Assembly (NCBI GenBank): GCA_018402305.1
Contig: JAGYJE010000007.1
Location: 62,001-126,000 of the forward strand
Length of the DNA: 64,000 bases
DNA from: Puniceicoccaceae bacterium
Lineage (GTDB): Bacteria; Verrucomicrobiota; Verrucomicrobiia; Opitutales; Coraliomargaritaceae
Direction: 5' to 3'
This document shows positions 1 through 64,000 of this stretch, one piece after another. The position numbers and the translations under genes are program-made. Below the pieces are notes generated by a model. That model was given only the letters and a program-made list of their open reading frames with translations. It was not told the DNA's origin and ran no database searches. Positions within the stretch are counted from its first letter, which is position 1. Every line of letters starts with the position of its first letter.

Positions 1-84
1 GACCGCGCCACGGTGATCGCTACCTCGCCGCTGGCCCCGCTCCTCGCGGCCCTCCGGGCAGATGGCTCTGCGCCGAGCCGTTAA
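1..84 (+). CDS. C-terminal end of an unidentified protein (partial)
   Basis: An open frame runs from the first base to a TAA and encodes 27 residues, rich in Ala, Leu and Pro, ending in APSR. It has no start in the window, so it would be the tail of a gene lying to the left. The family cannot be recognised from so short a piece, and a chance open frame is possible. Confidence 0.3.
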   Translation, partial: DRATVIATSPLAPLLAALRADGSAPSR

Positions 85-134
85 TTTTCCCTCACTATAT
101 CCACAATCATTATTCAGACCAGCTACTCAAACCT

Positions 135-269
135 ATGGGCGATAAATCACCAAAATCCAAACAGAAGAATCAAAACCAAAAGCAGAGCAAAACCAATGCG
201 GTGCAAAAAGAACGACAGCGCGTGATCGACAGCAAAAAAGCCGTCGCCCCCGCCGCGAAGAAAAAGTAG
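135..269 (+). CDS. Small basic Lys/Gln-rich protein (44 aa)
   Basis: This ATG-to-TAG frame encodes 44 residues beginning MGDKSPKSKQKNQ and ending in AAKKK. The composition is almost entirely Lys, Gln, Asn, Ser and Ala, so it is very basic and probably unstructured. Similar tiny MGDKSPKSKQKNQ-type proteins are, from memory, widespread and unassigned in Verrucomicrobiota and some other bacteria; a nucleic-acid- or ribosome-associated role is only a guess from the charge. It stands alone, 42 bp from the convergent stop of the YhaM-like gene. Confidence 0.6.
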   Translation: MGDKSPKSKQKNQNQKQSKTNAVQKERQRVIDSKKAVAPAAKKK

Positions 270-311
270 GACGGCGACAGTAACCCGCGCAGATACGCTG
301 CGTTTACCGCC

Positions 312-1295
312 TCAGCTTTTGTCCGGCGGGGTGAGCAGCACCCGCGTTTGCAGGCCAGCGAGATAGTCCGAAAAGGCGTCACCCTCGGGTGCGTTGCGGA
401 GGACGCGTTGGACCATGCCCATTTTCGCGTCGAGATTGTCGATCATGGAGACAAAGACCGCCTCCGGCGTGGCGGCCATGGCGGCCGCGCCCCATTCCTT
501 TTCGCCCTGGTGGCTGAGGATGATGTGCTCCAGGCGCTCGGTCAGATCGGCGTTCAGCTTGCTCTGGAGGGCCGCCTTGCGGGCGGTGCGGAAGCCCAGC
601 ACGACGTGCCCATGCAGGGTGCCGATGCGGCTGACCTTGGCGGCGAAGTCGCCCTCATACTCCTCTAGTTTGCCGATGTCGTGCAGAAGGATGCCGGCAA
701 TGGCCAAGTCGGCATCGACCTCCGGGTAAAGCGGAAGGAGGGCCCGGGCGGCGCGCACCATGTGGGTGGTGTGCTCCAGCAGGCCGTGGCGGTAGGCGTG
801 GTGCATGCTTATGGCGGCGGTTCCCGTGCGGAAACGGTCGCCAAGGTCCTCCATGACCCGCTCCACCGTTTCGCGGATTTGTGGGTGGCTGATCGCCGCG
901 ATGGCGTCTTCGACATGCGCCCAGAGTGCTTCAGGCGCCTCCGGCGGCACTTCGACGAGTTGGCTGAGCATGCTGCGGGCCTCTTCGTCGTCCGCGTTGA
1001 CTTCTTCAGCGGCTTGCAGTCGCGGAGAAAAACGCTCCTGGTAATACTCCGTTTTACCGGAAACCCGCACAATCGAACCTTCGGTCACGGAATCGAAGGC
1101 GGCATAGACGGCGGAGTCGCCGAAACAGTTCGCGGTAAAGCTGCCCTTGGCATCACCCAGTTCCACGCTGAGAAAGGGGTTGCCGTTTTTCGCTGTTTTG
1201 ACGGTCTTGCGGCGCAGTATGAAGATACTGCGAAATGGGACCGCCATGTCGGGGTCCAACTGCTTCAGTTCCTGGACGGTTTTGTAATCACTCAT
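312..1295 (-). CDS. YhaM-like 3'-5' exoribonuclease (OB-fold plus HD domain)
   Basis: The 327-residue protein matches the architecture of the YhaM family, 3'-5' exonucleases acting on RNA and single-stranded DNA. An N-terminal OB-fold (about residues 15-110, with FLSVELGDAKGSF) would bind single-stranded nucleic acid. A C-terminal HD domain (about 155-300) carries HHAYRHGLLEHT and the metal-binding LLHDIGK. The length is close to the 310-330 residues usual for the family. The ATG start gives MSDYKTVQEL, the normal N terminus. It lies downstream of pfp on the same strand after a 160-bp gap, so co-transcription is uncertain. The family call is firm; the exact substrate is not shown by the sequence. 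Confidence 0.85.
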   Translation of the reverse strand: MSDYKTVQELKQLDPDMAVPFRSIFILRRKTVKTAKNGNPFLSVELGDAKGSFTANCFGDSAVYAAFDSVTEGSIVRVSGKTEYYQERFSPRLQAAEEVNADDEEARSMLSQLVEVPPEAPEALWAHVEDAIAAISHPQIRETVERVMEDLGDRFRTGTAAISMHHAYRHGLLEHTTHMVRAARALLPLYPEVDADLAIAGILLHDIGKLEEYEGDFAAKVSRIGTLHGHVVLGFRTARKAALQSKLNADLTERLEHIILSHQGEKEWGAAAMAATPEAVFVSMIDNLDAKMGMVQRVLRNAPEGDAFSDYLAGLQTRVLLTPPDKS

Positions 1296-1455
1296 GAGAA
1301 ATGGGGCAGGGTTAAGTATTGATCAGGTGCAAAATTCGCTAGGTCTTTGAGTAGCCGGGTTAGCTGTGCCGCTCGGTGCAGTGGTGTGGGTTTTCGGTAT
1401 CGTTGATACCCTCGGGGCAGGCGGCGGAGCCAACCTGCCTACGTAGTTGGCAAGC

Positions 1456-2697
1456 CTAATGCCCGGCTTGGGCGATATTGGCTCCTTTCGGCTGACCGAT
1501 GGCTTCGAGGAGCTCTTCGAACCACGGGGTGTCGATATTGAACGGCTTGCCACCGGCGATGCGGGGAAATTCGATGGCGCGGAGGATGTTGCGGTCGTCC
1601 TCATCGTGGCCGATCACGCCGCTCTCGCGGACCACCGCGCAATCGACGGCGAGGTCGGTGCAGCTTTTAATGAGGCGGATGTCCTCGACATTGGCCGGGG
1701 CGGCCCGGGCGAAGTAGCCGCTTTTTTGCACGAGCACTTTTTCGGCATCGAGCATGCGGGCGAATTGCTCGCCGAACCATTTGCCCGGGTTGACCGCGTC
1801 GAGTTTGACGTGGCCGAAGGCATCGCGCGGGATTGCTTCCCCGGCAGCCTCCATTTCCTTAAGGATGGTTTCCACGCCGGCCCCCTCCGAAATGAAGATA
1901 TTGACGTTGTCGTGGGTGTCCATGACCGCCTTGAGGCGTTTTGCCTCGGCCTGAATGTCGATTTCCATTTCCGGAATAAAGATGGCGTGCACCTCTTTGC
2001 GGGCCTCGGTCAGACCGATTGCCTCGGCCCACTCAAGGCGGTCGAGTCGCTTGCGGTAGGCATCCGCCGTGGCGGCCGTCAGCCAGCCACAGTTGCGCCC
2101 CATGACTTCGTGAATAATGAGCATGCGGGGATTGGCATTGTGCTCGGCCACGACGTTTTCAAAAAAGCGCGCCCCTTCCTCCGCAGCGGTCCAAGCGCCG
2201 AGACTCTGGGCGATGGGGAAGACGTCGTTGTCGATCGTCTTGGGCAGGCCGACGACCGTCAGATCATAGTCGTTATCCGCGAGGAAGGCTGCGAGGTCGG
2301 CAGCGGTCGTGTTGGTGTCGTCGCCCCCGATAGTATGGAGCACGTCTACTCGGTCCTTGGATAGCTGGTCGGCAGCAACCTTGAGCGGGTCCTGACCTTC
2401 CCGGATAAGGCCGCGCTTCAGGCAGTCCTTCACATTGGTCAATTTGACCCGGCTGTTGCCAATCGGGCTGCCGCCGTGGGCGTGGAGGGTGCCCGCTGTG
2501 GCGCGCACGGCTTCGGTCACTTCGATGCTATCACCGAGGAGCAGTCCCTTGTAACCGCCACGGTAGGCGATGATCTCGATATCCGGGTAAAGCTCGGTGT
2601 AGCGCTCGATGAGGCCACCGACGGCGGAGGAGAGGCAAGGCGCGAGGCCGCCGGCGGTGAGCAGGGCGACTTTTTTAACGGGTTTTGGTTCTGACAT
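1456..2697 (-). CDS. pfp: Pyrophosphate-dependent 6-phosphofructokinase
   Basis: This 413-residue enzyme interconverts fructose 6-phosphate and fructose 1,6-bisphosphate using pyrophosphate in the cytoplasm. The phosphofructokinase signatures are GGLAPC (16-21), GGDD (124-127) and PKTIDND (152-158). Asp at the second position of the GGDD motif, where ATP enzymes have Gly, is the accepted marker for PPi rather than ATP use. MGRNCGWL follows as part of the fructose phosphate site. Length is normal for the short PFP clade. With ppdK at 54.8 kb it suggests PPi-saving, reversible glycolysis. The ElbB-like gene lies 27 bp upstream on the same strand, so the two may be co-transcribed. Confidence 0.93.
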   Translation of the reverse strand: MSEPKPVKKVALLTAGGLAPCLSSAVGGLIERYTELYPDIEIIAYRGGYKGLLLGDSIEVTEAVRATAGTLHAHGGSPIGNSRVKLTNVKDCLKRGLIREGQDPLKVAADQLSKDRVDVLHTIGGDDTNTTAADLAAFLADNDYDLTVVGLPKTIDNDVFPIAQSLGAWTAAEEGARFFENVVAEHNANPRMLIIHEVMGRNCGWLTAATADAYRKRLDRLEWAEAIGLTEARKEVHAIFIPEMEIDIQAEAKRLKAVMDTHDNVNIFISEGAGVETILKEMEAAGEAIPRDAFGHVKLDAVNPGKWFGEQFARMLDAEKVLVQKSGYFARAAPANVEDIRLIKSCTDLAVDCAVVRESGVIGHDEDDRNILRAIEFPRIAGGKPFNIDTPWFEELLEAIGQPKGANIAQAGH

Positions 2698-2724
2698 AGT
2701 GGTAAGCGAACGTCGTGTGCCGGA

Positions 2725-3393
2725 TTACTTTTGAGAGACGAGCTGCAGGACAGCGGCGACAAGCCGGTTGATGCCTGCCTCGGCCTCCGTGATGGATTGG
2801 GCAAGCAGGTAGGCGGGGGTGGAGACGACGCGGTTTCCCTGATCGACGATGATCGTGTCGACCGGGCATTCCTGATGCTGGGCGCCTTTCGCTTTGAGCG
2901 CGGCGGCGATGTCTGCATCATTCCCAATCGTCAGGAGCACCTTTTGTTTCCCGAGTGCATGGGCTGCCAGAACGGGAGCGATGCACATGAAGCCCTGCGG
3001 GATGCCCTTGGCGTGTGCGGCTTGAATGAGGTCCTTGACGGCGGGATCGATATCATAATCAGGCCCGTCGAAGGCGAAGCTGGAGAGGTTTTTCGCGGCC
3101 CCATAACCACCCACATAAATGAAGGCATCAAAGTCGGTCGCGCGGATCTCATCGAGCGAGCGGACCGCCCCGCGGGCGATGCGCGCAGCCTCGGTCAGCA
3201 CATTGCGGTCCTCATCCTCGGTTATCCCGCCGCTACTGTGGTCGATAACATGCTTCTGGGCGATGTTGGGGGCGAGGCATTGCACGTCGGCACCCGATTT
3301 GTCCAAAGCGAGCAGGGTGAGGACCGATTCATTGATCTCCGAGCCGTCCAAATAGCCACAGCCGGAAAGAATAACAGCGACTTTTATCTTCAT
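2725..3393 (-). CDS. elbB: ElbB-like DJ-1/PfpI superfamily protein
   Basis: The 222-residue protein resembles ElbB, a class I glutamine-amidotransferase-like (DJ-1/PfpI) protein with reported glyoxalase activity in E. coli. Visible features are the N-terminal VILSGCGYLDGSEINE, the ED-rich acid patch, VGGYGAAKNLSSFA and the probable nucleophile elbow GFMCIAP near residue 135. I chose the internal ATG giving MKIKVAVILSG because that is where family homology begins; the open frame extends 12 codons further upstream. It is 27 bp upstream of pfp on the same strand and divergent from the helicase gene. The physiological substrate is not evident. Confidence 0.85.
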   Translation of the reverse strand: MKIKVAVILSGCGYLDGSEINESVLTLLALDKSGADVQCLAPNIAQKHVIDHSSGGITEDEDRNVLTEAARIARGAVRSLDEIRATDFDAFIYVGGYGAAKNLSSFAFDGPDYDIDPAVKDLIQAAHAKGIPQGFMCIAPVLAAHALGKQKVLLTIGNDADIAAALKAKGAQHQECPVDTIIVDQGNRVVSTPAYLLAQSITEAEAGINRLVAAVLQLVSQK

Positions 3394-3494
3394 ACTTTCA
3401 CGGAATAAGGTAATCCGTAGGGGCTGCAAGACTCGAAAAATTAAAGTCTGCGGGGTTGCCTAGGAGGCGATCTTTTGTCCGATTTGGGAGCTGT

Positions 3495-6400
3495 ATGTCG
3501 TCTATTCAAAAACCAGCCCCCACCTTCGACCGCCGATTTCTCATTGAGCTGGGCGATGGCGGCGTGCGGTTTCGCCAGGCCGAGCAACTTTTTGAGGCCC
3601 ACGCAGTGGAATCGGCAGAGTGGGAGAGCCCGGTCCTGAAGGGGCTGGTCAATGGAGGCGATGCGATTTACACCCCCGAGCTCAACCTGCGCTCGACGGT
3701 CTTTGCGAAAAACAGCTGCCAGTGTGTGGAGGGGAGCAAAGGAAAAGTCTGTGTGCATGCACTGGCAGCCGCCTTGTACTACGAGGCCCTCAAAGAGGAA
3801 GCGAAGTTTGCCCGGGTCGAACCGCCTGCCCCGGAGCCCGCGCCTGCGGCTCCCGAAGCCGCCCCGTCTGATCCCGAACCGGCACCCAAGTTGCGCTCCA
3901 TTCGTTTGCGGGCGGATGGGGTCCGCTTGCGTTTGCTCATCTTTCTCCCGCCCAACTTTGAGGCGGCGATCGGGCGCGATGCCATCGTCATAAAACTGGA
4001 CGCGGCAGTGGGTCGACAGATCCTGCCCCTCGGCAAGGTGAATTCGGGGCAAACCTACGCGGTGGACAGCAACTATCTGGGCGCTTTGCAGTGCATCGAG
4101 GAATGGTGCGGCGGCAAGCTGTCCAGCCTTCTGCAACTGACTGGGGGGCAGCTCCGGCGGCTCCTCGATCTCGTTCGCGACGAGCCTATCGTGTATTGGG
4201 TGAAGAAGCCCAATGCGCCCATTGAGTGGGTGGACGGCGTGCTGCCCGGCGTTTACGAGCATCTCGGCGAGCCCGAGACCGCCGCCGAGGCCCTGGATTC
4301 AGCGGAGCCGGTGGCCATGGAGCCGGAGCCGGAACGGCGCACTCCGGAGTCGGCCCCGCCGAGTCGAATCCAAAGCGGGGTGAGTCTGCGCGAGAAGGCA
4401 AAGCCGAATCTGCGCCGCATGGCCGAATCGAAAGGCCCGAAGCTATGGCAGGCACGGCGCGAGGATTTTCCCGCTGCCTCGGCAGTGGCCGACTCGATGG
4501 AGGGCTACAGCGCAGACCGCGTGGTGGTGGATGGATCGACGAATTACATCGCCATTCGCCTGCCATCGGGCGACGCCGAGACCACGCAAACCCTGCGCAC
4601 GCTCCTAAAGAAAGAGGGCTTTCTCCTCGAACCGGGAAACCGCAAGTGGTGGCTGCGCGAGCGCCACAAGACGCTTAACTTTCTCGCCGCGCACTGGAAG
4701 GCCCTCGAGCAGGACTGGGCGGCTGTATTCACGAAGAACTTCCGCGAAAAGCTCTCGGCCGTGTCGATTTCGGCGCTCAGCGTGGAAGCGAAGGAGGATG
4801 CGGGTCAGTTCGCGCTCGATATTCGCCTCAGTCAGAGCACGGATGAAACCGCGCTCCGGCGCGCGCTGGCCAGCGGGCAGCATTACGTGGAAGGCGAGCG
4901 GGGCGAGATCACTTTGTTGGACAGCAAATCAGTCGATCAATTGCACGAAATCGAGCGGGCGGTGAGTGGGCAGGCGGACCGGCCCTTTACGCCAACCTTT
5001 AGCAAACGTATCGAAACGCAGGACCTCGCCGATGTGGAAGAGCTGCTCGATGAACTCTGTGCCGGCTGGCAACCACCCCAGGCCTGGCAGTCGCGAAGCC
5101 GTGCGCTCAAGGAGGTCGGCGCACTTGAAGCCGCGCCGGTGCGACCGGGCTTCGATGCGGTTTTGAGAACGTATCAACGCATCGGCGTGGCCTGGCTGTG
5201 GCACCTCTACCGCCATGAGCTGGGCGGGATTCTGGCAGATGAGATGGGCCTTGGTAAAACCCTGCAGGCACTCGCGCTGATCGAATGTATCCGTAAGGAA
5301 AATACGGCGCAGCCGGCGCTGGTTGTTTGTCCAGCCAGTCTTGTTGAAAACTGGCTGCGGGAGGCAAGCCGCTTCACGCCGGGGCTGCGTGCGATCAAAC
5401 ATCATGGGCCCAAGCGTGCGAAAGAGCCGGCCCGGCTGGAAAGTTGCGATCTCGTCATCACCTCCTACGGGACGCTGCGGCAGGATGCCGAGCTCCTTGG
5501 TACGATGGACTGGTGCGTGGTCATCGGGGATGAAGCGCAACACATCAAGAACCGCCGCAGTCAAAACGCACGCACGCTGACCCGTCTGCACACGGGTGGG
5601 CGATTCCTCCTGACGGGCACGCCGGTGGAAAATTCGCTCGACGACCTGCTATCCCTCTTCAGCTTTCTCATGCCCGGTTACTTGCAAAATCCTGGAGGTA
5701 AGCTCTCTCAGGACGACAAGGCCTGGCACAGCCAGCGCCAGACCGAGCGTGCCGCCGCCTACATCCTGCGGCGCACGAAAAAAGAAGTGGCCCCCGAACT
5801 GCCCGACAAGATCGAGAAGACCTTTTTCTGTGAACTGGGCAGTCAGCAGCAGCGTTTTTATCAGGACACATTGGAAAAGACCCGGCGCGACATCTTCAAT
5901 CTGGAAATGTCGGGGGCTAACAGTGGGCGCGTGCAGTTCGCCGCCTTCACTGAGTTGCTTCGATTGCGCCAGGTCTGTGTGGATCCGCGCATTCTGGACG
6001 ACACCTTCCCGGAAACGCATTCGGCCAAACTGGCCGCCTTCGATGAGGTGCTGGACGAGTGCCTCGATGCGGGCAGCCGGATGCTGGTCTTTTCCAGCTT
6101 TGTCACAGCGCTGCAGCTCCTCGCAGAGCATTTGGAGCGAAAGGGCCACCGCTTTTGCTACCTGGACGGGAAGACCAGGAACCGATTGGCGATCTGTGAT
6201 CAATTCAACGACGATGCCGGTATCCCCGTTTTCCTCATCTCGCTCAAAGCGGGCGGGACCGGGCTCAACTTGACGGGGGCCGATACCGTACTGCACTATG
6301 ATCCCTGGTGGAATCCCGCCGCGGAGGCGCAGGCAACGGACCGCGCCCACCGTATCGGGCAAACAAAAGTAGTCACGAGCATCAAGCTGATTGCGGCCGG

Positions 6401-6527
6401 CACGGTGGAGGAAAAAGTGCTGGAGTTGCAGGAACGAAAAGCTGAAATTTTGAAAGAGTTATTTGAGGAGTCCGAAGCGGCAAACAGCAAAGTAAGCCTT
6501 GAGGATATCAAAGGCCTCTTGGCCTAG
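3495..6527 (+). CDS. SNF2-family helicase with N-terminal SWIM zinc finger
   Basis: This 1010-residue protein is a Swi2/Snf2-type DNA-dependent ATPase that probably remodels nucleoprotein or helps transcription recycling, like RapA-type proteins. The N terminus carries a SWIM-type CxC...CxH cluster (C75, C77, C86, H88). A long middle region follows, including a Pro/Glu/Ala-rich linker. The helicase core starts near residue 555: Walker A DEMGLGKT (~582), DEAQ box (~679), LLTGTPVEN and a C-terminal helicase domain with [12 protein letters not shown] and HRIGQ. The ATG start is preferred because GGGAG lies five bases upstream; an upstream TTG would add 13 residues. It is divergent from elbB and has no obvious operon partner. 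Confidence 0.9.
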
Positions 6528-6589
6528 CGGCACTTTCGTCATCGATGCCGAATTGGTTGGCGTGATTCGAGCAGGCCCCTTCCCACCTG

Positions 6590-6715
6590 GCAAGCCCTTC
6601 GGCTTTGCTCAGGAGAGCCAGGTGACCTTCCCCCGAGGGGAAGGAGTTTTCTGCCGTAATTCCTCACCTCTCCGAGGGGAGGGGGACCGCGCGCAGCGCG
6701 GTGGAGGGGTGCCCG
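6590..6715. repeat. Cluster of three hairpin-forming inverted repeats between helicase and patB
   Basis: The convergent gap of about 200 bp contains CCTTCCCC/GGGGAAGG with a 3-base loop (6626-6644), an imperfect CCTCTCC/GGGGAGG pair (6667-6683) and ACCGCGC/GCGCGGT (6686-6702). No T-run follows, so this is more likely a dispersed palindromic element than a Rho-independent terminator, though the hairpins could protect both converging transcripts. Confidence 0.6.
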
Positions 6716-6731
6716 CAGGCTTGGGGACTAC

Positions 6732-7880
6732 TCAGCTGCCGCCCAAGGCCTGCTTCATCCTGGCCAAGCCCGCCTCGAGCGTGGCCCGGGGACAGCCGAA
6801 ATTGAGACGCAGGTGCTGGGCTGCGCCGAAGGGGGTGCCGTCCGAGAGGCCGACGCCGTGCCGCTCAAAGTGGGCCAGTGGCGCTTTGAGAGCGAGCGGG
6901 CTCACGTCGAACCAGGCAAGGTAGGTGGCCTCCATCGGACGGAAGGTAATCTCGGGCATTTCGTTACGAACGAAATCACAAATCAACTGGTAGTTGCCGC
7001 GCAGGTAGGCCAGCAGGGCCTGGCGCCAGGGTTCGCCATGATTGTAGGCGGCGGTTAGGCCGGCATAGCCGAAACAATTAACTTCCGTGATGATGCCGCG
7101 AATCGTCTCCTCGAAGCGACTGCGGAGCTGTGGATTTTCGATGATGGAAAAGGCGCAAGCCAACCCGGGCAGGTTGTAGGTTTTGCTGGGTGCCATGAGC
7201 GTAACGGCGCGCTTGGCAATCGATTCGTTGAGCGTTGCGGTGACGGTGTGGCGGACCGTTTCCTCGAAGACAAGGTCGCAGTGAATCTCGTCGGAAATCA
7301 GAATAAGGTCATGGCGTTCACAAAACTCCCCGAGCGCGGTGAGTTCCGCCCGGTTAAAAACACGCCCGACCGGATTATGAGGGCTACAAAGGATGAATAG
7401 CCGCGTGTTTGGCTGAATGGTGGCTTCCATGGTCTCAAAGTCCAGAGTCCACTGGTCGTGAGCATTGAGGCAGAGCGGCACTTGAATCAACTCGCGCTTG
7501 GCGTAGTCCGGGGCGCTCAAGAAGGGAGGGTAGACCGGTGTGGCCGTCATGACCGACTCATCCGGACGGGTGAAGGCGTGGCAGCAGAGATTGATCGCAG
7601 GGACCAGCCCAGGAAGGAAGTTGAGCCAGGACGCCCGCGCTTCGTATTGATGGTCGCGTTGCAGATAGTTTAGCACCGCCTCGGTCGGGGCGGCATGCGG
7701 TATTGTGTAGCCGAATACACCGTGGTCGAGGCGGTTTTGCAGGGCCTGAAGAATCTCGGGTGCCGAGGTGAAGTCCATATCCGCAACCCAGAGCGGCAAA
7801 ACGTCGCGGCCCCTGTATTTGTCCCATTTGAGGCTACCAAAGCCCTCGCGGTCAGGGCAGCTGTCGAAGTTATAATGCAT
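6732..7880 (-). CDS. patB: PatB/MalY-type PLP aminotransferase-fold C-S lyase
   Basis: The 382-residue protein belongs to the MalY/PatB branch of fold-type I PLP enzymes, commonly cystathionine beta-lyases releasing homocysteine, pyruvate and ammonia. The N terminus with WVADMDFTSAPEI is diagnostic, followed by CSPHNPVGRVF, the PLP-phenol-binding SDEIHCDL (196-203) and the Schiff-base lysine K233 in PSKTYNLPGL. Length is typical. It is the last gene of a leftward run behind tmk (22-bp gap) and the PfkB kinase. Whether it acts in methionine metabolism or as a transaminase cannot be decided from sequence. Confidence 0.87.
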   Translation of the reverse strand: MHYNFDSCPDREGFGSLKWDKYRGRDVLPLWVADMDFTSAPEILQALQNRLDHGVFGYTIPHAAPTEAVLNYLQRDHQYEARASWLNFLPGLVPAINLCCHAFTRPDESVMTATPVYPPFLSAPDYAKRELIQVPLCLNAHDQWTLDFETMEATIQPNTRLFILCSPHNPVGRVFNRAELTALGEFCERHDLILISDEIHCDLVFEETVRHTVTATLNESIAKRAVTLMAPSKTYNLPGLACAFSIIENPQLRSRFEETIRGIITEVNCFGYAGLTAAYNHGEPWRQALLAYLRGNYQLICDFVRNEMPEITFRPMEATYLAWFDVSPLALKAPLAHFERHGVGLSDGTPFGAAQHLRLNFGCPRATLEAGLARMKQALGGS

Positions 7881-7902
7881 GGCCGTCTGGTAATTGTCTG
7901 TT

Positions 7903-8529
7903 TTAAAGGCGCGCCTCTACGAGGGCGCCGATTTGGTTTTCGAGGGTTTCGACTTCTTGGCTCCCGTCAAGAATGACGAAGCGCTTCGGCTCACGGGCGG
8001 CCAGATCGAGGTAGCCCTGGCGGACTGCCTGGTAAAATTCGATGGCCTCTTGTTCCATGCGATCGAGTTGGCCAGCGCCGCGTTGGCGGATTCGGATCAG
8101 GCCCATCTCGGCAGGCAGGTCGATCAGGATGGTTAGATCCGGGCGAGTCGCGCCGACGGCAAAGTGGTTGATCGCATCGACTTGCCGCGGATCGACCGCA
8201 CGGGCCACGCCCTGATAAATGGTAGTCGAATCCATGAAACGATCACAGAGCACGATGGAGCCATCTGCCAGGGCCGGAGCAATCGTCTCGTGGACATGTT
8301 GGGCGCGGGCAGCGGCGAAGAGGAGCAACTCTGCTTCGGGCACCATGCCATGGCCGGCGGAATCGTGCTGGAGGAGTTGACGGATGGATTCACCCAACTC
8401 GGTGCCGCCCGGTTCGCGGGTTTGCAGGACCGAGTGGCCACCCGCTTCCAGGCGACCCCTGAGCCGGGCGATTTGCGTGGATTTACCACAGCCTTCACCC
8501 CCTTCGAATGTGATAAAAAGTCCGGCCAT
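7903..8529 (-). CDS. tmk: Thymidylate kinase
   Basis: The 208-residue enzyme phosphorylates dTMP to dTDP with ATP. It shows the P-loop FEGGEGCGKST (8-18), the substrate motif DRFMDSTTIYQG and a LID segment around RIRQRGAGQLDRM. Size and motif order are typical for bacterial Tmk. Its ATG shares one base with the stop of the upstream PfkB kinase, so the two are translationally coupled; patB follows 22 bp downstream. Nothing is abnormal. Confidence 0.95.
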   Translation of the reverse strand: MAGLFITFEGGEGCGKSTQIARLRGRLEAGGHSVLQTREPGGTELGESIRQLLQHDSAGHGMVPEAELLLFAAARAQHVHETIAPALADGSIVLCDRFMDSTTIYQGVARAVDPRQVDAINHFAVGATRPDLTILIDLPAEMGLIRIRQRGAGQLDRMEQEAIEFYQAVRQGYLDLAAREPKRFVILDGSQEVETLENQIGALVEARL

Positions 8530-9638
8530 TACCAGGAAGCGATAAACTCGGCGATCGTATCGAGCGAGGGGCTTTCCGCGGTCCGCACGTAGTAACCGGA
8601 GGTGGCTACAGCGACCGTCAGCGAGGCAGCGGGGGACAGCCCGAGGAGTCGAGCCGTGGAAAACCCGGCGTTGAAATGGTCGCCCGCTCCGGTTGTGATT
8701 TGAGGCTTTTCGCAGAAGGGGCCCGCCGCGTAGACGCTGCCCTCGCTGGTGGCGCAGGCGGCACCGGTCACTGGGTGCACCACGACCGTGTCGAGTGCCA
8801 GCGTTTCCCGAATGCGGGCCGCCATGACTTGAAGGTTTTCGGGCGTCGCCTCGAGCGGTTCGAAGCCGAGAAGCGCATCGACTTTTTCAGCCTCACGCAG
8901 GTTCAGGCCGAGGATGACTTCTCCAAAGGCACTGAACTTGGAGAAAATCTGGAGCACTTCGCGAATATCCGCATCGGAGCGCTTCTCGGGATCGGCCAGA
9001 TCGAAGAAGAAGCAGCGCTTTTTATCAGAGGAACAGGCTGGAAGCACCTTTTCAAGCAAGCGATTAAAGACGTCGGTAAGAAATGGAATCATCGTCCAGT
9101 TAACCATGGCAATGAGGTCAGCCTGATCGCAGATCTCGATGAGTTTTGCCTCGCCGGGAAGTTCACAGAGTCGTCCGTAAGTGATCTTGTCGAGACTGGC
9201 CATCGAACCCAGCATTATTTTGCCATCGTTGAATTCCGCGGCATGGGTCACACCTGGATCGGCGATCGAAATAGCGCCGGTCTTTGCCGCGAATTCCTGG
9301 AAGACGGGATGAATGATTTCAAGCCCGAGCGCCCCGAGATAGCGCACGTTGAGGCCTTGTGCGTGCTGCGCATTGGCCATGATGGGGCCGTTGCCGCCCA
9401 GTTTTTCTACGACCGGTGCCAGCTCAATGTTGGCACTTTTTCCCGCAGCGGAGGCGATGCGCTTGGCGAAGTCAGTAATCGTCGGAATGGCGCGAAACTG
9501 GTCGCCGGGTCCAGAGCGCTGATCGACCGGGTGCACGATAATGTCAACGAAGCCGTCCATGCCTACGAGGACCTTTTTCGATCCGGCAGAGGGGGCTTTT
9601 TCTTTGAGTTCTTGAAGGGTCTTGGGTGAGGCTTGCAT
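8529..9638 (-). CDS. PfkB-family carbohydrate kinase (paralogue of the kinase in the sugar locus)
   Basis: This 369-residue ribokinase/PfkB-fold kinase carries the N-terminal DGFVD (28-32) and the catalytic GAGD (317-320) followed by HFNAGF, so the catalytic base is present. It shares an unusual layout with the kinase at 27930-29018: DGFVD near the start, an EFNDGK strand in mid-protein and FFFDLADPEK versus MFFDFADIKK. The substrate is unknown; sugar or nucleoside kinase are both possible. It is the first gene of a leftward tmk-patB run and overlaps tmk by one base. Confidence 0.8.
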   Translation of the reverse strand: MQASPKTLQELKEKAPSAGSKKVLVGMDGFVDIIVHPVDQRSGPGDQFRAIPTITDFAKRIASAAGKSANIELAPVVEKLGGNGPIMANAQHAQGLNVRYLGALGLEIIHPVFQEFAAKTGAISIADPGVTHAAEFNDGKIMLGSMASLDKITYGRLCELPGEAKLIEICDQADLIAMVNWTMIPFLTDVFNRLLEKVLPACSSDKKRCFFFDLADPEKRSDADIREVLQIFSKFSAFGEVILGLNLREAEKVDALLGFEPLEATPENLQVMAARIRETLALDTVVVHPVTGAACATSEGSVYAAGPFCEKPQITTGAGDHFNAGFSTARLLGLSPAASLTVAVATSGYYVRTAESPSLDTIAEFIASW

Positions 9639-9799
9639 AAAATTGCGACGCGGAAGTGCGCCGGGCGAATGTGAGGATTCGAGCTTGGAAGTGGTGCAGT
9701 GTGTTGCGTGAAAAAAGTGAGAGTGAAAATTAGCAGTGGTTCCTCGGCAACCTATTTTCGTTCCTACATTCAGTTACCTGTACGATGCGATGCACCGCT

Positions 9800-11086
9800 T
9801 TATTGAAGCTCCGCGATGGAGCCGAAGTCGGCATCGTAGAGGCGCTTGTAGGTGCGCACGGCCAGACCATCCGTCAGGCCGGCGATGTAGTCGCAGAGGC
9901 GGCGGTAGCGGCCGGCGAGGGTGGCTTCGCTATTAAGAAGCGCTTGCACGGCGGCGGGCAGGAGATTCAGGCGCGGTTGCTCTGGTTCGGCGCAGTGGGT
10001 GCCTAGCGCTTCAAAAAGCCGCTCCAGAATGAAGCCCCCTTTGAATTCAATTTGCTGGAGCTGGGGCGATTTGAAGATGAGGTCGAGTGCAATTTTTTTG
10101 TAGAGCGCGCTCTCGGCCTTCACCTCGGGGTCGATCACCAGATCGAACGCATGGCGCTGGGTCTGTTCACTGAGAAAGCCGCCTCGCCGGCGAAGGCTGC
10201 AGGCATGAACAAAGGTGCCCACCCGACTGCCGAAGTACGGCTCGTAGCTGTTTGATTTGATTTTCTGGCAGAGTTTTTCAACGAGTGTCGCCTGAGCCGT
10301 ATCGAGCTGTTGACGTTCGGCCCAATCCATTAGTCTTCCGACGCTAATATAACGGGCATGGATCCCGTCGACGATGTCATGCAGCGAATAGGCGGTGTCG
10401 TCGGCCCAGTCCATGATCTGGCATTCGATACTCTTGAAATCGTTCATTGCTCTGGCCGATTGAATCGACTGCGGCACAGGATTGCCTGCGAAAATTACCT
10501 CCCGCCAGTGGGCTTGCGGGTCATAAATAAAATGGTGCACGGGCATCCGTCCGGTCGGTGTGATCCATTCCGCCTGCGTGGCTTTGTATTTCATGACGCC
10601 GTCGAGAAAGGCCCGCGTCGGTGCGATGCCCTTCGTGCGTCCGGGACGTTCGTAAATCAACTCGGTTAAGATGCGCAGCGTTTGGGCGTTTCCTTCAAAG
10701 CCGCCGTGCGGGGCCATCAGGTCGTTTAGTTTGCGCTCGCCGATGTGGCCAAAAGGCGGATGCCCCAAATCATGTGCGAGGCAGATGGCCTCAGTCAGGT
10801 CGGCATCGATATGAAAGTCCGCATCCAGCAGGTCTGACGCCGCGAGAAGGTATTCGCAGATGGATCGACCAACCTTGGCGACCTCAATCGAGTGCGTCAA
10901 CCGGGTCCGGTAAAAGTCATATTCACCCGATTGAAAGACCTGTGTCTTTGATTGAAGCCGCCGAAAGGGATAGGAGAAGATAATACGGTCCCGCTCAATC
11001 TGAAAGGATGTCCGGTAATCGTCGTCTGCAGCGGGTGTTTCCGGGAAACGCTCAAAATCGAAGGAGGTGTAAAACGTGTTTTGCAT
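9800..11086 (-). CDS. dgt: dGTP triphosphohydrolase-like HD protein
   Basis: The 428-residue protein is a deoxynucleoside triphosphate triphosphohydrolase, which would cleave dGTP or other dNTPs to deoxynucleoside and triphosphate. The HD-domain metal ligands are visible: H65 in [14 protein letters not shown]105-D106 in [13 protein letters not shown], plus H109 and H114. [19 protein letters not shown] is the family's N-terminal signature. The ATG giving [14 protein letters not shown] was chosen over an upstream TTG (18 codons further) because homology starts there. It is divergent from the secreted protein gene, 56 bp away. Confidence 0.9.
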
Positions 11087-11142
11087 AGTGCTATGGAGGT
11101 TTTGGTTGGACACTAAGACGCGGTGCCGTTTGAGTCTCAATC

Positions 11143-11775
11143 ATGAAATCTCCCGGCTTTTATTCTGCGATCCGATTCTTTCTGTTTTTCTGCTTGATTG
11201 CCCCTTGCTTTGCTAACTTTGCAGACGCCCGTGTCGGAGAGCGGCGCGAATCCCTTGAGCGGCGCCTTCTAAACGCCGGAGGTATTGTTTATCGCGACGA
11301 AGTGCTTCGGCAAAATCGCCAGAGAGGGATGCCCTATTTACGATACATGGAATTCCTCGGCAATTCGGCAGAGGTGAGGATTTATTTTAAAACAGCCGAC
11401 GGTCGAAGCCCCACGTCTTCCGAACTCGACGAAAGGAGAATGGGCGCCGGATGGGATCTACACGTGGTTTATGTGAGCGGAATATCGGTTCTCGAGATTT
11501 ACAAGCGCAGCCAGGCTTTGTCGGAGCATGAGCGCAACCATCTACTTGTGCAGATGAGCCAAGGCTCGTTTTGGCGCGTATTGGAGCAAAGTGAAAAAGG
11601 GGAGATGGTCTCGGCTTTCGGCGTCGATATGATTCGGGACGATGCGAGTGTCCGTTCTAAAAAATTGGGCAACGACGCGATCTTGTTTGTCGAATCGGAT
11701 ATTGATGAAAGCCTTGCGGAGTTGAGCGAAAGCGACTTGCAAAAAAAAGCTCCCGTCAGTGTGCAAGGTTTTTGA
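11143..11775 (+). CDS. Secreted hypothetical protein
   Basis: The 210-residue protein begins with a clear signal peptide: positive MKSPGFYSAIR, hydrophobic FFLFFCLIAPCFA and a likely cleavage near residue 26-29 before RVGERRESLE. The mature part is charged and soluble-looking, without recognisable enzyme motifs, and is probably periplasmic. I do not recognise the family. It stands between divergent dgt and the tRNA-Ser gene with no operon partner, so context gives no function. Confidence 0.7.
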   Translation: MKSPGFYSAIRFFLFFCLIAPCFANFADARVGERRESLERRLLNAGGIVYRDEVLRQNRQRGMPYLRYMEFLGNSAEVRIYFKTADGRSPTSSELDERRMGAGWDLHVVYVSGISVLEIYKRSQALSEHERNHLLVQMSQGSFWRVLEQSEKGEMVSAFGVDMIRDDASVRSKKLGNDAILFVESDIDESLAELSESDLQKKAPVSVQGF

Positions 11776-11825
11776 AAAACGGCTTGCAGTTCCCGAGCGT
11801 CATCCTAGACAGTTAGGCGGCATAG

Positions 11826-11913
<88 letters not shown>

Positions 11914-12066
11914 ACTTGGGAGTCGAGCTGAGAGTCGGAGCCGGGAATCCGGAAAACCGTGCGAATTCGGCTCCCGTGAATTAGCCCGACCTAGATCAAA
12001 TCGTTTTAAAGATGACGACCACCAACACTTGCATGCCTTTCCTATAAATGACGCACAATAAATATT

Positions 12067-13587
12067 ATGTCTAATTTATTTAATTGGCTTCAGGAGCGCT
12101 CTGCGGGAGTTCTGCTCCACGTGAGTTCTCTGCCCTCGGACACCGGAATCGGCAATCTGGGTTCGGGTGCCTATCGCTACATCGATTTTCTCGAGCGCAG
12201 CGGTTTCGCCATCTGGCAGATCTGCCCGCTCGGACCAACTGGTTACGGCGATTCGCCCTATCAGTGTTTTTCGGCGTTCGCGGGCAATCCTTATTTCATC
12301 GACCTGCAGCCGTTTCTGGAGGACGGGCTCCTCACCGCAAGCGACATTGAAGCGCTGCGTTCACTGCCCCGTGACCATATCGATTACGGTGCGCTCTATA
12401 CCACGCTTTGGCCGGTGCTTCGTCGGGTTTACGAGCATTTCAAAGACTCCGGCAAGAAAGCGTTTCGGGACTACGGCATTTTCGCGAAGTTCCGCGAGTC
12501 GCAGGCAGCCTGGTTGGAGGACTATAGCGTTTTTGTAGGCCTCAAGGAACATTTCAACGGTCAGTCCTGGCTGGAATGGCCGGCCGGGTTCCGGTCCGCA
12601 GCGGCCAGCAAGAAGCAAACCCTGCCACCGGGGGTTCAGGAGGCAGCGGACGCCCATGCCTTTTACCAGTATATTTTCTATGCTCAGCTCGCTAAACTGC
12701 GGGCCTATGCGGCCCGGCACGGTGTGGAAATCATGGGCGATGCGCCGATTTTCGTCGCACTGGACAGTGCGGATGTATGGGCCAATCCGGAACTTTTCCA
12801 GCTCAAGAAGGACGGCCGGCCGAAGACGGTTGCGGGTGTTCCACCGGATTATTTTTCAGCGACCGGTCAGCTTTGGGGCAACCCCCTCTACGAGTGGTCT
12901 GCGCACGAAGCGACGCGGTTCGCCTGGTGGATTGATCGCATCCGCTCCAACCTGGATTTCTATGACATCGTCCGCCTCGACCACTTTCGTGGTTTCGAAT
13001 CCTACTGGTCGGTCCCGGCCAGGGAGACCACAGCGATCAATGGCAAATGGAAGCCCTGCCCCGGCTTGAAGCTTTTCGAAGCCATTCAGAAGGCTTGCCC
13101 CGGAGCCAAACTGGTCGCTGAGGATCTTGGCGTGATCACCGAAGCGGTCGACGCCCTGCGTGTCTCGACGGGTCTGCCGGGCATGGCTGTGTTGCAATTT
13201 GCTTTTGGTGGAGAAGCGGACAATGCGTATCTGCCGCATAACTACGATCGCAATACAGTCGTCTATTCGGGAACGCATGACAACGACACAACGCTCGGCT
13301 GGTATGCGGCGCTCGACGAAGCGACGCAGGACCACATCCGGCGCTACCTCGGCGTTTCCGGCGAGGCGATCAGTTGGGATCTGATTCGCGCTGGCATCCG
13401 CTCCAGCGCGCACCTGGCTGTTTTCCCGCTGCAAGACCTCATGAGTCTGGGGAGCGAGGCGCGGCTGAACACGCCCGGCTCGCAGACCGGCAATTGGCGA
13501 TGGCGCTATGCCAGCGACCAGTTGGATCAGTTGGAAGCCGAGAGCGCGCCCTACCTCCGCGAACTGCTTGCGCTCTACGGGCGCTGA
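12067..13587 (+). CDS. malQ: 4-alpha-glucanotransferase (amylomaltase)
   Basis: The 506-residue GH77 enzyme transfers alpha-1,4-glucan segments in maltodextrin/glycogen metabolism. The N-terminal AGVLLHVSSLPSDTGIGNLG and GPTGYGDSPYQ are family signatures. The catalytic nucleophile region is VRLDHFRGFESYW, the acid/base is in VAEDLGVIT, and YSGTHDNDTTLGW is present. Length is normal and the gene is intact. Its last 63 bp are duplicated at 17385-17447, bracketing a decayed island, so this 3' end may have been an insertion target. No neighbour is on the same operon. Confidence 0.95.
   Translation: MSNLFNWLQERSAGVLLHVSSLPSDTGIGNLGSGAYRYIDFLERSGFAIWQICPLGPTGYGDSPYQCFSAFAGNPYFIDLQPFLEDGLLTASDIEALRSLPRDHIDYGALYTTLWPVLRRVYEHFKDSGKKAFRDYGIFAKFRESQAAWLEDYSVFVGLKEHFNGQSWLEWPAGFRSAAASKKQTLPPGVQEAADAHAFYQYIFYAQLAKLRAYAARHGVEIMGDAPIFVALDSADVWANPELFQLKKDGRPKTVAGVPPDYFSATGQLWGNPLYEWSAHEATRFAWWIDRIRSNLDFYDIVRLDHFRGFESYWSVPARETTAINGKWKPCPGLKLFEAIQKACPGAKLVAEDLGVITEAVDALRVSTGLPGMAVLQFAFGGEADNAYLPHNYDRNTVVYSGTHDNDTTLGWYAALDEATQDHIRRYLGVSGEAISWDLIRAGIRSSAHLAVFPLQDLMSLGSEARLNTPGSQTGNWRWRYASDQLDQLEAESAPYLRELLALYGR
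13525..13587 (+). repeat. Left copy of the 63-bp malQ-end direct repeat
   Basis: This is the genuine malQ 3' end. It matches 17385-17447 at 59 of 63 positions in direct orientation. Both copies end in the malQ stop codon. The arrangement is what integration into a gene's 3' end with restoration of that end would leave. Confidence 0.8.
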
Positions 13588-13599
13588 AACCGGCGCGCC

Positions 13600-14875
13600 C
13601 TACTGGCCGAAGAACTCCGGCAAGATCAGACTGAGCGGGGTGTAGTAGGTAATGACCAGGAGGGCGAGGATCATGACTCAGAACGGTAGCATTGCTCTGG
13701 ATACGCGCACGATGTCGCTGTTCCCCACCCCGCCCCGACAAAAGACAGGTCCCTACAGGCGGTGTGAGCAAGCCGATGCAGAGGTTTGATCATGATAATC
13801 TGAAGTGGACTGGGTCGATGCCAAGCGACATCGCAATAGGCAGGAAAATCGGTGTAAAAGATCAGCACAGCCGGGGTCATGTCCATAAAAACCCCTACTG
13901 CCAGCAGTGTGAGGCTGATGATGAGCAGGATCAACAAGGGGTTGGATGAGAGCCCGAGCAGGAGTTCACTGACCTGCTGCGGCATCTGCTCCTGCGTGAG
14001 CAGCTGGCTCATCGCATGCGCAGGCGATGAGGAACAGGACGATCGCGGTGGTGCGTGAAGCGCCCAGCACGATCTTCGTCAAATCAGCGCTTTGATCCGC
14101 GAGAAGACCACGCCGAGCAGAAAGGGCCCAGAGCACGGCATCGCCGAGGCCTCGGCAGGTAAAGATGCCCCCGCAAGAATGCCCCCAAGGACAATGATCA
14201 CGAGCAAAAGGCTCGGCAGCGCACCACAAAGCGCCGGCCAGAAGCGCGGTGGCGCTATCCAGCGTCTGCCCTTCAGCCACGGGCCCGGCAAATGACAAAC
14301 GCCGTTACCATAAGACCCAGACCAATAAAGATCCCCGAGGATACCTGCAAGGCAAGAGCGCGCCACGAGACACTTCACTGGCAACCAGCGCATAGACGAT
14401 CATGACATTGCTGGGGCGGAATGAGCAGGCCGGTCGTCGCTGCGGTTGCCGATCGCGATATTGAAATCCTTCTCGTAGCTCCCGTGGTTCATTTCTGGAA
14501 TCAGTGTGCCCCCACGCTCGAAACCGCCGCCACGGCCGAGCCACTGATGGCGCCGAAGAACATGCAGGTCATGATATTGACCAGTGCGAGCCCGCTCCGG
14601 CAGGCGGCCCACCACAACAGTGGCGAGGTCGATCAGGCGACGGGCCAATCCCCCACTCCCCATCAGCTCCCGGCCAGGATAAAGAAGGGTATCGCCAGCA
14701 GCGCAAAGTTATCGATTCCATTGCCCAAATCACTCGCCAGCGAGAGCGGAATATTAGTGTAGCCGAAAGCTTCCGCAGCAATCAAGGTGACCAGCCCCAG
14801 AACAAAGGCGATGGGCACCCGCAGGCAAAGCAGGCCAACAAAACAAACCAGCATGATCGCTAATCCCTGACTCAT
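13600..14875 (-). pseudogene. dctM: TRAP transporter large permease DctM, frameshifted
   Basis: DctM is the 12-helix channel subunit of tripartite ATP-independent periplasmic transporters for organic acids. The N-terminal part is clear: MSQGLAIMLVCFVGLLC, then a PIAFVLG helix and NFALLAIPFFILAG. Further blocks appear in shifting frames to a C terminus reading YYTPLSLILPEFFGQ. At least four to five frame changes are needed, so no full protein can be made as written. It overlaps the end of dctQ, keeping the normal dctPQM order on this strand. Sequence error rather than decay is possible. Confidence 0.8.
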
Positions 14876-15362
14876 GACGAGGCCTCCCTCCTCCGTTGGC
14901 ACATTGGTTTTTCCCAGGAGGTACCTGAGAAAGAGCTCAAGCATGAAGAGCGGTCAAAAAACCCCCACCGGCAAAAGGCGTAAAACCAGGCTTTGGATAT
15001 CCCCAGCGCCGGAAGGGTCTGCCCGGAGTCGAAGCGTTGACCGACCAGTTGCCAACCGCCCCAACCAAGAATGAGGAGGGCAAATGCAAAATCGCCAGGT
15101 AGCCGAACAACTGGGCCAGGCGCTGCAAGTCCTGCGGCCAGGCGCACGACGACGTCGAGCCCGAGGTGTTTTCTTCGCGGCAGACCAGCGCCGAACCCAG
15201 GAGAGCCAGCCAGACCATGAGCAGCCGGGCCAATTCCTCCGACCACGAAGCCTGCGTGCCAAACAGGTAGCGACCGCCCACGCCCCAGAGAACAACCAGC
15301 ACAAGAATGAGGAAAACGCTCACGAGTAGGCCCTGTAGCGCGCGCGAAAGCGAACCGTTCAA
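14872..15362 (-). pseudogene. dctQ: TRAP transporter small permease DctQ, probably frameshifted
   Basis: The gene encodes a four-helix small TRAP permease. It starts MNGSLSRALQGLLVSVFLI and shows the family core GGRYLFGTQASWSEELARLLMVWLALLGSA. After about residue 65 the best match moves to another frame (a hydrophobic stretch ending in RSSCLSSFSGTSWEK), so at least one indel is present. Its ATG overlaps the dctP stop as ATGA, the usual coupling in TRAP operons. Confidence 0.75.
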
Positions 15363-16399
15363 CGAACGAAGTAGGTCCGAAATTTCATTCGCTCAACGGA
15401 TTGAATCCGCTCCACCAGGGTTTTTACCTCGCCGCTCGCATAGCGGTCCCGGAACCGACTCGTCGTTGCCATGAAGGGAGCCGTGTCGACCTCGTGCACC
15501 GTAACGCCTTCCGGCCCGCATAACCTCCAAGGCCTCAGCGACTCCGGCAGCCATGCCCCGTTGAAAGACACCTCGACTCCGCCGCCGCCTTTCCAACCAC
15601 CCGCGCCCGTCTCAGTGAGGGTCGCCCAGGTCGTATCCGAAATGATGAGCACATCCGAACTCTCGAATGGTGGTTCAGTGAAAACCTTGCACACTTCAAA
15701 GTGCCGTGACGACACGAAGCTCGGCGTGTTGTTTTCCGCACCGTCCACCACCCCCCGCTGGAGTGCTGTGTAGAGTCTCACCCCCAGGAAATCTGGCGGG
15801 TGCGCGCCAAGCTGGGCCTATCAAATAATGGCCACCGGATCGTTCATGACGCGGATCTTCAAGCCACGTAAATCATCCGGGCGCAGAATGGGGTTGCGCA
15901 TAGGCCGCGGCTGCCCGCATCGTAATGGGTCAGCCCGCGAAATTCCGCTGGGGCGACTGCTGCCCGCCGTCGCCAGAGCATCCAACAGCTCCTGCCCCAG
16001 TTCACGTTGAGCACGGTCCAGTAGTGATCACTATCCCGAAACAAATACGGTAAGCTAAAGATTTTCGCCGTCGGGATAAAGCTGCCCAGGGTCGCCCCAC
16101 CCACCTTGGCCGCATCCAACGTGCCGGACTGCATTTGCTCCACGGTCTGAGTCTCGTTGCCCAGCTGCCCATCCGGGAAAAAATGTCCAGCCGGATGCGA
16201 CCATTCGAATAAAAGCCAAATCTGCCCAGCGAAGTGTCAATCCCGGCATGCACCGGGTGGCTCACAGGTAGGCTATGGGCCACCTTGAGTTGCCGCACCA
16301 CCCGCCACCCCCGACCCCGCAGGTTTCCAGGAAAGCAAATAGCAAAGAGGCCGCAACCAGACCCCGATCAGAAGCCGAAGCAAAGGTAGGGTATTTCAT
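15359..16399 (-). pseudogene. dctP: TRAP transporter solute-binding protein DctP, frameshifted
   Basis: The periplasmic substrate-binding subunit of a TRAP system. The start MKYPTFASASDRG leads into a hydrophobic signal segment. Then, in several frames, come RQLKVAHSLPVSHPVH, SNGRIRLDIF, EQMQSGTLDAAKVGGATLG and AKIFSLPYLFRDSDHYW, all DctP blocks. The C terminus ending in ERMKFRTYFVR is intact in the last frame. Several indels break it. Ligand cannot be predicted. It would be the first gene of the dctPQM operon. Confidence 0.8.
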
Positions 16400-16804
16400 C
16401 GGAAGCTAGGCAAATACAACTCGGCGTGTCGGCTCAACCAAAAACGGCAGCCGTTTGCGTTTCAGCCTTTCCTACACCGACTACGGCAAACAAGCTTCCA
16501 TTGAAAGCGAGAAGATCCTCACCTGGATATGGGAAAGGAAATGGATTATACAATCGCTAGCGCTAGGTGGGGAGGAAGGGAGAGTAAAGGACAATGCTAT
16601 CGGCTGAATCACCTCCCTATCCACGCCCGCCCTTCGACAGGCTCAGGGCTCTCTAGCGGTTGTGAAGAAAATGAATCTTGAACCACGGATGAACAGGATT
16701 CACACGGATAAAAGAATGAAGGAGAGAAAAGCCATCCGTGTCCACCTGTGTGAAACAACGAAAAAGAAAGGTTGAAATCTCTGCTAAATGCAGATGCTAA
16801 CGCC
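16400..16804. other. Gene-free segment with a short inverted repeat
   Basis: I see no coding sequence here. A perfect 8-bp inverted repeat CACGGATG/CATCCGTG (16684-16691 and 16733-16740) lies inside a stretch typical of dispersed intergenic repeats, next to a CCCTTCGACAGGCTCAGGG motif at about 16630. The segment separates the TRAP remnants from the toxin remnant within the malQ-bounded island. Confidence 0.5.
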
Positions 16805-17041
16805 ATGAGCACAAAAAGAATTGGCGTTAGCGGCTATTCGCAAGCCGTGTATATCTCAGAAGATAATTCCGCTGCAGGCGAGAACGTTGGATTAGCCATC
16901 ATCGAGAAGATCGAGTCTGTAGGTGAGTCTCTGTGAATTGGGCGAATCGTCCCTGAAGAAAATCAAGAGTTCCTTAGAGAACTACCCTATTCACCATACC
17001 GATTGATTTACGAAATTTATGACTATCTGAAAATAAAATGA
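16805..17041 (+). pseudogene. ParE/RelE-type toxin with an in-frame stop
   Basis: A single continuous frame of 79 codons matches the RelE/ParE toxin family: AVYISEDNSAAGENVGLAIIE, then GRIVPEENQEFLREL and PYSPYRLIYEIYD. An in-frame TGA at 16934-16936 interrupts it between ESL and IGR, where homologues have a coding residue. ParE-type proteins poison gyrase or, for RelE, cleave mRNA. No antitoxin gene is visible directly upstream. It ends in an ATGA overlap with the following SHOCT peptide gene. Confidence 0.65.
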
Positions 17042-17136
17042 GCCTATCTGACGAATTATCCAAGCTGGCCGAGCTCAAGGAACAAGGCGTCCTCAGCCAG
17101 GAAGCGTTTGAAACAGCGAAGAAAGAACAAAAATGA
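17038..17136 (+). CDS. SHOCT-type short peptide (32 aa)
   Basis: A 32-residue frame reads MSLSDELSKLAELK, then EQGVLSQEAFETAKKE. This is the SHOCT (short C-terminal) helix-turn-helix motif usually found at protein ends, here as a free-standing peptide. It overlaps the toxin remnant and the next frame by ATGA on both sides, suggesting a compact operon. It may be a detached fragment of a larger gene. Confidence 0.5.
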   Translation: MSLSDELSKLAELKEQGVLSQEAFETAKKEQK

Positions 17137-17447
17137 AAGCAACCATCGCCATTGTCATTTGCATCATTTGCTCGTTCATAGCGGCATTCTTCTGTTTGGG
17201 ATTGCCTTCATTACTCCATTTTCAGAACTACGCGGCAGCTTCTGCCGATTTACCTGGGCTTGATGTGTTGCGCCTGATTGCGGCTATTATTGCGCAAGGA
17301 CGGTTAGGGCGTGGTTCTGATCTCAGCTTTGACGCTTCCAGCGTTGCTACTAATTTACATCGCCTTGCCAAAGCCCTCGTATTTGATCGGTTGGAAGCCG
17401 ACAGTGCGCCCTACCTCCGCGAACTGCTTGCGCTCTACGGGCGGTGA
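17133..17447 (+). pseudogene. Membrane-anchored fragment fused to a duplicated malQ 3' end
   Basis: The 104-residue frame starts with a strong transmembrane or signal segment (ATIAIVICIICSFIAAFF), continues with unrecognised sequence, and ends in DRLEADSAPYLRELLALYGR. That ending is the malQ C terminus with two conservative changes. The last 63 bp correspond to 13525-13587 with four mismatches, two of them silent. The chimera is therefore a product of DNA rearrangement and is unlikely to be a functional protein in itself. Confidence 0.6.
17385..17447 (+). repeat. Right copy of the 63-bp malQ-end direct repeat
   Basis: Direct repeat of 13525-13587. The four differences give Gln to Arg, Glu to Asp and two silent changes, a pattern of protein-level divergence rather than random error. 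Beyond it the sequence passes straight into the mdh 3' side. Confidence 0.8.
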
Positions 17448-17480
17448 CCAGCAAAAGAGGAAGCAACGAACTCCACTTTT

Positions 17481-18479
17481 TTAAATGCTCAGACCCAACT
17501 GCCCGAAGGCGACACGGCGCTCTTCCAGTAACTCGTCGTTTGAGAGCTTGATTTGCTCCTTGGCATAATCGGTGAGCTGGATGCCCTCGACGACCCGCCA
17601 GTTACCCACGGCATCGACCTTAATGGGCAATGAAGTGATGATGCCCTGGGGTGTGCCGTACTCCCCTTTTGAAAGGACACAAACACTGTGGAAATCCCCG
17701 CGGGTCGGCGTGATTAAATCGACCACCGTGTCGACGACCGCATTTGCGGCCGAGGCAGCGGAAGAGGCACCGCGTGCGGCGATGATGGCCGCCCCGCGCT
17801 TACCCACCGTCGGGACAAAAGTTTCTTTAAGCCAGGCATCATCAGCAATAACATTGGTCGCATTTTGGCGGCCGATTTTTGCGTTGTAGAAATCGGGGAA
17901 CATCGTGGGGCTATGATTACCCCAGACGCAGAGTTCCGTCACGTCCTTCACGGGCACACCCGCTCTTTGCGCTAACTGTGTCTTTGCGCGGTTTTCGTCG
18001 AGACGGGTCATAGCAAAGAACTGCTCGTTGGGAATATCCGGAGCACTTTTCATCGCGATGAGACAGTTCGTATTGCAAGGGTTGCCGACAACGAGAACGC
18101 GTACGCTTTTCTTGGCATGGTCGTTGATTGCCCTGCCCTGACCCACGAAGACCTTGCCGTTGATACCAAGAAGATCAGCGCGCTCCATACCCTGTTTGCG
18201 CGGCACTGAACCGACAAGAAGCGCCCAATCGACGTCCTTGAAGCCAACACTCATATCCGAAGTTTGCACAATTTCTGTTAGCAAAGGAAAGGCACAGTCA
18301 TCCAGCTCCATGGCGACGCCCTGCAAAGCGTTCATCCCTGGCTCAATTTCGATCAGGTTGAGCGCAACGGGCTGGTCCGGCCCAAACATCTGCCCTGAGG
18401 CGATGCGAAAGAGAAGCGCGTAGCCGATATTACCGGCGGCACCTGTGACAGCGATACGTATGGGGGATTTTGGTTTCAT
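17481..18479 (-). CDS. mdh: Malate dehydrogenase
   Basis: The 332-residue NAD-dependent enzyme interconverts malate and oxaloacetate. Features are the Rossmann loop TGAAGNIG (12-19), the substrate loop RKQGMER (94-100) whose Arg residues recognise the second carboxylate of malate, RLDENR (159-164) and the catalytic H189 in WGNHS. The loop argues for malate rather than lactate. Length is normal and no encapsulation peptide is evident. It lies on the same strand as the microcompartment operon, separated from the aldolase by a repeat-flanked cassette. It may be the housekeeping TCA enzyme, or serve the compartment's redox balance together with mqo at 30.3 kb. Confidence 0.92.
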
Positions 18480-18571
18480 AAAAATAGTTTTCTAGTTTTC
18501 GGTTGGCTGGTTTTCGGTTGGGGGGTTCCCGGTTAGGAGGTTTTCGGTTAAGCAGTTTTCGGTTGGGTTGG
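18480..18571. repeat. Left block of TTTTCGGTTG repeats flanking the four-helix-bundle gene
   Basis: About five imperfect tandem copies of (G)TTTTCGGTTG(G) occupy the gap between mdh and the four-helix-bundle gene. They are the reverse complement of the CAACCGAAAA repeats on the other side of that gene, so the gene sits between inverted repeat blocks. Confidence 0.75.
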
Positions 18572-18952
18572 CTACTGCTTTGCGGCTCGATATTTGTTGA
18601 GATAGTTGATGAAGCCGCCGATTAGGCGCTCAGTCTCTTCGGACTGTCGGTAGAGTCTTTGGAATGTCGCTTCGTCGATATAATCAGCATCCAAAAGGTT
18701 ATACAGCTGGCTCCTAAACTCGCATGCGGAACCTTTAGCGATGCGCAGAAAATAGATGAACTCTTTGTTCCCTTCGCGGCCAAATCCTTCCGCGATGTTC
18801 GATTGAGTGGACACAGCCGAACGCCGAATCTGATCACGCAAGCCAAAGTCAGTTGCCAGATCGCCATCTTTACAAAGCCTATAAATGGCAGCGGAAACCT
18901 CTCGTGCCTTCTGCCAAGCTTGAATGTCTTCAAATTTTTCTATTGTGGCCAT
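18572..18952 (-). CDS. Four-helix-bundle protein (S23/IVP family)
   Basis: The 126-residue protein begins MATIEKFEDIQAWQKAREV and contains LRDQIRRSAVSTQSNIAEGF and NKEFIYFLRIAKGSACE, hallmarks of the S23 ribosomal / 23S rRNA intervening-sequence-protein family. Members form four-helix bundles and are often encoded in rRNA intervening sequences or as scattered single genes; function is unclear, and one relative (bAvd) is a diversity-generating-element accessory factor. The ATG was chosen where homology starts. It interrupts the microcompartment operon and is flanked by inverted short-repeat blocks, which suggests a mobile cassette. Confidence 0.85.
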   Translation of the reverse strand: MATIEKFEDIQAWQKAREVSAAIYRLCKDGDLATDFGLRDQIRRSAVSTQSNIAEGFGREGNKEFIYFLRIAKGSACEFRSQLYNLLDADYIDEATFQRLYRQSEETERLIGGFINYLNKYRAAKQ

Positions 18953-18956
18953 TGCT

Positions 18957-19075
18957 AAACTGAAAACCAAATAACCGAGAACCGAACAACTGAGAACCAA
19001 ATAACCGAAAACTGAACAACCGAAAACTGAACAACCGAAAACTGAACAATCGAAAACCGAACAACCGACAAGATC
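18957..19075. repeat. Right block of CCGAAAACTGAACAA tandem repeats
   Basis: Seven or so imperfect tandem copies of a 15-17-bp unit centred on AACCGAAAACTGAAC lie just upstream of the four-helix-bundle gene. They are inverted relative to the block at 18480-18571. Together they bound a roughly 600-bp insertion between mdh and the aldolase gene. Confidence 0.8.
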
Positions 19076-19088
19076 ATGGCCAAACTCG

Positions 19089-20177
19089 TTACGCGAGTTT
19101 TTCCATGATCATGTCGGTGATCCTCTGGACGAGGGCCTCGTCAACATCGCCGGTGGCGGGTGCGCTACCGCAGCCGCAGACGGATGGTTGGGGGGCCGTG
19201 TTGATGGTGGACTCACCGGCATCGCAGAGTTCGCACTCCTTGAGTTCGTCGAGGCGATGGTCGGGCATGCCAAGTTTTTTGCGGAGCTCGATCAGCTCAC
19301 GGAGCTTTTCAGGACCATATTTTTTTGGACCACCAATTTGCATGGTGACTGTGACGGTGTGGCAAAACGCGTCGGTGTTCTCCATTTTCCAGTAGGCGTC
19401 CTCGACATCCTTGCCCCAGCAGATGACGCCATGGTTTTGCATGAGGATGGATTGGTGCTTTTTCGCGAGCTGCCCCACTTCGGCGGCGTTCTCCGGGGTG
19501 CCCGGAGTCTGGTAGCTGGCAAACCCGATCTCGCCGAGAAAAACCTCGGGCTCCGGAATGAGGCAGGAAGGTGGCGTCACCCCAGCCACGGCGAATGCGG
19601 TGGCGTAGATCGGGTGTGCGTGTACACAGGACTTGGCCTTGGGCTCGTTTTTCATGATTCCCAAGTGCGTATTCACCTCAGAGGTCCGGGGGCGCGTGCC
19701 TGCCACCTGGTTGCCGTCGAGATCCACCATGCAGATATCGTCGGGAGTCATGAATCCCTTGGAAATGAGTGTTGGAGTGCAGAGCACGAGGTTATCTCCG
19801 ACGCGCACGGTGATATTACCACCGTTCCCGTCGACATAGCCCTTGTTCCAGATCCGCTGGCCGATGTGGCAGATACGCTCCTTGAGGGCTTGGATCTCGG
19901 GGGAGTAGAAAAACTTTTCGAGCTCCGCCGCTGACTTGGGGTCGCCTCCTGGCTTCCAGTTATACTCGGCATCGGGGAGCTTCGGATCGTGGATGCGGGG
20001 ATTGCTTGAGGCCACGGGACCTGCGCCGGCTTTCGCGACGGCAGCGGGCTTCACCTTATGCTGGCGCAGGATGTCGCGAGCCATGGGTGTCAGCTTGGCA
20101 TCGGCAGGCACCGAGCTGAGGCATTGGCCCTGCTCGATCATTTTTTCGAGGTCTTTTGCAGTGTAAAGTTTGCTCAT
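19089..20177 (-). CDS. BMC-associated class II aldolase (L-fuculose/L-rhamnulose-1-phosphate type)
   Basis: The 362-residue protein would split fuculose- or rhamnulose-1-phosphate into DHAP and L-lactaldehyde inside the microcompartment. The zinc-aldolase core (about 90-310) shows GNGGNI (117-122), the catalytic Glu E167 in TSEVNTHLG, zinc ligands H186 and H188 in VHAHPIY and H249 in QNHGV. An 85-residue N-terminal extension has LTPMARDILRQHKV, like N termini of other BMC proteins. After a Cys/Gly/Pro linker the last 18 residues (VDEALVQRITDMIMEKLA) form an amphipathic helix typical of an encapsulation peptide. It follows three shell or enzyme genes in the leftward operon. Confidence 0.88.
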   Translation of the reverse strand: MSKLYTAKDLEKMIEQGQCLSSVPADAKLTPMARDILRQHKVKPAAVAKAGAGPVASSNPRIHDPKLPDAEYNWKPGGDPKSAAELEKFFYSPEIQALKERICHIGQRIWNKGYVDGNGGNITVRVGDNLVLCTPTLISKGFMTPDDICMVDLDGNQVAGTRPRTSEVNTHLGIMKNEPKAKSCVHAHPIYATAFAVAGVTPPSCLIPEPEVFLGEIGFASYQTPGTPENAAEVGQLAKKHQSILMQNHGVICWGKDVEDAYWKMENTDAFCHTVTVTMQIGGPKKYGPEKLRELIELRKKLGMPDHRLDELKECELCDAGESTINTAPQPSVCGCGSAPATGDVDEALVQRITDMIMEKLA

Positions 20178-20227
20178 GATGAAAGGAAGTTGGGAAGTGT
20201 ATCCGTTTTTGGTTGGAAAGTTCTCAG

Positions 20228-20524
20228 TTAAATAGGTGGTTCGTATTGATAGTGATCGATCAAGGCGACGTTGATGGCGTCAAGGGGTGTTCGGTAGTCA
20301 AAGGGCTGCATGGCCTCGGCGCCCTCCACATAGAGGATATCATCGCCCAGCCCGGCTCCGATGTTGTCATAGACAACAAGGGTCCACCCATCGGAGTGGC
20401 CGTCGGGATTTTTCCCGGACAACTCGTCCTTACCCTGCGGCGCGACGACAATAAAGCGTCCGCCACGAAAGCCGGAGTCGGCCTGGCTGAGGGTGAGGTT
20501 TCCGATGACTTTACCCACTTTCAT
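20228..20524 (-). CDS. BMC-P pentameric shell vertex protein (EutN/CcmL family), copy 1
   Basis: The 98-residue protein has the EutN/CcmL beta-barrel pattern: MKVGKVIGNLTLSQ at the start, FIVVAPQGKD, DNIGAGLGDDILYVEG and ALIDHY near the end. Such proteins form pentamers capping the vertices of the polyhedral shell. Its ATG overlaps the stop of the preceding pentamer gene (ATGA), so the two are translationally coupled. It is one of three different BMC-P proteins here. The insert between the first strands (KDELSGKNPDGHSDGW) is longer than in copy 2. Confidence 0.93.
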   Translation of the reverse strand: MKVGKVIGNLTLSQADSGFRGGRFIVVAPQGKDELSGKNPDGHSDGWTLVVYDNIGAGLGDDILYVEGAEAMQPFDYRTPLDAINVALIDHYQYEPPI

Positions 20525-20793
20525 GGCAGGATCGACTCGGCATCAACGAGGCCCATAACTTGGTTGCGGATTGGTGATGTCATGTCGTGCAGCGTGTTTT
20601 GCGTCCAGGACCCATCCGTCGTGACAAAGACGCGTGTGTGTCGCCCTGCCCCAATCGGATCGACCGCCCCGAACGGTGGCCCCGTGTCGGCTCCCTGCTC
20701 GTCAACGGGCGTGCAAAGTACAATCTTCTGTGCTTTGAGGCTGGGGTGACCAGTGCTGATAACAACATGGCCGTCTACACGGGCGAGGAGCAT
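20521..20793 (-). CDS. BMC-P pentameric shell vertex protein (EutN/CcmL family), copy 2
   Basis: The 90-residue protein starts MLLARVDGHVVISTGHP and shows KIVLCTPVDEQG, FGAVDPIGAGRHTRVFVTTDG and MGLVDAESI, the pentamer fold in variant form. I took the ATG where family homology begins, ten bases after the aldehyde dehydrogenase stop, although the frame is open further upstream. It differs strongly from the other two BMC-P proteins, as in other Planctomycetes-Verrucomicrobia loci, which typically carry three. Confidence 0.9.
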   Translation of the reverse strand: MLLARVDGHVVISTGHPSLKAQKIVLCTPVDEQGADTGPPFGAVDPIGAGRHTRVFVTTDGSWTQNTLHDMTSPIRNQVMGLVDAESILP

Positions 20794-20803
20794 TATACGG
20801 GAT

Positions 20804-22249
20804 TTAGAAGAGATTGAGTTGATCGACCAGGGTGCAGCGGCGGAAACGGGTGAAGGTGCGGGGGGTGGTGATGCCCTCGCCCGTGGTGGTGGCGATGGAG
20901 AAGCTGATGTAGCCCTCCCCACCCATTCCTAGACCGGCGGTACAGGGGCCGTTTTTCACGAAAATACTGGTGTCCATGGCCTGGGCCATACGTGTCATAT
21001 TCGAAACGTTCATGGTGTGAACCATGGCCGAGTGTTTGTAATTGTGCTCGGATTTCTTGGCCAGTTGTACGGCCTCCTCGAAGGTGCCTGTCCGAACGAT
21101 CGGCAGGAGCGGCATCATTTGCTCTTCTTCGACAAAAAGATCATCGGCCTCAGTTTCGGCAATGAGCATTTCAACCTTCGGGTCGATAGTGAGCCCGGCG
21201 ACCCGTGCCAGCACGGCGGCATCCGCGCCAACATATTTCCGGTTAATTACGGCATGTGAACAGCCGCCCCCACCGTCTTTGATGTCGAAGACCTCTTTTT
21301 TGATCGCTTCGGTTTGCTGCTGTGTGAGCAGCACCGCACCTTGGCGCTTAAAGGCATCAATGGTCTTCTGGTAGGCACTCCCCACGCCGAAGATTTGCTT
21401 CTCACCAATGCAGAGCAGATTGTTATCGAAACCGCCGCCAAAGATAATATCGCGAGCGACCTTATCAAAATCGAGTGCGGAGCAATCATCCACCACGACG
21501 GGCGGATTACCCGGCCCAGCACAAAGGGCGCGCTTGCCGGTCTTCATGGCTGCATCGACGACCCCGGGGCCGCCGGTGATGCAAAGCAGGTTTACATTTT
21601 TGGAGGCACAAAGCTCGTTAAATGATTCGATGGTCGGGGACTCGACGGTACAGATCAGGTTGGTGATGCCGAGCTCCGCTTTGATGACCTCATTAAACTC
21701 ATGGATCGCAACAGCCGCGCACTTCGCACCTCCCGGGTGTGGGTTGAATACCACCGCATTACCCGCCGCCACCATATTCACGATGTTTCCGGAAATTGTC
21801 GGGATCGAGTGCGTTACAGGAGTAATGCTGCCGATAACGCCCCAGGGAGCTGAATCGTCCATCGTAATGCCCGCATCACCGCTCATGCCGTAGGGCTTGA
21901 GATACTCCGTGCCCAGGACATTCTTGATGCCCAGCAACTTGGCAATCTTGTGATCGAGGCGTCCAATCCGGGTCTCATCAAACTCAATCTTGCCCCAGCG
22001 TTCGGCGTTGGCCGTGCACATCGACTTGATGATTTCCACAACCTTTGCCCGGCCCGCCCAGCCTTTTTTGGAAAGCTGTTCAAACCCGCTCCGGGCGGCC
22101 GCAGCCGCTGTTTCAGCGTCGGCAAAGACTCCGTGACGCCCGGTACCGGAAAGAATGGCGGGTGTTTTGGCAATAGTCCCGGAAGCGCGGAGTTGGCTCA
22201 GCACCTCGGTCACGACGTCGCGGATGGCGGATTCGTTTATTTGACTCAT
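20804..22249 (-). CDS. CoA-acylating aldehyde dehydrogenase (PduP/EutE-like)
   Basis: The 481-residue enzyme would oxidise L-lactaldehyde to lactyl-CoA with NAD+ inside the compartment. Residues 3-20 (QINESAIRDVVTEVLSQL) form a predicted amphipathic encapsulation helix, followed by a flexible linker. The catalytic cysteine is C280 in FDNNLLCIGEK; ITPVTHSIPT and VVFNPHPGGAK are cofactor-site motifs, and CITGGPGVV is the PduP/EutE signature. Length is normal (about 460-490). It sits between pentamer genes, 18 bp after BMC-P copy 3. Substrate is inferred from the aldolase next to it. Confidence 0.93.
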   Translation of the reverse strand: MSQINESAIRDVVTEVLSQLRASGTIAKTPAILSGTGRHGVFADAETAAAAARSGFEQLSKKGWAGRAKVVEIIKSMCTANAERWGKIEFDETRIGRLDHKIAKLLGIKNVLGTEYLKPYGMSGDAGITMDDSAPWGVIGSITPVTHSIPTISGNIVNMVAAGNAVVFNPHPGGAKCAAVAIHEFNEVIKAELGITNLICTVESPTIESFNELCASKNVNLLCITGGPGVVDAAMKTGKRALCAGPGNPPVVVDDCSALDFDKVARDIIFGGGFDNNLLCIGEKQIFGVGSAYQKTIDAFKRQGAVLLTQQQTEAIKKEVFDIKDGGGGCSHAVINRKYVGADAAVLARVAGLTIDPKVEMLIAETEADDLFVEEEQMMPLLPIVRTGTFEEAVQLAKKSEHNYKHSAMVHTMNVSNMTRMAQAMDTSIFVKNGPCTAGLGMGGEGYISFSIATTTGEGITTPRTFTRFRRCTLVDQLNLF

Positions 22250-22267
22250 TCGTTCAGTTTTTTAAGA

Positions 22268-22582
22268 TTAGCTGTTCCGGGCTTCATAGGTCTTTTTGCC
22301 CTCAATGCTCACTGTATCAATCAGGCCAACAATTGCGGCATCGACGGGCAATGCCTTCAATCCCTCGGCCTGGCGGGCTGAACTGCCCTGCGAAAACATG
22401 ACGAGTTCACCCTCCCCCGCCCCGAGCGTGTCGATGGCCACAATGGTATTGCTGCCCGGCTTGAAGCGGGAGGGATCCTCCGGATCAACCAGCATGGGGC
22501 GCACCATAAGCAGCTTACGGCCACGCATGCTGGCATCCTTTTTCGTCGAGACGACGGAGCCTATGACTTTTCCGAGATACAT
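22268..22582 (-). CDS. BMC-P pentameric shell vertex protein (EutN/CcmL family), copy 3
   Basis: The 104-residue protein starts MYLGKVIGSVVSTKKDASM and has RGRKLLMVRPM, SNTIVAIDTLGAGEGELVMFSQGSSAR and AAIVGLIDTV, the closest of the three to canonical EutN/CcmL. It would cap shell vertices. It lies five bases after the BMC-H gene upstream and 18 bases before the aldehyde dehydrogenase, clearly within the same transcript. Confidence 0.95.
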   Translation of the reverse strand: MYLGKVIGSVVSTKKDASMRGRKLLMVRPMLVDPEDPSRFKPGSNTIVAIDTLGAGEGELVMFSQGSSARQAEGLKALPVDAAIVGLIDTVSIEGKKTYEARNS

Positions 22583-22587
22583 CGGGC

Positions 22588-22893
22588 TTATTTTGCAGCA
22601 CGCTTGGGAGCGGACTTGAGCGATGGAACGATGCTTTCAACATCTTCATGCGGACGCGCGATAACGTGTGCGCTGACCACCTCGCCGTAGCGGCCTGCCG
22701 CTTCGGCGCCGGCCTCGATAGCCGCGTTGACGGCAGCCACATCGCCCGTGATAATTGCGCTAACGAGTGCGCTGCCGACGCCTTTCATCGGGCCCGCCAG
22801 TTCGACGTTTGCTGATTTCAGCATAGCGTCTGTGCCTTGGACGAGGCCAATGAGCCCTTTAGTTTCGAGAATTCCGATTGCTTGTTTTGCCAT
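22588..22893 (-). CDS. BMC-H hexameric shell protein, copy 1 (C-terminal Lys-rich tail)
   Basis: The 101-residue protein begins MAKQAIGILETKGLIGLVQG and has the BMC fold ending in VIARPHED. The pore-loop region reads KGVGSALVSAIITGDV, so the usual small-Gly pore triad is altered (GSA). A basic tail SLKSAPKRAAK extends beyond the standard 90-residue domain. Hexamers of this kind tile the shell facets. It is separated from ackA by 58 bp and followed immediately by BMC-P copy 3. Confidence 0.95.
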   Translation of the reverse strand: MAKQAIGILETKGLIGLVQGTDAMLKSANVELAGPMKGVGSALVSAIITGDVAAVNAAIEAGAEAAGRYGEVVSAHVIARPHEDVESIVPSLKSAPKRAAK

Positions 22894-22951
22894 GATTTTA
22901 TGTGGGTTGATTGATGATGAGATTGGTGGTTTTGGTTTGTTTGTTGAAATA

Positions 22952-24136
22952 TTAACTGGCTTGCACATAACGAAAAACCTCCCGGGCGATGACAAGTTCC
23001 TCGTTGGCCGGGATGACGATGACTTTGATTTTCGAATCCTTGGTACTGATAAATCCCTCGGTTCCGCGAATCGCCTTTGTGTTAGCCTGGGGATCGATCT
23101 GTACACCCAAATCCTCAAGGCCAGCGCAGACTGCAGCACGCAGATCGGCGTCGTTCTCACCGATGCCTGCAGTGAAGGTGATGGCCTCGGCCCCACCCAT
23201 TTTGAAAAAGAATGAGCCAGCCCAATGGCGGATGCTATCAACCAGGACCTCGGTGGCTAGGGCTGCATTGCCGTTGCCCGCTTCGGCGGCTTCCCGGATA
23301 TCACGGGCATCGTTACTCACACCGGAGAGTCCAAGGAGACCGCTCTCCTTGTTGAGTTGGCGCTCTGCCTCCTCAAGTGAAAGGCCGAGCATTTTACACA
23401 CGTAGGGAATAGCCATTGAGTCGAGGTCCCCCACCCGGTTATTTTGTGGCAGGCCACTCTGTGGGCTGAAGCCCATGCTACTCCCAACGGCGAGGCCGTT
23501 CTGAATACCCGTCACGGAACTGCTCCCACCAAGGTGGCAGGAGAGCACCCGCAGAGGGGCGCCGCAATAATTGCCCGGACCGTCGGTGTAGAGGCGGCGA
23601 ACCCGATCGGCAACCGCCTCATTGCCCAACAAATCGGCCGAGCGTTCAGCCACGAATTTGTGGCTGGCACCGTGAAACCCGTAGCGCCGAATACCCAGAT
23701 TCCGCCAGGTTTCGGGAATCGCGTAGTGGTAGGCCGCTGGTTCCATCCATTGGTAAAAGGCGGTCTCAAAGAGCGCCACCCTCGGGACCGAGGGAAGCAT
23801 CTCTGCGAAGCACCGAATGCCTGCCGCATAGGCTGGGTTGTGGGCGGGTGCCACTTCCTTGAAGCCGTTCAGCGCCTCCAAAACACCTTCGTCTGCTGCG
23901 ACACAACCGCTCAAATCCTTGCCGAGGACCGTCTTAAAACCAACGGCCCCAATGGCTTCACCGGACTCAACATGTCCGTCGCCGACCAGCGTCTCCAACA
24001 TCGTCGTGATGCACCTCGTGTAGTCGGTGACCCGCTCGTATCCACCACTGGCCAGCTGCACAGCATGGCCCGCGTCCATATCGAAAAGTCGATACTTGAA
24101 CGAGGTGGAACCGAGGTTGGCGATGAGGATTTTCAT
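22952..24136 (-). CDS. ackA: Acetate kinase family acyl-phosphate kinase
   Basis: The 394-residue enzyme transfers phosphate from an acyl-phosphate to ADP. In this locus it would convert the PduL product (lactyl- or acetyl-phosphate) to the acid, yielding ATP. Motifs are NLGSTSFKYRLF at the start, GFHGASHKFVAER, HLGGSSSVTGIQNG, SPQSGLPQNNRVGDLD and FTAGIGENDADLR. The start was set at MKILIANLG, the family N terminus; the frame continues 14 codons upstream into the BMC-H spacer. It has no evident encapsulation peptide. Placement between BMC-H genes is strong evidence for a compartment role. Confidence 0.92.
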   Translation of the reverse strand: MKILIANLGSTSFKYRLFDMDAGHAVQLASGGYERVTDYTRCITTMLETLVGDGHVESGEAIGAVGFKTVLGKDLSGCVAADEGVLEALNGFKEVAPAHNPAYAAGIRCFAEMLPSVPRVALFETAFYQWMEPAAYHYAIPETWRNLGIRRYGFHGASHKFVAERSADLLGNEAVADRVRRLYTDGPGNYCGAPLRVLSCHLGGSSSVTGIQNGLAVGSSMGFSPQSGLPQNNRVGDLDSMAIPYVCKMLGLSLEEAERQLNKESGLLGLSGVSNDARDIREAAEAGNGNAALATEVLVDSIRHWAGSFFFKMGGAEAITFTAGIGENDADLRAAVCAGLEDLGVQIDPQANTKAIRGTEGFISTKDSKIKVIVIPANEELVIAREVFRYVQAS

Positions 24137-24165
24137 GGCGCGAAGCGGATAACCGCGCAGCGAAG

Positions 24166-24444
24166 CTACCCAATCCAACTACCGAGCTTGCTCAGGTCGT
24201 CGTGGGGGCGTGGGATCACCTGCACAGCGACCACCTCTCCGACAGCACCCGCTGCGTCCGCACCGGCTTCGACCGCGGCTTTAACGGCGGCGACATCGCC
24301 AGTGAAGAAGGCAGTGACGAGGCCACTGCCGATTTTTTCGTAGCCGGTCATGACGACATCAGCTGATTTAAGTGCGGCATCGGATGCTTCCATGAGGCTC
24401 ACGAGCCCCTTGCATTCGATCATTCCAATTGCTTGTTTTGCCAT
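24166..24444 (-). CDS. BMC-H hexameric shell protein, copy 2
   Basis: The 92-residue single-domain BMC protein starts [20 protein letters not shown] and contains [30 protein letters not shown] and [12 protein letters not shown]. The pore motif GSG is the usual hydrophilic PduA-like form. It lies 29 bp upstream of ackA and 21 bp after BMC-H copy 3 in the leftward operon. Confidence 0.96.
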
Positions 24445-24465
24445 AATAATGATCCCTGATTTGGG

Positions 24466-24735
24466 TTATGCTTGAAAGTGCTTTAATAAATCATCGTGCG
24501 GACGCGCGATGACGTGGGAGGCGACGAGTTCACCAACGCGGTTGGCGGCTTCAGCACCCGCTTCGACGGCAGCTTTTACGCTGCCAACATCCCCTTTTAC
24601 GAGAACAGTCAAAAAACCGCCGCCGATGGAGATTTGTTTTACAAGGCTGACCGAGGCCGCCTTGGCCATGGCATCACTGGCTTCAATAGAGCCGGTAAGA
24701 CCTTTTGTTTCTACTAATCCGATGGATTCACTCAT
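24466..24735 (-). CDS. BMC-H hexameric shell protein, copy 3
   Basis: The 89-residue BMC-domain protein starts [20 protein letters not shown] and has the pore region [19 protein letters not shown], then [16 protein letters not shown] and [13 protein letters not shown]. The GGG pore and following Phe differ from the other two BMC-H proteins. It is the second gene of the operon after pduL (36-bp gap). No BMC-T (tandem-domain) gene is found anywhere in the window. Confidence 0.96.
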
Positions 24736-24771
24736 GATGTTTGTGGGTTGATTTGGTATTGAATTATGAGA

Positions 24772-25500
24772 TTACTTAACAAGCGCGCAGGGGCTCTCTT
24801 GGGTGAAACCGCAGGCGTTGCCCTCGTCGGTGTCTATATGGACCTCCAATTTGAAGGACGGATCGACCCGTACAAAAATGCGGTCAAAAGTCAGGCCGAG
24901 GTCGCCGCCGACGCGGAGCTTCATGAAGCTTTTGTTTTCGACTCCGTAAAAGGCCGCATCCTCAGGAGCCATGTGCACGTGAGGCGCCGCTCGGATAACG
25001 CCCTCGTCCATACGGAGGAAACCTGCAGGGCCCATCAGCATACAGCCCGGCGTGCCGGCGATGTTTCCCGAATTACGAACCGGGATCTTAAAGCCCAAGG
25101 AGATTGCATCGGTCGCCGCCAGCTCAACCTGATCAAAATCACGACAAGGCCCCAGGATCCGTAAGTTTGAAATGACACGACTGCGGGGACCAATCAGCGT
25201 GACGGATTCTTCCGCCGCATACTGACCTTCCTGATAAAGCCATTTCTTCGGAGTGAGCTGATGGCCCTTGCCAAACAAAGTTTCCACCGATCCCTGAGAA
25301 AGATGACAGTGCCGGGCACTTATATTGACCACCAGTGGATTTGGGCCCTGGCGGTGGTCCGGGCCCTGGCGGTGGTCCGAGCCCTGGCGGTGACCGATTG
25401 CCCCGGCCACCCCTGGTGCCAACGGGCGACCCGTGTGGCGAGCGAGGCTTTGCCGCACCATCTGCTCGATGTGTGCTCGGTTGAGAGGTTCTTGGGTCAT
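24772..25500 (-). CDS. pduL: Phosphotransacylase PduL with encapsulation peptide and repeat linker
   Basis: The 242-residue enzyme exchanges CoA for phosphate on the acyl-CoA made by the aldehyde dehydrogenase, recycling CoA within the compartment. Residues 6-22 (LNRAHIEQMVRQSLARH) look like an encapsulation helix. The linker (about 34-53) contains three HRQG-type repeats. Two zinc sites are visible: RHCHLS (H64, H66) and PHVHM (H174, H176). It is the first gene of the leftward shell operon and is divergent from the DeoR regulator with 107 bp between them. Confidence 0.95.
   Translation of the reverse strand: MTQEPLNRAHIEQMVRQSLARHTGRPLAPGVAGAIGHRQGSDHRQGPDHRQGPNPLVVNISARHCHLSQGSVETLFGKGHQLTPKKWLYQEGQYAAEESVTLIGPRSRVISNLRILGPCRDFDQVELAATDAISLGFKIPVRNSGNIAGTPGCMLMGPAGFLRMDEGVIRAAPHVHMAPEDAAFYGVENKSFMKLRVGGDLGLTFDRIFVRVDPSFKLEVHIDTDEGNACGFTQESPCALVK
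25343..25396 (-). repeat. 18-bp tandem repeat (three units) in the pduL linker
   Basis: Three head-to-tail 18-bp units, two identical and the third with a few changes, encode the HRQG(P/S)D repeats between the PduL encapsulation helix and catalytic domain. The unit is a multiple of three, so copy-number change would lengthen or shorten the linker without a frameshift. Confidence 0.9.
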
Positions 25501-25549
25501 TAGAGTTGCTTGGCTAAATCTTTGTTTATTTGGGATTCGTTTCTTTTTT

Positions 25550-25564
25550 TTGACCTTAAGTCAA
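25550..25564. promoter_or_regulatory. Candidate DeoR operator between pduL and the regulator
   Basis: TTGAC and GTCAA form a perfect inverted repeat with a 5-base CTTAA spacer, in an A/T-rich 107-bp divergent intergenic region. The half-sites resemble -35 elements on both strands. A regulator bound here could control both the shell operon and its own operon. No experimental motif for this regulator is known to me, so this is inference from symmetry and position. Confidence 0.4.
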
Positions 25565-25607
25565 CATATTTCTTGCATTATTCAATAAAAAACCAAAGAT
25601 ATTCCTA

Positions 25608-26372
25608 ATGTTAGCCCCAGAACGCCAACAGCAGATACTCACCCTCCTGGAGGAGCGGGGCACGGTTCGGACAATCGATCTCGCCGAGGAATTTCAAGTA
25701 ACGGATGAAACGATTCGCCGGGATCTTCAAATTTTAGCGGAGAACCAACAGCTGAACCGCATCCACGGCGGGGCCAGCAGTTTAATCGGGCGCCCAAAGC
25801 TTCAATCCTTCTCGGAACGACGCCTTCTTGAAGTGGATAAGAAGGAAGCGATTGCCCGAGTGGCACTCAGCAGCATCGAACCCGGGCAGACTTTTGCCTT
25901 TGACAGTAGCACAACTGGCTTTGCTCTGGTCAGTCGCTTGCCCGACCTGCCCTTCCGTGTTCTGACAAACGCCTATGCGGTTTTGGATCAGCTCGTATCC
26001 AAGGAACAAATCGAGTTGATTTCAACGGGCGGCGCCTACCATCCTAAAACGCAGACCTTTATTAGCGGCGACAGTTACAGCGTGCTCCGTCGGCATAATA
26101 TTAACTGCGCCTTCGTCTCCTGCATCGGGCTCGACCACGAGCGTGGACCGAGTGAGGGATTTGCCCAACAGGCGGTTTTCAAGGAAGTGCTGGTTCAACT
26201 GGCGGAGCGGGTGGTGCTGCTGGTCGATTCGACCAAATTCAAGAGGAGTTCGGAGTATTTCTTCGCGAGTCTCTCCGATATATCGGAGATCATCACCGAC
26301 AGTGCGGCCGACCTCGAGTTTGTCGAAGATCTCCGCACACGCGGGTGCACCGTTACCATTGCGAATTTATGA
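25608..26372 (+). CDS. DeoR-family transcriptional regulator of the sugar/microcompartment locus
   Basis: The 254-residue protein has an N-terminal winged HTH (RQQQILTLLEERGTVRTIDLAEEFQVTDETIRRDLQ; about residues 6-40) and a C-terminal DeoR sensor domain with the phosphosugar-binding TGGAYHPKTQTF, SCIGLDHERG and LLVDSTKFKRSS blocks. Such regulators usually repress catabolic operons until a phosphorylated intermediate binds; here fuculose-/rhamnulose-phosphate is a reasonable guess. Its stop overlaps the kinase start (ATGA), so it heads the rightward operon. The divergent position opposite pduL suggests it controls both directions. Confidence 0.92.
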   Translation: MLAPERQQQILTLLEERGTVRTIDLAEEFQVTDETIRRDLQILAENQQLNRIHGGASSLIGRPKLQSFSERRLLEVDKKEAIARVALSSIEPGQTFAFDSSTTGFALVSRLPDLPFRVLTNAYAVLDQLVSKEQIELISTGGAYHPKTQTFISGDSYSVLRRHNINCAFVSCIGLDHERGPSEGFAQQAVFKEVLVQLAERVVLLVDSTKFKRSSEYFFASLSDISEIITDSAADLEFVEDLRTRGCTVTIANL

Positions 26373-27841
26373 AAGAAAAAAAAATCTATCTGGCAGTCGA
26401 TTTGGGTGGCGGCAGCGGCCGCGTGCTTGCGGGGACCTACGACGGCGAGCGCATTGAACTGGATGCGCTCAATCGTTTTGCCAACACGCCGCTTGAGTTG
26501 CCCGATGGCCGGCACTGGAACGTCACCGGCATCTATCTCAAAATCCTTGAGGGCCTGCAAATCGCGGGCAAACGCTTTGGAGGCCGTGTCACGAGCATGG
26601 GCATCGACACTTGGGGTGTCGATTACGGCTTGCTTGATGCGGACGGCCATTTACTGGGCCTGCCCTTTCAGTATCGCGACCACCGTACGGATGGCATGAT
26701 GGAGAAGGCATTCTCGATCATCCCTCGCAGGGCGCTCTACGAGGCGACTGGGATTCAAATGATGTTTTTTAACACCGCTTTCCAATTGCTCTCCGAGACC
26801 GGACAGCGGAGCCCGGTGCTGCAGCACGCGCAGGATCTTCTCTTTACTCCTGACTTGCTCGGCTATTGGCTCACCGGTCGCAAAGTGCAGGAGCGAAGTA
26901 TCGCCAGCACCTCCCAACTTTACGATCCACAAAGCAGAAACTGGAACTATGGCCTAATTGAGCAACTGGGGCTACCGACGCATTTGTTCAAAGAAATCCG
27001 GGACTCTGCGACGGTTTTAGGCGAACTCCGTGCCCCACTCCAGGAAACAACGGGACTCAATGGCTTGAGAGTTATTACCGTAGGTGGGCACGATACAGCC
27101 AGTGCCGTCGCCGCGGTCCCTGGGCGCGGGAATACACCCGCCTATCTAAGCAGTGGCACTTGGTCGTTGATGGGGCTTGAACTACCAGCGCCCGTTATTT
27201 CCGATGACTCCTACGCCGATGCGTTTACCAATGAAATTGGAGTGGGTAACACGGTTCGTTTTTTGAAAAATATCTGCGGCCTTTGGCTGATACAGGAGTC
27301 GAGACGCTACTGGCTGAATCATGGGCAGGACTTCAGCTACGCCGAAATGGCGGGGCTGGCCGCAGGGGCCTCTTCCTTTCGATCGCTTATCAATCCGGAC
27401 GACCCGCGTTTTGCGGATGCCGGGCCCATGCCGGAGCGGATTCGTGACTACTGTCGCGAGACAGCGCAACCGGTTCCGGAAGCACCCGGTGAAATTATCC
27501 GCTGCATCTATGAGAGCCTCGCGCTGCGCTATGCTGAAGTCTGGATGAAACTCCCGAAATACACCGAGATCGCACCTGATTGCCTGCATGTAGTCGGTGG
27601 CGGTTGCCAGGATGAATTGCTTAACCAGTTTACCGCTAACGCGCTCGGGGTTCCCGTTCACGCCGGCCCCGTCGAAGCCACGGGACTCGGTAATATTCTT
27701 GCACAAATGATGGCCGACGGAGAAATCAAATCTTTATCTGAGGGCCGCGCGATCGTTGCGCGTTCCTTTGCCGTAAAATCCTACGAACCGAAGGACACCC
27801 AGATCTGGGATGCCGTGAAGGCACGCTTTGCCGCTCTCTAA
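26369..27841 (+). CDS. rhaB: FGGY-family L-rhamnulokinase/L-fuculokinase
   Basis: The 490-residue kinase has the N-terminal phosphate loop VDLGGGSGRVLAG, MGIDTWGVDYGLLD, PFQYRDHRT, the second nucleotide block LSSGTWSLMGLE and GGGCQDELLNQFTANALG. Overall it is closest to rhamnulokinases, but those and fuculokinases are hard to separate by eye. In this fucose-gene context it would phosphorylate L-fuculose and/or L-rhamnulose at C1, feeding the aldolase. The ATG overlapping the regulator's stop was chosen over an upstream start. An 88-bp gap precedes the PfkB kinase. Confidence 0.88.
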   Translation: MKEKKIYLAVDLGGGSGRVLAGTYDGERIELDALNRFANTPLELPDGRHWNVTGIYLKILEGLQIAGKRFGGRVTSMGIDTWGVDYGLLDADGHLLGLPFQYRDHRTDGMMEKAFSIIPRRALYEATGIQMMFFNTAFQLLSETGQRSPVLQHAQDLLFTPDLLGYWLTGRKVQERSIASTSQLYDPQSRNWNYGLIEQLGLPTHLFKEIRDSATVLGELRAPLQETTGLNGLRVITVGGHDTASAVAAVPGRGNTPAYLSSGTWSLMGLELPAPVISDDSYADAFTNEIGVGNTVRFLKNICGLWLIQESRRYWLNHGQDFSYAEMAGLAAGASSFRSLINPDDPRFADAGPMPERIRDYCRETAQPVPEAPGEIIRCIYESLALRYAEVWMKLPKYTEIAPDCLHVVGGGCQDELLNQFTANALGVPVHAGPVEATGLGNILAQMMADGEIKSLSEGRAIVARSFAVKSYEPKDTQIWDAVKARFAAL

Positions 27842-27929
27842 GTGAATCCATAAGACGCTCTCATATCCTCGTTTACCCGACGACCATCATCGACAAAATA
27901 ATGTCTATCCGTTAGAAACTGAGTGACTC

Positions 27930-29018
27930 ATGAACCAAAAATACCTCAACTACCTCAATCAAATTAAAGGCAAGATTCTTTTGGGCTGCGACGGCTTTGT
28001 GGACGAAACCTATGAGATCGTGGAAGAACGAAAAAGTCTCGCCGATGTCAGAACCATGCAGAACCTCCGGATGTTCGGGGAGCTTTTGGTCAATCGGGCG
28101 GATGGCGGCGTCGGGGTTGAACTCATTCCCAAGCGACGTTGTGAAGGCGGCTTCGGAGTCAATACGGCTCGGCTCGCCGCTGTTCTCGGGCTCCAACCCG
28201 TCCTGCCCGGGCTCTACGGAAAGAACGCAATCGATCCGGCTTTTGAAGAATTTCAGGACTCCTGCCATCTTTATTCCCTCGGCGATCCCGCCCTGACCAT
28301 TGCCCTGGAGTTCAATGATGGTAAGGTGCTCATGAGTAATCTTCAGGCAGTATCGAATTTGACCTGGGATGATTTTGAAGCTTTTTTTGGCCCGGAAAAG
28401 CTTCGTGAGCTGTTTTCAGATGTCGCTATTCTGGGGCTTGGTTACTGGTCACTGACGGCCGACTTCGACAATCTGTTCAAAGGCTTCATGAAGCAATACG
28501 AGTCGTTGAAGGCCCCGCAGCGGATGTTCTTCGATTTTGCGGACATCAAGAAAAAATCCAGCGAGTCGTTCATGGCATCCCTGAGCTTGATTGCGTCGTT
28601 TAATTCGAGGATCCCCATGACTCTAAGCCTGAATGAGCACGAGGTCTTTGAATTGTTTGCGCGGACAGGCGTCGATTGCCAGGATCGCGCCCCGGCGGCG
28701 GTCGCCGCTGCCTTGACCATCGCCCGCCAGAAGATCGGTTTCGATGAACTCGTCGTGCACACTCCGGAGTTTGCAGCGGCCTCCAGCACGGCCGACGGCG
28801 AGGCTCATGCCCTGCAGGAACGCCAGACCAAGGTGATACGCTCTGCCGGAGCCGGTGATAGTTTCAACGGCGGTTACATCTGCGCTTCCCTCGGCGAAAT
28901 TCCCATTAGAGAGCGGCTTGTAATCGCCAATGCGGCAACGGCGTACTTCGTGACCCACGCCGCCGCCCCCACCAAAGGGGAACTCGTCGCGCAAATCGAA
29001 AAAGCCCGCGACCACTGA
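27930..29018 (+). CDS. PfkB-family kinase of the sugar locus
   Basis: The 362-residue ribokinase-fold protein has DGFVD (21-25), EFNDGK in mid-protein, MFFDFADIKK and the catalytic GAGD (307-310) with SFNGGY. It is a distant paralogue of the kinase at 8529-9638. The known fucose/rhamnose pathway does not need a second kinase, so its substrate is unknown; an alternative ketose, an aldolase by-product or a regulatory sugar are possible. It lies between the FGGY kinase and the DUF4432 gene in the rightward operon. Confidence 0.82.
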   Translation: MNQKYLNYLNQIKGKILLGCDGFVDETYEIVEERKSLADVRTMQNLRMFGELLVNRADGGVGVELIPKRRCEGGFGVNTARLAAVLGLQPVLPGLYGKNAIDPAFEEFQDSCHLYSLGDPALTIALEFNDGKVLMSNLQAVSNLTWDDFEAFFGPEKLRELFSDVAILGLGYWSLTADFDNLFKGFMKQYESLKAPQRMFFDFADIKKKSSESFMASLSLIASFNSRIPMTLSLNEHEVFELFARTGVDCQDRAPAAVAAALTIARQKIGFDELVVHTPEFAAASSTADGEAHALQERQTKVIRSAGAGDSFNGGYICASLGEIPIRERLVIANAATAYFVTHAAAPTKGELVAQIEKARDH

Positions 29019-29057
29019 GCCGACCCAAAACATTCAAACCAAAGACCCCACCCAACC

Positions 29058-30239
29058 ATGACGCCACCGTTCAAAATCCCTCTTCTGCAGCCCGACTCCC
29101 GGCAGGGTTTTCTGCACCTAAGTCTTCAGGACGAGGACACACCCTTCAGTTGGAGCGTGCAATCCTACACCTTGCGCGGCGGCTTGCAGGATGGCGTCGA
29201 CGTGGTCGAAATTTATAACGGAAAGCTCCGCCTCGCTGTGCTCCCGACACGCGGCATGGGCATTTGGAAGGCGCAGTGCGGCAAGCGACCGCTTGGTTGG
29301 GAGTCGCCTGTCAAGCAACCGGTGCACCCCGCTTTCATCAATTCACAAGAGCGCGGTGGCCTCGGCTGGCTGAAGGGTTTCAACGAGTGGTTCGTGCGCT
29401 GCGGCCTCAACAGCATGGGTGCTCCCGGCATGGATACCGTTCTGGACTACAGCGGCAACGCCGTTGACGTGCCCCTGACCCTGCACGGCAACATCGCCAA
29501 CATACCGGCTCACGCTGTCGAACTGGAAGTCACCGAGACGGCCATCCTACTTCGCGGGGAGATCGATGAGACCATGATGTTCGGTCCTGCCCTGCGTTTA
29601 AAGACAGAGATACGAACCGATTTCGCATCGGGATCCATGACCGTTACCGATACGGTAACCAATCTGGGCAATAACCCTGTCGAGCACCAGATGCTCTACC
29701 ATATTAACTACGGCGCGCCCTTGCTGGAAAAAGGCGCACGCCTACTCGCCCCCTTCAAGCAAGTCGCCCCACGGGACGCCCGCTCGGCTGAGGGGGTTGG
29801 TGACTTTGACCACTACGGTCCACCTCAGGTCGGTTTCGTCGAGCAGGCCTACTATTTTGAATTACTTGGGCAACGCGGCAGCCGGGAGACCATGGCCCTG
29901 CTCCGCAATGCGGCGGGTGACCAAGCCTCACTGCTCCGCTTTTCACTAAACGACTTCCCCTGCTTCACGCTCTGGAAAAATACCGCGGGTTCGGCCGATG
30001 GCTACGTGACGGGGCTGGAACCCGCGACCAGCTACCCCAATACCCGGCGCTTTGAGCGGGAAAAAGGCCGCGTCCTCGTGCTGGGTGGTGGTGAGTCACG
30101 GACGACCGAAATAAGAATCGAAAATTTGGATACAAAGACGGCTGTTCGCTCAGCCGAATCGGAAATCAAAAAACTGCAAAAAAGGGCTAAGCCAAAAGTC
30201 AGCGCAAACCCACTGGCCGCTTACTCCAACGTTTCCTAA
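29058..30239 (+). CDS. DUF4432 aldose-1-epimerase-like protein
   Basis: The 393-residue protein belongs to the galactose-mutarotase superfamily, DUF4432 group: LRLAVLPTRGMGIWKAQ, GFNEWFVRCGLNSMGAPG, LHGNIANIPAH and MLYHINYGAPLLEKG. The His in LHGNIA and the YHINYG segment occupy positions used for catalysis and sugar binding in mutarotases. It may interconvert sugar anomers or act on a sugar derivative. A dedicated fucose mutarotase (FucU) is encoded downstream, so it may serve another sugar or step. Gaps of 39 and 23 bp tie it to its neighbours. Confidence 0.82.
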   Translation: MTPPFKIPLLQPDSRQGFLHLSLQDEDTPFSWSVQSYTLRGGLQDGVDVVEIYNGKLRLAVLPTRGMGIWKAQCGKRPLGWESPVKQPVHPAFINSQERGGLGWLKGFNEWFVRCGLNSMGAPGMDTVLDYSGNAVDVPLTLHGNIANIPAHAVELEVTETAILLRGEIDETMMFGPALRLKTEIRTDFASGSMTVTDTVTNLGNNPVEHQMLYHINYGAPLLEKGARLLAPFKQVAPRDARSAEGVGDFDHYGPPQVGFVEQAYYFELLGQRGSRETMALLRNAAGDQASLLRFSLNDFPCFTLWKNTAGSADGYVTGLEPATSYPNTRRFEREKGRVLVLGGGESRTTEIRIENLDTKTAVRSAESEIKKLQKRAKPKVSANPLAAYSNVS

Positions 30240-30262
30240 ATAACCACAACCCAAGCAATTCC

Positions 30263-31765
30263 ATGAAAAGTACACACCACATCGAAGATCCCGACGTCGT
30301 ATTGATCGGCGCGGGCATCATGTCATCCACTCTGGGCGCCATGCTCAAAGAGCTGGACCCCACCCTGAAGATACAGCTTTATGAGATGACCGAGGGCTTC
30401 GGTGAGGAGGCCTCCAGCGGTTGGCACAACGCGGGCACGGGTCACGCCGGGCTCTGTGAGCTTAGCTACACGCCTGACTACGGGCCCGACGGAGAGGTCG
30501 CCGTTGGCAAGGCAATCGAGATTTTCAACCAATTCGAGCAATCCAAGCAGTTTTGGGCCTACGCGGTCCGCACGGGCATGCTCTCGAACACCGCAGACTT
30601 CATCAACCCGGTCCCGCACCTCAGCTTCGTTTATGGTCAGGAGCAGGTCGATTTTTTGCGCTCCCGCTTTAAGCAAATGAAGGCGCATCACTTCTACGAA
30701 GCGATGACCTACACAGAAGATCGCGATGAAATAAAGGCGCTCGCCCCCCTTCTCGTGGAAGGCCGCGACGACACACCCATCGCTGTGACCAAGATGGAGC
30801 TTGGCACCGATGTGAACTTTGGTGCGCTCTCGGGGAAATTCGTGGAATGGCTCGGCAAACAGGCCGGTGCCGGCTACGCCACAAGCCACCGCGTGCTGGA
30901 CATCACAAAATCAAATGGCCGCTGGACCCTGAAGATTAAGGACCTCGATTCCGGTCGTGTCTTTACCAATACAGCCAAATTTGTCTTCATCGGTGCAGGT
31001 GGTGGTAGTTTGCCACTCCTGCAAAAGTCCGGCATCGCCGAGGCCAAGGGCTTCGGCGGCTTCCCCATCGGGGGCCAGTGGCTGGTTTGCGACAAACCGG
31101 AAATCGTGGAAAAGCACATGGCTAAAGTGTATGGTATGTCGCCCGGTGCCGCGCCAACCATGGCGGTACCCCACCTTGATACCCGCGTCATCAACGGAAA
31201 AAAGGCCCTCCTATTTGGCCCCTACGCGGCGTGGACGACCAAGTTCCTCCACGTCAAGGGAAGTATCACCGACCTGCCCGCCTCCATCCGCACGGACAAC
31301 ATCGCCTCACTGGTCAAGGTGGGGCTGCACAACATCCCACTGGTGCGTTACCTTATTCAACAGGGAACCCAGAGCATGAAGACGCGCATGGGCGAACTCC
31401 TCAAATTCTATCCGGCCGCCAACCCCGAGGACTGGGAGTTGATTGATGCCGGCATTCGCGTGCAAGCAATCAAGAAGGAGGACGGCGACGCCGGTATCGT
31501 TCACTTTGGCACCGAGGTCATCACCTCTCAGGACCGCAGCATATCCGCCCTGCTGGGGGCCTCCCCGGGCGCCTCGGTATCGACGAACATCATCGTTGAG
31601 GTCGTCAAACGCTGCTTCGCCGAGAAACTGGCCACTCCCGAGGGCCATGAACGTATGAAGGCCATGGTGCCCTCCTACGATGAAGACCTCAGTCTCCCCG
31701 AACACGCCGAGCGTCAAAGAACACTCAGCGAGGAAGCCTTTAAAACCCTTAATTGTATCCGCTAA
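30263..31765 (+). CDS. mqo: Malate:quinone oxidoreductase family protein
   Basis: The 500-residue FAD enzyme would oxidise malate to oxaloacetate and reduce membrane quinone. The FAD-binding [68 protein letters not shown] and the C-terminal [14 protein letters not shown] are all Mqo hallmarks and length is normal. Its location inside a sugar operon between the DUF4432 gene and fucU is unusual. It may pair with mdh at 17.5 kb to pass NADH electrons to quinone, or have shifted to another 2-hydroxy acid such as lactate; sequence alone does not decide. Confidence 0.9.
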
Positions 31766-31770
31766 ACTCT

Positions 31771-32205
31771 ATGCTGAACGGAATCCCCCCTATCCTCTCT
31801 CCCGAGTTGCTCGACGCCCTTTACCGCATGGGGCATGGCGACGAAATTCTCCTCGCCGATGCTCATTTCCCGGGTGATCGATTAGGTCGGCGAGTCATTC
31901 GTGCCGATGGCCTGAAGACTCCGGATTTGCTAAATGCCATTCTGCCGCTCTTTCCGCTCGATACCTTCGTCGACGCGCCCATCTCCATGATGGAAGCGGT
32001 GCCGGGTGACGCGCTCGACCCAAACGTCGAAGCGGCCTACCGCACAGCTATCGGTCAGGCTGGAGCGAACGCCGACGGCCCCATCGAGCGCATCGAGCGC
32101 TACGCCTTTTACGAGCGTGCCAAGGGCTGCTTTGCCATCGTCATAACCGGCGAAATGGCAAAATACGGAAACATCATCCTCAGAAAAGGGCTCGCCAACA
32201 TCTAG
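31771..32205 (+). CDS. fucU: L-fucose mutarotase (RbsD/FucU family)
   Basis: The 144-residue protein starts [18 protein letters not shown] and shows the FucU signature [15 protein letters not shown], with the catalytic His in GHGDE, plus [16 protein letters not shown] near the end. It interconverts alpha- and beta-L-fucose anomers. The start is the ATG six codons inside the open frame, five bases after the mqo stop. It is the clearest single indication that L-fucose is the substrate of the locus. Confidence 0.93.
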
Positions 32206-32322
32206 AACTTATTAAAAAGATGATTGGCTGCTGATCTTGATGCCTCTACGCATTCGGATTTAAATCAACTTCAGTCGATCCGGAGTCCTGTCACCACATC
32301 CACACCCCCATAACCTTTCATT

Positions 32323-33948
32323 ATGCCTAAGAATAAAACTGTCCTGCTCGTCGCCAACGGCGATCTACGTCTCTCCGCTAACCAAAACTGCTGGGCCAAG
32401 CAAGAAGCCATGGAGGCCGAACTAAGCAGCGTGCTCAAGGAACTGGGGGGTGACCTCAAGCGGGCCCACAAATACGACCCCGAGGTGAAGCACGGCTTTA
32501 TCTCCAGTCAGCGGCAGGGCATGGATATTTTCGCGAAGATTGATCGCAAGGCGCCGCTCATTGTCGCCGAGGCGGTCTGGCAATACTCGCACCACCTGCT
32601 GCACGGCCTCATGTCGCACGAGGGGCCCATCCTCACGGTGGCCAACTGGAGCGGCACCTGGCCGGGGCTCGTTGGTATGCTCAACCTCAACGGTTCATTG
32701 ACCAAAGCAGGTGTTCACTACTCCACCTTGTGGAGTGAGGACTTCAGCAACGACAAACGTTTCCAAAAAAAGCTCAAGAAGTGGCTCGAAACGGGTTCGG
32801 TAAGCCACCCCACCGCTCATGTTCGAAAATACAAGAGCAAGGAGACGGCAAAGGGCTTGAAGAACGCGGCCCGCCAGATCCGCGATGATCTGGACCGCAA
32901 CAAAGCGATCCTCGGGGTCTTTGATGAGTTTTGCATGGGTATGTATAATGCCGTTATTCCGGACGAGCTACTTTTCCAAACCGGCGTATTCAAAGAACAA
33001 CTCTCCCAAAGCGCCCTCTTCGCAGAAATGCAGACGGTCAGCAAGGCAGAGGCCGATGAAGTCTACAACTTTATCGTCGGTAAGGGCTTTAACTTCCACT
33101 ACGGGCGCAATGCCAAAACCGGCCTGACCAAGGCTCAAGTGCTGGAGCAGTGCAAAATGTATATCGCGGCCTGCCGCATCGGTGACACCTTCGGTTGCGA
33201 TGCACTCGGCATTCAATACCAACAGGGTCTCAAAGACCTCTGCCCCGCGTCTGACTTGGTTGAAGGCATGCTGAACAGTACGGATCGCCCGCCGGTGAAA
33301 AATGCCAAAGGCGCAATCATCAAAGCAGGTGAGACCTACCCTCACTTCAATGAAGTCGATGAATGCTGCGGACTGGACGCACTCATGACCAAGCGGGTGC
33401 ACGCCGCACTCAAGCAGCCGACCGAAACCACCCTGCACGATCTTCGCTGGGGCGATTGGGATGCCTCCGGCACGACCAAGGACTACGTCTGGGTCTTCCT
33501 CATTTCCGGCTCTGCTCCGATCGAGCACCATGTGGGTGGATGGAAAGGCAGCCACGGCTATCGACAGCCCGCCATGTATTTTCCTCAAGGCGGCAGCACC
33601 CTGCACGGTATCGCCAAACCCGGCGAAATCGTCTGGAGCCGCGTTTTCGTGGAAGACGGTAAGCTCAAGATGGATCTGGGCCGTGCCAAGGCGATCGAGT
33701 TGCCCGAGGCGGAAACCCAGCGTCGGCTGAAAGAGACGACGCCACAATGGCCCATCATGCATGCTGTCACCTATGGTGTTAGCCGAGATCAAATGATGGC
33801 CCGGCACAAGGCGAACCATATCAACGTCGCCTACGCCACCGATGCGAAACAAGCCGATAATTGCCTCTACGCAAAAGCCGAACTGGCCAAGCAAATGGGC
33901 ATGGAGGTCTATGTTTGCGGCACGAATGCAGCCGGTAAGAAGCTGTAG
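32323..33948 (+). CDS. L-fucose/L-arabinose isomerase superfamily protein
   Basis: The 541-residue protein has the overall layout of the fucose isomerase superfamily: an N-terminal Rossmann-like part ([15 protein letters not shown]), a middle domain with [19 protein letters not shown] and [12 protein letters not shown], and a C-terminal barrel with [15 protein letters not shown] and D residues in DEFCMGM and the EVDECCG segment are candidate metal ligands. It is shorter and divergent from the roughly 590-residue canonical FucI, so it is a FucI-like member rather than a clear orthologue. With fucU upstream and fucP downstream it should convert L-fucose to L-fuculose. Confidence 0.8.
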
Positions 33949-33959
33949 CGACGTTTCGG

Positions 33960-34137
33960 TTGAACATCGAACGTTGAACATCAAACGCTCAACGCTCAAT
34001 TTGACCGACCCCGATTTCAATGTTCAAGGTTCCCTCCCGTCACATTCAATATTCAGTATTCATCTCGCCTTCCTAATTCGACGTTCGATGTTCGATGTTC
34101 AACGTTCGACGTTCAACGTTCGATGTTCAACGTTCCC
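33960..34137. repeat. GTTCAACGTTCGA-type short repeats upstream of fucP
   Basis: The gap between the isomerase and fucP contains about seven copies of a GTTCGATGTTCAAC/GTTCGACGTTCAAC motif (34081-34137) and an inverted set reading GAACATCGAACGTTGAAC near 33962-33990. A diverged relative is seen at 39000-39030. These are low-complexity dispersed repeats that extend the upstream open frame of fucP artificially. Confidence 0.75.
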
Positions 34138-34151
34138 CTCCTCTAAGTCCC

Positions 34152-35645
34152 ATGTCTAATACCTCCGCCGCCCCTGCGATTCCACGGAAATTCCTCTTTT
34201 CCTTCGTGCTTGTCACGATTCTGTTCGCCCTCTGGGGCTTTGCCAATGACATCACGAATCCGCTTGTTGCGGCGTTTAAAGACATCTTTGTCATCAACAA
34301 TGCACAAAGCAGCTGGGTTCAGATGGCTTTCTACGGCGGCTACGGGACCATGGCCATTCCCGCCGCCCTCTTTATCCGTCGCTATTCGTATCGTGCGGGT
34401 ATCATTGTCGGTCTTTCGCTCTATGCTATCGGCGCCTTCATCTGTATCCCCGCCGCCAACATGGCGAGCTTTAATACCTTTCTCGTCGCCCTGTATGTGC
34501 TTACGTTCGGTCTGGCCTTTTTGGAAACGACCGCCAATCCCTACATCCTTTCCATGGGACCGGCCAAAACAGCCACCTTCCGGCTCAACTTGGCTCAGGC
34601 CTTCAATCCGATCGGCTCGCTGACCGGGATGACCATCGCCAGTCTATTCATCCTTTCCAGCCTCGAGGTCGAGGATTTCCGTACCGATTTCACCGCCCAC
34701 CAGATCGATCAGGGCATCGTGCAGACGGCCGAGCTTGAGAATAAGGTGCTCCCCTTTCTTCAATCCAGGGAACGCACTCCGATAAACGATCCGGTGCTCG
34801 CGCAATACGTCCGTGCCAACCCCGGAGCGTCGCTCGACGACGCCCTTGCCGACTATAAGAGTGGCACACTCACGACCTTTAATGGGCTGACCCACCGGGA
34901 AATGCAGAACAACGACCTCAACATCGTTTCCACTCCCTACATGGTCATCGGCTTTGTTGTGCTTGGTGTGTTGGTCCTTTTTCTTGTCAACAAATTGCCC
35001 CAAACAACAGACGTAAACGACGAGCGGGAGCACTCGCCACTCAAGGATATTTTGGCGCGACTGGCGAAAAACCCGCTCTACCTGGGTGGCATCGTTGCCC
35101 AGACTTTTTACGTGGGCGCGCAAATCATGTGTTGGACCTTTATCATCCAATACGCGCAGGAGAATCTGGGTATGGATAAATCCACAGCACAGAACCACAA
35201 CATTGCTGCTATGGTGATCTTCGTCAGCGGGCGTTTCATCTGCACCTATTTCCTTCGCTTCATCAGCCCCGGTGCGCTGCTCGCCGCGCTCTCGGTGGCA
35301 GCGATGGCGGCGACGCTGGGGGCTATTTACATAGAAGGAATGACGGGGCTCTACTGCCTGATGGCGATTTCGGCCTGCATGTCCCTCATGTTCCCCACGA
35401 TTTACGGCATCGCGCTTGATGGCCTCGGCCCGGATGCGAAGATTGCCTCTGCGGGCCTAATCCTCGCGATTGTCGGCGGTGCTTTCATGCCGCGCTTGCA
35501 AGGCGGCATTATGGATATGGAAACGTTTATGGGCACCACCGGTGTGCGGGGTTCTTTTTTCCTTCCTTTCATTTGTTTCGTCGTGATCGCCGCCTACGCC
35601 CTGTTCACCGTCCGCCAGCACAAGTTGCATAAGATGGTTCAATAG
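34152..35645 (+). CDS. fucP: L-fucose:proton symporter, MFS (FucP-like)
   Basis: The 497-residue inner-membrane protein has about 12 predicted helices. The first helix region FVLVTILFALWGFANDITNPL and the QMAFYGGYG and LFLETTANPYILSMGP-type (here AFLETTANPYILSMG) motifs are typical of FucP. A roughly 90-residue polar loop between helices 6 and 7 (about 185-270) is longer than in E. coli FucP. The start was chosen at MSNTSAAPAIPRK; upstream codons are repeat-derived. It ends the rightward sugar operon. Confidence 0.93.
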   Translation: MSNTSAAPAIPRKFLFSFVLVTILFALWGFANDITNPLVAAFKDIFVINNAQSSWVQMAFYGGYGTMAIPAALFIRRYSYRAGIIVGLSLYAIGAFICIPAANMASFNTFLVALYVLTFGLAFLETTANPYILSMGPAKTATFRLNLAQAFNPIGSLTGMTIASLFILSSLEVEDFRTDFTAHQIDQGIVQTAELENKVLPFLQSRERTPINDPVLAQYVRANPGASLDDALADYKSGTLTTFNGLTHREMQNNDLNIVSTPYMVIGFVVLGVLVLFLVNKLPQTTDVNDEREHSPLKDILARLAKNPLYLGGIVAQTFYVGAQIMCWTFIIQYAQENLGMDKSTAQNHNIAAMVIFVSGRFICTYFLRFISPGALLAALSVAAMAATLGAIYIEGMTGLYCLMAISACMSLMFPTIYGIALDGLGPDAKIASAGLILAIVGGAFMPRLQGGIMDMETFMGTTGVRGSFFLPFICFVVIAAYALFTVRQHKLHKMVQ

Positions 35646-35906
35646 GTTTGACGCTTTCGCGTTAAGGATTGGCAATTGCCAAATCCGACCGCCAAGCCCC
35701 GGTCCGTGCACCTGTTGAATCCGGTTTGCCCAGCCTGAGATAAGACCCTCTTATTGGTCTTCAAACGGCATCTCTTTTCGTTGGGGACGAGCACTTTTTG
35801 GCGTGTCCGAATTCCTTGGCACTGTTTTGTTATGCCCCGATCCTAATTGTTTTTTAGACATCGGAAAACGACATCCAGCTCTAAAAGCGGTAAAGACACC
35901 CAAATA
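35646..35906. other. Intergenic gap between fucP and nrdJ
   Basis: I see no gene here. No cobalamin riboswitch B12-box is apparent although the downstream enzyme is B12-dependent, and no clear terminator is visible after fucP. A promoter for nrdJ is expected but I could not assign hexamers. Confidence 0.4.
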
Positions 35907-38813
35907 ATGAAAAGTCAAAACGTCCCAACCAACCCCACCGCGCAAAACGCGCCCCCGGAAGCAGGTCCCATCATTTCCCGGGTCTTCTCCTCAGAAGACG
36001 TCCACCCCTACGATGCGATCCCCTGGAGCTACCGAACAGCCAAAATCACCGACGACAAAGGCAAGGCTATCTTTAAACAGGAAGGTATCGAGGTGCCGGA
36101 AGCGTTCTCCGATCTGGCGACGAAGATTCTGGCCTCGAAGTATTTTTACGGCGACATCGAGAACGGCACCGATCCAGTGACGGGTGGCCGGGAATCTTCA
36201 TTCAGGCAAGTCGTCGACCGGGTGGCAGACACACTATCGGATTGGGGCCAGTCTGACGGTTATTTTCATAACGCCGAACAAGCCCGGATTTTTAATGACG
36301 AGCTGAAATGGTTGCTGGCCAATCAATATGGCGCCTTCAACTCCCCGGTCTGGTTCAACCTCGGCCTCTACCAGAAATACGGCACCGGTAAAACCTCCGG
36401 CCGAGGCAATTTCTACTGGGATCCGGCGCACGAGGTGGTCATGCGGGCCGAGAGCCAATATGAATACCCGCAGTGCTCGGCTTGTTTTATTCAACACGTC
36501 GATGACGACATGGACTCGATCATGGAACTGGCCAAGGCCGAGGCGATGCTTTTTAAATTCGGCTCCGGATCGGGCACCGACTTGTCCAGTATTCGTTCAA
36601 CCCGCGAGAAGCTCTCCGGCGGCGGCAAGCCCTCGGGCCCCCTCTCCTTCCTGGCCGTTTACGATGCTGTCGCCGGAGTGGTCAAGAGCGGCGGCAAAAC
36701 CCGGCGCGCGGCCAAAATGAACGTGCTGAAAGACTGGCACCCGGACATCGAGGAGTTCATCCATGCCAAGCAGATTGAAGAGCGGAAGGCCTGGGCGCTC
36801 ATCGAACAAGGCTACGATCCCTCCTTCAACGGCGACGCGTATGGATCGATTAAATACCAGAACGAAAATCTTTCGGTCCGCGCCACCGACACCTTCATGG
36901 AGGCAGCCATAAGCGGCAGCAAATACTGGACCCGCCGCGTGACGGACGGTCAGCCCTGCGAGGAGAAGGACGCGTCCCACCTGCTTGACAAGATAGCGGA
37001 AGGCACGCACATCTGCGGCGATCCGGGCATGCAGTTCGACGACACCATTCACAAATGGCACACCTGCAAGGGCTCCGGTCGGCAGAACTGCACCAACCCC
37101 TGTAGCGAATACCTCTTCCTCGATAACTCGGCCTGCAACCTGGCTTCGCTGAATCTCATGAAATTCCGAACATCGGCGGGACTCGATGCGGAACGTTTCG
37201 CCGCAGCCGCGCGGATATTTATCATCGCGCAGGACATTTTGGTCGACCGCTCATCGTATCCGACCGAGGGCATCACCTACAACAGCCTCTGGTTCCGCAC
37301 ACTGGGATTGGGCTATGCTAACCTGGGTGCCCTGCTCATGTCCCACGGCTATCCCTACGCATCCGACGAAGGCCTCGGCCTCGCCAAGGCGATCACGGCC
37401 ATCATGACCGGAGTAGCCTACAAAACATCCGCCGAGCTGGCCGCATTCAAGGGGCCCTTCGCTGGCTACCACGATGCCGCGCACTACGGAGTGCCGCACC
37501 CACCGGAGCCCGACAACGTGGCCTCAATGCACGCGGTGATCAATCTGCACAAGAGCCACGCCGATGCGCTTGACCGCAGCTCACCGGGGCCGCTCAGGGA
37601 GTTCGCTCAACAGACATGGCGAGAAGCCGCCGATCTCGGTAGACGCTACGGCTTTCGCAATGCACAGGTCACCGTGCTGGCACCGACCGGCACAATCGGC
37701 TTCCTCATGGATTGCGATACCACCGGCATTGAGCCCGCCATCGGGCTGGTTGCTTACAAAACCCTGGCCGGTGGCGGGCTGATGACCTTGCCGATCAAGT
37801 CAATCCCGCTTGCCATGGAGACAATGGGCTACGACGCAGCAGCGATTGAGAAGGTCTGTGCCCACGTCAAGGAATTCGGAACTGTCGAAACAATCGAGGT
37901 AGCCGGCAATCAGTGCCGCTCTGGTCTGAAAGATCAACACATCCCCGTCTTCGATTCCGCGTTTCGCTCCGGCCTGGGTGAGCGCTACCTGCACTACTCC
38001 GCGCACATCGATATGATGAGCGCGGTTCAGCCGTTCCTCTCCGGCGCGATCTCCAAGACTGTCAATATGCCCGAAGAGGCCACGGTCAGAGAGATCCGTG
38101 AGACCTATATCCACGCTTGGCGCAAAGGTATTAAAGGCATCGCCATCTACCGCGACGGCTCTAAGCGGTCTGCTCCGGTGAAGACCCGCCAGGACGAGGA
38201 CGGGACGAAGAAGCCGGATATCCAGGTCGTAACCGAGCCTTACCGCCGCCGCTTGCCGGACACACGCGAGGCGCTTACACACAAGTTCAGCATCGCCGGA
38301 TCCGAGGGCTATATCACCATCGGTAAATACGAAGACGGAGCACCCGGGGAAGTGTTTATCCAGATGGCCAAGGCCGGTTCCACCATCAACGGCTTGATGG
38401 ACACGGTGGGCACCCTTGTTTCGCTCTGTCTACAATACGGCGTGCCGCTCGAAACCCTCGTCAAGAAATTCAGCCACATCCGCTTTGAACCGGAGGGCAT
38501 GACCAAAAACCCACACATCCCCTTTGCCAAGTCCGTCATCGACTACGTGGCCCGCGAACTCGGCATGGAGTTTATCCCCGGTTACAAAGCAAAAATGTCG
38601 CCCGCGCTGCAAGTGGACAACAGCTTTGAAGATCGAAACCCGAATGCGACCACGATTGAGCGGGAGGCACCCAAAGTGGACGAAGAGCAATTGCAGTTCC
38701 TGACCCAGAGTGAGGGCAACCTGACCTGCCCCGAGTGCGGCTCCGGCAAGGTTAATGTGACTGGCACCTGCGCCTGCTGCCTCAACTGCGGCACGAGTCT
38801 GGGTTGTTCGTAG
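35907..38813 (+). CDS. nrdJ: Adenosylcobalamin-dependent class II ribonucleotide reductase
   Basis: The 968-residue enzyme reduces ribonucleotides to deoxyribonucleotides without an oxygen requirement, using a coenzyme-B12 radical. The sequence shows the substrate-site SAC block (PQCSACFIQHVDDDMDS), NPCSEYLFLDNSACNLASLNL with the catalytic Cys/Glu region, and the phosphate-binding APTGTIGFLMDCDTTGIEP. The C terminus ends in a four-Cys zinc-finger-like element, CPECG...CACCLNCG, containing redox cysteines. The ATG giving MKSQNVPTNP was preferred over one 20 codons upstream. No nrdR or accessory gene lies nearby. Confidence 0.95.
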   Translation: MKSQNVPTNPTAQNAPPEAGPIISRVFSSEDVHPYDAIPWSYRTAKITDDKGKAIFKQEGIEVPEAFSDLATKILASKYFYGDIENGTDPVTGGRESSFRQVVDRVADTLSDWGQSDGYFHNAEQARIFNDELKWLLANQYGAFNSPVWFNLGLYQKYGTGKTSGRGNFYWDPAHEVVMRAESQYEYPQCSACFIQHVDDDMDSIMELAKAEAMLFKFGSGSGTDLSSIRSTREKLSGGGKPSGPLSFLAVYDAVAGVVKSGGKTRRAAKMNVLKDWHPDIEEFIHAKQIEERKAWALIEQGYDPSFNGDAYGSIKYQNENLSVRATDTFMEAAISGSKYWTRRVTDGQPCEEKDASHLLDKIAEGTHICGDPGMQFDDTIHKWHTCKGSGRQNCTNPCSEYLFLDNSACNLASLNLMKFRTSAGLDAERFAAAARIFIIAQDILVDRSSYPTEGITYNSLWFRTLGLGYANLGALLMSHGYPYASDEGLGLAKAITAIMTGVAYKTSAELAAFKGPFAGYHDAAHYGVPHPPEPDNVASMHAVINLHKSHADALDRSSPGPLREFAQQTWREAADLGRRYGFRNAQVTVLAPTGTIGFLMDCDTTGIEPAIGLVAYKTLAGGGLMTLPIKSIPLAMETMGYDAAAIEKVCAHVKEFGTVETIEVAGNQCRSGLKDQHIPVFDSAFRSGLGERYLHYSAHIDMMSAVQPFLSGAISKTVNMPEEATVREIRETYIHAWRKGIKGIAIYRDGSKRSAPVKTRQDEDGTKKPDIQVVTEPYRRRLPDTREALTHKFSIAGSEGYITIGKYEDGAPGEVFIQMAKAGSTINGLMDTVGTLVSLCLQYGVPLETLVKKFSHIRFEPEGMTKNPHIPFAKSVIDYVARELGMEFIPGYKAKMSPALQVDNSFEDRNPNATTIEREAPKVDEEQLQFLTQSEGNLTCPECGSGKVNVTGTCACCLNCGTSLGCS

Positions 38814-38880
38814 GACAGCGGCATCCCCGGCAGAGCGACGCAAGACCCAGCCGCCCACGCGGCGCTTAAAACCGGAGAAC

Positions 38881-38960
38881 GGGCATCCTGCCCATTTCCT
38901 CAGAGCACAACCAAGCCGAAGACACCGGGAAAATCAGGGCAGGATGCCCTGACTCCGATA
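38881..38960. repeat. GGGCATCCTGCCC palindromic intergenic element, copy 1
   Basis: GGGCATCCTGCCC at the left pairs with GGGCAGGATGCCC at the right, and the element ends in TGACTCCGATA. The same structure recurs at 41356-41432, so this is a dispersed repeat family. The rest of the 297-bp gap between nrdJ and the cyclophilin gene holds no gene I can see. Confidence 0.75.
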
Positions 38961-39110
38961 GATTCCATCGCCCTTCTGCCACACTCCAAGCGCCCTCCAT
39001 TCAACGTTGGACCTTGGACGTTCAATGTTCCCCTCTCTTCTCATTCCCCCCGCCGCAGCCGCCTCGTCCATGCGTCCGCGTCCTGCCTAGCTTGAAAAGT
39101 AGCCGGATCC

Positions 39111-40997
39111 TCAGTCATCAGCTACCCGCACCCGCATAAAGCGCTGGGGGCTCGCATCGATTGCCTGCACATCGCGGATCACCCAATCGACATGGTCGCT
39201 GCCCACCGTGCTGGAATCGACCGTGACCGCCGCTGCGCCTTCGCTTGAGTTCCACACCTCCGTCCATCCGGGGCCGGTTGAGGAATTGTTCAGATCGCTG
39301 ATTGCTTCGACATAGACCACCGCATCGTCGATCCCACGACGCGTGCTGAACGCGACCGCTAGGTAATCAAGCGGGGACGGCGTGCCGAAGCTGACCTGCC
39401 GCTGCGCTACCAGTGAGGCATCCGGGCTTTCGGGGTCACCAAAGAGCGCATACTCGAGAAAGTTGCTGAACTGGTCCCCGTCGGGGTCGTCCAGCGGATT
39501 GTTCTCAACCGTCACCCCGGAAGCCGCCACCCAGTCAGCAAAGGTCCAGACCACCTCCACACTCACATCCCGCTCGATCACATTGTTATCCAGATCCGCC
39601 ACCCGAACACGCACCGTGCTCGTCCCGGCCGTCAGCGGCGTGACCGTCAGCACGCCGTCCACAATACTCGCCGCTGCCACCGCGGGATCGGAATTCGAGA
39701 TGATCGCGAAAGCCAGCGGCGCCACTTCGGCCGCGGAAAGAATCTGCACCAGCTTGTCCTGGTCCATCGCCACTGGCGCTGTCGCCGCATCCATCGGGCA
39801 GTCCGAAAGCAAGCCGGTTCGGACCGACCCATCGACTGTAATACTATTATAGTTCCCTCTCGGCAGCGCCGCAATACGATCGACCACCGTCATGCCATCG
39901 CCGGCCACCCGACCAAAAACCGTGAACCCACCATTCTGAAAATTGAGGTTCGCGCGGTTGTCGGCCAGACTCACAAACCACTCGTTCGTCGCGCTGTTTG
40001 GATCTCCGCCCACTTTCGCCATCGATAAAGTGCCGCGCAAATTTTCCAGGCCCGGCTCATTCAACACCGGCGCCAGATCCGTCACACTTTCAAAAGCACT
40101 GCCCCCGATTGGACGGTAACCGCCCCCCTGTAGAACAAAGCCCGGTATGGAGCGATGAATGATCGCACCGTCGTAGGCGCCCTGCCCGCTCCCATTCACA
40201 TAGGCCAGAAAGTTGGCCACCGTGGCAGGCGTCGCCGCCTCATAAAGGATCACGTCGACCACCCCGAGCCCATAAGTCATGCGCACCGCCCGCGAACAAT
40301 CCGGGTCCGTAAAATAACTGTTCAAATCGATCGTCGCCGCCGCACCGTTCGGATTGGCCGCCACGCCGGGCAGCGACAGAGCCGCAACCGGACCCGAGGC
40401 GGCCGGCAAGATCCGAATGGGCACGGTTGCATTGATCGCAAATCCATCCGAATAACTAACCTGCACATCCAGCGAAAAGTTGCCTGGTTCCGCCGGGGTA
40501 AAGGCAAAGGTCCGCGTGGCCGGGTCAAAGCTCGCCCCCGCCGGCAAGCCCGTGACCTGCGCAGTGCTTTGCAAATCGAACGCATCCGTGTAGAGCTCAG
40601 CCGAGAACGGCACCCCGACTGTCGCCTCATGCCCGAACCGGGTTAAAACATCCGGCATCGTGACCGGTGGTGTCACGATGCCCCCCGAAGATTCATTCTG
40701 CACATTGACCGCAAAAATCGCATATTGCACGCTTTGCCCGCCGGTCAAGTTGATGATCGTCGCTGAGGTCGAATTCGCAGCAGCCGTGCCCAAAAAGCTC
40801 CCCACCCGGCCGTTCGCGTAGGTAAATACTTGGAAACCGACTTCGTCATTCGAATTATCCTGCCAGCTGATTTGCAACTCAGTCCGACTAAGAACTGTCG
40901 CGCCCGCATTCGACGGCGCCGCAGGCGGCAAGGCAAACGCTTTCGACACAGCAAGGAGGCAACACAAAAGGCAGAGAACTGGGAAAAGACGCTTCAT
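39111..40997 (-). CDS. Secreted multidomain cyclophilin-type peptidyl-prolyl isomerase
   Basis: The 628-residue protein has a signal peptide (MKRLFPVLCLLCCLLAVSKA), a fibronectin-III-like domain (about 25-110, PSNAGATVLSRTELQISWQDNS), an Ig-like domain with LPAGASFDPATRTFAFTPAEPG, and a cyclophilin core (about 245-400) with FLAYVNGSGQGAYDGAIIHR, GFVLQGGG and FVSLADNRANLNFQNGGFTVFG. The C-terminal part contains DDPDGDQFSNFLEYALFGDP, a calcium-binding-like segment common near the ends of Verrucomicrobia exported proteins. It probably assists folding of exported or surface proteins. The start was placed at the signal peptide Met. Confidence 0.88.
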   Translation of the reverse strand: MKRLFPVLCLLCCLLAVSKAFALPPAAPSNAGATVLSRTELQISWQDNSNDEVGFQVFTYANGRVGSFLGTAAANSTSATIINLTGGQSVQYAIFAVNVQNESSGGIVTPPVTMPDVLTRFGHEATVGVPFSAELYTDAFDLQSTAQVTGLPAGASFDPATRTFAFTPAEPGNFSLDVQVSYSDGFAINATVPIRILPAASGPVAALSLPGVAANPNGAAATIDLNSYFTDPDCSRAVRMTYGLGVVDVILYEAATPATVANFLAYVNGSGQGAYDGAIIHRSIPGFVLQGGGYRPIGGSAFESVTDLAPVLNEPGLENLRGTLSMAKVGGDPNSATNEWFVSLADNRANLNFQNGGFTVFGRVAGDGMTVVDRIAALPRGNYNSITVDGSVRTGLLSDCPMDAATAPVAMDQDKLVQILSAAEVAPLAFAIISNSDPAVAAASIVDGVLTVTPLTAGTSTVRVRVADLDNNVIERDVSVEVVWTFADWVAASGVTVENNPLDDPDGDQFSNFLEYALFGDPESPDASLVAQRQVSFGTPSPLDYLAVAFSTRRGIDDAVVYVEAISDLNNSSTGPGWTEVWNSSEGAAAVTVDSSTVGSDHVDWVIRDVQAIDASPQRFMRVRVADD

Positions 40998-41049
40998 AAA
41001 AACGACATTACGCGGCGCGCACAACAACACTCAGGGTTCTAAATTCAGG

Positions 41050-41313
41050 CAGACTACCCACAAAACATCCCCTTCTAAGGCCTCCCCTTTCCTAGGCCAG
41101 CGCAAAATCAAAGTCATCAAACGCCTCTTCCAGGCCGGCCCCGGCGGCTTCACCACCGTGCGGGTCAATTGCTTCAACCAGTCCGCTGTTAGTTTCCAAA
41201 GTGCCTTCGCCAATTTCGTCGGCGGCCAGACTCCCGAGACCCGCAAGGCCAAAATCGACCCGCTCTTCGAAAGCATCGACTCGAGAATCACCGACGCCCG
41301 AGAAACCGCGTAA
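41050..41313 (+). other. Possible 3' remnant of an unidentified gene
   Basis: A frame without a clear start runs to a TAA at 41311-41313 and reads with plausible protein composition (KIKVIKRLFQAGPGGFTTV, ending DSRITDARETA). I do not recognise the family. It could be a truncated gene end preceding the broken block; a chance frame cannot be excluded. Confidence 0.3.
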
Positions 41314-41355
41314 AGGGGCTATCGCCCCCACGCGCCTCCTATTCAAACGGAGACA

Positions 41356-41432
41356 GGGCATCCTGCCCTGTTATCCCCGCCCAACTCAACAACACCCCCG
41401 CAAATCTGGGCAAGATGCCCTGACTCCGATAA
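41356..41432. repeat. GGGCATCCTGCCC palindromic intergenic element, copy 2
   Basis: Second copy of the element at 38881-38960, with GGGCATCCTGCCC, GGGCAAGATGCCC and the TGACTCCGATAAC end. It marks the left edge of the broken block. No gene is seen between here and the Fic remnant. Confidence 0.75.
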
Positions 41433-41583
41433 CAGCAACCCGACTACGCCACAATCCGACCCCCATCTTCCATCTTCGCCATCCCTCAAAATCCTCCCCC
41501 TCTCCTGCCACCCGGAGAACTACAGCGGGCTGGGAGCCAGTAAGATTGGACTCTGATATATCACGCATCGCGTATCACGCACC

Positions 41584-41769
41584 TTGAGGATACGCACATC
41601 GAAATGGAAGAGGCGGTCCTGCCAGAGGAAGAAATTAAGGAAGAACGTTCCGCCAACCACCGATGAGGTGCCCGAACTCATGAGCGATCTGGAAAGCTTC
41701 GCCCACAACGCAGACCTACACCTCCCGCCACTTTTTGAGGTCGCGCTCATGCACTACCAATTCATATGA
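41584..41769 (+). pseudogene. Fic-family protein fragment
   Basis: The end of this 61-codon frame reads VPELMSDLESFAHNADLHLPPLFEVALMHYQF, the segment that precedes the HPFxDGNGR active site in Fic-domain AMP-transferases. The catalytic motif itself is absent because the sequence passes into the next gene. It is a truncated remnant. Confidence 0.7.
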
Positions 41770-41775
41770 TTTAAC

Positions 41776-43228
41776 TTGGCAAAGCAAAGCCAAAGCACCA
41801 CCTTTCGCCCCTATGCCTCTTCCTCAAAGACCCATTATGCAATTAATGCCAGCACTGAGTTACTCACTGTTGCCATTATTGGCTTAGGCTATGTTGGACT
41901 CCCGCTTGCGATTCAATTTTCCAAAGCTGGACTCAAGGTCATCGGGATCGATATCGATCCTTCTAAAAATCAAACAGCTCGAAGCGGGTCGCTCCTACAT
42001 CGGGCACATCCCCGCAAGCTGGATCGAAGAACTCCGCACGAGTGGCCGTTTCCAAGCAACCACCAATTTTGGCTCTCCGTGGCCTGGTGTGTGGGCCGAT
42101 GCCATCCTGCTCTGTGTGCCCACGCCACCTCGCCCACCGCGAGCCGGACCTCCTACGTCCTCGAATCCGCAATGGCCCGCGCTGCATCTTCGCGGGAAAG
42201 GCCTTGGTCTGGCCTCGAATCCACGACCTATCCCGGCACGACTGAAGGCGACCTCCGCTGGCTCCTTAGCCGGCTCGGGAAAGACCGCCGGAGTGGACTT
42301 CCATTTAGTCATTCGGCCTGAGCGTGAAGATCCGCAACCCGGACAGTCGGGTCGAGCGTATCCCAAAACTGGTCGGCGGCCTCACCTGCCGCCTGTCGCG
42401 AGAAGGCACTCACCCTCTACGGGCATGCCATCCACACCCTTGTCCCGGTAGAGAGCTGTCAAATCGCAGAGGCGGCCAAGCTCTTTGGAAACATCTTCCG
42501 CTCCGTTAACATTGCTTTGGTCAACGAGCTCAAGGTTATCTATGACAAATGGGGATCGACATTTGGCAGGTCATCGAGGCAGCCAAGACCAAGTCTTTCT
42601 TGGCTTTATTCTTCTACTGGGGCCGGGTCTGTGACATTGCATCCCAATCGACCCTTCTATCTGACCTTGGAAAGCCATAATCTGAGGTCAATACCCGCTT
42701 CATCGAACTGGCGGGCGATTATCGATGCCTGACTACGTCGTCGGCAGGTCACCACGCCCTCAATGATCTGTCGAAAGCTGTACGCGGCGCCTGTATCCTT
42801 ATCCTCGGCCTGCCTATAAACCCAATGTCGATGACGACCGCGAATTCTAGCTACGTTTTGATGGAAAGCCTGAGGCCTCGGTGCTGAGGTCGATTACCAC
42901 GACCCGCATATCCTGGAAATCAAAGCCACCCGCGAGCACGCCCACCTCGCAGGCTGCCGTTCGGTCGAGATTGAAGACCGTTTTGACCTAATCCTCCTGG
43001 CAACGCACCATCGTGAATACGGAGCCTTCGATTTTCCGGGTTTACCTGCCCGATTGTCGATACACGAAACTGCCTCAATCTGGCTGCCGCCACTCTACCA
43101 TAAGGCATAAACTTGATCGAATCGCAGCTCGGGAGCGCTTGGTGTTCACGGGATAGCAAGCTCCTGGACCGTGTTGCCGCAGCCACCAGAAAAAGTAACA
43201 ATAAGGAACATCCTGCTGAATCACGCTG
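41776..43228 (+). pseudogene. Nucleotide-sugar (UDP-N-acetylglucosamine-type) 6-dehydrogenase, frameshifted
   Basis: The N terminus has the NAD-binding VAIIGLGYVGLPLAIQFSKAG. In other frames follow QLEAGRSYIGHIP, then a catalytic-domain stretch SCQIAEAAKLFGNIFRSVNIALVNEL and a C-terminal FDFPGLPCPIVDTRN-like piece running to SKLLDRVAAATRKSNNK. Such enzymes oxidise UDP-hexosamines to uronic acids for surface polysaccharide. Many indels occur. The DegT aminotransferase downstream suggests a WbpA/WbpE-like pair for diacetamido-uronic acid synthesis. Confidence 0.75.
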
Positions 43229-43321
43229 ATCCACATCTAATTTGAGGGAGCAAGTGCCCCTTGAACCCATTGACCAGCTGAATCAACACAAATCTGCCAA
43301 ATATACCGGAAGCGACCAATT

Positions 43322-44419
43322 CATGCACCCATCGACATCAAAGCTATCCACAGTCGCAGCGCTGCCAAAATTGACGCGGCCGTTGCTGAGGTATTTGCTC
43401 ACGGCCGCTACATTAACGGTCCTGAGGTCTATCAGTTGAAGCCATGCCTGAGAATTCCCTCACCCCCAGAGCACCCCTGCATTGCGTCGCTGTAGCCAGT
43501 GCACGATGGCACTCGAAGTCGCTCTTCGTGCCCTGGGAATCGGCCCGGGCGACGAAGTGATCACCACCCCCTTCACCTGATCAGCACCGCCGAGACCATC
43601 GCCCTCGTCGGAGCCACGCCGGTTTTTGCCGATATCGAGGCCGACACCTACACTATTGATCCTAAGGAGGTTGGAAAAGCCATTACCTCTAAGACGAAGT
43701 GCCATCATTCCGGTCGATCTCTTTGGCCAAATGGCCGATTACCCAGCCCTCGAGGCCATCGCCACCAAGCACGGCCTTATAATCACCGAAGACGCCGCCC
43801 AAAGCTTCGGCGCTGAACAAAACGGCTGCAAAGCAGGGACCATGGGCGCGGTCGCCACCACCAGCTTTTTCCGCGAAAGACTGGCGGCTACGGCGACGGA
43901 GGTGCCGTTTTTACCAAAGACGCCGCCTCGCGGAAACCATCTGCGCCGTAACCAACCATGGGTGTAAAGATCGAAGCTCACTATATCCTTTGGTACAAAT
44001 GGTCGCTGCGATAGCCTGCAGGCAGCCATCATCCAGCCAAATTCCCAAAACTTCCGGGACGTGAGATCAGAGCGACGCCAAAAAAGTTGGCCAACGCTAC
44101 ACCGATGCACCCAAAGGCTGCCGGTTACCCAGCCATCCGTCCGGGCAACTCCCATATTTACGCACAATACACTATCCGGCTCCTAAAACCGAGACAGCTT
44201 GGAGAGAGGCTTACAGAGCAAAGAATATTCCCAGTGCCGTTTATTACCGCCATCCACTGCATCAACAAGCCGTCTTCGCCCATCTGCCCAGCACTAAAGC
44301 AAGCTACCGAGTGACAGAACAAGTTGCGCGGGAAGTTACATAGCCTGCCTTTTCATCCGTATCTGAGTGAAGCGCAACAGGATCTCGTTATCCACCTCTT
44401 GCGCTTGCGGATTGATTAA
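43322..44419 (+). pseudogene. DegT/DnrJ/EryC1/StrS sugar aminotransferase, frameshifted
   Basis: Blocks in successive frames read KIDAAVAEVFAHGRYINGPEVYQL, ALEVALRALGIGPGDEVITTPF, STAETIALVGATPVFADIEA, PVDLFGQMADYPALEAIATKHGL and EDAAQSFGAEQNG, then a C terminus with LPFHPYLSEAQQDLVI. This is a PLP-dependent sugar aminotransferase of the WbpE type. The region after FFRERL is particularly damaged. It is convergent with trmL; their stops are ten bases apart. Confidence 0.78.
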
Positions 44420-44429
44420 AGACATTAAA

Positions 44430-44884
44430 CTATCGGAGCTGAGCCGCAAAACTCGTAGGCTCAGCGATGCCCACCGAGGTCGACAGGATTGAGTGAGCGC
44501 AGCGTGCTGTTTTTTATGCGGGGATTGTGAGTCGCTGGCCCATTAGCTTCAGCAGCCAGTCCGGGACAATCGTGGTCCCTCACTCCCGAAAACCAATCCG
44601 TCTCCATCCATAAACCTGCATCCCAATAGGCGCGATCCACCTTGCTGTGAGTAGCCAGAGGCGCTTTGTTGAATGTGGACTCGCCCCAAACGCGTCCCAG
44701 TTTCTCGTGATGGTGGCACGTCCAGAGAACTTCAGTAGTCCATCCCGCTTCGCTTGAGATGCTTGTCAGTGATGGTGAACCCCAGCGGATGGATTAATGT
44801 AGACGACTCTCCGTGATCGCGCAAAGCTGACCGATGTTACCCGTATTTCGCGGTATCTCGATTGAACAAAACGATGTGCAGCAT
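44430..44884 (-). pseudogene. trmL: tRNA (cytidine(34)-2'-O)-methyltransferase TrmL, frameshifted
   Basis: The start MLHIVLFNREIPRNTGNIGQLC and ESRLHLIHPLGF are the SPOUT-family TrmL N terminus. Later frames show FNKAPLATHSKVDRAYWDAG-like and KNSTLRSLN segments, the last being the cofactor knot. The total span of about 151 codons equals a normal TrmL, so only small indels separate it from an intact gene. It methylates the wobble base of leucine tRNAs. It follows dgkA by three bases on the same strand. Confidence 0.75.
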
Positions 44885-44887
44885 CCG

Positions 44888-45290
44888 TTAGGCGAATAAC
44901 GAGGACCAATTGACCGCAAGAACAGAGGACCAGCAGATTAAAACAATTCAACAAACCGCGGTGGACAGTCATGCCTCATGTCTTTGGCGCTTTGGCCAAG
45001 GGGCGGTCACGAAGAGATATGTCATCCACGACCGCTTCAATGGCTGAATTGAGCAACTCAACTATGAGGACAAGCAGAACGCTCGCAATAAGGCCAAATG
45101 CTGAGCAAGAGGCACGCGAGAAAACGAGCCCGGGACTGCAACTGGCCGCAAGCAAAACCTCCTGCCGAAAGGCTGCTTCTGGCAAGCCTAATGTTGATGT
45201 TAATCCATCAAAAGAATACAGCAGCGCCTTAAAGACACGCTTCACGCCTGTATTCTTGTGAATATTTGGGTTAATTTGCTCCGTGTTCAT
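44888..45290 (-). pseudogene. dgkA: Diacylglycerol kinase DgkA, C-terminal frameshift
   Basis: The frame encodes VKRVFKALLYSFDGL, EAAFRQEVLLAA and the signature LLVLIVELLNSAIEAVVDDISL, giving a small integral-membrane lipid kinase. After RPLAKAPKT a premature stop occurs, but the next frame continues with hydrophobic SSVLAVNWSSLFA to a TAA, as the third helix should. One or two indels explain it. The middle helix region is also degraded. Confidence 0.75.
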
Positions 45291-45336
45291 GCTTTTCTCT
45301 TCTGGGCCCTTTTTGGCAAAGTCGATCCGTCATTCG

Positions 45337-46377
45337 TTATGCATTTTCATATCGGAAGACATTCGTTTTGATTTTATTATTTAATGGAAACTGAATAAAC
45401 ACGTTTTTTAAGTTACGCATTGCATAGAGCTCCCCCACACTGCCCCAGGAAGGGCGGTGCCTACCTGTGTGCTGAGGGCCAAACCAATTTCGACACTCCA
45501 AATAAACCGTTTCCAAAATATCCGGGAGCCTAATACCACAAACCGTCGGTGAAGAAGCGGACACGCATGCGCAAGAGTTCATGCGCGGCGGAATATTGCC
45601 TCCGCATTTTAAAACAGACTCCAGCTTATCCGCCGGAATGGTTCCCACCCCACGGGCAAACCCCGCTTTGCCCGCCGCACCTTTACCAAACAAAAGGACT
45701 CGGTACCGCTATGCGTCCCCAGTCGTCCCGTGGCCAAACATTTGCGCCAGCGCATAAAGGAATCAAGCGATTTCCACCCAAGGCCGCTGCATAGCCCGGA
45801 CCAGCGATAGTCACCCGGGTCTTTGACCAACCCTGCCTGAACAGGATTGAGGTCCAAGTAAGCTGCGACCTGCGTCAAACTTGCCGGTGAGTCCCTCGAC
45901 CAGCACACTTTATAGCGAGCAGCCCAAATCGTGCCTGCGTTGTCGTGTTTATGGTTATACCAAATTGTAAAGCGTTGCTTCAGTTCCCGCATGAAGGCGG
46001 GCAAGTCCCCCATCCGAGCGATAATGCGCTGCCTGGCTGACTTGGCCCGTGCACCATTTTTCGCCAAAATGACTTTTAATTTTGGGCGAATAAGTCGAAC
46101 GTGGCGTTTTTCCAAGCCGTAGTAGCTGCAATAACGCTCCAATAATACTTCATCGGGAAGCGATTCAATCGGAGGGACCCGAATAAGCAAGTGGGACGTG
46201 ATTCCCCATCACGCAATAAGCCTAATACATCATCCCCGGCAAAAGCCGCCAGAAAAAGCACGCGCAATGCCACATCCTTCTCCTCATCCCCAAAGCGCAA
46301 TTGTTGAAAAGCCGTCCGACTCATCACATGATAGATCGTCGGCCGATCCGCTAAAAGTAACCGTCTTCGATTTGCAT
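45337..46377 (-). pseudogene. Y1-transposase-domain (IS200-like/RAYT) protein, frameshifted
   Basis: Pieces in different frames read RPTIYHVMSRTAFQQLRFGDEEKD, then a damaged HUH region, VPPIESLPDEVLLERYCSYYG, AAYLDLNPVQAGLVKDPGDYRWSG and a C terminus with ECRNWFGPQ. This matches the long (about 320-residue) transposase relatives frequent in Verrucomicrobia, with the catalytic Tyr-containing AAYLDLNP. The HxH motif is not intact as written. No terminal inverted repeats were found. Confidence 0.75.
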
Positions 46378-46497
46378 AAAGCCCGATTTAGCAACAAATA
46401 GGTATTAGAGCCACAAATATATAAATAACAGAGTATTTATATTGGTTACTAGATATAGAGCTTTGACCCTGTAGAGTGTGAGTATTTTCTTCAGGCC

Positions 46498-48261
<1,764 letters not shown>

Positions 48262-48269
48262 CGCTTTGC

Positions 48270-49310
48270 TGAGCCCGCGGGCTGGTGTTGGCCTATGCAA
48301 ATGCAGTGCGCCCCCTTGACAATGTCCGTGCAGTCAAACCCCGTGGATCTCAAGCCCCGGGAAGCACTGCCCCAGTATTGCCAGCGCTGGCAATCTTTTT
48401 CCGGCTGACGGTAGGTGGGGACCAAGACAGCGCCATTTAAAACGATGAAATTGCGATAACTCGCTGCGAGAGGTTCACAGCCAGGATGATCGTCTGGTAG
48501 CGGGAGCGGCACCACGTCGTAGGGATCACCTGCAGACGTCCTGAAATCGCAAAGCCTCGCATGATTTTCTTCAACGCTTGCAATTTGGATCTGCAATTCG
48601 TCCATCGTCTCCGCAATCAAAATTCCTTCAGGACTGAAAAAGCGCGCTAAATTATCAATATGTCCATCCGTATCGTCCCCGTGGAGACCAGCGCGTAGCC
48701 AGAGCACTGTCTCGATCCCAATCCACTTTGGAGTTGGCTTTCAACGGTTTTTGACCGTCGTCGGGCCATTGCGATTTGATTGAGCAAAACGACCTCGGTT
48801 GTGAGCAGGCAACCGGCACCATTACTTTCCACAGCAACGGGCCTCCAGAACCTGGCATCAATGCAAAACAGCGCAGCCCAAGCTGCTTTGCCATCCATTG
48901 CGACGCGGCATCATCCCTTAGCCTGGTCAGGAAACTTCCCTGCCCCATGCATTGTAGCGCTAATCCGCTATGCAGACTTCAGACCGAGCATCCTGTACAA
49001 GGAAAAAGGGCCTGAAACCTGAATCCACACATCGTCCGTCTGATAATCATATACAACTCCACCCCGAAGCATCTCCTTTGCCGCCATCATTCGTCGCAAT
49101 TCGTCCTGTTCAGCCGCCGCCACTAAGACCCGAACCGGCTGGAAGCGAGCGGCCAAGACGTAGAGTGCCGCTAATTGCTCACGAACCGGTCGAAGCAATC
49201 CGGCCAAAGTGTTCTGCGGACGCTTGCGGAAGGAACCAGATTGCGCTTCCCTGTGGCTCCCACTCTGCGGGAAGCGAACTTAAGTCGTGGGGCGTTTCTG
49301 AGTCGGGCAT
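48270..49310 (-). pseudogene. aguA: Agmatine deiminase, frameshifted
   Basis: The first part has PAEWEPQGSAIWF-like sequence, then GPVAVESNGAGCLLTTEVVLLNQ, LWLRAGLHGDDTDGHIDNLARF and, near the end, VKGAHCICIGQHQPAG with the catalytic Cys region. The enzyme converts agmatine to N-carbamoylputrescine. Several frame changes are present in the N-terminal half; the C-terminal 200 codons are nearly open. It directly follows aguB, and its 3' end converges with argS. Confidence 0.8.
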
Positions 49311-49312
49311 GG

Positions 49313-50182
49313 CTAGGAATCAATCAGGCGTCTGGTTAGATTGCCGTAGCTGTCGATCCGGCGGTCCTGAAAAAGGGGCTGTGATGTGCATAGCCTCCAG
49401 CGTTCTCAAGCAAATCGCAATCGGCGGCTGCAATATGTTCCTGCCACCGGCGCCTGCTCCATGATTTGGCCATAGAAATCAGCGATGAAACTCTGCCCTT
49501 AAAACTCTGTTTCTCCTCCGTGCCGGTCCGATTTACAGTCGCCACGTAGCAGCCATAGCAGCCACAGCATGGCCCCGCTGGACAGCCTCCCATGCCGTGT
49601 GCTGCGCTTCACCGAGAGCCTCTTTCTTGGAGGCAGCCAACCGATAGCCGTTTGCAAAGAGGATTCCGCTCCAGCCAAGGCCGACAAGCGGGCCGCCTCC
49701 GGATACCACTGATCCCAGCAAATCAAGCACCCCGATACGCCTATGCTCGTATCCCAAACTTGTAGCCCAAATCTCCGGGCGTGAAATAGAATTTCTCCTC
49801 AAAACTGGGATCCTGAGGAATGTGCATTTTCGGTATTTACCAAATAGCGGCCATCCGCATCGATGACCGCAGCTGTGGTATTGCAGTAAACCCCGGCCCC
49901 CGTCGTTCAAAAGTGCCGCCACGATGACCACCCGAAGCTCAGCGGCAAGCGTCGCGAGACGATCCGTCGTCGGTCCCGGAATGGGCTCCGCCAAATCAAA
50001 AAGCGCCGATCCTGGACACGACAAAAATACGGGTGTTAAACAGCCCTGGTGCAGATAATTTGCACGCCGCCGGCTGCTGCTTCACGGATGCGTTTTACCG
50101 TATAATCAAGATCAGCGCTCGCACTGCCCTGCTCCCCGCCCTTGAATCAGAGCGATACGAACTGGGTCCGCTCAGCCCCCAT
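49313..50182 (-). pseudogene. aguB: N-carbamoylputrescine amidase, frameshifted
   Basis: Blocks MGAERTQFVSL, TVKRIREAAAGGVQIICT, GVLDLLGS/MICWDQWYPEAARLSALAGAE with the catalytic Cys in ICWDQWYPE, EALGEAQHTAWEAVQRGHAVA and ATVNRTGTE identify this nitrilase-superfamily enzyme, which makes putrescine from the aguA product. Several indels occur. Its ATG overlaps the hisG stop and its stop is two bases from the aguA start, so hisG-aguB-aguA form one operon. Confidence 0.8.
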
Positions 50183-51050
50183 CAATAAACAACCTTGTTC
50201 AGGGGATATCCACACTCCCTCCGCAACTGCTCTCTTCAGTTCTGACAGATCTCGCGCACAACCGTTTCATCGATGATCGTATCACCGCCACCCAGGCCTG
50301 GTCGTGTTGGTTAATCGTCGGATTCCGCAAGGCTGGCAAATCTGCCAGGATCGAATCGAGCTTCGACTTTTCAATATTCAGTTTTAAGCCCACTTTGGAA
50401 TGCGCTTCGAGCGCGGATTTAAGGAGCAGGCATGCTCTCGATTTTCCTGCGTTTCTCCGGTTGCTCCCACGCAGTCTTGTTGGCAATCAAACCGTGTTTG
50501 TGTAGAGCAGCGTGTCCACGATACGCAGTTTACTGGCGCGAATCGAATTACCCGTCTCCGTCAAATCCACGATCGCATCGACCAGATCGGGCACCTGACC
50601 TCTGTCGCAACTTCAAGAAAACCGACCTCTGCATTGACCCTGATATCTTTTAGGATACTGGCGCGTGATGTTGACCACCTCGGTTGCGATACGCTCCTCC
50701 AGATCCTTCACTTTACAGGCGATGCCCGGGCAATCGCGATAATCCACTTCGAGCGCTTGTTCGATGCACGACTATGCAATAAGATCGCACACCTCGACGA
50801 CGTCTGAGGCGTTCTCCCGCACACCCAGTCCTGGCCGGTGAGGCCACAGTCAAAATAAATCATGTTCGACGGTAGTGAATAACCTCCTGCGCACGAACAA
50901 AGCGGCCGTCCAGTTCGTCGCCGTCATCAATCGAGGGGCGATGAGCGGAACTCACCGAAATTTTAAATCCGGCCTTCCCAACAGGTTAATTGTGGCGTCC
51001 TGCAAGCGCCCCCTTCGGCAACCCAAGCATAAGTAAAGGCATTTTTCCAT
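50182..51050 (-). pseudogene. hisG: ATP phosphoribosyltransferase HisG, frameshifted
   Basis: Across frames one reads [66 protein letters not shown]-like and the C-terminal domain LLLKSALEAHSKVGLKLNIEKSKLDSILADLPALRNPTIN. This is the long-form enzyme of the first histidine step, with its regulatory C-terminal domain. Multiple indels interrupt it. It heads the hisG-aguB-aguA operon. Confidence 0.82.
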
Positions 51051-51196
51051 GACCGGAAACGCTAGCCCAACAAAATCAGGCACAAGATAAAAGCAAAATC
51101 CAGCAATGCCTGAATTAGCTGTGGCGGCATACCAAAATTCTCAGAGAACCATTGACAGTCGGAAGCGCCGACCCTACTCTCGCACTCTTATTGCAC

Positions 51197-51276
<80 letters not shown>

Positions 51277-51279
51277 GAG

Positions 51280-51306
51280 GCCCTCCAATTTTTTTGGGGG
51301 GCTTTA
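51280..51306 (+). terminator. Putative terminator after tRNA-Asn
   Basis: A 9-bp stem GCCCTCCAA/TTGGGGGGC with a 5-T loop begins seven bases after the tRNA CCA and is followed by TTTATT. It fits a Rho-independent terminator with a modest T-run. Confidence 0.6.
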
Positions 51307-51310
51307 TTCA

Positions 51311-51948
51311 TGTAATATTCTTAGTTCCCTAGCGGCATAATTCGTCCCATAGTGATTTCTGGTTTATCTGCCGTTTTTATTGCATAAGGGCAAAATATGA
51401 CACGGGCAATCGTTAGCGCTTACTGCTCACAGGATTACAGTCAACTCGCTAAAGGCTCGGCAGAGCAAGCGGAGGTTTCAATGCAAACAAGCTGATATGT
51501 GGATCTAAAGGCACATCAGAAGACCTCTGCATGCTGTAGATGGATGTGAGCGAAAGGGAGCTGAGTCTGCAAATGAAAAGGAACATCCAGAAGATCCAGG
51601 TCCAATGAAGGTTGTGCCGCCCAGCAAAAGCCCGCCAATCCTGTCCGGGGATGAATTCCATGAAGCCCTTATTGATGGGCTACTCTGCATGGTGCAGCAA
51701 AGGAAAGATGGCAAAGTTTGGTCAGTGTCTTCCCATGTAAGTTTTAGACCGTTTGAACGCTTTATTGATCATGACTCACACCTTCCTAAGTTCACTTCAG
51801 TCAGTTTGCATCCTCTTTAGCGGTTGCGCGAGCTCTTATAAAACTATGCACACAAACCATCCCTGACGACTTTTATTTACAAGCACTGCGAAGCAGCGAC
51901 CCTCTTAGGAATGCGCCCAAAACCTGTGGAAGCGGAAAGCGAGGCAAG
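51311..51948. other. Unassigned stretch between tRNA-Asn and the NTF2-like remnant
   Basis: About 640 bp without a gene I can support. Short open frames of about 70 codons exist on both strands (51449-51661 and 51605-51820), but none resembles a known family. Given the damage around it, a broken gene may be hidden here. Confidence 0.4.
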
Positions 51949-52360
51949 ATGATCGAGCGAGTTAAGCAGCTGTTTAGTCATTACACCCGCGAGAATCTGG
52001 AAGCACTTGACTGAAGTATGCTGAGTGGAGGTTTATCGATGCTTTCGCTGAACAGCGCGGGGCTGAGGCTATCTGTATAGAGGCTGTGGTGGACTCGCTC
52101 CTCTTCAACTCAATGCAGAGTTCGTTCTTTAACCAGGTGGCCCCGCAGTGGGAGCGACTGCGCTTTGACTGGACGATGCGCTGGGATTGCAAACTCCCCC
52201 CCCAATACCTGAGGTGTCGATTGGGGTGAGTCATATGCGCTTCAACTCAGAAGGTAAGGTGATCTTCCACCAGAATTACTAACCCAATGATATTGTTTAT
52301 CGCCGGATTCCGATCGCACGTCAGCTCATCGCCTACGTCAAGAAGCAGCTTTTAATTTAA
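51949..52360 (+). pseudogene. NTF2/SnoaL-like protein, interrupted
   Basis: The frame starts MIERVKQLFSHYTRENLEAL and is interrupted by a stop soon afterwards. Other frames continue with WRFIDAFAEQRG, SSFFNQVAPQWERLRFDW, SIGVSHMRFNSEGKVIFHQNY and PIARQLIAYVKKQL. The WRFIDAF and HQNYWNP-type pattern is that of NTF2-fold small-ligand or isomerase-like proteins (about 135 residues). Its role is unknown. Confidence 0.65.
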
Positions 52361-52413
52361 GCTGATTTGGCTGAGCTGATTTGGCTAAGCTTATTTGGCT
52401 GATCCCGCCAACC

Positions 52414-53694
52414 TTAACGTCCATCTTCTGCTTCGCCGATAAAGTCCTGTTTCATCCAGTATTGCAGGCAATCGGGCACCTTGACGCGGCCGTCGGCCTG
52501 CCGATTGTTTTCCAGGATGGCTGCGAGCACCCGGGGCACCGCAAGAGCGGAGCCGTTCAAGGTGTGAGCGGTCATGGGTTTACCATCCGGCCCGCGGTAG
52601 CGGATACCAGCCCGCCGGGCCTGAAAGTCGGTGAAATTCGAGCAACTGGAGACCTCCAACCAGCGCTTTTGCCCAGCCGCGAAAACTTCAAGGTCGTATT
52701 GCTTGGCGTGGGGGAAGCCAATATCACCGGTGCACATGCGGAGCACGCGGTAGGGCAACTCAAGCTTTTGCAAGAGGGCTTCGACATTCTTCCGAAGCTT
52801 TTCCAGCTCCTCCATTGAGCTCTCGGCAGCGGTCCACTTGACCAACTCGACCTTATCAAACTGGTGCAGACGATTCAGGCCGCGCACATGAGCTCCCCAG
52901 CTCCCTGCCTCACGACGGAAGCAGGGTGTGTAAGCGCAGCGATAAATCGGCAATTGGTCCGCATCCAGAATTTCGTCGCGATAGAAATTAGTCACCGGCA
53001 CCTCGGCGGTGGGGATCAGGTAGAGCCCCTCATTTTCATCGACATACATTTGCCCCTCCTTGTCGGGAAGTTGGCCTGTGGCCGTGGCACTGTCGGCGTT
53101 GACAACGATCGGAGGCAGCAGTTCCTCGTAGCCATTTGCCCGGGCCTCTTCGAGGAAAAAGTTGACCAGCGCACGAACCAGCCGCGACATTTCCCCAACA
53201 TAGAAGGGAAATCCCGCGCCGGCTGTTTTGACGCCACGCGCAAAATCAACCCGCGACTCAAACCACGGGATATCGAAGTGCGGCAACGCATGGGGAAAGG
53301 CCGCATCGGCATCGCCCCAGGTCGAAGCCACCTCATTCTCGTCCTCCCCCTTCCCTACCGGCACGGAGGGATCCGGCAGATTGGGGATGGACAGAAAGGC
53401 TTCCTGAAAGGCCTCGTCGGCGGCCTTCGCCTCTGCTTCGAGCTCTTTCGCCCGGGCCGCGATGGTCTTCATACGTTTGACGGCCTCCATGAACTCCGGC
53501 GAGCCCTTGGCCAGCGCAGCCATCTCAGTATTCGCGGCCTTTTGTTCGGCACGGGCTTGCTCGGCCTCGGTGATTTTTGAGCGACGGGCAGCATCCAGAG
53601 TCAGGACCGCATCGATATCGGTCTTGAATTTCTTATGGGCAATGGCAGCGCGGACGAAGTCCGGTTGCTCGCGGAGTAACTTAATATCAATCAT
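52414..53694 (-). CDS. serS: Seryl-tRNA synthetase
   Basis: The 426-residue class II synthetase charges tRNA-Ser. It has the N-terminal coiled-coil tRNA-binding arm (about 30-105), motif 2 in CFRREAGSWGAHVRGLNRLHQFDKVELV, EVSSCSNFTDFQARRAGIRYR and motif 3 NGSALAVPRVLAAILENNR. Length is standard and the gene is undamaged, marking the right edge of the broken block. tatC lies 76 bp upstream on the same strand, so they may share a transcript. Confidence 0.96.
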   Translation of the reverse strand: MIDIKLLREQPDFVRAAIAHKKFKTDIDAVLTLDAARRSKITEAEQARAEQKAANTEMAALAKGSPEFMEAVKRMKTIAARAKELEAEAKAADEAFQEAFLSIPNLPDPSVPVGKGEDENEVASTWGDADAAFPHALPHFDIPWFESRVDFARGVKTAGAGFPFYVGEMSRLVRALVNFFLEEARANGYEELLPPIVVNADSATATGQLPDKEGQMYVDENEGLYLIPTAEVPVTNFYRDEILDADQLPIYRCAYTPCFRREAGSWGAHVRGLNRLHQFDKVELVKWTAAESSMEELEKLRKNVEALLQKLELPYRVLRMCTGDIGFPHAKQYDLEVFAAGQKRWLEVSSCSNFTDFQARRAGIRYRGPDGKPMTAHTLNGSALAVPRVLAAILENNRQADGRVKVPDCLQYWMKQDFIGEAEDGR

Positions 53695-53770
53695 GAGGAA
53701 AGGTTGGAAAAGCAGACAGGACTACGGCGACAGTCAAGCCAGCAAACGCGAGCGGAACGAGTCACATACC

Positions 53771-54598
53771 CTAATCGAGATCATCCCAATCGGCCAGTTC
53801 GGCTTCGCGGCGCTTTTTCTCGACCCGCGCGCCCACCCAGATAGCGAGTTCATAAAGGGCATACATGAAGCCAGTCGTAATGGGCAAAGAGACAAAGTCG
53901 CCCCCCGGGGTCATAAACGCTGAGAAAACCATGAGGCCTACGAAGACCGCCCGCCGTATGGCTCTAAGCTTTTCCACCGGAATGACGCCGAGATAGACCA
54001 GAATGACAATAATGAGCGGAAATTGAAAGAAGGCACCGGTGGCCAGGGAGAACCAGACCACCATGTTGTAATAATCCGAGGCCGCCCAAAACAGATCAAA
54101 GCCAAAAAACATGTTAAGCCGCACGGAAAAAGTAAGGGTGAGCGGCAGAATGACAAAGAAGGCGAAAAACACACCCGCGAGGAAGAGCAGAAACGCGGCA
54201 AAGCAGGCAGGGCCCAGAACTCTTCTTTCCTTCTCGGTCAGACCCGGCGCCACGAATGCGCCCAGGAAGTAGAGTCCAAAAGGCATCGACAAAGTCAGGC
54301 CCGACAAAAAGGCTATTTGAATAAAAACGGAGATCACCCCCATGGGCCGATAAGTGATAAGATTCTCATCGGCCAATTCGGCCGAGCCATAAGCCGCCAC
54401 AATGGGATACTTCAGCCACTGAGCGATGTCACCGATAAAAACCGTGGCCAGAGCGATCCCGACAAAAAAAGCAATTAGGCTCCGCCCGACCGTCCAGCGA
54501 AAATCCTCCAGATGCTCTAGGAAACTCATGCCCCCTTCGGGCGCCTCATCCTCATAGGGGTCCTCCGGTTTTTCGTCGCTTTTCGGGTCGTTTCTCAT
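53771..54598 (-). CDS. tatC: Twin-arginine translocase subunit TatC
   Basis: The 275-residue inner-membrane protein recognises twin-arginine signal peptides for export of folded proteins. After an acidic N-terminal extension (about 22 residues, [18 protein letters not shown]) comes [21 protein letters not shown], the conserved first cytoplasmic segment and helix. Then follow about five more helices, with [23 protein letters not shown] and [14 protein letters not shown] conserved. No tatA or tatB lies adjacent, so those are elsewhere. It is divergent from ppdK. Confidence 0.94.
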
Positions 54599-54778
54599 TT
54601 CTGCTAGGTGATAGCCTCATTTTCAGGTGACGGGCAAACCTGAAACGCCGTTTTTTTCATTGGTGCTCTAATCCGTTGACAGCTATGGGTAAATGCATTT
54701 GCTCCACCTCTTTCCTTAGCCGCAGCCTTTATGCTGCGAAATTATCACAATCCGATCCACCTAAAAGGTCGTCAAAAT

Positions 54779-57529
<2,751 letters not shown>

Positions 57530-57554
57530 GACAGAGACAAGGGAAATTTAACAA

Positions 57555-57585
57555 AGCCCTCCCGCCAAAGCAGGAGGGCTTTTTT
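57555..57585 (+). terminator. Rho-independent terminator after ppdK
   Basis: The 8-bp perfect stem AGCCCTCC/GGAGGGCT with a 10-base loop is followed by a run of T. It lies 26 bases after the ppdK stop and is a textbook intrinsic terminator. Confidence 0.92.
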
Positions 57586-57634
57586 GTGTTTGTTGAGACT
57601 CGGCCCTATAGCTGCACTGCTCTGCAAAACCAAC

Positions 57635-58010
57635 GTGGCGTCCGAGCTCGCTCGGGCCTTCAGCGTTGTAGGCCGTCCGCTAAGTCAACCGAATCAGCAA
57701 ACCGCAAGCCCGCGCGAGCGCGGACACCACAAACCCAGCGTGGCGTCCGAGCTCGCTCGGGCCCCCAGCGTTGTAGGCCGTCCGCTAAGCCAACCGAACC
57801 AGCAAACCGCAAGCCCGCGCGAGCGCGGACACCACGAAACCAGCGTGGCGTCCGAGCTCGCTCGGGCTCGCAGTGTTGTAGGCCGTCCGCCAAGGCTAGG
57901 CGGCTTGGCAAACCGCAAGCCCGCGCGAGCGCGGACACCACCAAACCAGCGTGGCGTCCGAGCTCGCTCGGGCTTACGGCCTTGTTGGCGGACGGCAGAA
58001 CTCCCGAAGC
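57635..58010. repeat. REP-like array 1: four ~105-bp palindromic units
   Basis: Units begin at 57635, 57740, 57845 and 57951 (period 105, 105, 106). Each opens with GTGGCGTCCGAGCTCGCTCGG, has a central GTTGTAGGCCGTCCGC and closes with AAGCCCGCGCGAGCGCGGACACCAC-like sequence (split here: AAGCCCGCGCGAG, then CGCGGACACCAC). The opening and closing arms are near inverted repeats, so each unit can fold into a long hairpin. The fourth unit is truncated and runs into the rdgB 3' end. Confidence 0.92.
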
Positions 58011-58582
58011 GAATGAGCTGCCCTCGCGCGGTGACTCAAACAAGCTTTCAGTGCATCCCCCAGTTCCGCAAAACTTTTTTGATAACCCACCGGCACAAAG
58101 ACCGGATCATAGCCGAAGCCAGAACTACCTGAGGGTACCTCTGCGATGTGTCCCTCGCAGGCACCCTCGAAGCAATGCTCGTTGCCGTCGGAATCAATCA
58201 AGCAGAGCGCACATCGAAAACGCCCGCCGCGGTTACCGGCAGGCACGCCCTGCAAAGCTTTGAGCAGCTTATCGACATTCTCAGAGTCGGATGCCAACTC
58301 GCCGGCATAGCGGGCCGAATAAATACCGGGCGCTCCGCCAAGCGCATACACTTCCAGTCCGGAATCGTCGGCCACGATCCAGGCATCTGCGGGTGCAAGC
58401 CCCCGCAGCGCCCGAGCTTTGATTGCGGCATTCGCCGCAAAGCTGACTCCGTCCTCGACAACAAGCGGCATGCCCCCGCAAATCGAGGCCGAGCAAAGTT
58501 CGAATCCACATCCGGCGAGCAAGCTCTCGAACTCCTCAACCTTGTGTGAATTTCCCGTGGCGACGATAAGCTGTTTCATCAT
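57974..58582 (-). CDS. rdgB: XTP/dITP diphosphatase (RdgB/HAM1)
   Basis: The 202-residue enzyme hydrolyses non-canonical purine nucleoside triphosphates such as dITP and XTP. Typical blocks are [56 protein letters not shown] and [15 protein letters not shown], with C-terminal [14 protein letters not shown]. The last seven residues (CRPPTRP) are read from the invading repeat unit rather than from family sequence. Its ATG overlaps the ribD stop by one base, so the two are coupled. Confidence 0.94.
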
Positions 58583-59700
58583 TATTCAATAAATCCACGG
58601 ATGAGGCGATCCTCTCCGAACGTATCCATTTTCAGATTACGCAAGTGAATCGCAGCATCTATAGTATCTGTATTACGCGGCGAGCCGATGCCCGGTACCG
58701 CCGCATCGCAAAGAAACTTTGGTGCCTGATAAACAAAAGCATAGTCAGCCCGCCGTTCTTCGATGAGAAAAGTGGCCAACTGTGGCCCCGTTTCGATGTA
58801 GACTCCGCAAAGCCCGGACTCCGCACAGCACTGCCGGAAGGCAGACCAATCAAAATACCCACCCTTCGCAGGCAAGCACCAGAGCCGCAAGCCGAGTGAA
58901 TCGGCACGGCCCTTGGCGGCCTTCGCAACCTCGGATTGACAGACAACAACGGTCCGATCCGCAAAGGCATCGGTGTAGAGTTTCGGCAAGGGATTCTGAT
59001 CCAGCGTGCGCAATGAATGGTCGAAGACGAAACGCACCGGGCACCAGACCTCCGAATCCAGTCGCGCGGTCAAACTGGGATCGTCAGCCAGCACGGTGCT
59101 GGCCCCCACCGCGATAGCCGGAAAGTAACGACGCCACCGCATCACGTCCGCCCGCGCGGCCTCACCTGTCACCCATTTGGAGTGCCCGGATGCGGCGGCG
59201 AATTTACCATCCAGCGTGAGCGCCATCTTCGCCGCGATGAGCGGCGTGCCCCGCGTGATCCAGTGGTTAAAGATCAAATTCAAGTCGGTGCAATCGTCGC
59301 CTAAGACACCGGAAACGACTTCAATGCCCGCTTCGCGCAAAATGGAGAGTCCACGCCCTGCATGAGCTGGATTGGGATCCTCCACACCCACCACGACACG
59401 CGCAAAGCCAGCCTCGATAATGGCGTTGGTGCAGGACCCAGTCCGACCGGCGGTGCTACAGGGTTCCAGCGTTACGTAGAGCAAGGCCCCCGCATCGGGT
59501 CGCCGTCCCAGGGCTTTGAGGGCGGCGACTTCCGCGTGGTCCTGCCCCGCGGCGGTATGCCATCCTTCTGCCACGACGGCGCCTCCCTCGACAATGACAG
59601 CACCCACCATTGGATTCGGGTGCGTTTGTCCCCAGGCCCGCCGCGCCAGTTCCAGAGCGCGACGCATGAAATACCGATCGTCTAGCCTAACTTCGCTCAT
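58582..59700 (-). CDS. ribD: Bifunctional riboflavin biosynthesis deaminase/reductase RibD
   Basis: The 372-residue protein performs the second and third steps of riboflavin synthesis from GTP. The N-terminal cytidine-deaminase-type domain (1-145) has the zinc site HAE (55-57) and [11 protein letters not shown] (C81, C90). The C-terminal reductase domain shows [30 protein letters not shown] and [22 protein letters not shown]. Length is typical. It lies between the metallo-beta-lactamase-fold gene (4-bp overlap) and rdgB (1-bp overlap). No riboflavin riboswitch is seen upstream. Confidence 0.95.
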
Positions 59701-60329
59701 CCGCGGACGAAGGGATTACCAGACTTTTCGGCAGCGACCGTTGTAGTAGGGCCGTGTCCCGGATACAAGGTAGTTGCGTCGGGCAATGTATAGATCTGGC
59801 TCTTGATCGACTGCGAGAGCACCGCCACGTCCCCACCCGGCAAGTCGTAGCGCCCCACACTGCCCCGGAAAATAGCGTCGCCTGGAAAGGCCGCTGATTC
59901 CCGGCCAAGGTAGATCAATACATTCCCCGGACAATGCCCCGGCACATGACGGATCTCCATTTCCGTAGTGAGCAGTTTGAGAACATCGCCCCCCGCGATC
60001 CAATGGTCGATGGGTACTGCCTGAAACTCAAGTTCCGGCATGGCGTAGCTTGCCATAACCGATGGATTGGCAAACATCAGCGCATCCGCTTTGTGCCCAT
60101 AAACTGGCACCCCGGCATTGGCGAATTTGTAGCCGTCCAGCATGTGGTCCCAATGTCCATGCGTCAGGATTAAGGCCACGATTGCGCAGTCGTGCTTTTT
60201 TGCGGTTCGCGTGGCCCATTCAAAAGCCTCGGTGGGCGCGTCGATAATGACACACGCCTTCAAGTCGGTGTCGATCAAGGCAAATGCATTGGTGCCGATA
60301 GGCGGAAGTTCCTGGGATTCGATAATCAT
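59697..60329 (-). CDS. Metallo-beta-lactamase-fold hydrolase (glyoxalase II-like), copy 1
   Basis: The 210-residue protein has the dinuclear zinc motif LTHGHWDHM, then RHVPGHCPGN and a terminal YPGHGPTTTV, the layout of small glyoxalase II-like hydrolases. MIIESQELPPIGTNAFALID is the usual start, so the internal ATG was used rather than the longer open frame. It overlaps ribD by four bases. It is related to the larger protein at 62089-62907, whose C-terminal end (PGHGPVTTVGNERTRNPF) closely matches here (PGHGPTTTVAAEKSGNPF). The substrate is unknown. Confidence 0.87.
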   Translation of the reverse strand: MIIESQELPPIGTNAFALIDTDLKACVIIDAPTEAFEWATRTAKKHDCAIVALILTHGHWDHMLDGYKFANAGVPVYGHKADALMFANPSVMASYAMPELEFQAVPIDHWIAGGDVLKLLTTEMEIRHVPGHCPGNVLIYLGRESAAFPGDAIFRGSVGRYDLPGGDVAVLSQSIKSQIYTLPDATTLYPGHGPTTTVAAEKSGNPFVRG

Positions 60330-60426
60330 CGAAACGAGCGTGCCGCAGTCGGCGGGATATTCAATTCGGAATTGAACTGATTTCCAACACATCCTAGGCG
60401 GTGACTTTGGTTGGCTTCCTTCTCAA

Positions 60427-60975
60427 GTGGCGTCCGAGCTCGCTCGGGCTCGCAGTGTTGTAGGCGGTCCGCCAAGGCAACGCGGCTTGGCAGGACGCAA
60501 GCCCGCGCGAGCGCGGACACTACAAACCCAGCGTGGCGTCCGAGCTCGCTCGGGCTCGCAGTGTTGTAGGCCGTCCGCCAAGGCTATGCGCCTGGCAGGA
60601 CGCAAGCCCGCGCGAGCGCGGACACTACAAACCCAGCGTGGCGTCCGAGCCCGCTCGGCTCGCAGGTATTGTAGGCCGTCCGCCAAGGCAACGCGGCTTG
60701 GCAGGACGCAAGCCGCGCGAGCGCGGACACTACAAAACCAGCGTGGTGTCGGAGCTCGCTCGGGCTCGCAGTGTTGTAGGCCGTCCGCCAAGGCTAGGCG
60801 CCTGGCAGGACGCAAGCCCGCGCGAGCGCGGACACCACAAACCCTACGTGGTGTCCGAGCCGCATCGGCTCGCAGTGTTGTAGGCCGTCCGCCAAGGCTA
60901 GGCGGCTGGCAGGACGGCCGCGCGAGCGCGGACACCACAAAACCTAGGCGAGCCCGCGCGAGCGCGGACAGCATA
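60427..60975. repeat. REP-like array 2: five ~105-bp palindromic units
   Basis: Units begin at 60427, 60533, 60638, 60743 and 60848, the same family as array 1, followed by a partial closing arm. The central segment varies between units (AAGGCAACGCGGCTTGG or AAGGCTAGGCGCCTGG). The array ends about 65 bp before the transposase start, in the same orientation as array 1. Confidence 0.93.
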
Positions 60976-61041
60976 AACCAAAACACACAATTCAAAAATA
61001 ATTAGCTTCACTCAAAAACGAGCATCGAACAGCTTACTCAT

Positions 61042-61605
61042 ATGGCAATTTGGTCACATACAGGTAAGGACAAGCTACGAAGAGGGCGTGTTTCAATACC
61101 GTTTGCCCGCTATTTCATAACAATGTGTGTGGAAGATCGCGTGCCGAAGCTAACTTCTGGAGACCTACCAAACTCAATTCTCTGCTTACTGCGCTCCATG
61201 CACCTTGAAGGGGACATCGAGGTTATCTGTGCAACAACAATGCCGGATCATTTCCATATACTTTATCGATTGGGTCAGCAACTTTCGCTCAGTCAGGTTC
61301 AGGCTAAGATAAAATCAAAAACGAAGGCCAGCTTGGCGACTCAAGCAATCGCGTGGCAGGAGAATTATCATGAGCACCGCCTTCGCTACATAGTTTCGAT
61401 GGATAGTTTTGCCCGATATATTTACCTAAACCCCTACCGGAAAGGATTGCTCCAGAAAGACAAAGTATGGCCACACTGGATCCTTAACAAAAACCACCGT
61501 CCCGAATTCACAGCTCATTTACTCAAAGGAAACCGACCCCCGCCCGAATGGCTCGAGACTCCCGATACCGCACAAGCTCTGGTGGATGCCGACCGTGACC
61601 TGTAG
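61042..61605 (+). CDS. REP-associated tyrosine transposase (RAYT, Y1_Tnp)
   Basis: The 187-residue protein is an HUH single-strand transposase: the metal-binding MPDHFHILY (H70, H72), an alpha-helical QVQAKIKSKTKA stretch, and RYIYLNPYRKGL with the candidate catalytic tyrosine (Y126 or Y128). RYFITMCVEDR near the N terminus is typical of RAYTs. It is intact. Arrays 2 and 3 flank it directly; its TAG stop abuts the first unit of array 3. RAYTs are thought to mobilise REP hairpins. Confidence 0.92.
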   Translation: MAIWSHTGKDKLRRGRVSIPFARYFITMCVEDRVPKLTSGDLPNSILCLLRSMHLEGDIEVICATTMPDHFHILYRLGQQLSLSQVQAKIKSKTKASLATQAIAWQENYHEHRLRYIVSMDSFARYIYLNPYRKGLLQKDKVWPHWILNKNHRPEFTAHLLKGNRPPPEWLETPDTAQALVDADRDL

Positions 61606-62095
61606 TCTCCGAGCTCGCTCGGGCTCGCAGCGTTGTTGGCCGTCCGCCAGGCTAGGCGGCTTGGCGGGACGCAAGCCCGCGCGAGCGCGGACACCACAAA
61701 ACCTACGTGGCGTCCGAGCTCGCTCGGGCTCGCAGTGTTGTAGGCCGTCCGCCAAGGCAACGCGGCTGGCAGGACGCCCGCGCGAGCGCGACACTACGTC
61801 CAGCGCGCGTCGGAGCTCGCTCGGGCTCGCAGTGTTGTAGGCCGTCCGCCAAGGCTAGGCGGCTGGCAGGACGCAAGCCCGCGCGAGCGCGGACACCACA
61901 AAACCTACGCAAGCCCGCGCGAGCGCGGACACTACAAATCCTAGGTGGCGTCCGAGCTCGCTCGGGCTCGCAGTGTTGTTGGCCGTCCGTCAAGGCTAGG
62001 CAGCCTGGCAGGACGCAAGCCCGCGCGAGCGCGGACACTACAAACCCTACGCAAGCCCGCGCGAGCGCGGACACTACAACAACACAACCTAGGCA
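61604..62095. repeat. REP-like array 3: about four units plus loose arms
   Basis: Units start at about 61604, 61707, 61803 and 61945 with some truncated; extra closing arms (CAAGCCCGCGCGAGCGCGG) occur alone near 61910 and 62050. This array is less regular than arrays 1 and 2. Its right edge overlaps the stop codon of the downstream metallo-beta-lactamase-fold gene. Confidence 0.9.
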
Positions 62096-62907
62096 AAAAA
62101 GGGATTTCGGGTTCGCTCGTTGCCAACGGTTGTGACTGGGCCATGACCAGGGCAAAGCAGCGTTGCGCCCGGCAGGCTCAAAATCTGTTCGCGTATCTGT
62201 TGAATTGCCGTCTTGTAGCTGTGGGCGGCCTTTCCCATGGAGAGGCAAAAGAGCGCATCGCCGACAAAAGCAAGGGTTCCCGATTTGCCGGAGATCACGT
62301 AGCTTAAAGCTCCGGGCGAGTGTCCGGCCGTCAAGCGCGTCTCCACATTGAGCTCCCCACAGGGCAGGATTTCGCCCGCCGTGAGGGGAGCCGTATCGTC
62401 GATGAGCTCACCCTCAGGACAATAAACAGAAAGGTCCGGATGAGCCCTCCGCACCGCATCGAGGGCCGCGATATGATCGCGGTGCGTATGCGTCAAGAGA
62501 AGCCCCTTCAGGCGCAGCCCCCGGCTTTCGACTTCGGCCAGGAGCGGATCCGCATCGGCGCCGGTATCAATGGCAAAGGCTTCGTTGCCGTTCCAAAAGA
62601 TATAGTTGTTGACCGTCATTTCCGCATACCCAGGCACCGGGAAGGACGTATTAAAAAGCCGCACCCAGTCCGGCAGGGCTGTCTGGGGATACCAGGCGGA
62701 TTCCCCCATGGCCACAAGCGGCTCGGGCGCGAGGCCAAGCGCCAAGGCGACGGCGCGCAGCGCCTGGGCATTGAACGTTCCATTCAACAACGATTCGGCG
62801 GCCGCTTTATCCAGGCCGCTTTTGACAGCCAACTCGTCCGACCCAATCCTGAGCCCGGCCATGGCTTTGCCGATAACGTCGTGAAAATCATCTTCTAACC
62901 GTATCAT
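62089..62907 (-). CDS. HTH-like domain fused to metallo-beta-lactamase-fold hydrolase, copy 2
   Basis: The 272-residue protein has an N-terminal helical domain (about 5-70, DDFHDVIGKAMAGLRIG, ELAVKSGLDKAAAESLLNG, LRAVALALGLAPEPLVAMG) resembling an XRE-type helix-turn-helix. A beta-lactamase-fold domain follows with LTHTHRDHIAALD, TAGHSPGALSYV and a CPGHGPVTTV end. The role could be a hydrolase with a repurposed HTH or a sensor. The ATG was chosen with AGGGTG just upstream; that sequence follows the upp stop by a few bases, so it is in the upp operon. Its TAG stop lies within the CCTAGG edge of array 3. Confidence 0.85.
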   Translation of the reverse strand: MIRLEDDFHDVIGKAMAGLRIGSDELAVKSGLDKAAAESLLNGTFNAQALRAVALALGLAPEPLVAMGESAWYPQTALPDWVRLFNTSFPVPGYAEMTVNNYIFWNGNEAFAIDTGADADPLLAEVESRGLRLKGLLLTHTHRDHIAALDAVRRAHPDLSVYCPEGELIDDTAPLTAGEILPCGELNVETRLTAGHSPGALSYVISGKSGTLAFVGDALFCLSMGKAAHSYKTAIQQIREQILSLPGATLLCPGHGPVTTVGNERTRNPFFA

Positions 62908-62914
62908 CACCCTA

Positions 62915-63541
62915 TCAGGTATTGAACAAACGATCGCCAAAATCCCCGAGACCCGGCAGGATATACTTTCGCTCATTAAGTTGCCGATCGATCTTGCCGG
63001 CGATGACCGGCACATCCGGATGTTCTTTTTGAAAGGCAGCGAGGCCCTCGGGTGCCGCGATGACGCAAACCATGCAGACCCGCTTCGCTCCATGCGCTTT
63101 GATTTGGGCCACGCACTGGGCGGCCGAGCCACCGGTCGCCAGCATAGGATCGAGTACAAAAACTTGAGTGCTGGCGCTCAGATCCGGCATTTTTGCATAG
63201 TAGCAACTCGCTTCCGCAGTGACCTCGTCGCGCTCCAGCCCGATGTAGCCGACACTGGACCCCGGGATGATACTCATAGCCGGTTCCAGCATACCCAAAC
63301 CGGCCCGCAGGATGGGCACAAAGACGACGCCCGGGCTCAGCCGGGCTCCCTGCGTCACCTCCAGCGGTGTGGTGACTTCCATCGACTCGAGCGCGAGCAA
63401 GCGGGCCGCTTCGACCATGATCACCTCCGTTATTCCCCGACTACAGCGCCGAAATTCCGAAGCCTGTGTCCGTTGATCACGGAGGATCGTCAGGTAGTGC
63501 TGAACAAGCGGATGGTCGGATAGATCTTGAATCATTTTCAT
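62915..63541 (-). CDS. upp: Uracil phosphoribosyltransferase
   Basis: The 208-residue enzyme converts uracil and PRPP to UMP. Visible blocks are DHPLVQHYLTILRD, the PRPP loop FVLDPMLATGGSA and the uracil-binding C-terminal LNERKYILPGLGDFGDRLFNT. Length is typical. Its ATG overlaps the stop of the purine nucleoside phosphorylase gene (TAATG), and the HTH-hydrolase follows seven bases downstream, giving a nucleobase-salvage operon. Confidence 0.96.
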   Translation of the reverse strand: MKMIQDLSDHPLVQHYLTILRDQRTQASEFRRCSRGITEVIMVEAARLLALESMEVTTPLEVTQGARLSPGVVFVPILRAGLGMLEPAMSIIPGSSVGYIGLERDEVTAEASCYYAKMPDLSASTQVFVLDPMLATGGSAAQCVAQIKAHGAKRVCMVCVIAAPEGLAAFQKEHPDVPVIAGKIDRQLNERKYILPGLGDFGDRLFNT

Positions 63542-64000
63542 TATGCTAGCGCAATCGCGGCGGTGAGCAAGTCTGCAAACTGCGGGCGCACCCGGCCAGC
63601 GGTTTCAGTGACCTCCTCATGCGTCAGGGGTGTCTTCGAAATGCCCGCCGCCGCATTGGTGATGCAGGATATAGCGAGCACGCGCATGGCCAGCTTACGG
63701 GCCACAATGGCTTCGGGCACAGTGGACATGCCCACGGCGTCGGCACCGAGCTTGGCAAAGGCGCGTACTTCAGCGGGTGTTTCAAAGCTGGGGCCGGTGG
63801 TCGCCAGATAGACACCCTCCCTCAGCCCGACTCCCTGCGACGCAGCCCAAGCGTGCAAGCCCCTGCGCAATGACCGGTCATAGACCTCGGTCATGTCGGG
63901 GAATGGCACGCCCTCCTTGCCCTGCCAGCCGATCAGTGGGTTCGTACCCAGGGCATTGATGTGATCGCTCAGCAACATGAAATCACCTGAAACAAAATCC
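63541..64000 (-). CDS. Purine nucleoside phosphorylase (partial, N terminus outside window)
   Basis: The visible 153 codons read through the window edge and encode the C-terminal part of a trimeric-type purine nucleoside phosphorylase: DHINALGTNPLIG, the purine-binding YLATTGPSFETPAEVRAFA and GADAVGMSTVPEAIVA with the conserved Glu in FETPAE. It phosphorolyses inosine/guanosine-type nucleosides. The frame is open upstream (GDFM before LLSDH), so the start lies beyond 64000. It is coupled to upp. Confidence 0.92.
   Translation of the reverse strand, partial: DFVSGDFMLLSDHINALGTNPLIGWQGKEGVPFPDMTEVYDRSLRRGLHAWAASQGVGLREGVYLATTGPSFETPAEVRAFAKLGADAVGMSTVPEAIVARKLAMRVLAISCITNAAAGISKTPLTHEEVTETAGRVRPQFADLLTAAIALA

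Follow-up and report, generated by a model that had tools for sequence, protein, structure and literature searches.

The PVM type of bacterial microcompartment (BMC) is said to have been described by Erbilgin in 2014. In the portions of the literature available to us, its substrate class is given as L-fucose/L-rhamnose (PMC4207490, PMC8857213), and NAD+ regeneration and product fate in PVM organelles are presented as open points (PMC4207490). We analyzed a 64,000-nucleotide stretch of a Puniceicoccaceae bacterium genome (the window), whose segment 17481-35645 shares with this type, as far as the excerpts of PMC4207490 and PMC8217296 extend, a class II aldolase, a CoA-acylating aldehyde dehydrogenase (AldDH), PduL, AckA, a BMC-P triplet, a DeoR regulator, the lactate/malate dehydrogenase slot and, as predicted, the substrate class (table 1). 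It departs from the type as excerpted in having three BMC-H and three BMC-P genes instead of a BMC-P excess. It also differs by a malate dehydrogenase (MDH) of the cytosolic type, where more distant loci encode a ~308-residue LDH/MDH-family enzyme, by a quinone-linked oxidoreductase at the locus, and by an extra satellite with a tandem BMC protein. The form with three BMC-H and three BMC-P has been described for Verrucomicrobiota, and the PV-BMC loci of North Sea Puniceicoccaceae/Akkermansiaceae share it with our locus, together with the organization in two contiguous stretches, the AraD-like aldolase, and the link to fucose/rhamnose (PMC8857213). The sections of that paper at hand mention neither a Mqo/Lut gene nor a satellite aldolase for those loci.

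Table 1. Features of the BMC locus, with window coordinates and profile-match scores.
Feature	Position	Strand	Evidence
Malate dehydrogenase (MDH), cytosolic type; final gene of the shell operon	17481..18479	-	NF003916 495 bits, TIGR01759 464 bits, both above cut-off; contains Ldh_1 domains
Four-helix-bundle protein (23S rRNA IVP family)	18572..19000	-	TIGR02436 116 bits
Class II aldolase, PVM signature enzyme	19089..20177	-	PF00596 150 bits
BMC-P shell vertex protein 1	20228..20524	-	PF03319 62.8 bits
BMC-P shell vertex protein 2	20521..20793	-	PF03319 63.0 bits
CoA-acylating aldehyde dehydrogenase (AldDH), EutE/PduP type	20804..22249	-	NF011927 544 bits, above cut-off
BMC-P shell vertex protein 3	22268..22582	-	PF03319 103 bits
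BMC-H shell protein 3	22588..22893	-	PF00936 80 bits
Acetate/propionate-type kinase (AckA)	22952..24136	-	TIGR00016 311 bits, above cut-off
BMC-H shell protein 2	24166..24444	-	PF00936 91 bits
BMC-H shell protein 1	24466..24735	-	PF00936 92 bits
PduL phosphotransacylase, N-terminal extension	24772..25500	-	NF011652 240 bits, PF06130 237 bits
Conserved intergenic element GTCAACATATTTCTTGCA, between the divergent operons	25560..25577	.	
DeoR-family regulator	25608..26372	+	PF00455 133 bits, PF08220 68 bits
Rhamnulokinase-like sugar kinase (RhaB-like)	26345..27841	+	TIGR02627 473 bits, below the 528 cut-off; rhamnulokinase best, fuculokinase far lower (129)
Ketohexokinase-type PfkB kinase (Khk)	27930..29018	+	PF25270 164 bits (Pfam prokaryotic ketohexokinase)
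DUF4432 protein	29058..30239	+	PF14486 326 bits
Mqo-family quinone oxidoreductase	30263..31765	+	PF06039 653 bits; TIGR01320 592 bits, above cut-off
FucU L-fucose mutarotase	31753..32205	+	NF011949 183 bits, above cut-off
Divergent FucI-like protein, putative isomerase	32323..33948	+	PF02952 (Fucose_iso_C) 35.8 bits, partial, residues 418-506
FucP L-fucose:H+ symporter	34095..35645	+	TIGR00885 492 bits, above cut-off

The sequences directly show which genes are present, the conservation of their order, the replacement of slots, patterns of co-occurrence, and the conservation of the tail. All genes named in the initial annotation were found, among them those of the shell proteins and core enzymes (three BMC-H, three BMC-P, PduL, AckA, AldDH, and the class II aldolase), and the shell operon is divergent from the DeoR, sugar kinase, FucU, FucI-like, and FucP genes. 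The operon order recurs in relatives and thus does not reflect chance. The signature aldolase, BMC-P triplet, PduL, AckA, DeoR, FucU, and FucP, which score above curated cut-offs, support the assignment of the locus to the PVM-type microcompartments, a known kind, with L-fucose and/or L-rhamnose as the sugar broken down. An unusual layout, by contrast, is not supported: BMC domains occur in 25 of the 43 genomes of the family, and gene orders recur in relatives (RhaB-Khk-DUF4432-Mqo in G003, G005, and G028; RhaB-Mqo-FucU-FucI-FucP in G018). To call the locus complete also overlooked that this genome has another BMC locus. The end point probably lies one step beyond the import-to-acid description, because a Mqo-family gene occupies the slot of L-lactate oxidation. 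The FucI-like protein, whose weak match counts against the reading, hit neither an NCBIfam family (E<=0.001) nor a PDB sequence (E<=0.01), and an assignment of its structure by sequence was dropped for want of a PDB match. An aldose-epimerase-like role of the DUF4432 protein is a guess.

From these patterns we infer every catalytic step, the sugar, and the encapsulation. FucP would import the sugar and FucU interconvert its anomers; the isomerase would yield a ketose, to be phosphorylated by the RhaB-like kinase. Within the shell of three BMC-H and three BMC-P proteins, the class II aldolase would then release DHAP and L-lactaldehyde. The final ~20 residues of this aldolase (VDEALVQRITDMIMEKLA) look like an encapsulation peptide, which the N-terminal helix of AldDH also resembles. 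AldDH and PduL are predicted to convert L-lactaldehyde to lactyl-phosphate, from which AckA would form L-lactate and ATP, while MDH would reduce oxaloacetate and in this way regenerate NAD+. L-Lactate may finally be oxidized to pyruvate by the Mqo-family enzyme, with the electrons passing to the quinone pool; pyruvate would therefore be the end point. The second locus would feed the same shell: inside it, a DHDPS-family aldolase would split a 2-keto-3-deoxy sugar acid into pyruvate and L-lactaldehyde, and the tandem shell protein of that locus would serve as a tile. We consider this explanation as a whole, comprising a PVM BMC, a pyruvate end point, and a second-locus entry into the same shell, to be likely.

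The second locus lies outside the window on contig C1 (G000:C1, about 42-62 kb), the main locus being on C67. There, one ORF with two further BMC domains (PF00936) stands beside the DHDPS-family aldolase gene (PF00701, 181 bits; Foldseek TM 0.7-0.8); as in BMC satellite loci generally, this shell gene stands apart from the main locus of its genome and has no BMC-P with it. Aldolase and tandem BMC genes are adjacent in 20 of 25 related loci and not in the other five. The 25 include L009 and L010, which are identical in the satellite region though binned to different phyla and are counted twice; one of them is probably misbinned. Tyr134 and Lys162, in keeping with the Schiff-base lysine region of the DHDPS family, are invariant in 21 aldolase sequences. 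A C-terminal tail was seen by eye in all 26 aldolases inspected and also in G014, G017, G055, G062, and G071; it is absent from the homologue of the BMC-less, RhaEW-encoding G063. The structural model consists of a barrel, a disordered stretch (316-325), and a separate helix (323-336) of low confidence (block means 52-63). BMC cargo peptides have been described, in the excerpt available, as terminal amphipathic helices of ~18 residues after a disordered, poorly conserved linker (PMC12339742), and the modeled tail appears encapsulation-peptide-like. Amphipathicity was too weak to serve as proof of targeting: tested sequence by sequence, it reached p < 0.05 in only 4 of 21 tails, and the ends of the window's own AldDH and PduL gave p 0.06 and 0.71.

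Several described systems resemble this satellite, in so far as the accessible parts of the sources describe them. The "EUT modules", proposed as a substrate extension of a main BMC, also pair a signature enzyme with a tandem shell protein outside the main locus (PMC8217296); our satellite differs in its enzyme, a sugar-acid aldolase, and in the non-permuted order of its tandem BMC. With the non-phosphorylative L-fucose pathway of Campylobacter jejuni (Cj0481) and Sulfolobus, our system shares the DHDPS-family aldolase, lactonase, dehydratase, mutarotase, and FucP; that pathway is cytosolic, in contrast to the tailed aldolase beside a shell gene here (PMC6946681). Sponge-associated Opitutales carry a BMC "super locus" and sponge Verrucomicrobia a non-phosphorylated L-fucose pathway (Sizikov 2020, as cited in PMC12263773 and PMC8636102), two features that match our reading of this genome. 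Because that study reportedly describes both in sponge Opitutales, the newness of our reading of the satellite is uncertain; among the open-licence titles and passages searched, none describes a DHDPS aldolase that bears a tail and is paired with a tandem BMC.

The proposed oxidation of lactate is suggested by slot replacement. In five family loci (L063, L064, L068, L069, and L071), LutA-LutB-LutC lies immediately after RhaB, at the position of Mqo in the window; therefore, the Mqo-family enzyme probably oxidizes L-lactate and the pathway would end at pyruvate. Among the 37 BMC genomes, G000 included, that were tabulated with 37 others, 14 encode LutB only, 17 the locus-type Mqo class only, one (G031) both, and five neither. 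Of the 52 genomes that have BMC or RhaEW, 45 encode at least one of these oxidases and seven neither, against three with an oxidase among the 22 genomes that have neither BMC nor RhaEW; like all co-occurrence counts here, these take no account of shared ancestry. The locus-type class (B) was assigned by PF06039 scores of ~630-672 bits, plus a 168-bit fragment of G010, against 755-777 for class A, and the fragments of G028, G033, and G044 were left out of the classes. The other Mqo class of the same genomes is only ~50% identical and unlinked to the locus. Parsimony required five Mqo/Lut changes on 27 tips of a FastTree phylogeny in which some nodes are weak (0.24-0.56). The curated model TIGR01320 names the protein a malate:quinone oxidoreductase (592 bits, cut-off 550), and proof as an L-lactate:quinone oxidoreductase (Lqo) by curated model failed (NF040844, 502 bits, far below the cut-off of 915); we do not file it as Lqo and claim only that it would work like one. 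Mqo was rejected as a required BMC part, since it is also present in BMC-less genomes and most BMC genomes outside the family are without it.

If the protein were a true malate:quinone oxidoreductase, it could work with the operon MDH in a malate shuttle that links the organelle with the respiratory chain: MDH would reoxidize the NADH of AldDH by making malate, from which Mqo would restore oxaloacetate. The excerpted literature already assigns NAD+ regeneration to a lactate/malate dehydrogenase (PMC4207490), in line with such a shuttle. So is the name given by TIGR01320, and MDH and locus-type Mqo occur together here, in nine family BMC loci that could be followed to both ends, or almost to both (L070, L073-L080), and in the BMC-less G015 and G019 (L081, L082). 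The shuttle was nevertheless demoted from first choice once LutABC was seen in the Mqo slot of five relatives that have the same MDH; LutABC is not known to oxidize malate. Moreover, no such MDH was found beside Mqo in seven BMC-less RhaEW loci (L083-L088, L097), and more distant PVM loci are mostly without Mqo; we regard the shuttle as unlikely. Still less probable, in our judgment, is a standard PVM organelle whose pathway stops at lactate, with or without 1,2-propanediol as a further product, and whose extra genes are incidental neighbors. Its core would indeed be the same in kind as that of published PVM loci, as excerpted, and Khk, DUF4432, FucU, FucI-like, and FucP genes are missing from the loci of some relatives, but 23 of the 25 family BMC genomes have a gene for the Mqo/Lut slot (counted anywhere in the genome), and in family loci Mqo/Lut lies directly after or near RhaB wherever the fetched contig reaches.

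In our reading, the satellite would let fucose/rhamnose enter the same organelle by a non-phosphorylative route, and both loci would build one shell. It might instead serve another substrate or compartment, the tandem BMC protein belonging to an incomplete or separate shell, or cleave a different sugar acid. DHDPS, N-acetylneuraminate lyase, and YagE-type aldolases all resemble the aldolase equally well; CoA-transferase III and MaoC genes, which recur in 7 of the 25 loci each, do not fit into the proposed pathway and hint, with solute-binding-like neighbors, at a different chemistry. Furthermore, the satellite of the window genome has no dehydratase: of the enolase-family genes that are candidates for this step, the nearest is 46 kb away, beside an SDR, a RraA-like ORF, and an HTH regulator (IclR type by eye). 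A deoxy-sugar route, on the other hand, fits the presence of RhaM in 9, a lactonase-like amidohydrolase in 20, and RhaT in 5 of the 25 loci, and of SDR (13), enolase-superfamily dehydratase (6), galactarate-type dehydratase (4), and alpha-L-fucosidase (5) genes among 26 loci. Although the satellite is without BMC-P, 23 of the 25 genomes with aldolase loci have BMC-P genes elsewhere, only two being without. A different substrate or compartment seems to us the less likely possibility.

In ten relatives' loci, RhaEW, a fused aldolase/lactaldehyde dehydrogenase, replaces the BMC operon while the Mqo gene stays. RhaEW is found in 0 of 37 BMC genomes, the window genome among them, and in 15 of 37 others. 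It has been shown to make L-lactate, its products, DHAP and L-lactate, are those predicted for the organelle, and lactate dehydrogenase genes join RhaEW regulons in some bacteria (PMC3870299, in part). BMC/RhaEW parsimony gave three changes on 30 tips of a FastTree phylogeny with some weak nodes (0.24-0.56). An 11-gene operon and one bifunctional enzyme alternate under the same regulator and kinase, providing matched genome pairs for asking how the shell is of benefit.

The proposed role of MDH is NAD+ regeneration. A copy at least 84% identical is present in all 25 family BMC genomes, on the BMC contig in 23. Of 18 more distant loci, 10 encode an LDH/MDH-family enzyme in the slot after the aldolase, where MDH lies here, and one (L059) has an RnfC/PduS-like protein and a PduT-like shell protein there. 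As MDH has no visible targeting peptide and remains beside RhaEW in the BMC-less G015 and G019, it need not work inside the shell, and a strictly lumenal MDH is unsupported. Slot replacements in close relatives lead to specific hypotheses, namely that a Mqo-family enzyme oxidizes lactate and that NAD+ is regenerated by MDH or by a PduS/PduT-like pair.

A wider reading, to which we give an even chance, is that the PVM organelle is an exchangeable lactaldehyde unit with a plug-in second entry, two aldolases sharing one shell, and that it has repeatedly been swapped for one fused enzyme. The class II aldolase would take the phosphorylated sugar and the satellite aldolase the non-phosphorylated sugar acid, the latter bringing its own targeting tail and tandem shell tile. 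If the satellite works in this way, it joins cargo and tile in one natural module, of use both for the study and for the engineering of shells, and one organelle would open a wider range of substrates to degraders of algal polysaccharides. The tandem gene may have two products, a BMC-T that forms trimers and a BMC-H made separately from a conserved internal ATG.

The four-helix-bundle gene between aldolase and MDH recurs in three of the 18 family BMC loci L063-L080 (L065, L078, L079) and is a sporadic passenger. The intergenic element is a candidate overlapping promoter/operator; of the 31 intergenic regions aligned from relatives, 17 contain its core, GTCAACATA.

The full gene set that the initial annotation had claimed for the main bacterial microcompartment (BMC) locus was recovered in place by ORF calls and family profile matches. 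The minus-strand operon comprises, in order, PduL, BMC-H1, BMC-H2, AckA, BMC-H3, BMC-P3, AldDH, BMC-P2, BMC-P1, a class II aldolase, a four-helix-bundle gene, and MDH. The plus-strand operon encodes DeoR, a RhaB-like kinase, a ketohexokinase-type kinase, DUF4432, an Mqo-family enzyme, FucU, a FucI-like protein, and FucP. As a B12-dependent ribonucleotide reductase gene directly follows FucP, this unit ends near 35645. Profile scores place the sugar kinase nearer to rhamnulokinase than fuculokinase. For the FucI-like protein, profiles gave only a weak family match, and the PDB sequence search gave no match at E<=0.01. The locus core is a microcompartment of the already described Planctomycetes-Verrucomicrobia (PVM) type (PMC4207490; PMC8217296), and the form with three BMC-H and three BMC-P has been reported for Puniceicoccaceae (PMC8857213). 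Together with this known kind of organelle come redox and lactate genes, a putative history of exchange, and a second, satellite BMC locus, all with functions predicted from sequence. The four-helix-bundle gene is found at the same place in only 3 of the 18 fetched family BMC loci (L065, L078, and L079) and therefore looks like a sporadic passenger.

The host genome is a 3.1-Mb draft in 76 contigs, 90% complete, and the window spans positions 62001-126000 of its contig C67. BMC domains were found in 37 of the 74 genomes searched (its own and 73 relatives) and in 25 of the 43 from the same family. The order of the shell operon is identical in the fetched family loci and mostly kept in order-level loci. 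In the divergent promoter region, the core GTCAACATATNTCTTGCA is kept in most family BMC loci; GTCAACATA is present in 17 of 31 intergenic regions (the window's and 30 related).

The slot following the class II aldolase is occupied by different redox genes. In the family it holds an MDH of the cytosolic type: each of the 25 BMC genomes has a copy sharing at least 84% identity with the window's, and 23 of them carry it on the BMC contig. A separate MDH, ~67% identical, is encoded elsewhere in the host genome. Among 18 more distant loci, an LDH/MDH-family enzyme fills the slot in ten, the family MDH is found in L048, and no slot redox gene was seen in six (L045, L049, L056, L058, L060, and L061). 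Two of the distant LDH/MDH-family enzymes were tested and score under both the LDH and MDH cut-offs. The enzymes of the ten loci have an arginine at the position that decides malate over lactate. In place of a lactate/malate dehydrogenase, the slot of the PVM locus L059 holds an RnfC/PduS-like protein and, after it, a PduT-like tandem BMC; a LutB homologue, 40% identical, is also encoded at this locus. As differing redox genes occupy one slot, their predicted role would fit NAD+ regeneration, as proposed for the slot dehydrogenase in PMC4207490.

In ten loci (L081-L088, L093, and L097), the DeoR-RhaB-Mqo side is retained and the opposite side carries RhaEW, a bifunctional rhamnulose-1-phosphate aldolase/short-chain dehydrogenase (NF006189, 1038 bits), usually accompanied by a second class II aldolase-family gene. 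RhaEW is encoded by 15 of the 74 genomes: none of the 37 with BMC versus 15 of the 37 without (Fisher p 1e-5, shared ancestry ignored). A DeoR+RhaB tree with 30 tips requires no fewer than three changes between BMC and RhaEW; in it, the group of genome G015 nests beside the BMC genomes G022 and G026 with a support of 1.0. We read these data as suggesting that the organelle has a history of exchange for one enzyme.

The Mqo-family gene is itself replaced in L063, L064, L068, L069, and L071 by LutA, LutB, and LutC, directly after RhaB; profile matches confirmed the LutB and LutC domains. LutB was found in 16 of the 74 genomes, 15 of them BMC-bearing. Of the 37 genomes with BMC, LutB alone occurs in 14, the window's Mqo class alone in 17, both in one, and neither in five. 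One or the other is present in 45 of the 52 genomes with BMC or RhaEW versus 3 of the 22 others (Fisher p 3e-9 over 74 genomes, uncorrected for ancestry). A second Mqo class, ~50% identical to the window's, is encoded away from the locus in G001, G004, G005, G017, G021, G024, G028, G044, and G063. As unrelated oxidases swap in one slot and the partner RhaEW yields L-lactate (PMC3870299), the comparison points to L-lactate as the predicted substrate of the window enzyme. Against this reading, curated models assign the protein to Mqo. L-lactate:quinone oxidoreductase (Lqo) is a member of the Mqo family, in agreement with the NCBIfam models listed for the window protein. A staphylococcal Lqo has been described beside Mqo (PMC5312079), and conversion of lactate to pyruvate was already suggested for a dehydrogenase at the BMC locus of another verrucomicrobium (PMC11596606). 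Lactate oxidation and NAD+ regeneration would, in our reading, be encoded alongside the organelle.

The satellite (L006) lies on another contig. Upstream genes encode a RhaM-like mutarotase, a RhaT-like transporter, MaoC, CoA-transferase III, a solute-binding-like protein, and a Gfo/Idh dehydrogenase; a lactonase-like amidohydrolase is encoded downstream of the tandem BMC. A scan of public genomes identified 25 related loci, 24 of them titled Verrucomicrobia or lower groups, with Opitutales, Puniceicoccaceae, and other Verrucomicrobiota titles. The exception, L010, is titled Hydrogenedentota. It is probably a misbinned contig, since its satellite sequence is identical to that of L009, an Opitutales MAG from related samples, and its genome lacks BMC-P; overall, 23 of the 25 genomes yielded BMC-P genes. 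The tandem BMC adjoins the aldolase in 20 of the 25 related loci, and the amidohydrolase is present in 20, RhaM in nine, and RhaT in five. ORF clusters over all 26 loci include SDR (13), sodium symporter (7), enolase-superfamily dehydratase (6), alpha-L-fucosidase (5), and galactarate-type dehydratase (4). The solute-binding-like protein, CoA-transferase III, and MaoC occur together again in L013, L015, L017, L018, and L029. MaoC beside the aldolase is 80-85% identical between loci, and no obvious signal peptide was seen by eye in the solute-binding-like protein.

Coordinates of the features discussed (L, fetched loci; G, genomes; C, contigs; G000, host genome)
Feature	Location	Remarks
Four-helix-bundle gene	window 18572-19000	23S IVP family; between aldolase and MDH
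Divergent promoter	window 25501-25607	intergenic
Mqo-family gene	window 30263-31765	
RnfC/PduS-like protein, PduT-like tandem BMC	L059:14936-16799 (G080)	
Solute-binding-like protein, CoA-transferase III, MaoC	L006:4347-7249	
DHDPS-family aldolase	L006:8790-9803 (G000:C1:50789-51799)	immediately before tandem BMC ORF
Tandem BMC ORF	L006:9819-10457 (C1)	212 residues; holds G000's other two BMC domains
SDR, galactonate/rhamnonate-type dehydratase, RraA-like ORF, divergent HTH regulator	G000:C1:2601-6044 (L107)	last two by eye
Tail-less aldolase homologue	L109:5763-6710 (G063)	adjoins gluconolactonase-like ORF

All 26 satellite aldolases have a helix-like C-terminal stretch past the family domain, such as VEAIVRDVMRKL; in three family genomes the tails are identical to those of loci titled Opitutales, Puniceicoccaceae, and Opitutia. 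Among the PDB matches listed (60 of 79), the alignment ends by residue 290 of 337. The predicted structure consists of a barrel, a low-confidence segment (316-325), and a separate helix (323-336), with a mean pLDDT of 80 and 52-63 in the tail blocks. This resembles the arrangement by which encapsulation peptides are defined in PMC12339742; a hydrophobic-moment test of the tails was weak (4/21). Aldolase homologues at E<=1e-30 were found in 11 genomes, ten of them with BMC, the G072 match being only 30% identical. Tailed homologues occur in the BMC genomes G014, G017, G055, G062, and G071, and the homologue of the BMC-less G063 has no tail. G063 encodes RhaEW elsewhere, and its arrangement is possibly a shell-free form of the satellite route.

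We read the satellite as a putative second entry into the organelle, a logic like that proposed for ethanolamine modules in Sutter 2021 (PMC8217296). Orellana 2021 presents fucose pathways without lactaldehyde as an alternative to BMC, whereas the satellite would instead connect a non-phosphorylative route to it. Papers citing Sizikov 2020 (PMC12263773; PMC8636102) credit it with reporting both BMC loci and a non-phosphorylated pathway for L-fucose in Opitutales from sponges, and it may already contain this link. The L107 genes share the contig of the satellite, 46 kb from it.

The model of the tandem BMC protein shows two BMC folds in non-permuted order (mean pLDDT 85). In the PDB, the protein matches a synthetic tandem-containing Haliangium shell best, with 36-37% identity. 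In all 21 sequences (its own and 20 others), an ATG lies 4-6 residues ahead of the second BMC domain, within a variable linker. The DNA before it is A-rich, with no Shine-Dalgarno-like stretch, as is that before the window's BMC-H starts (by eye). Because of this conserved ATG and this resemblance, an internal start yielding a separate BMC-H beside the BMC-T is possible.
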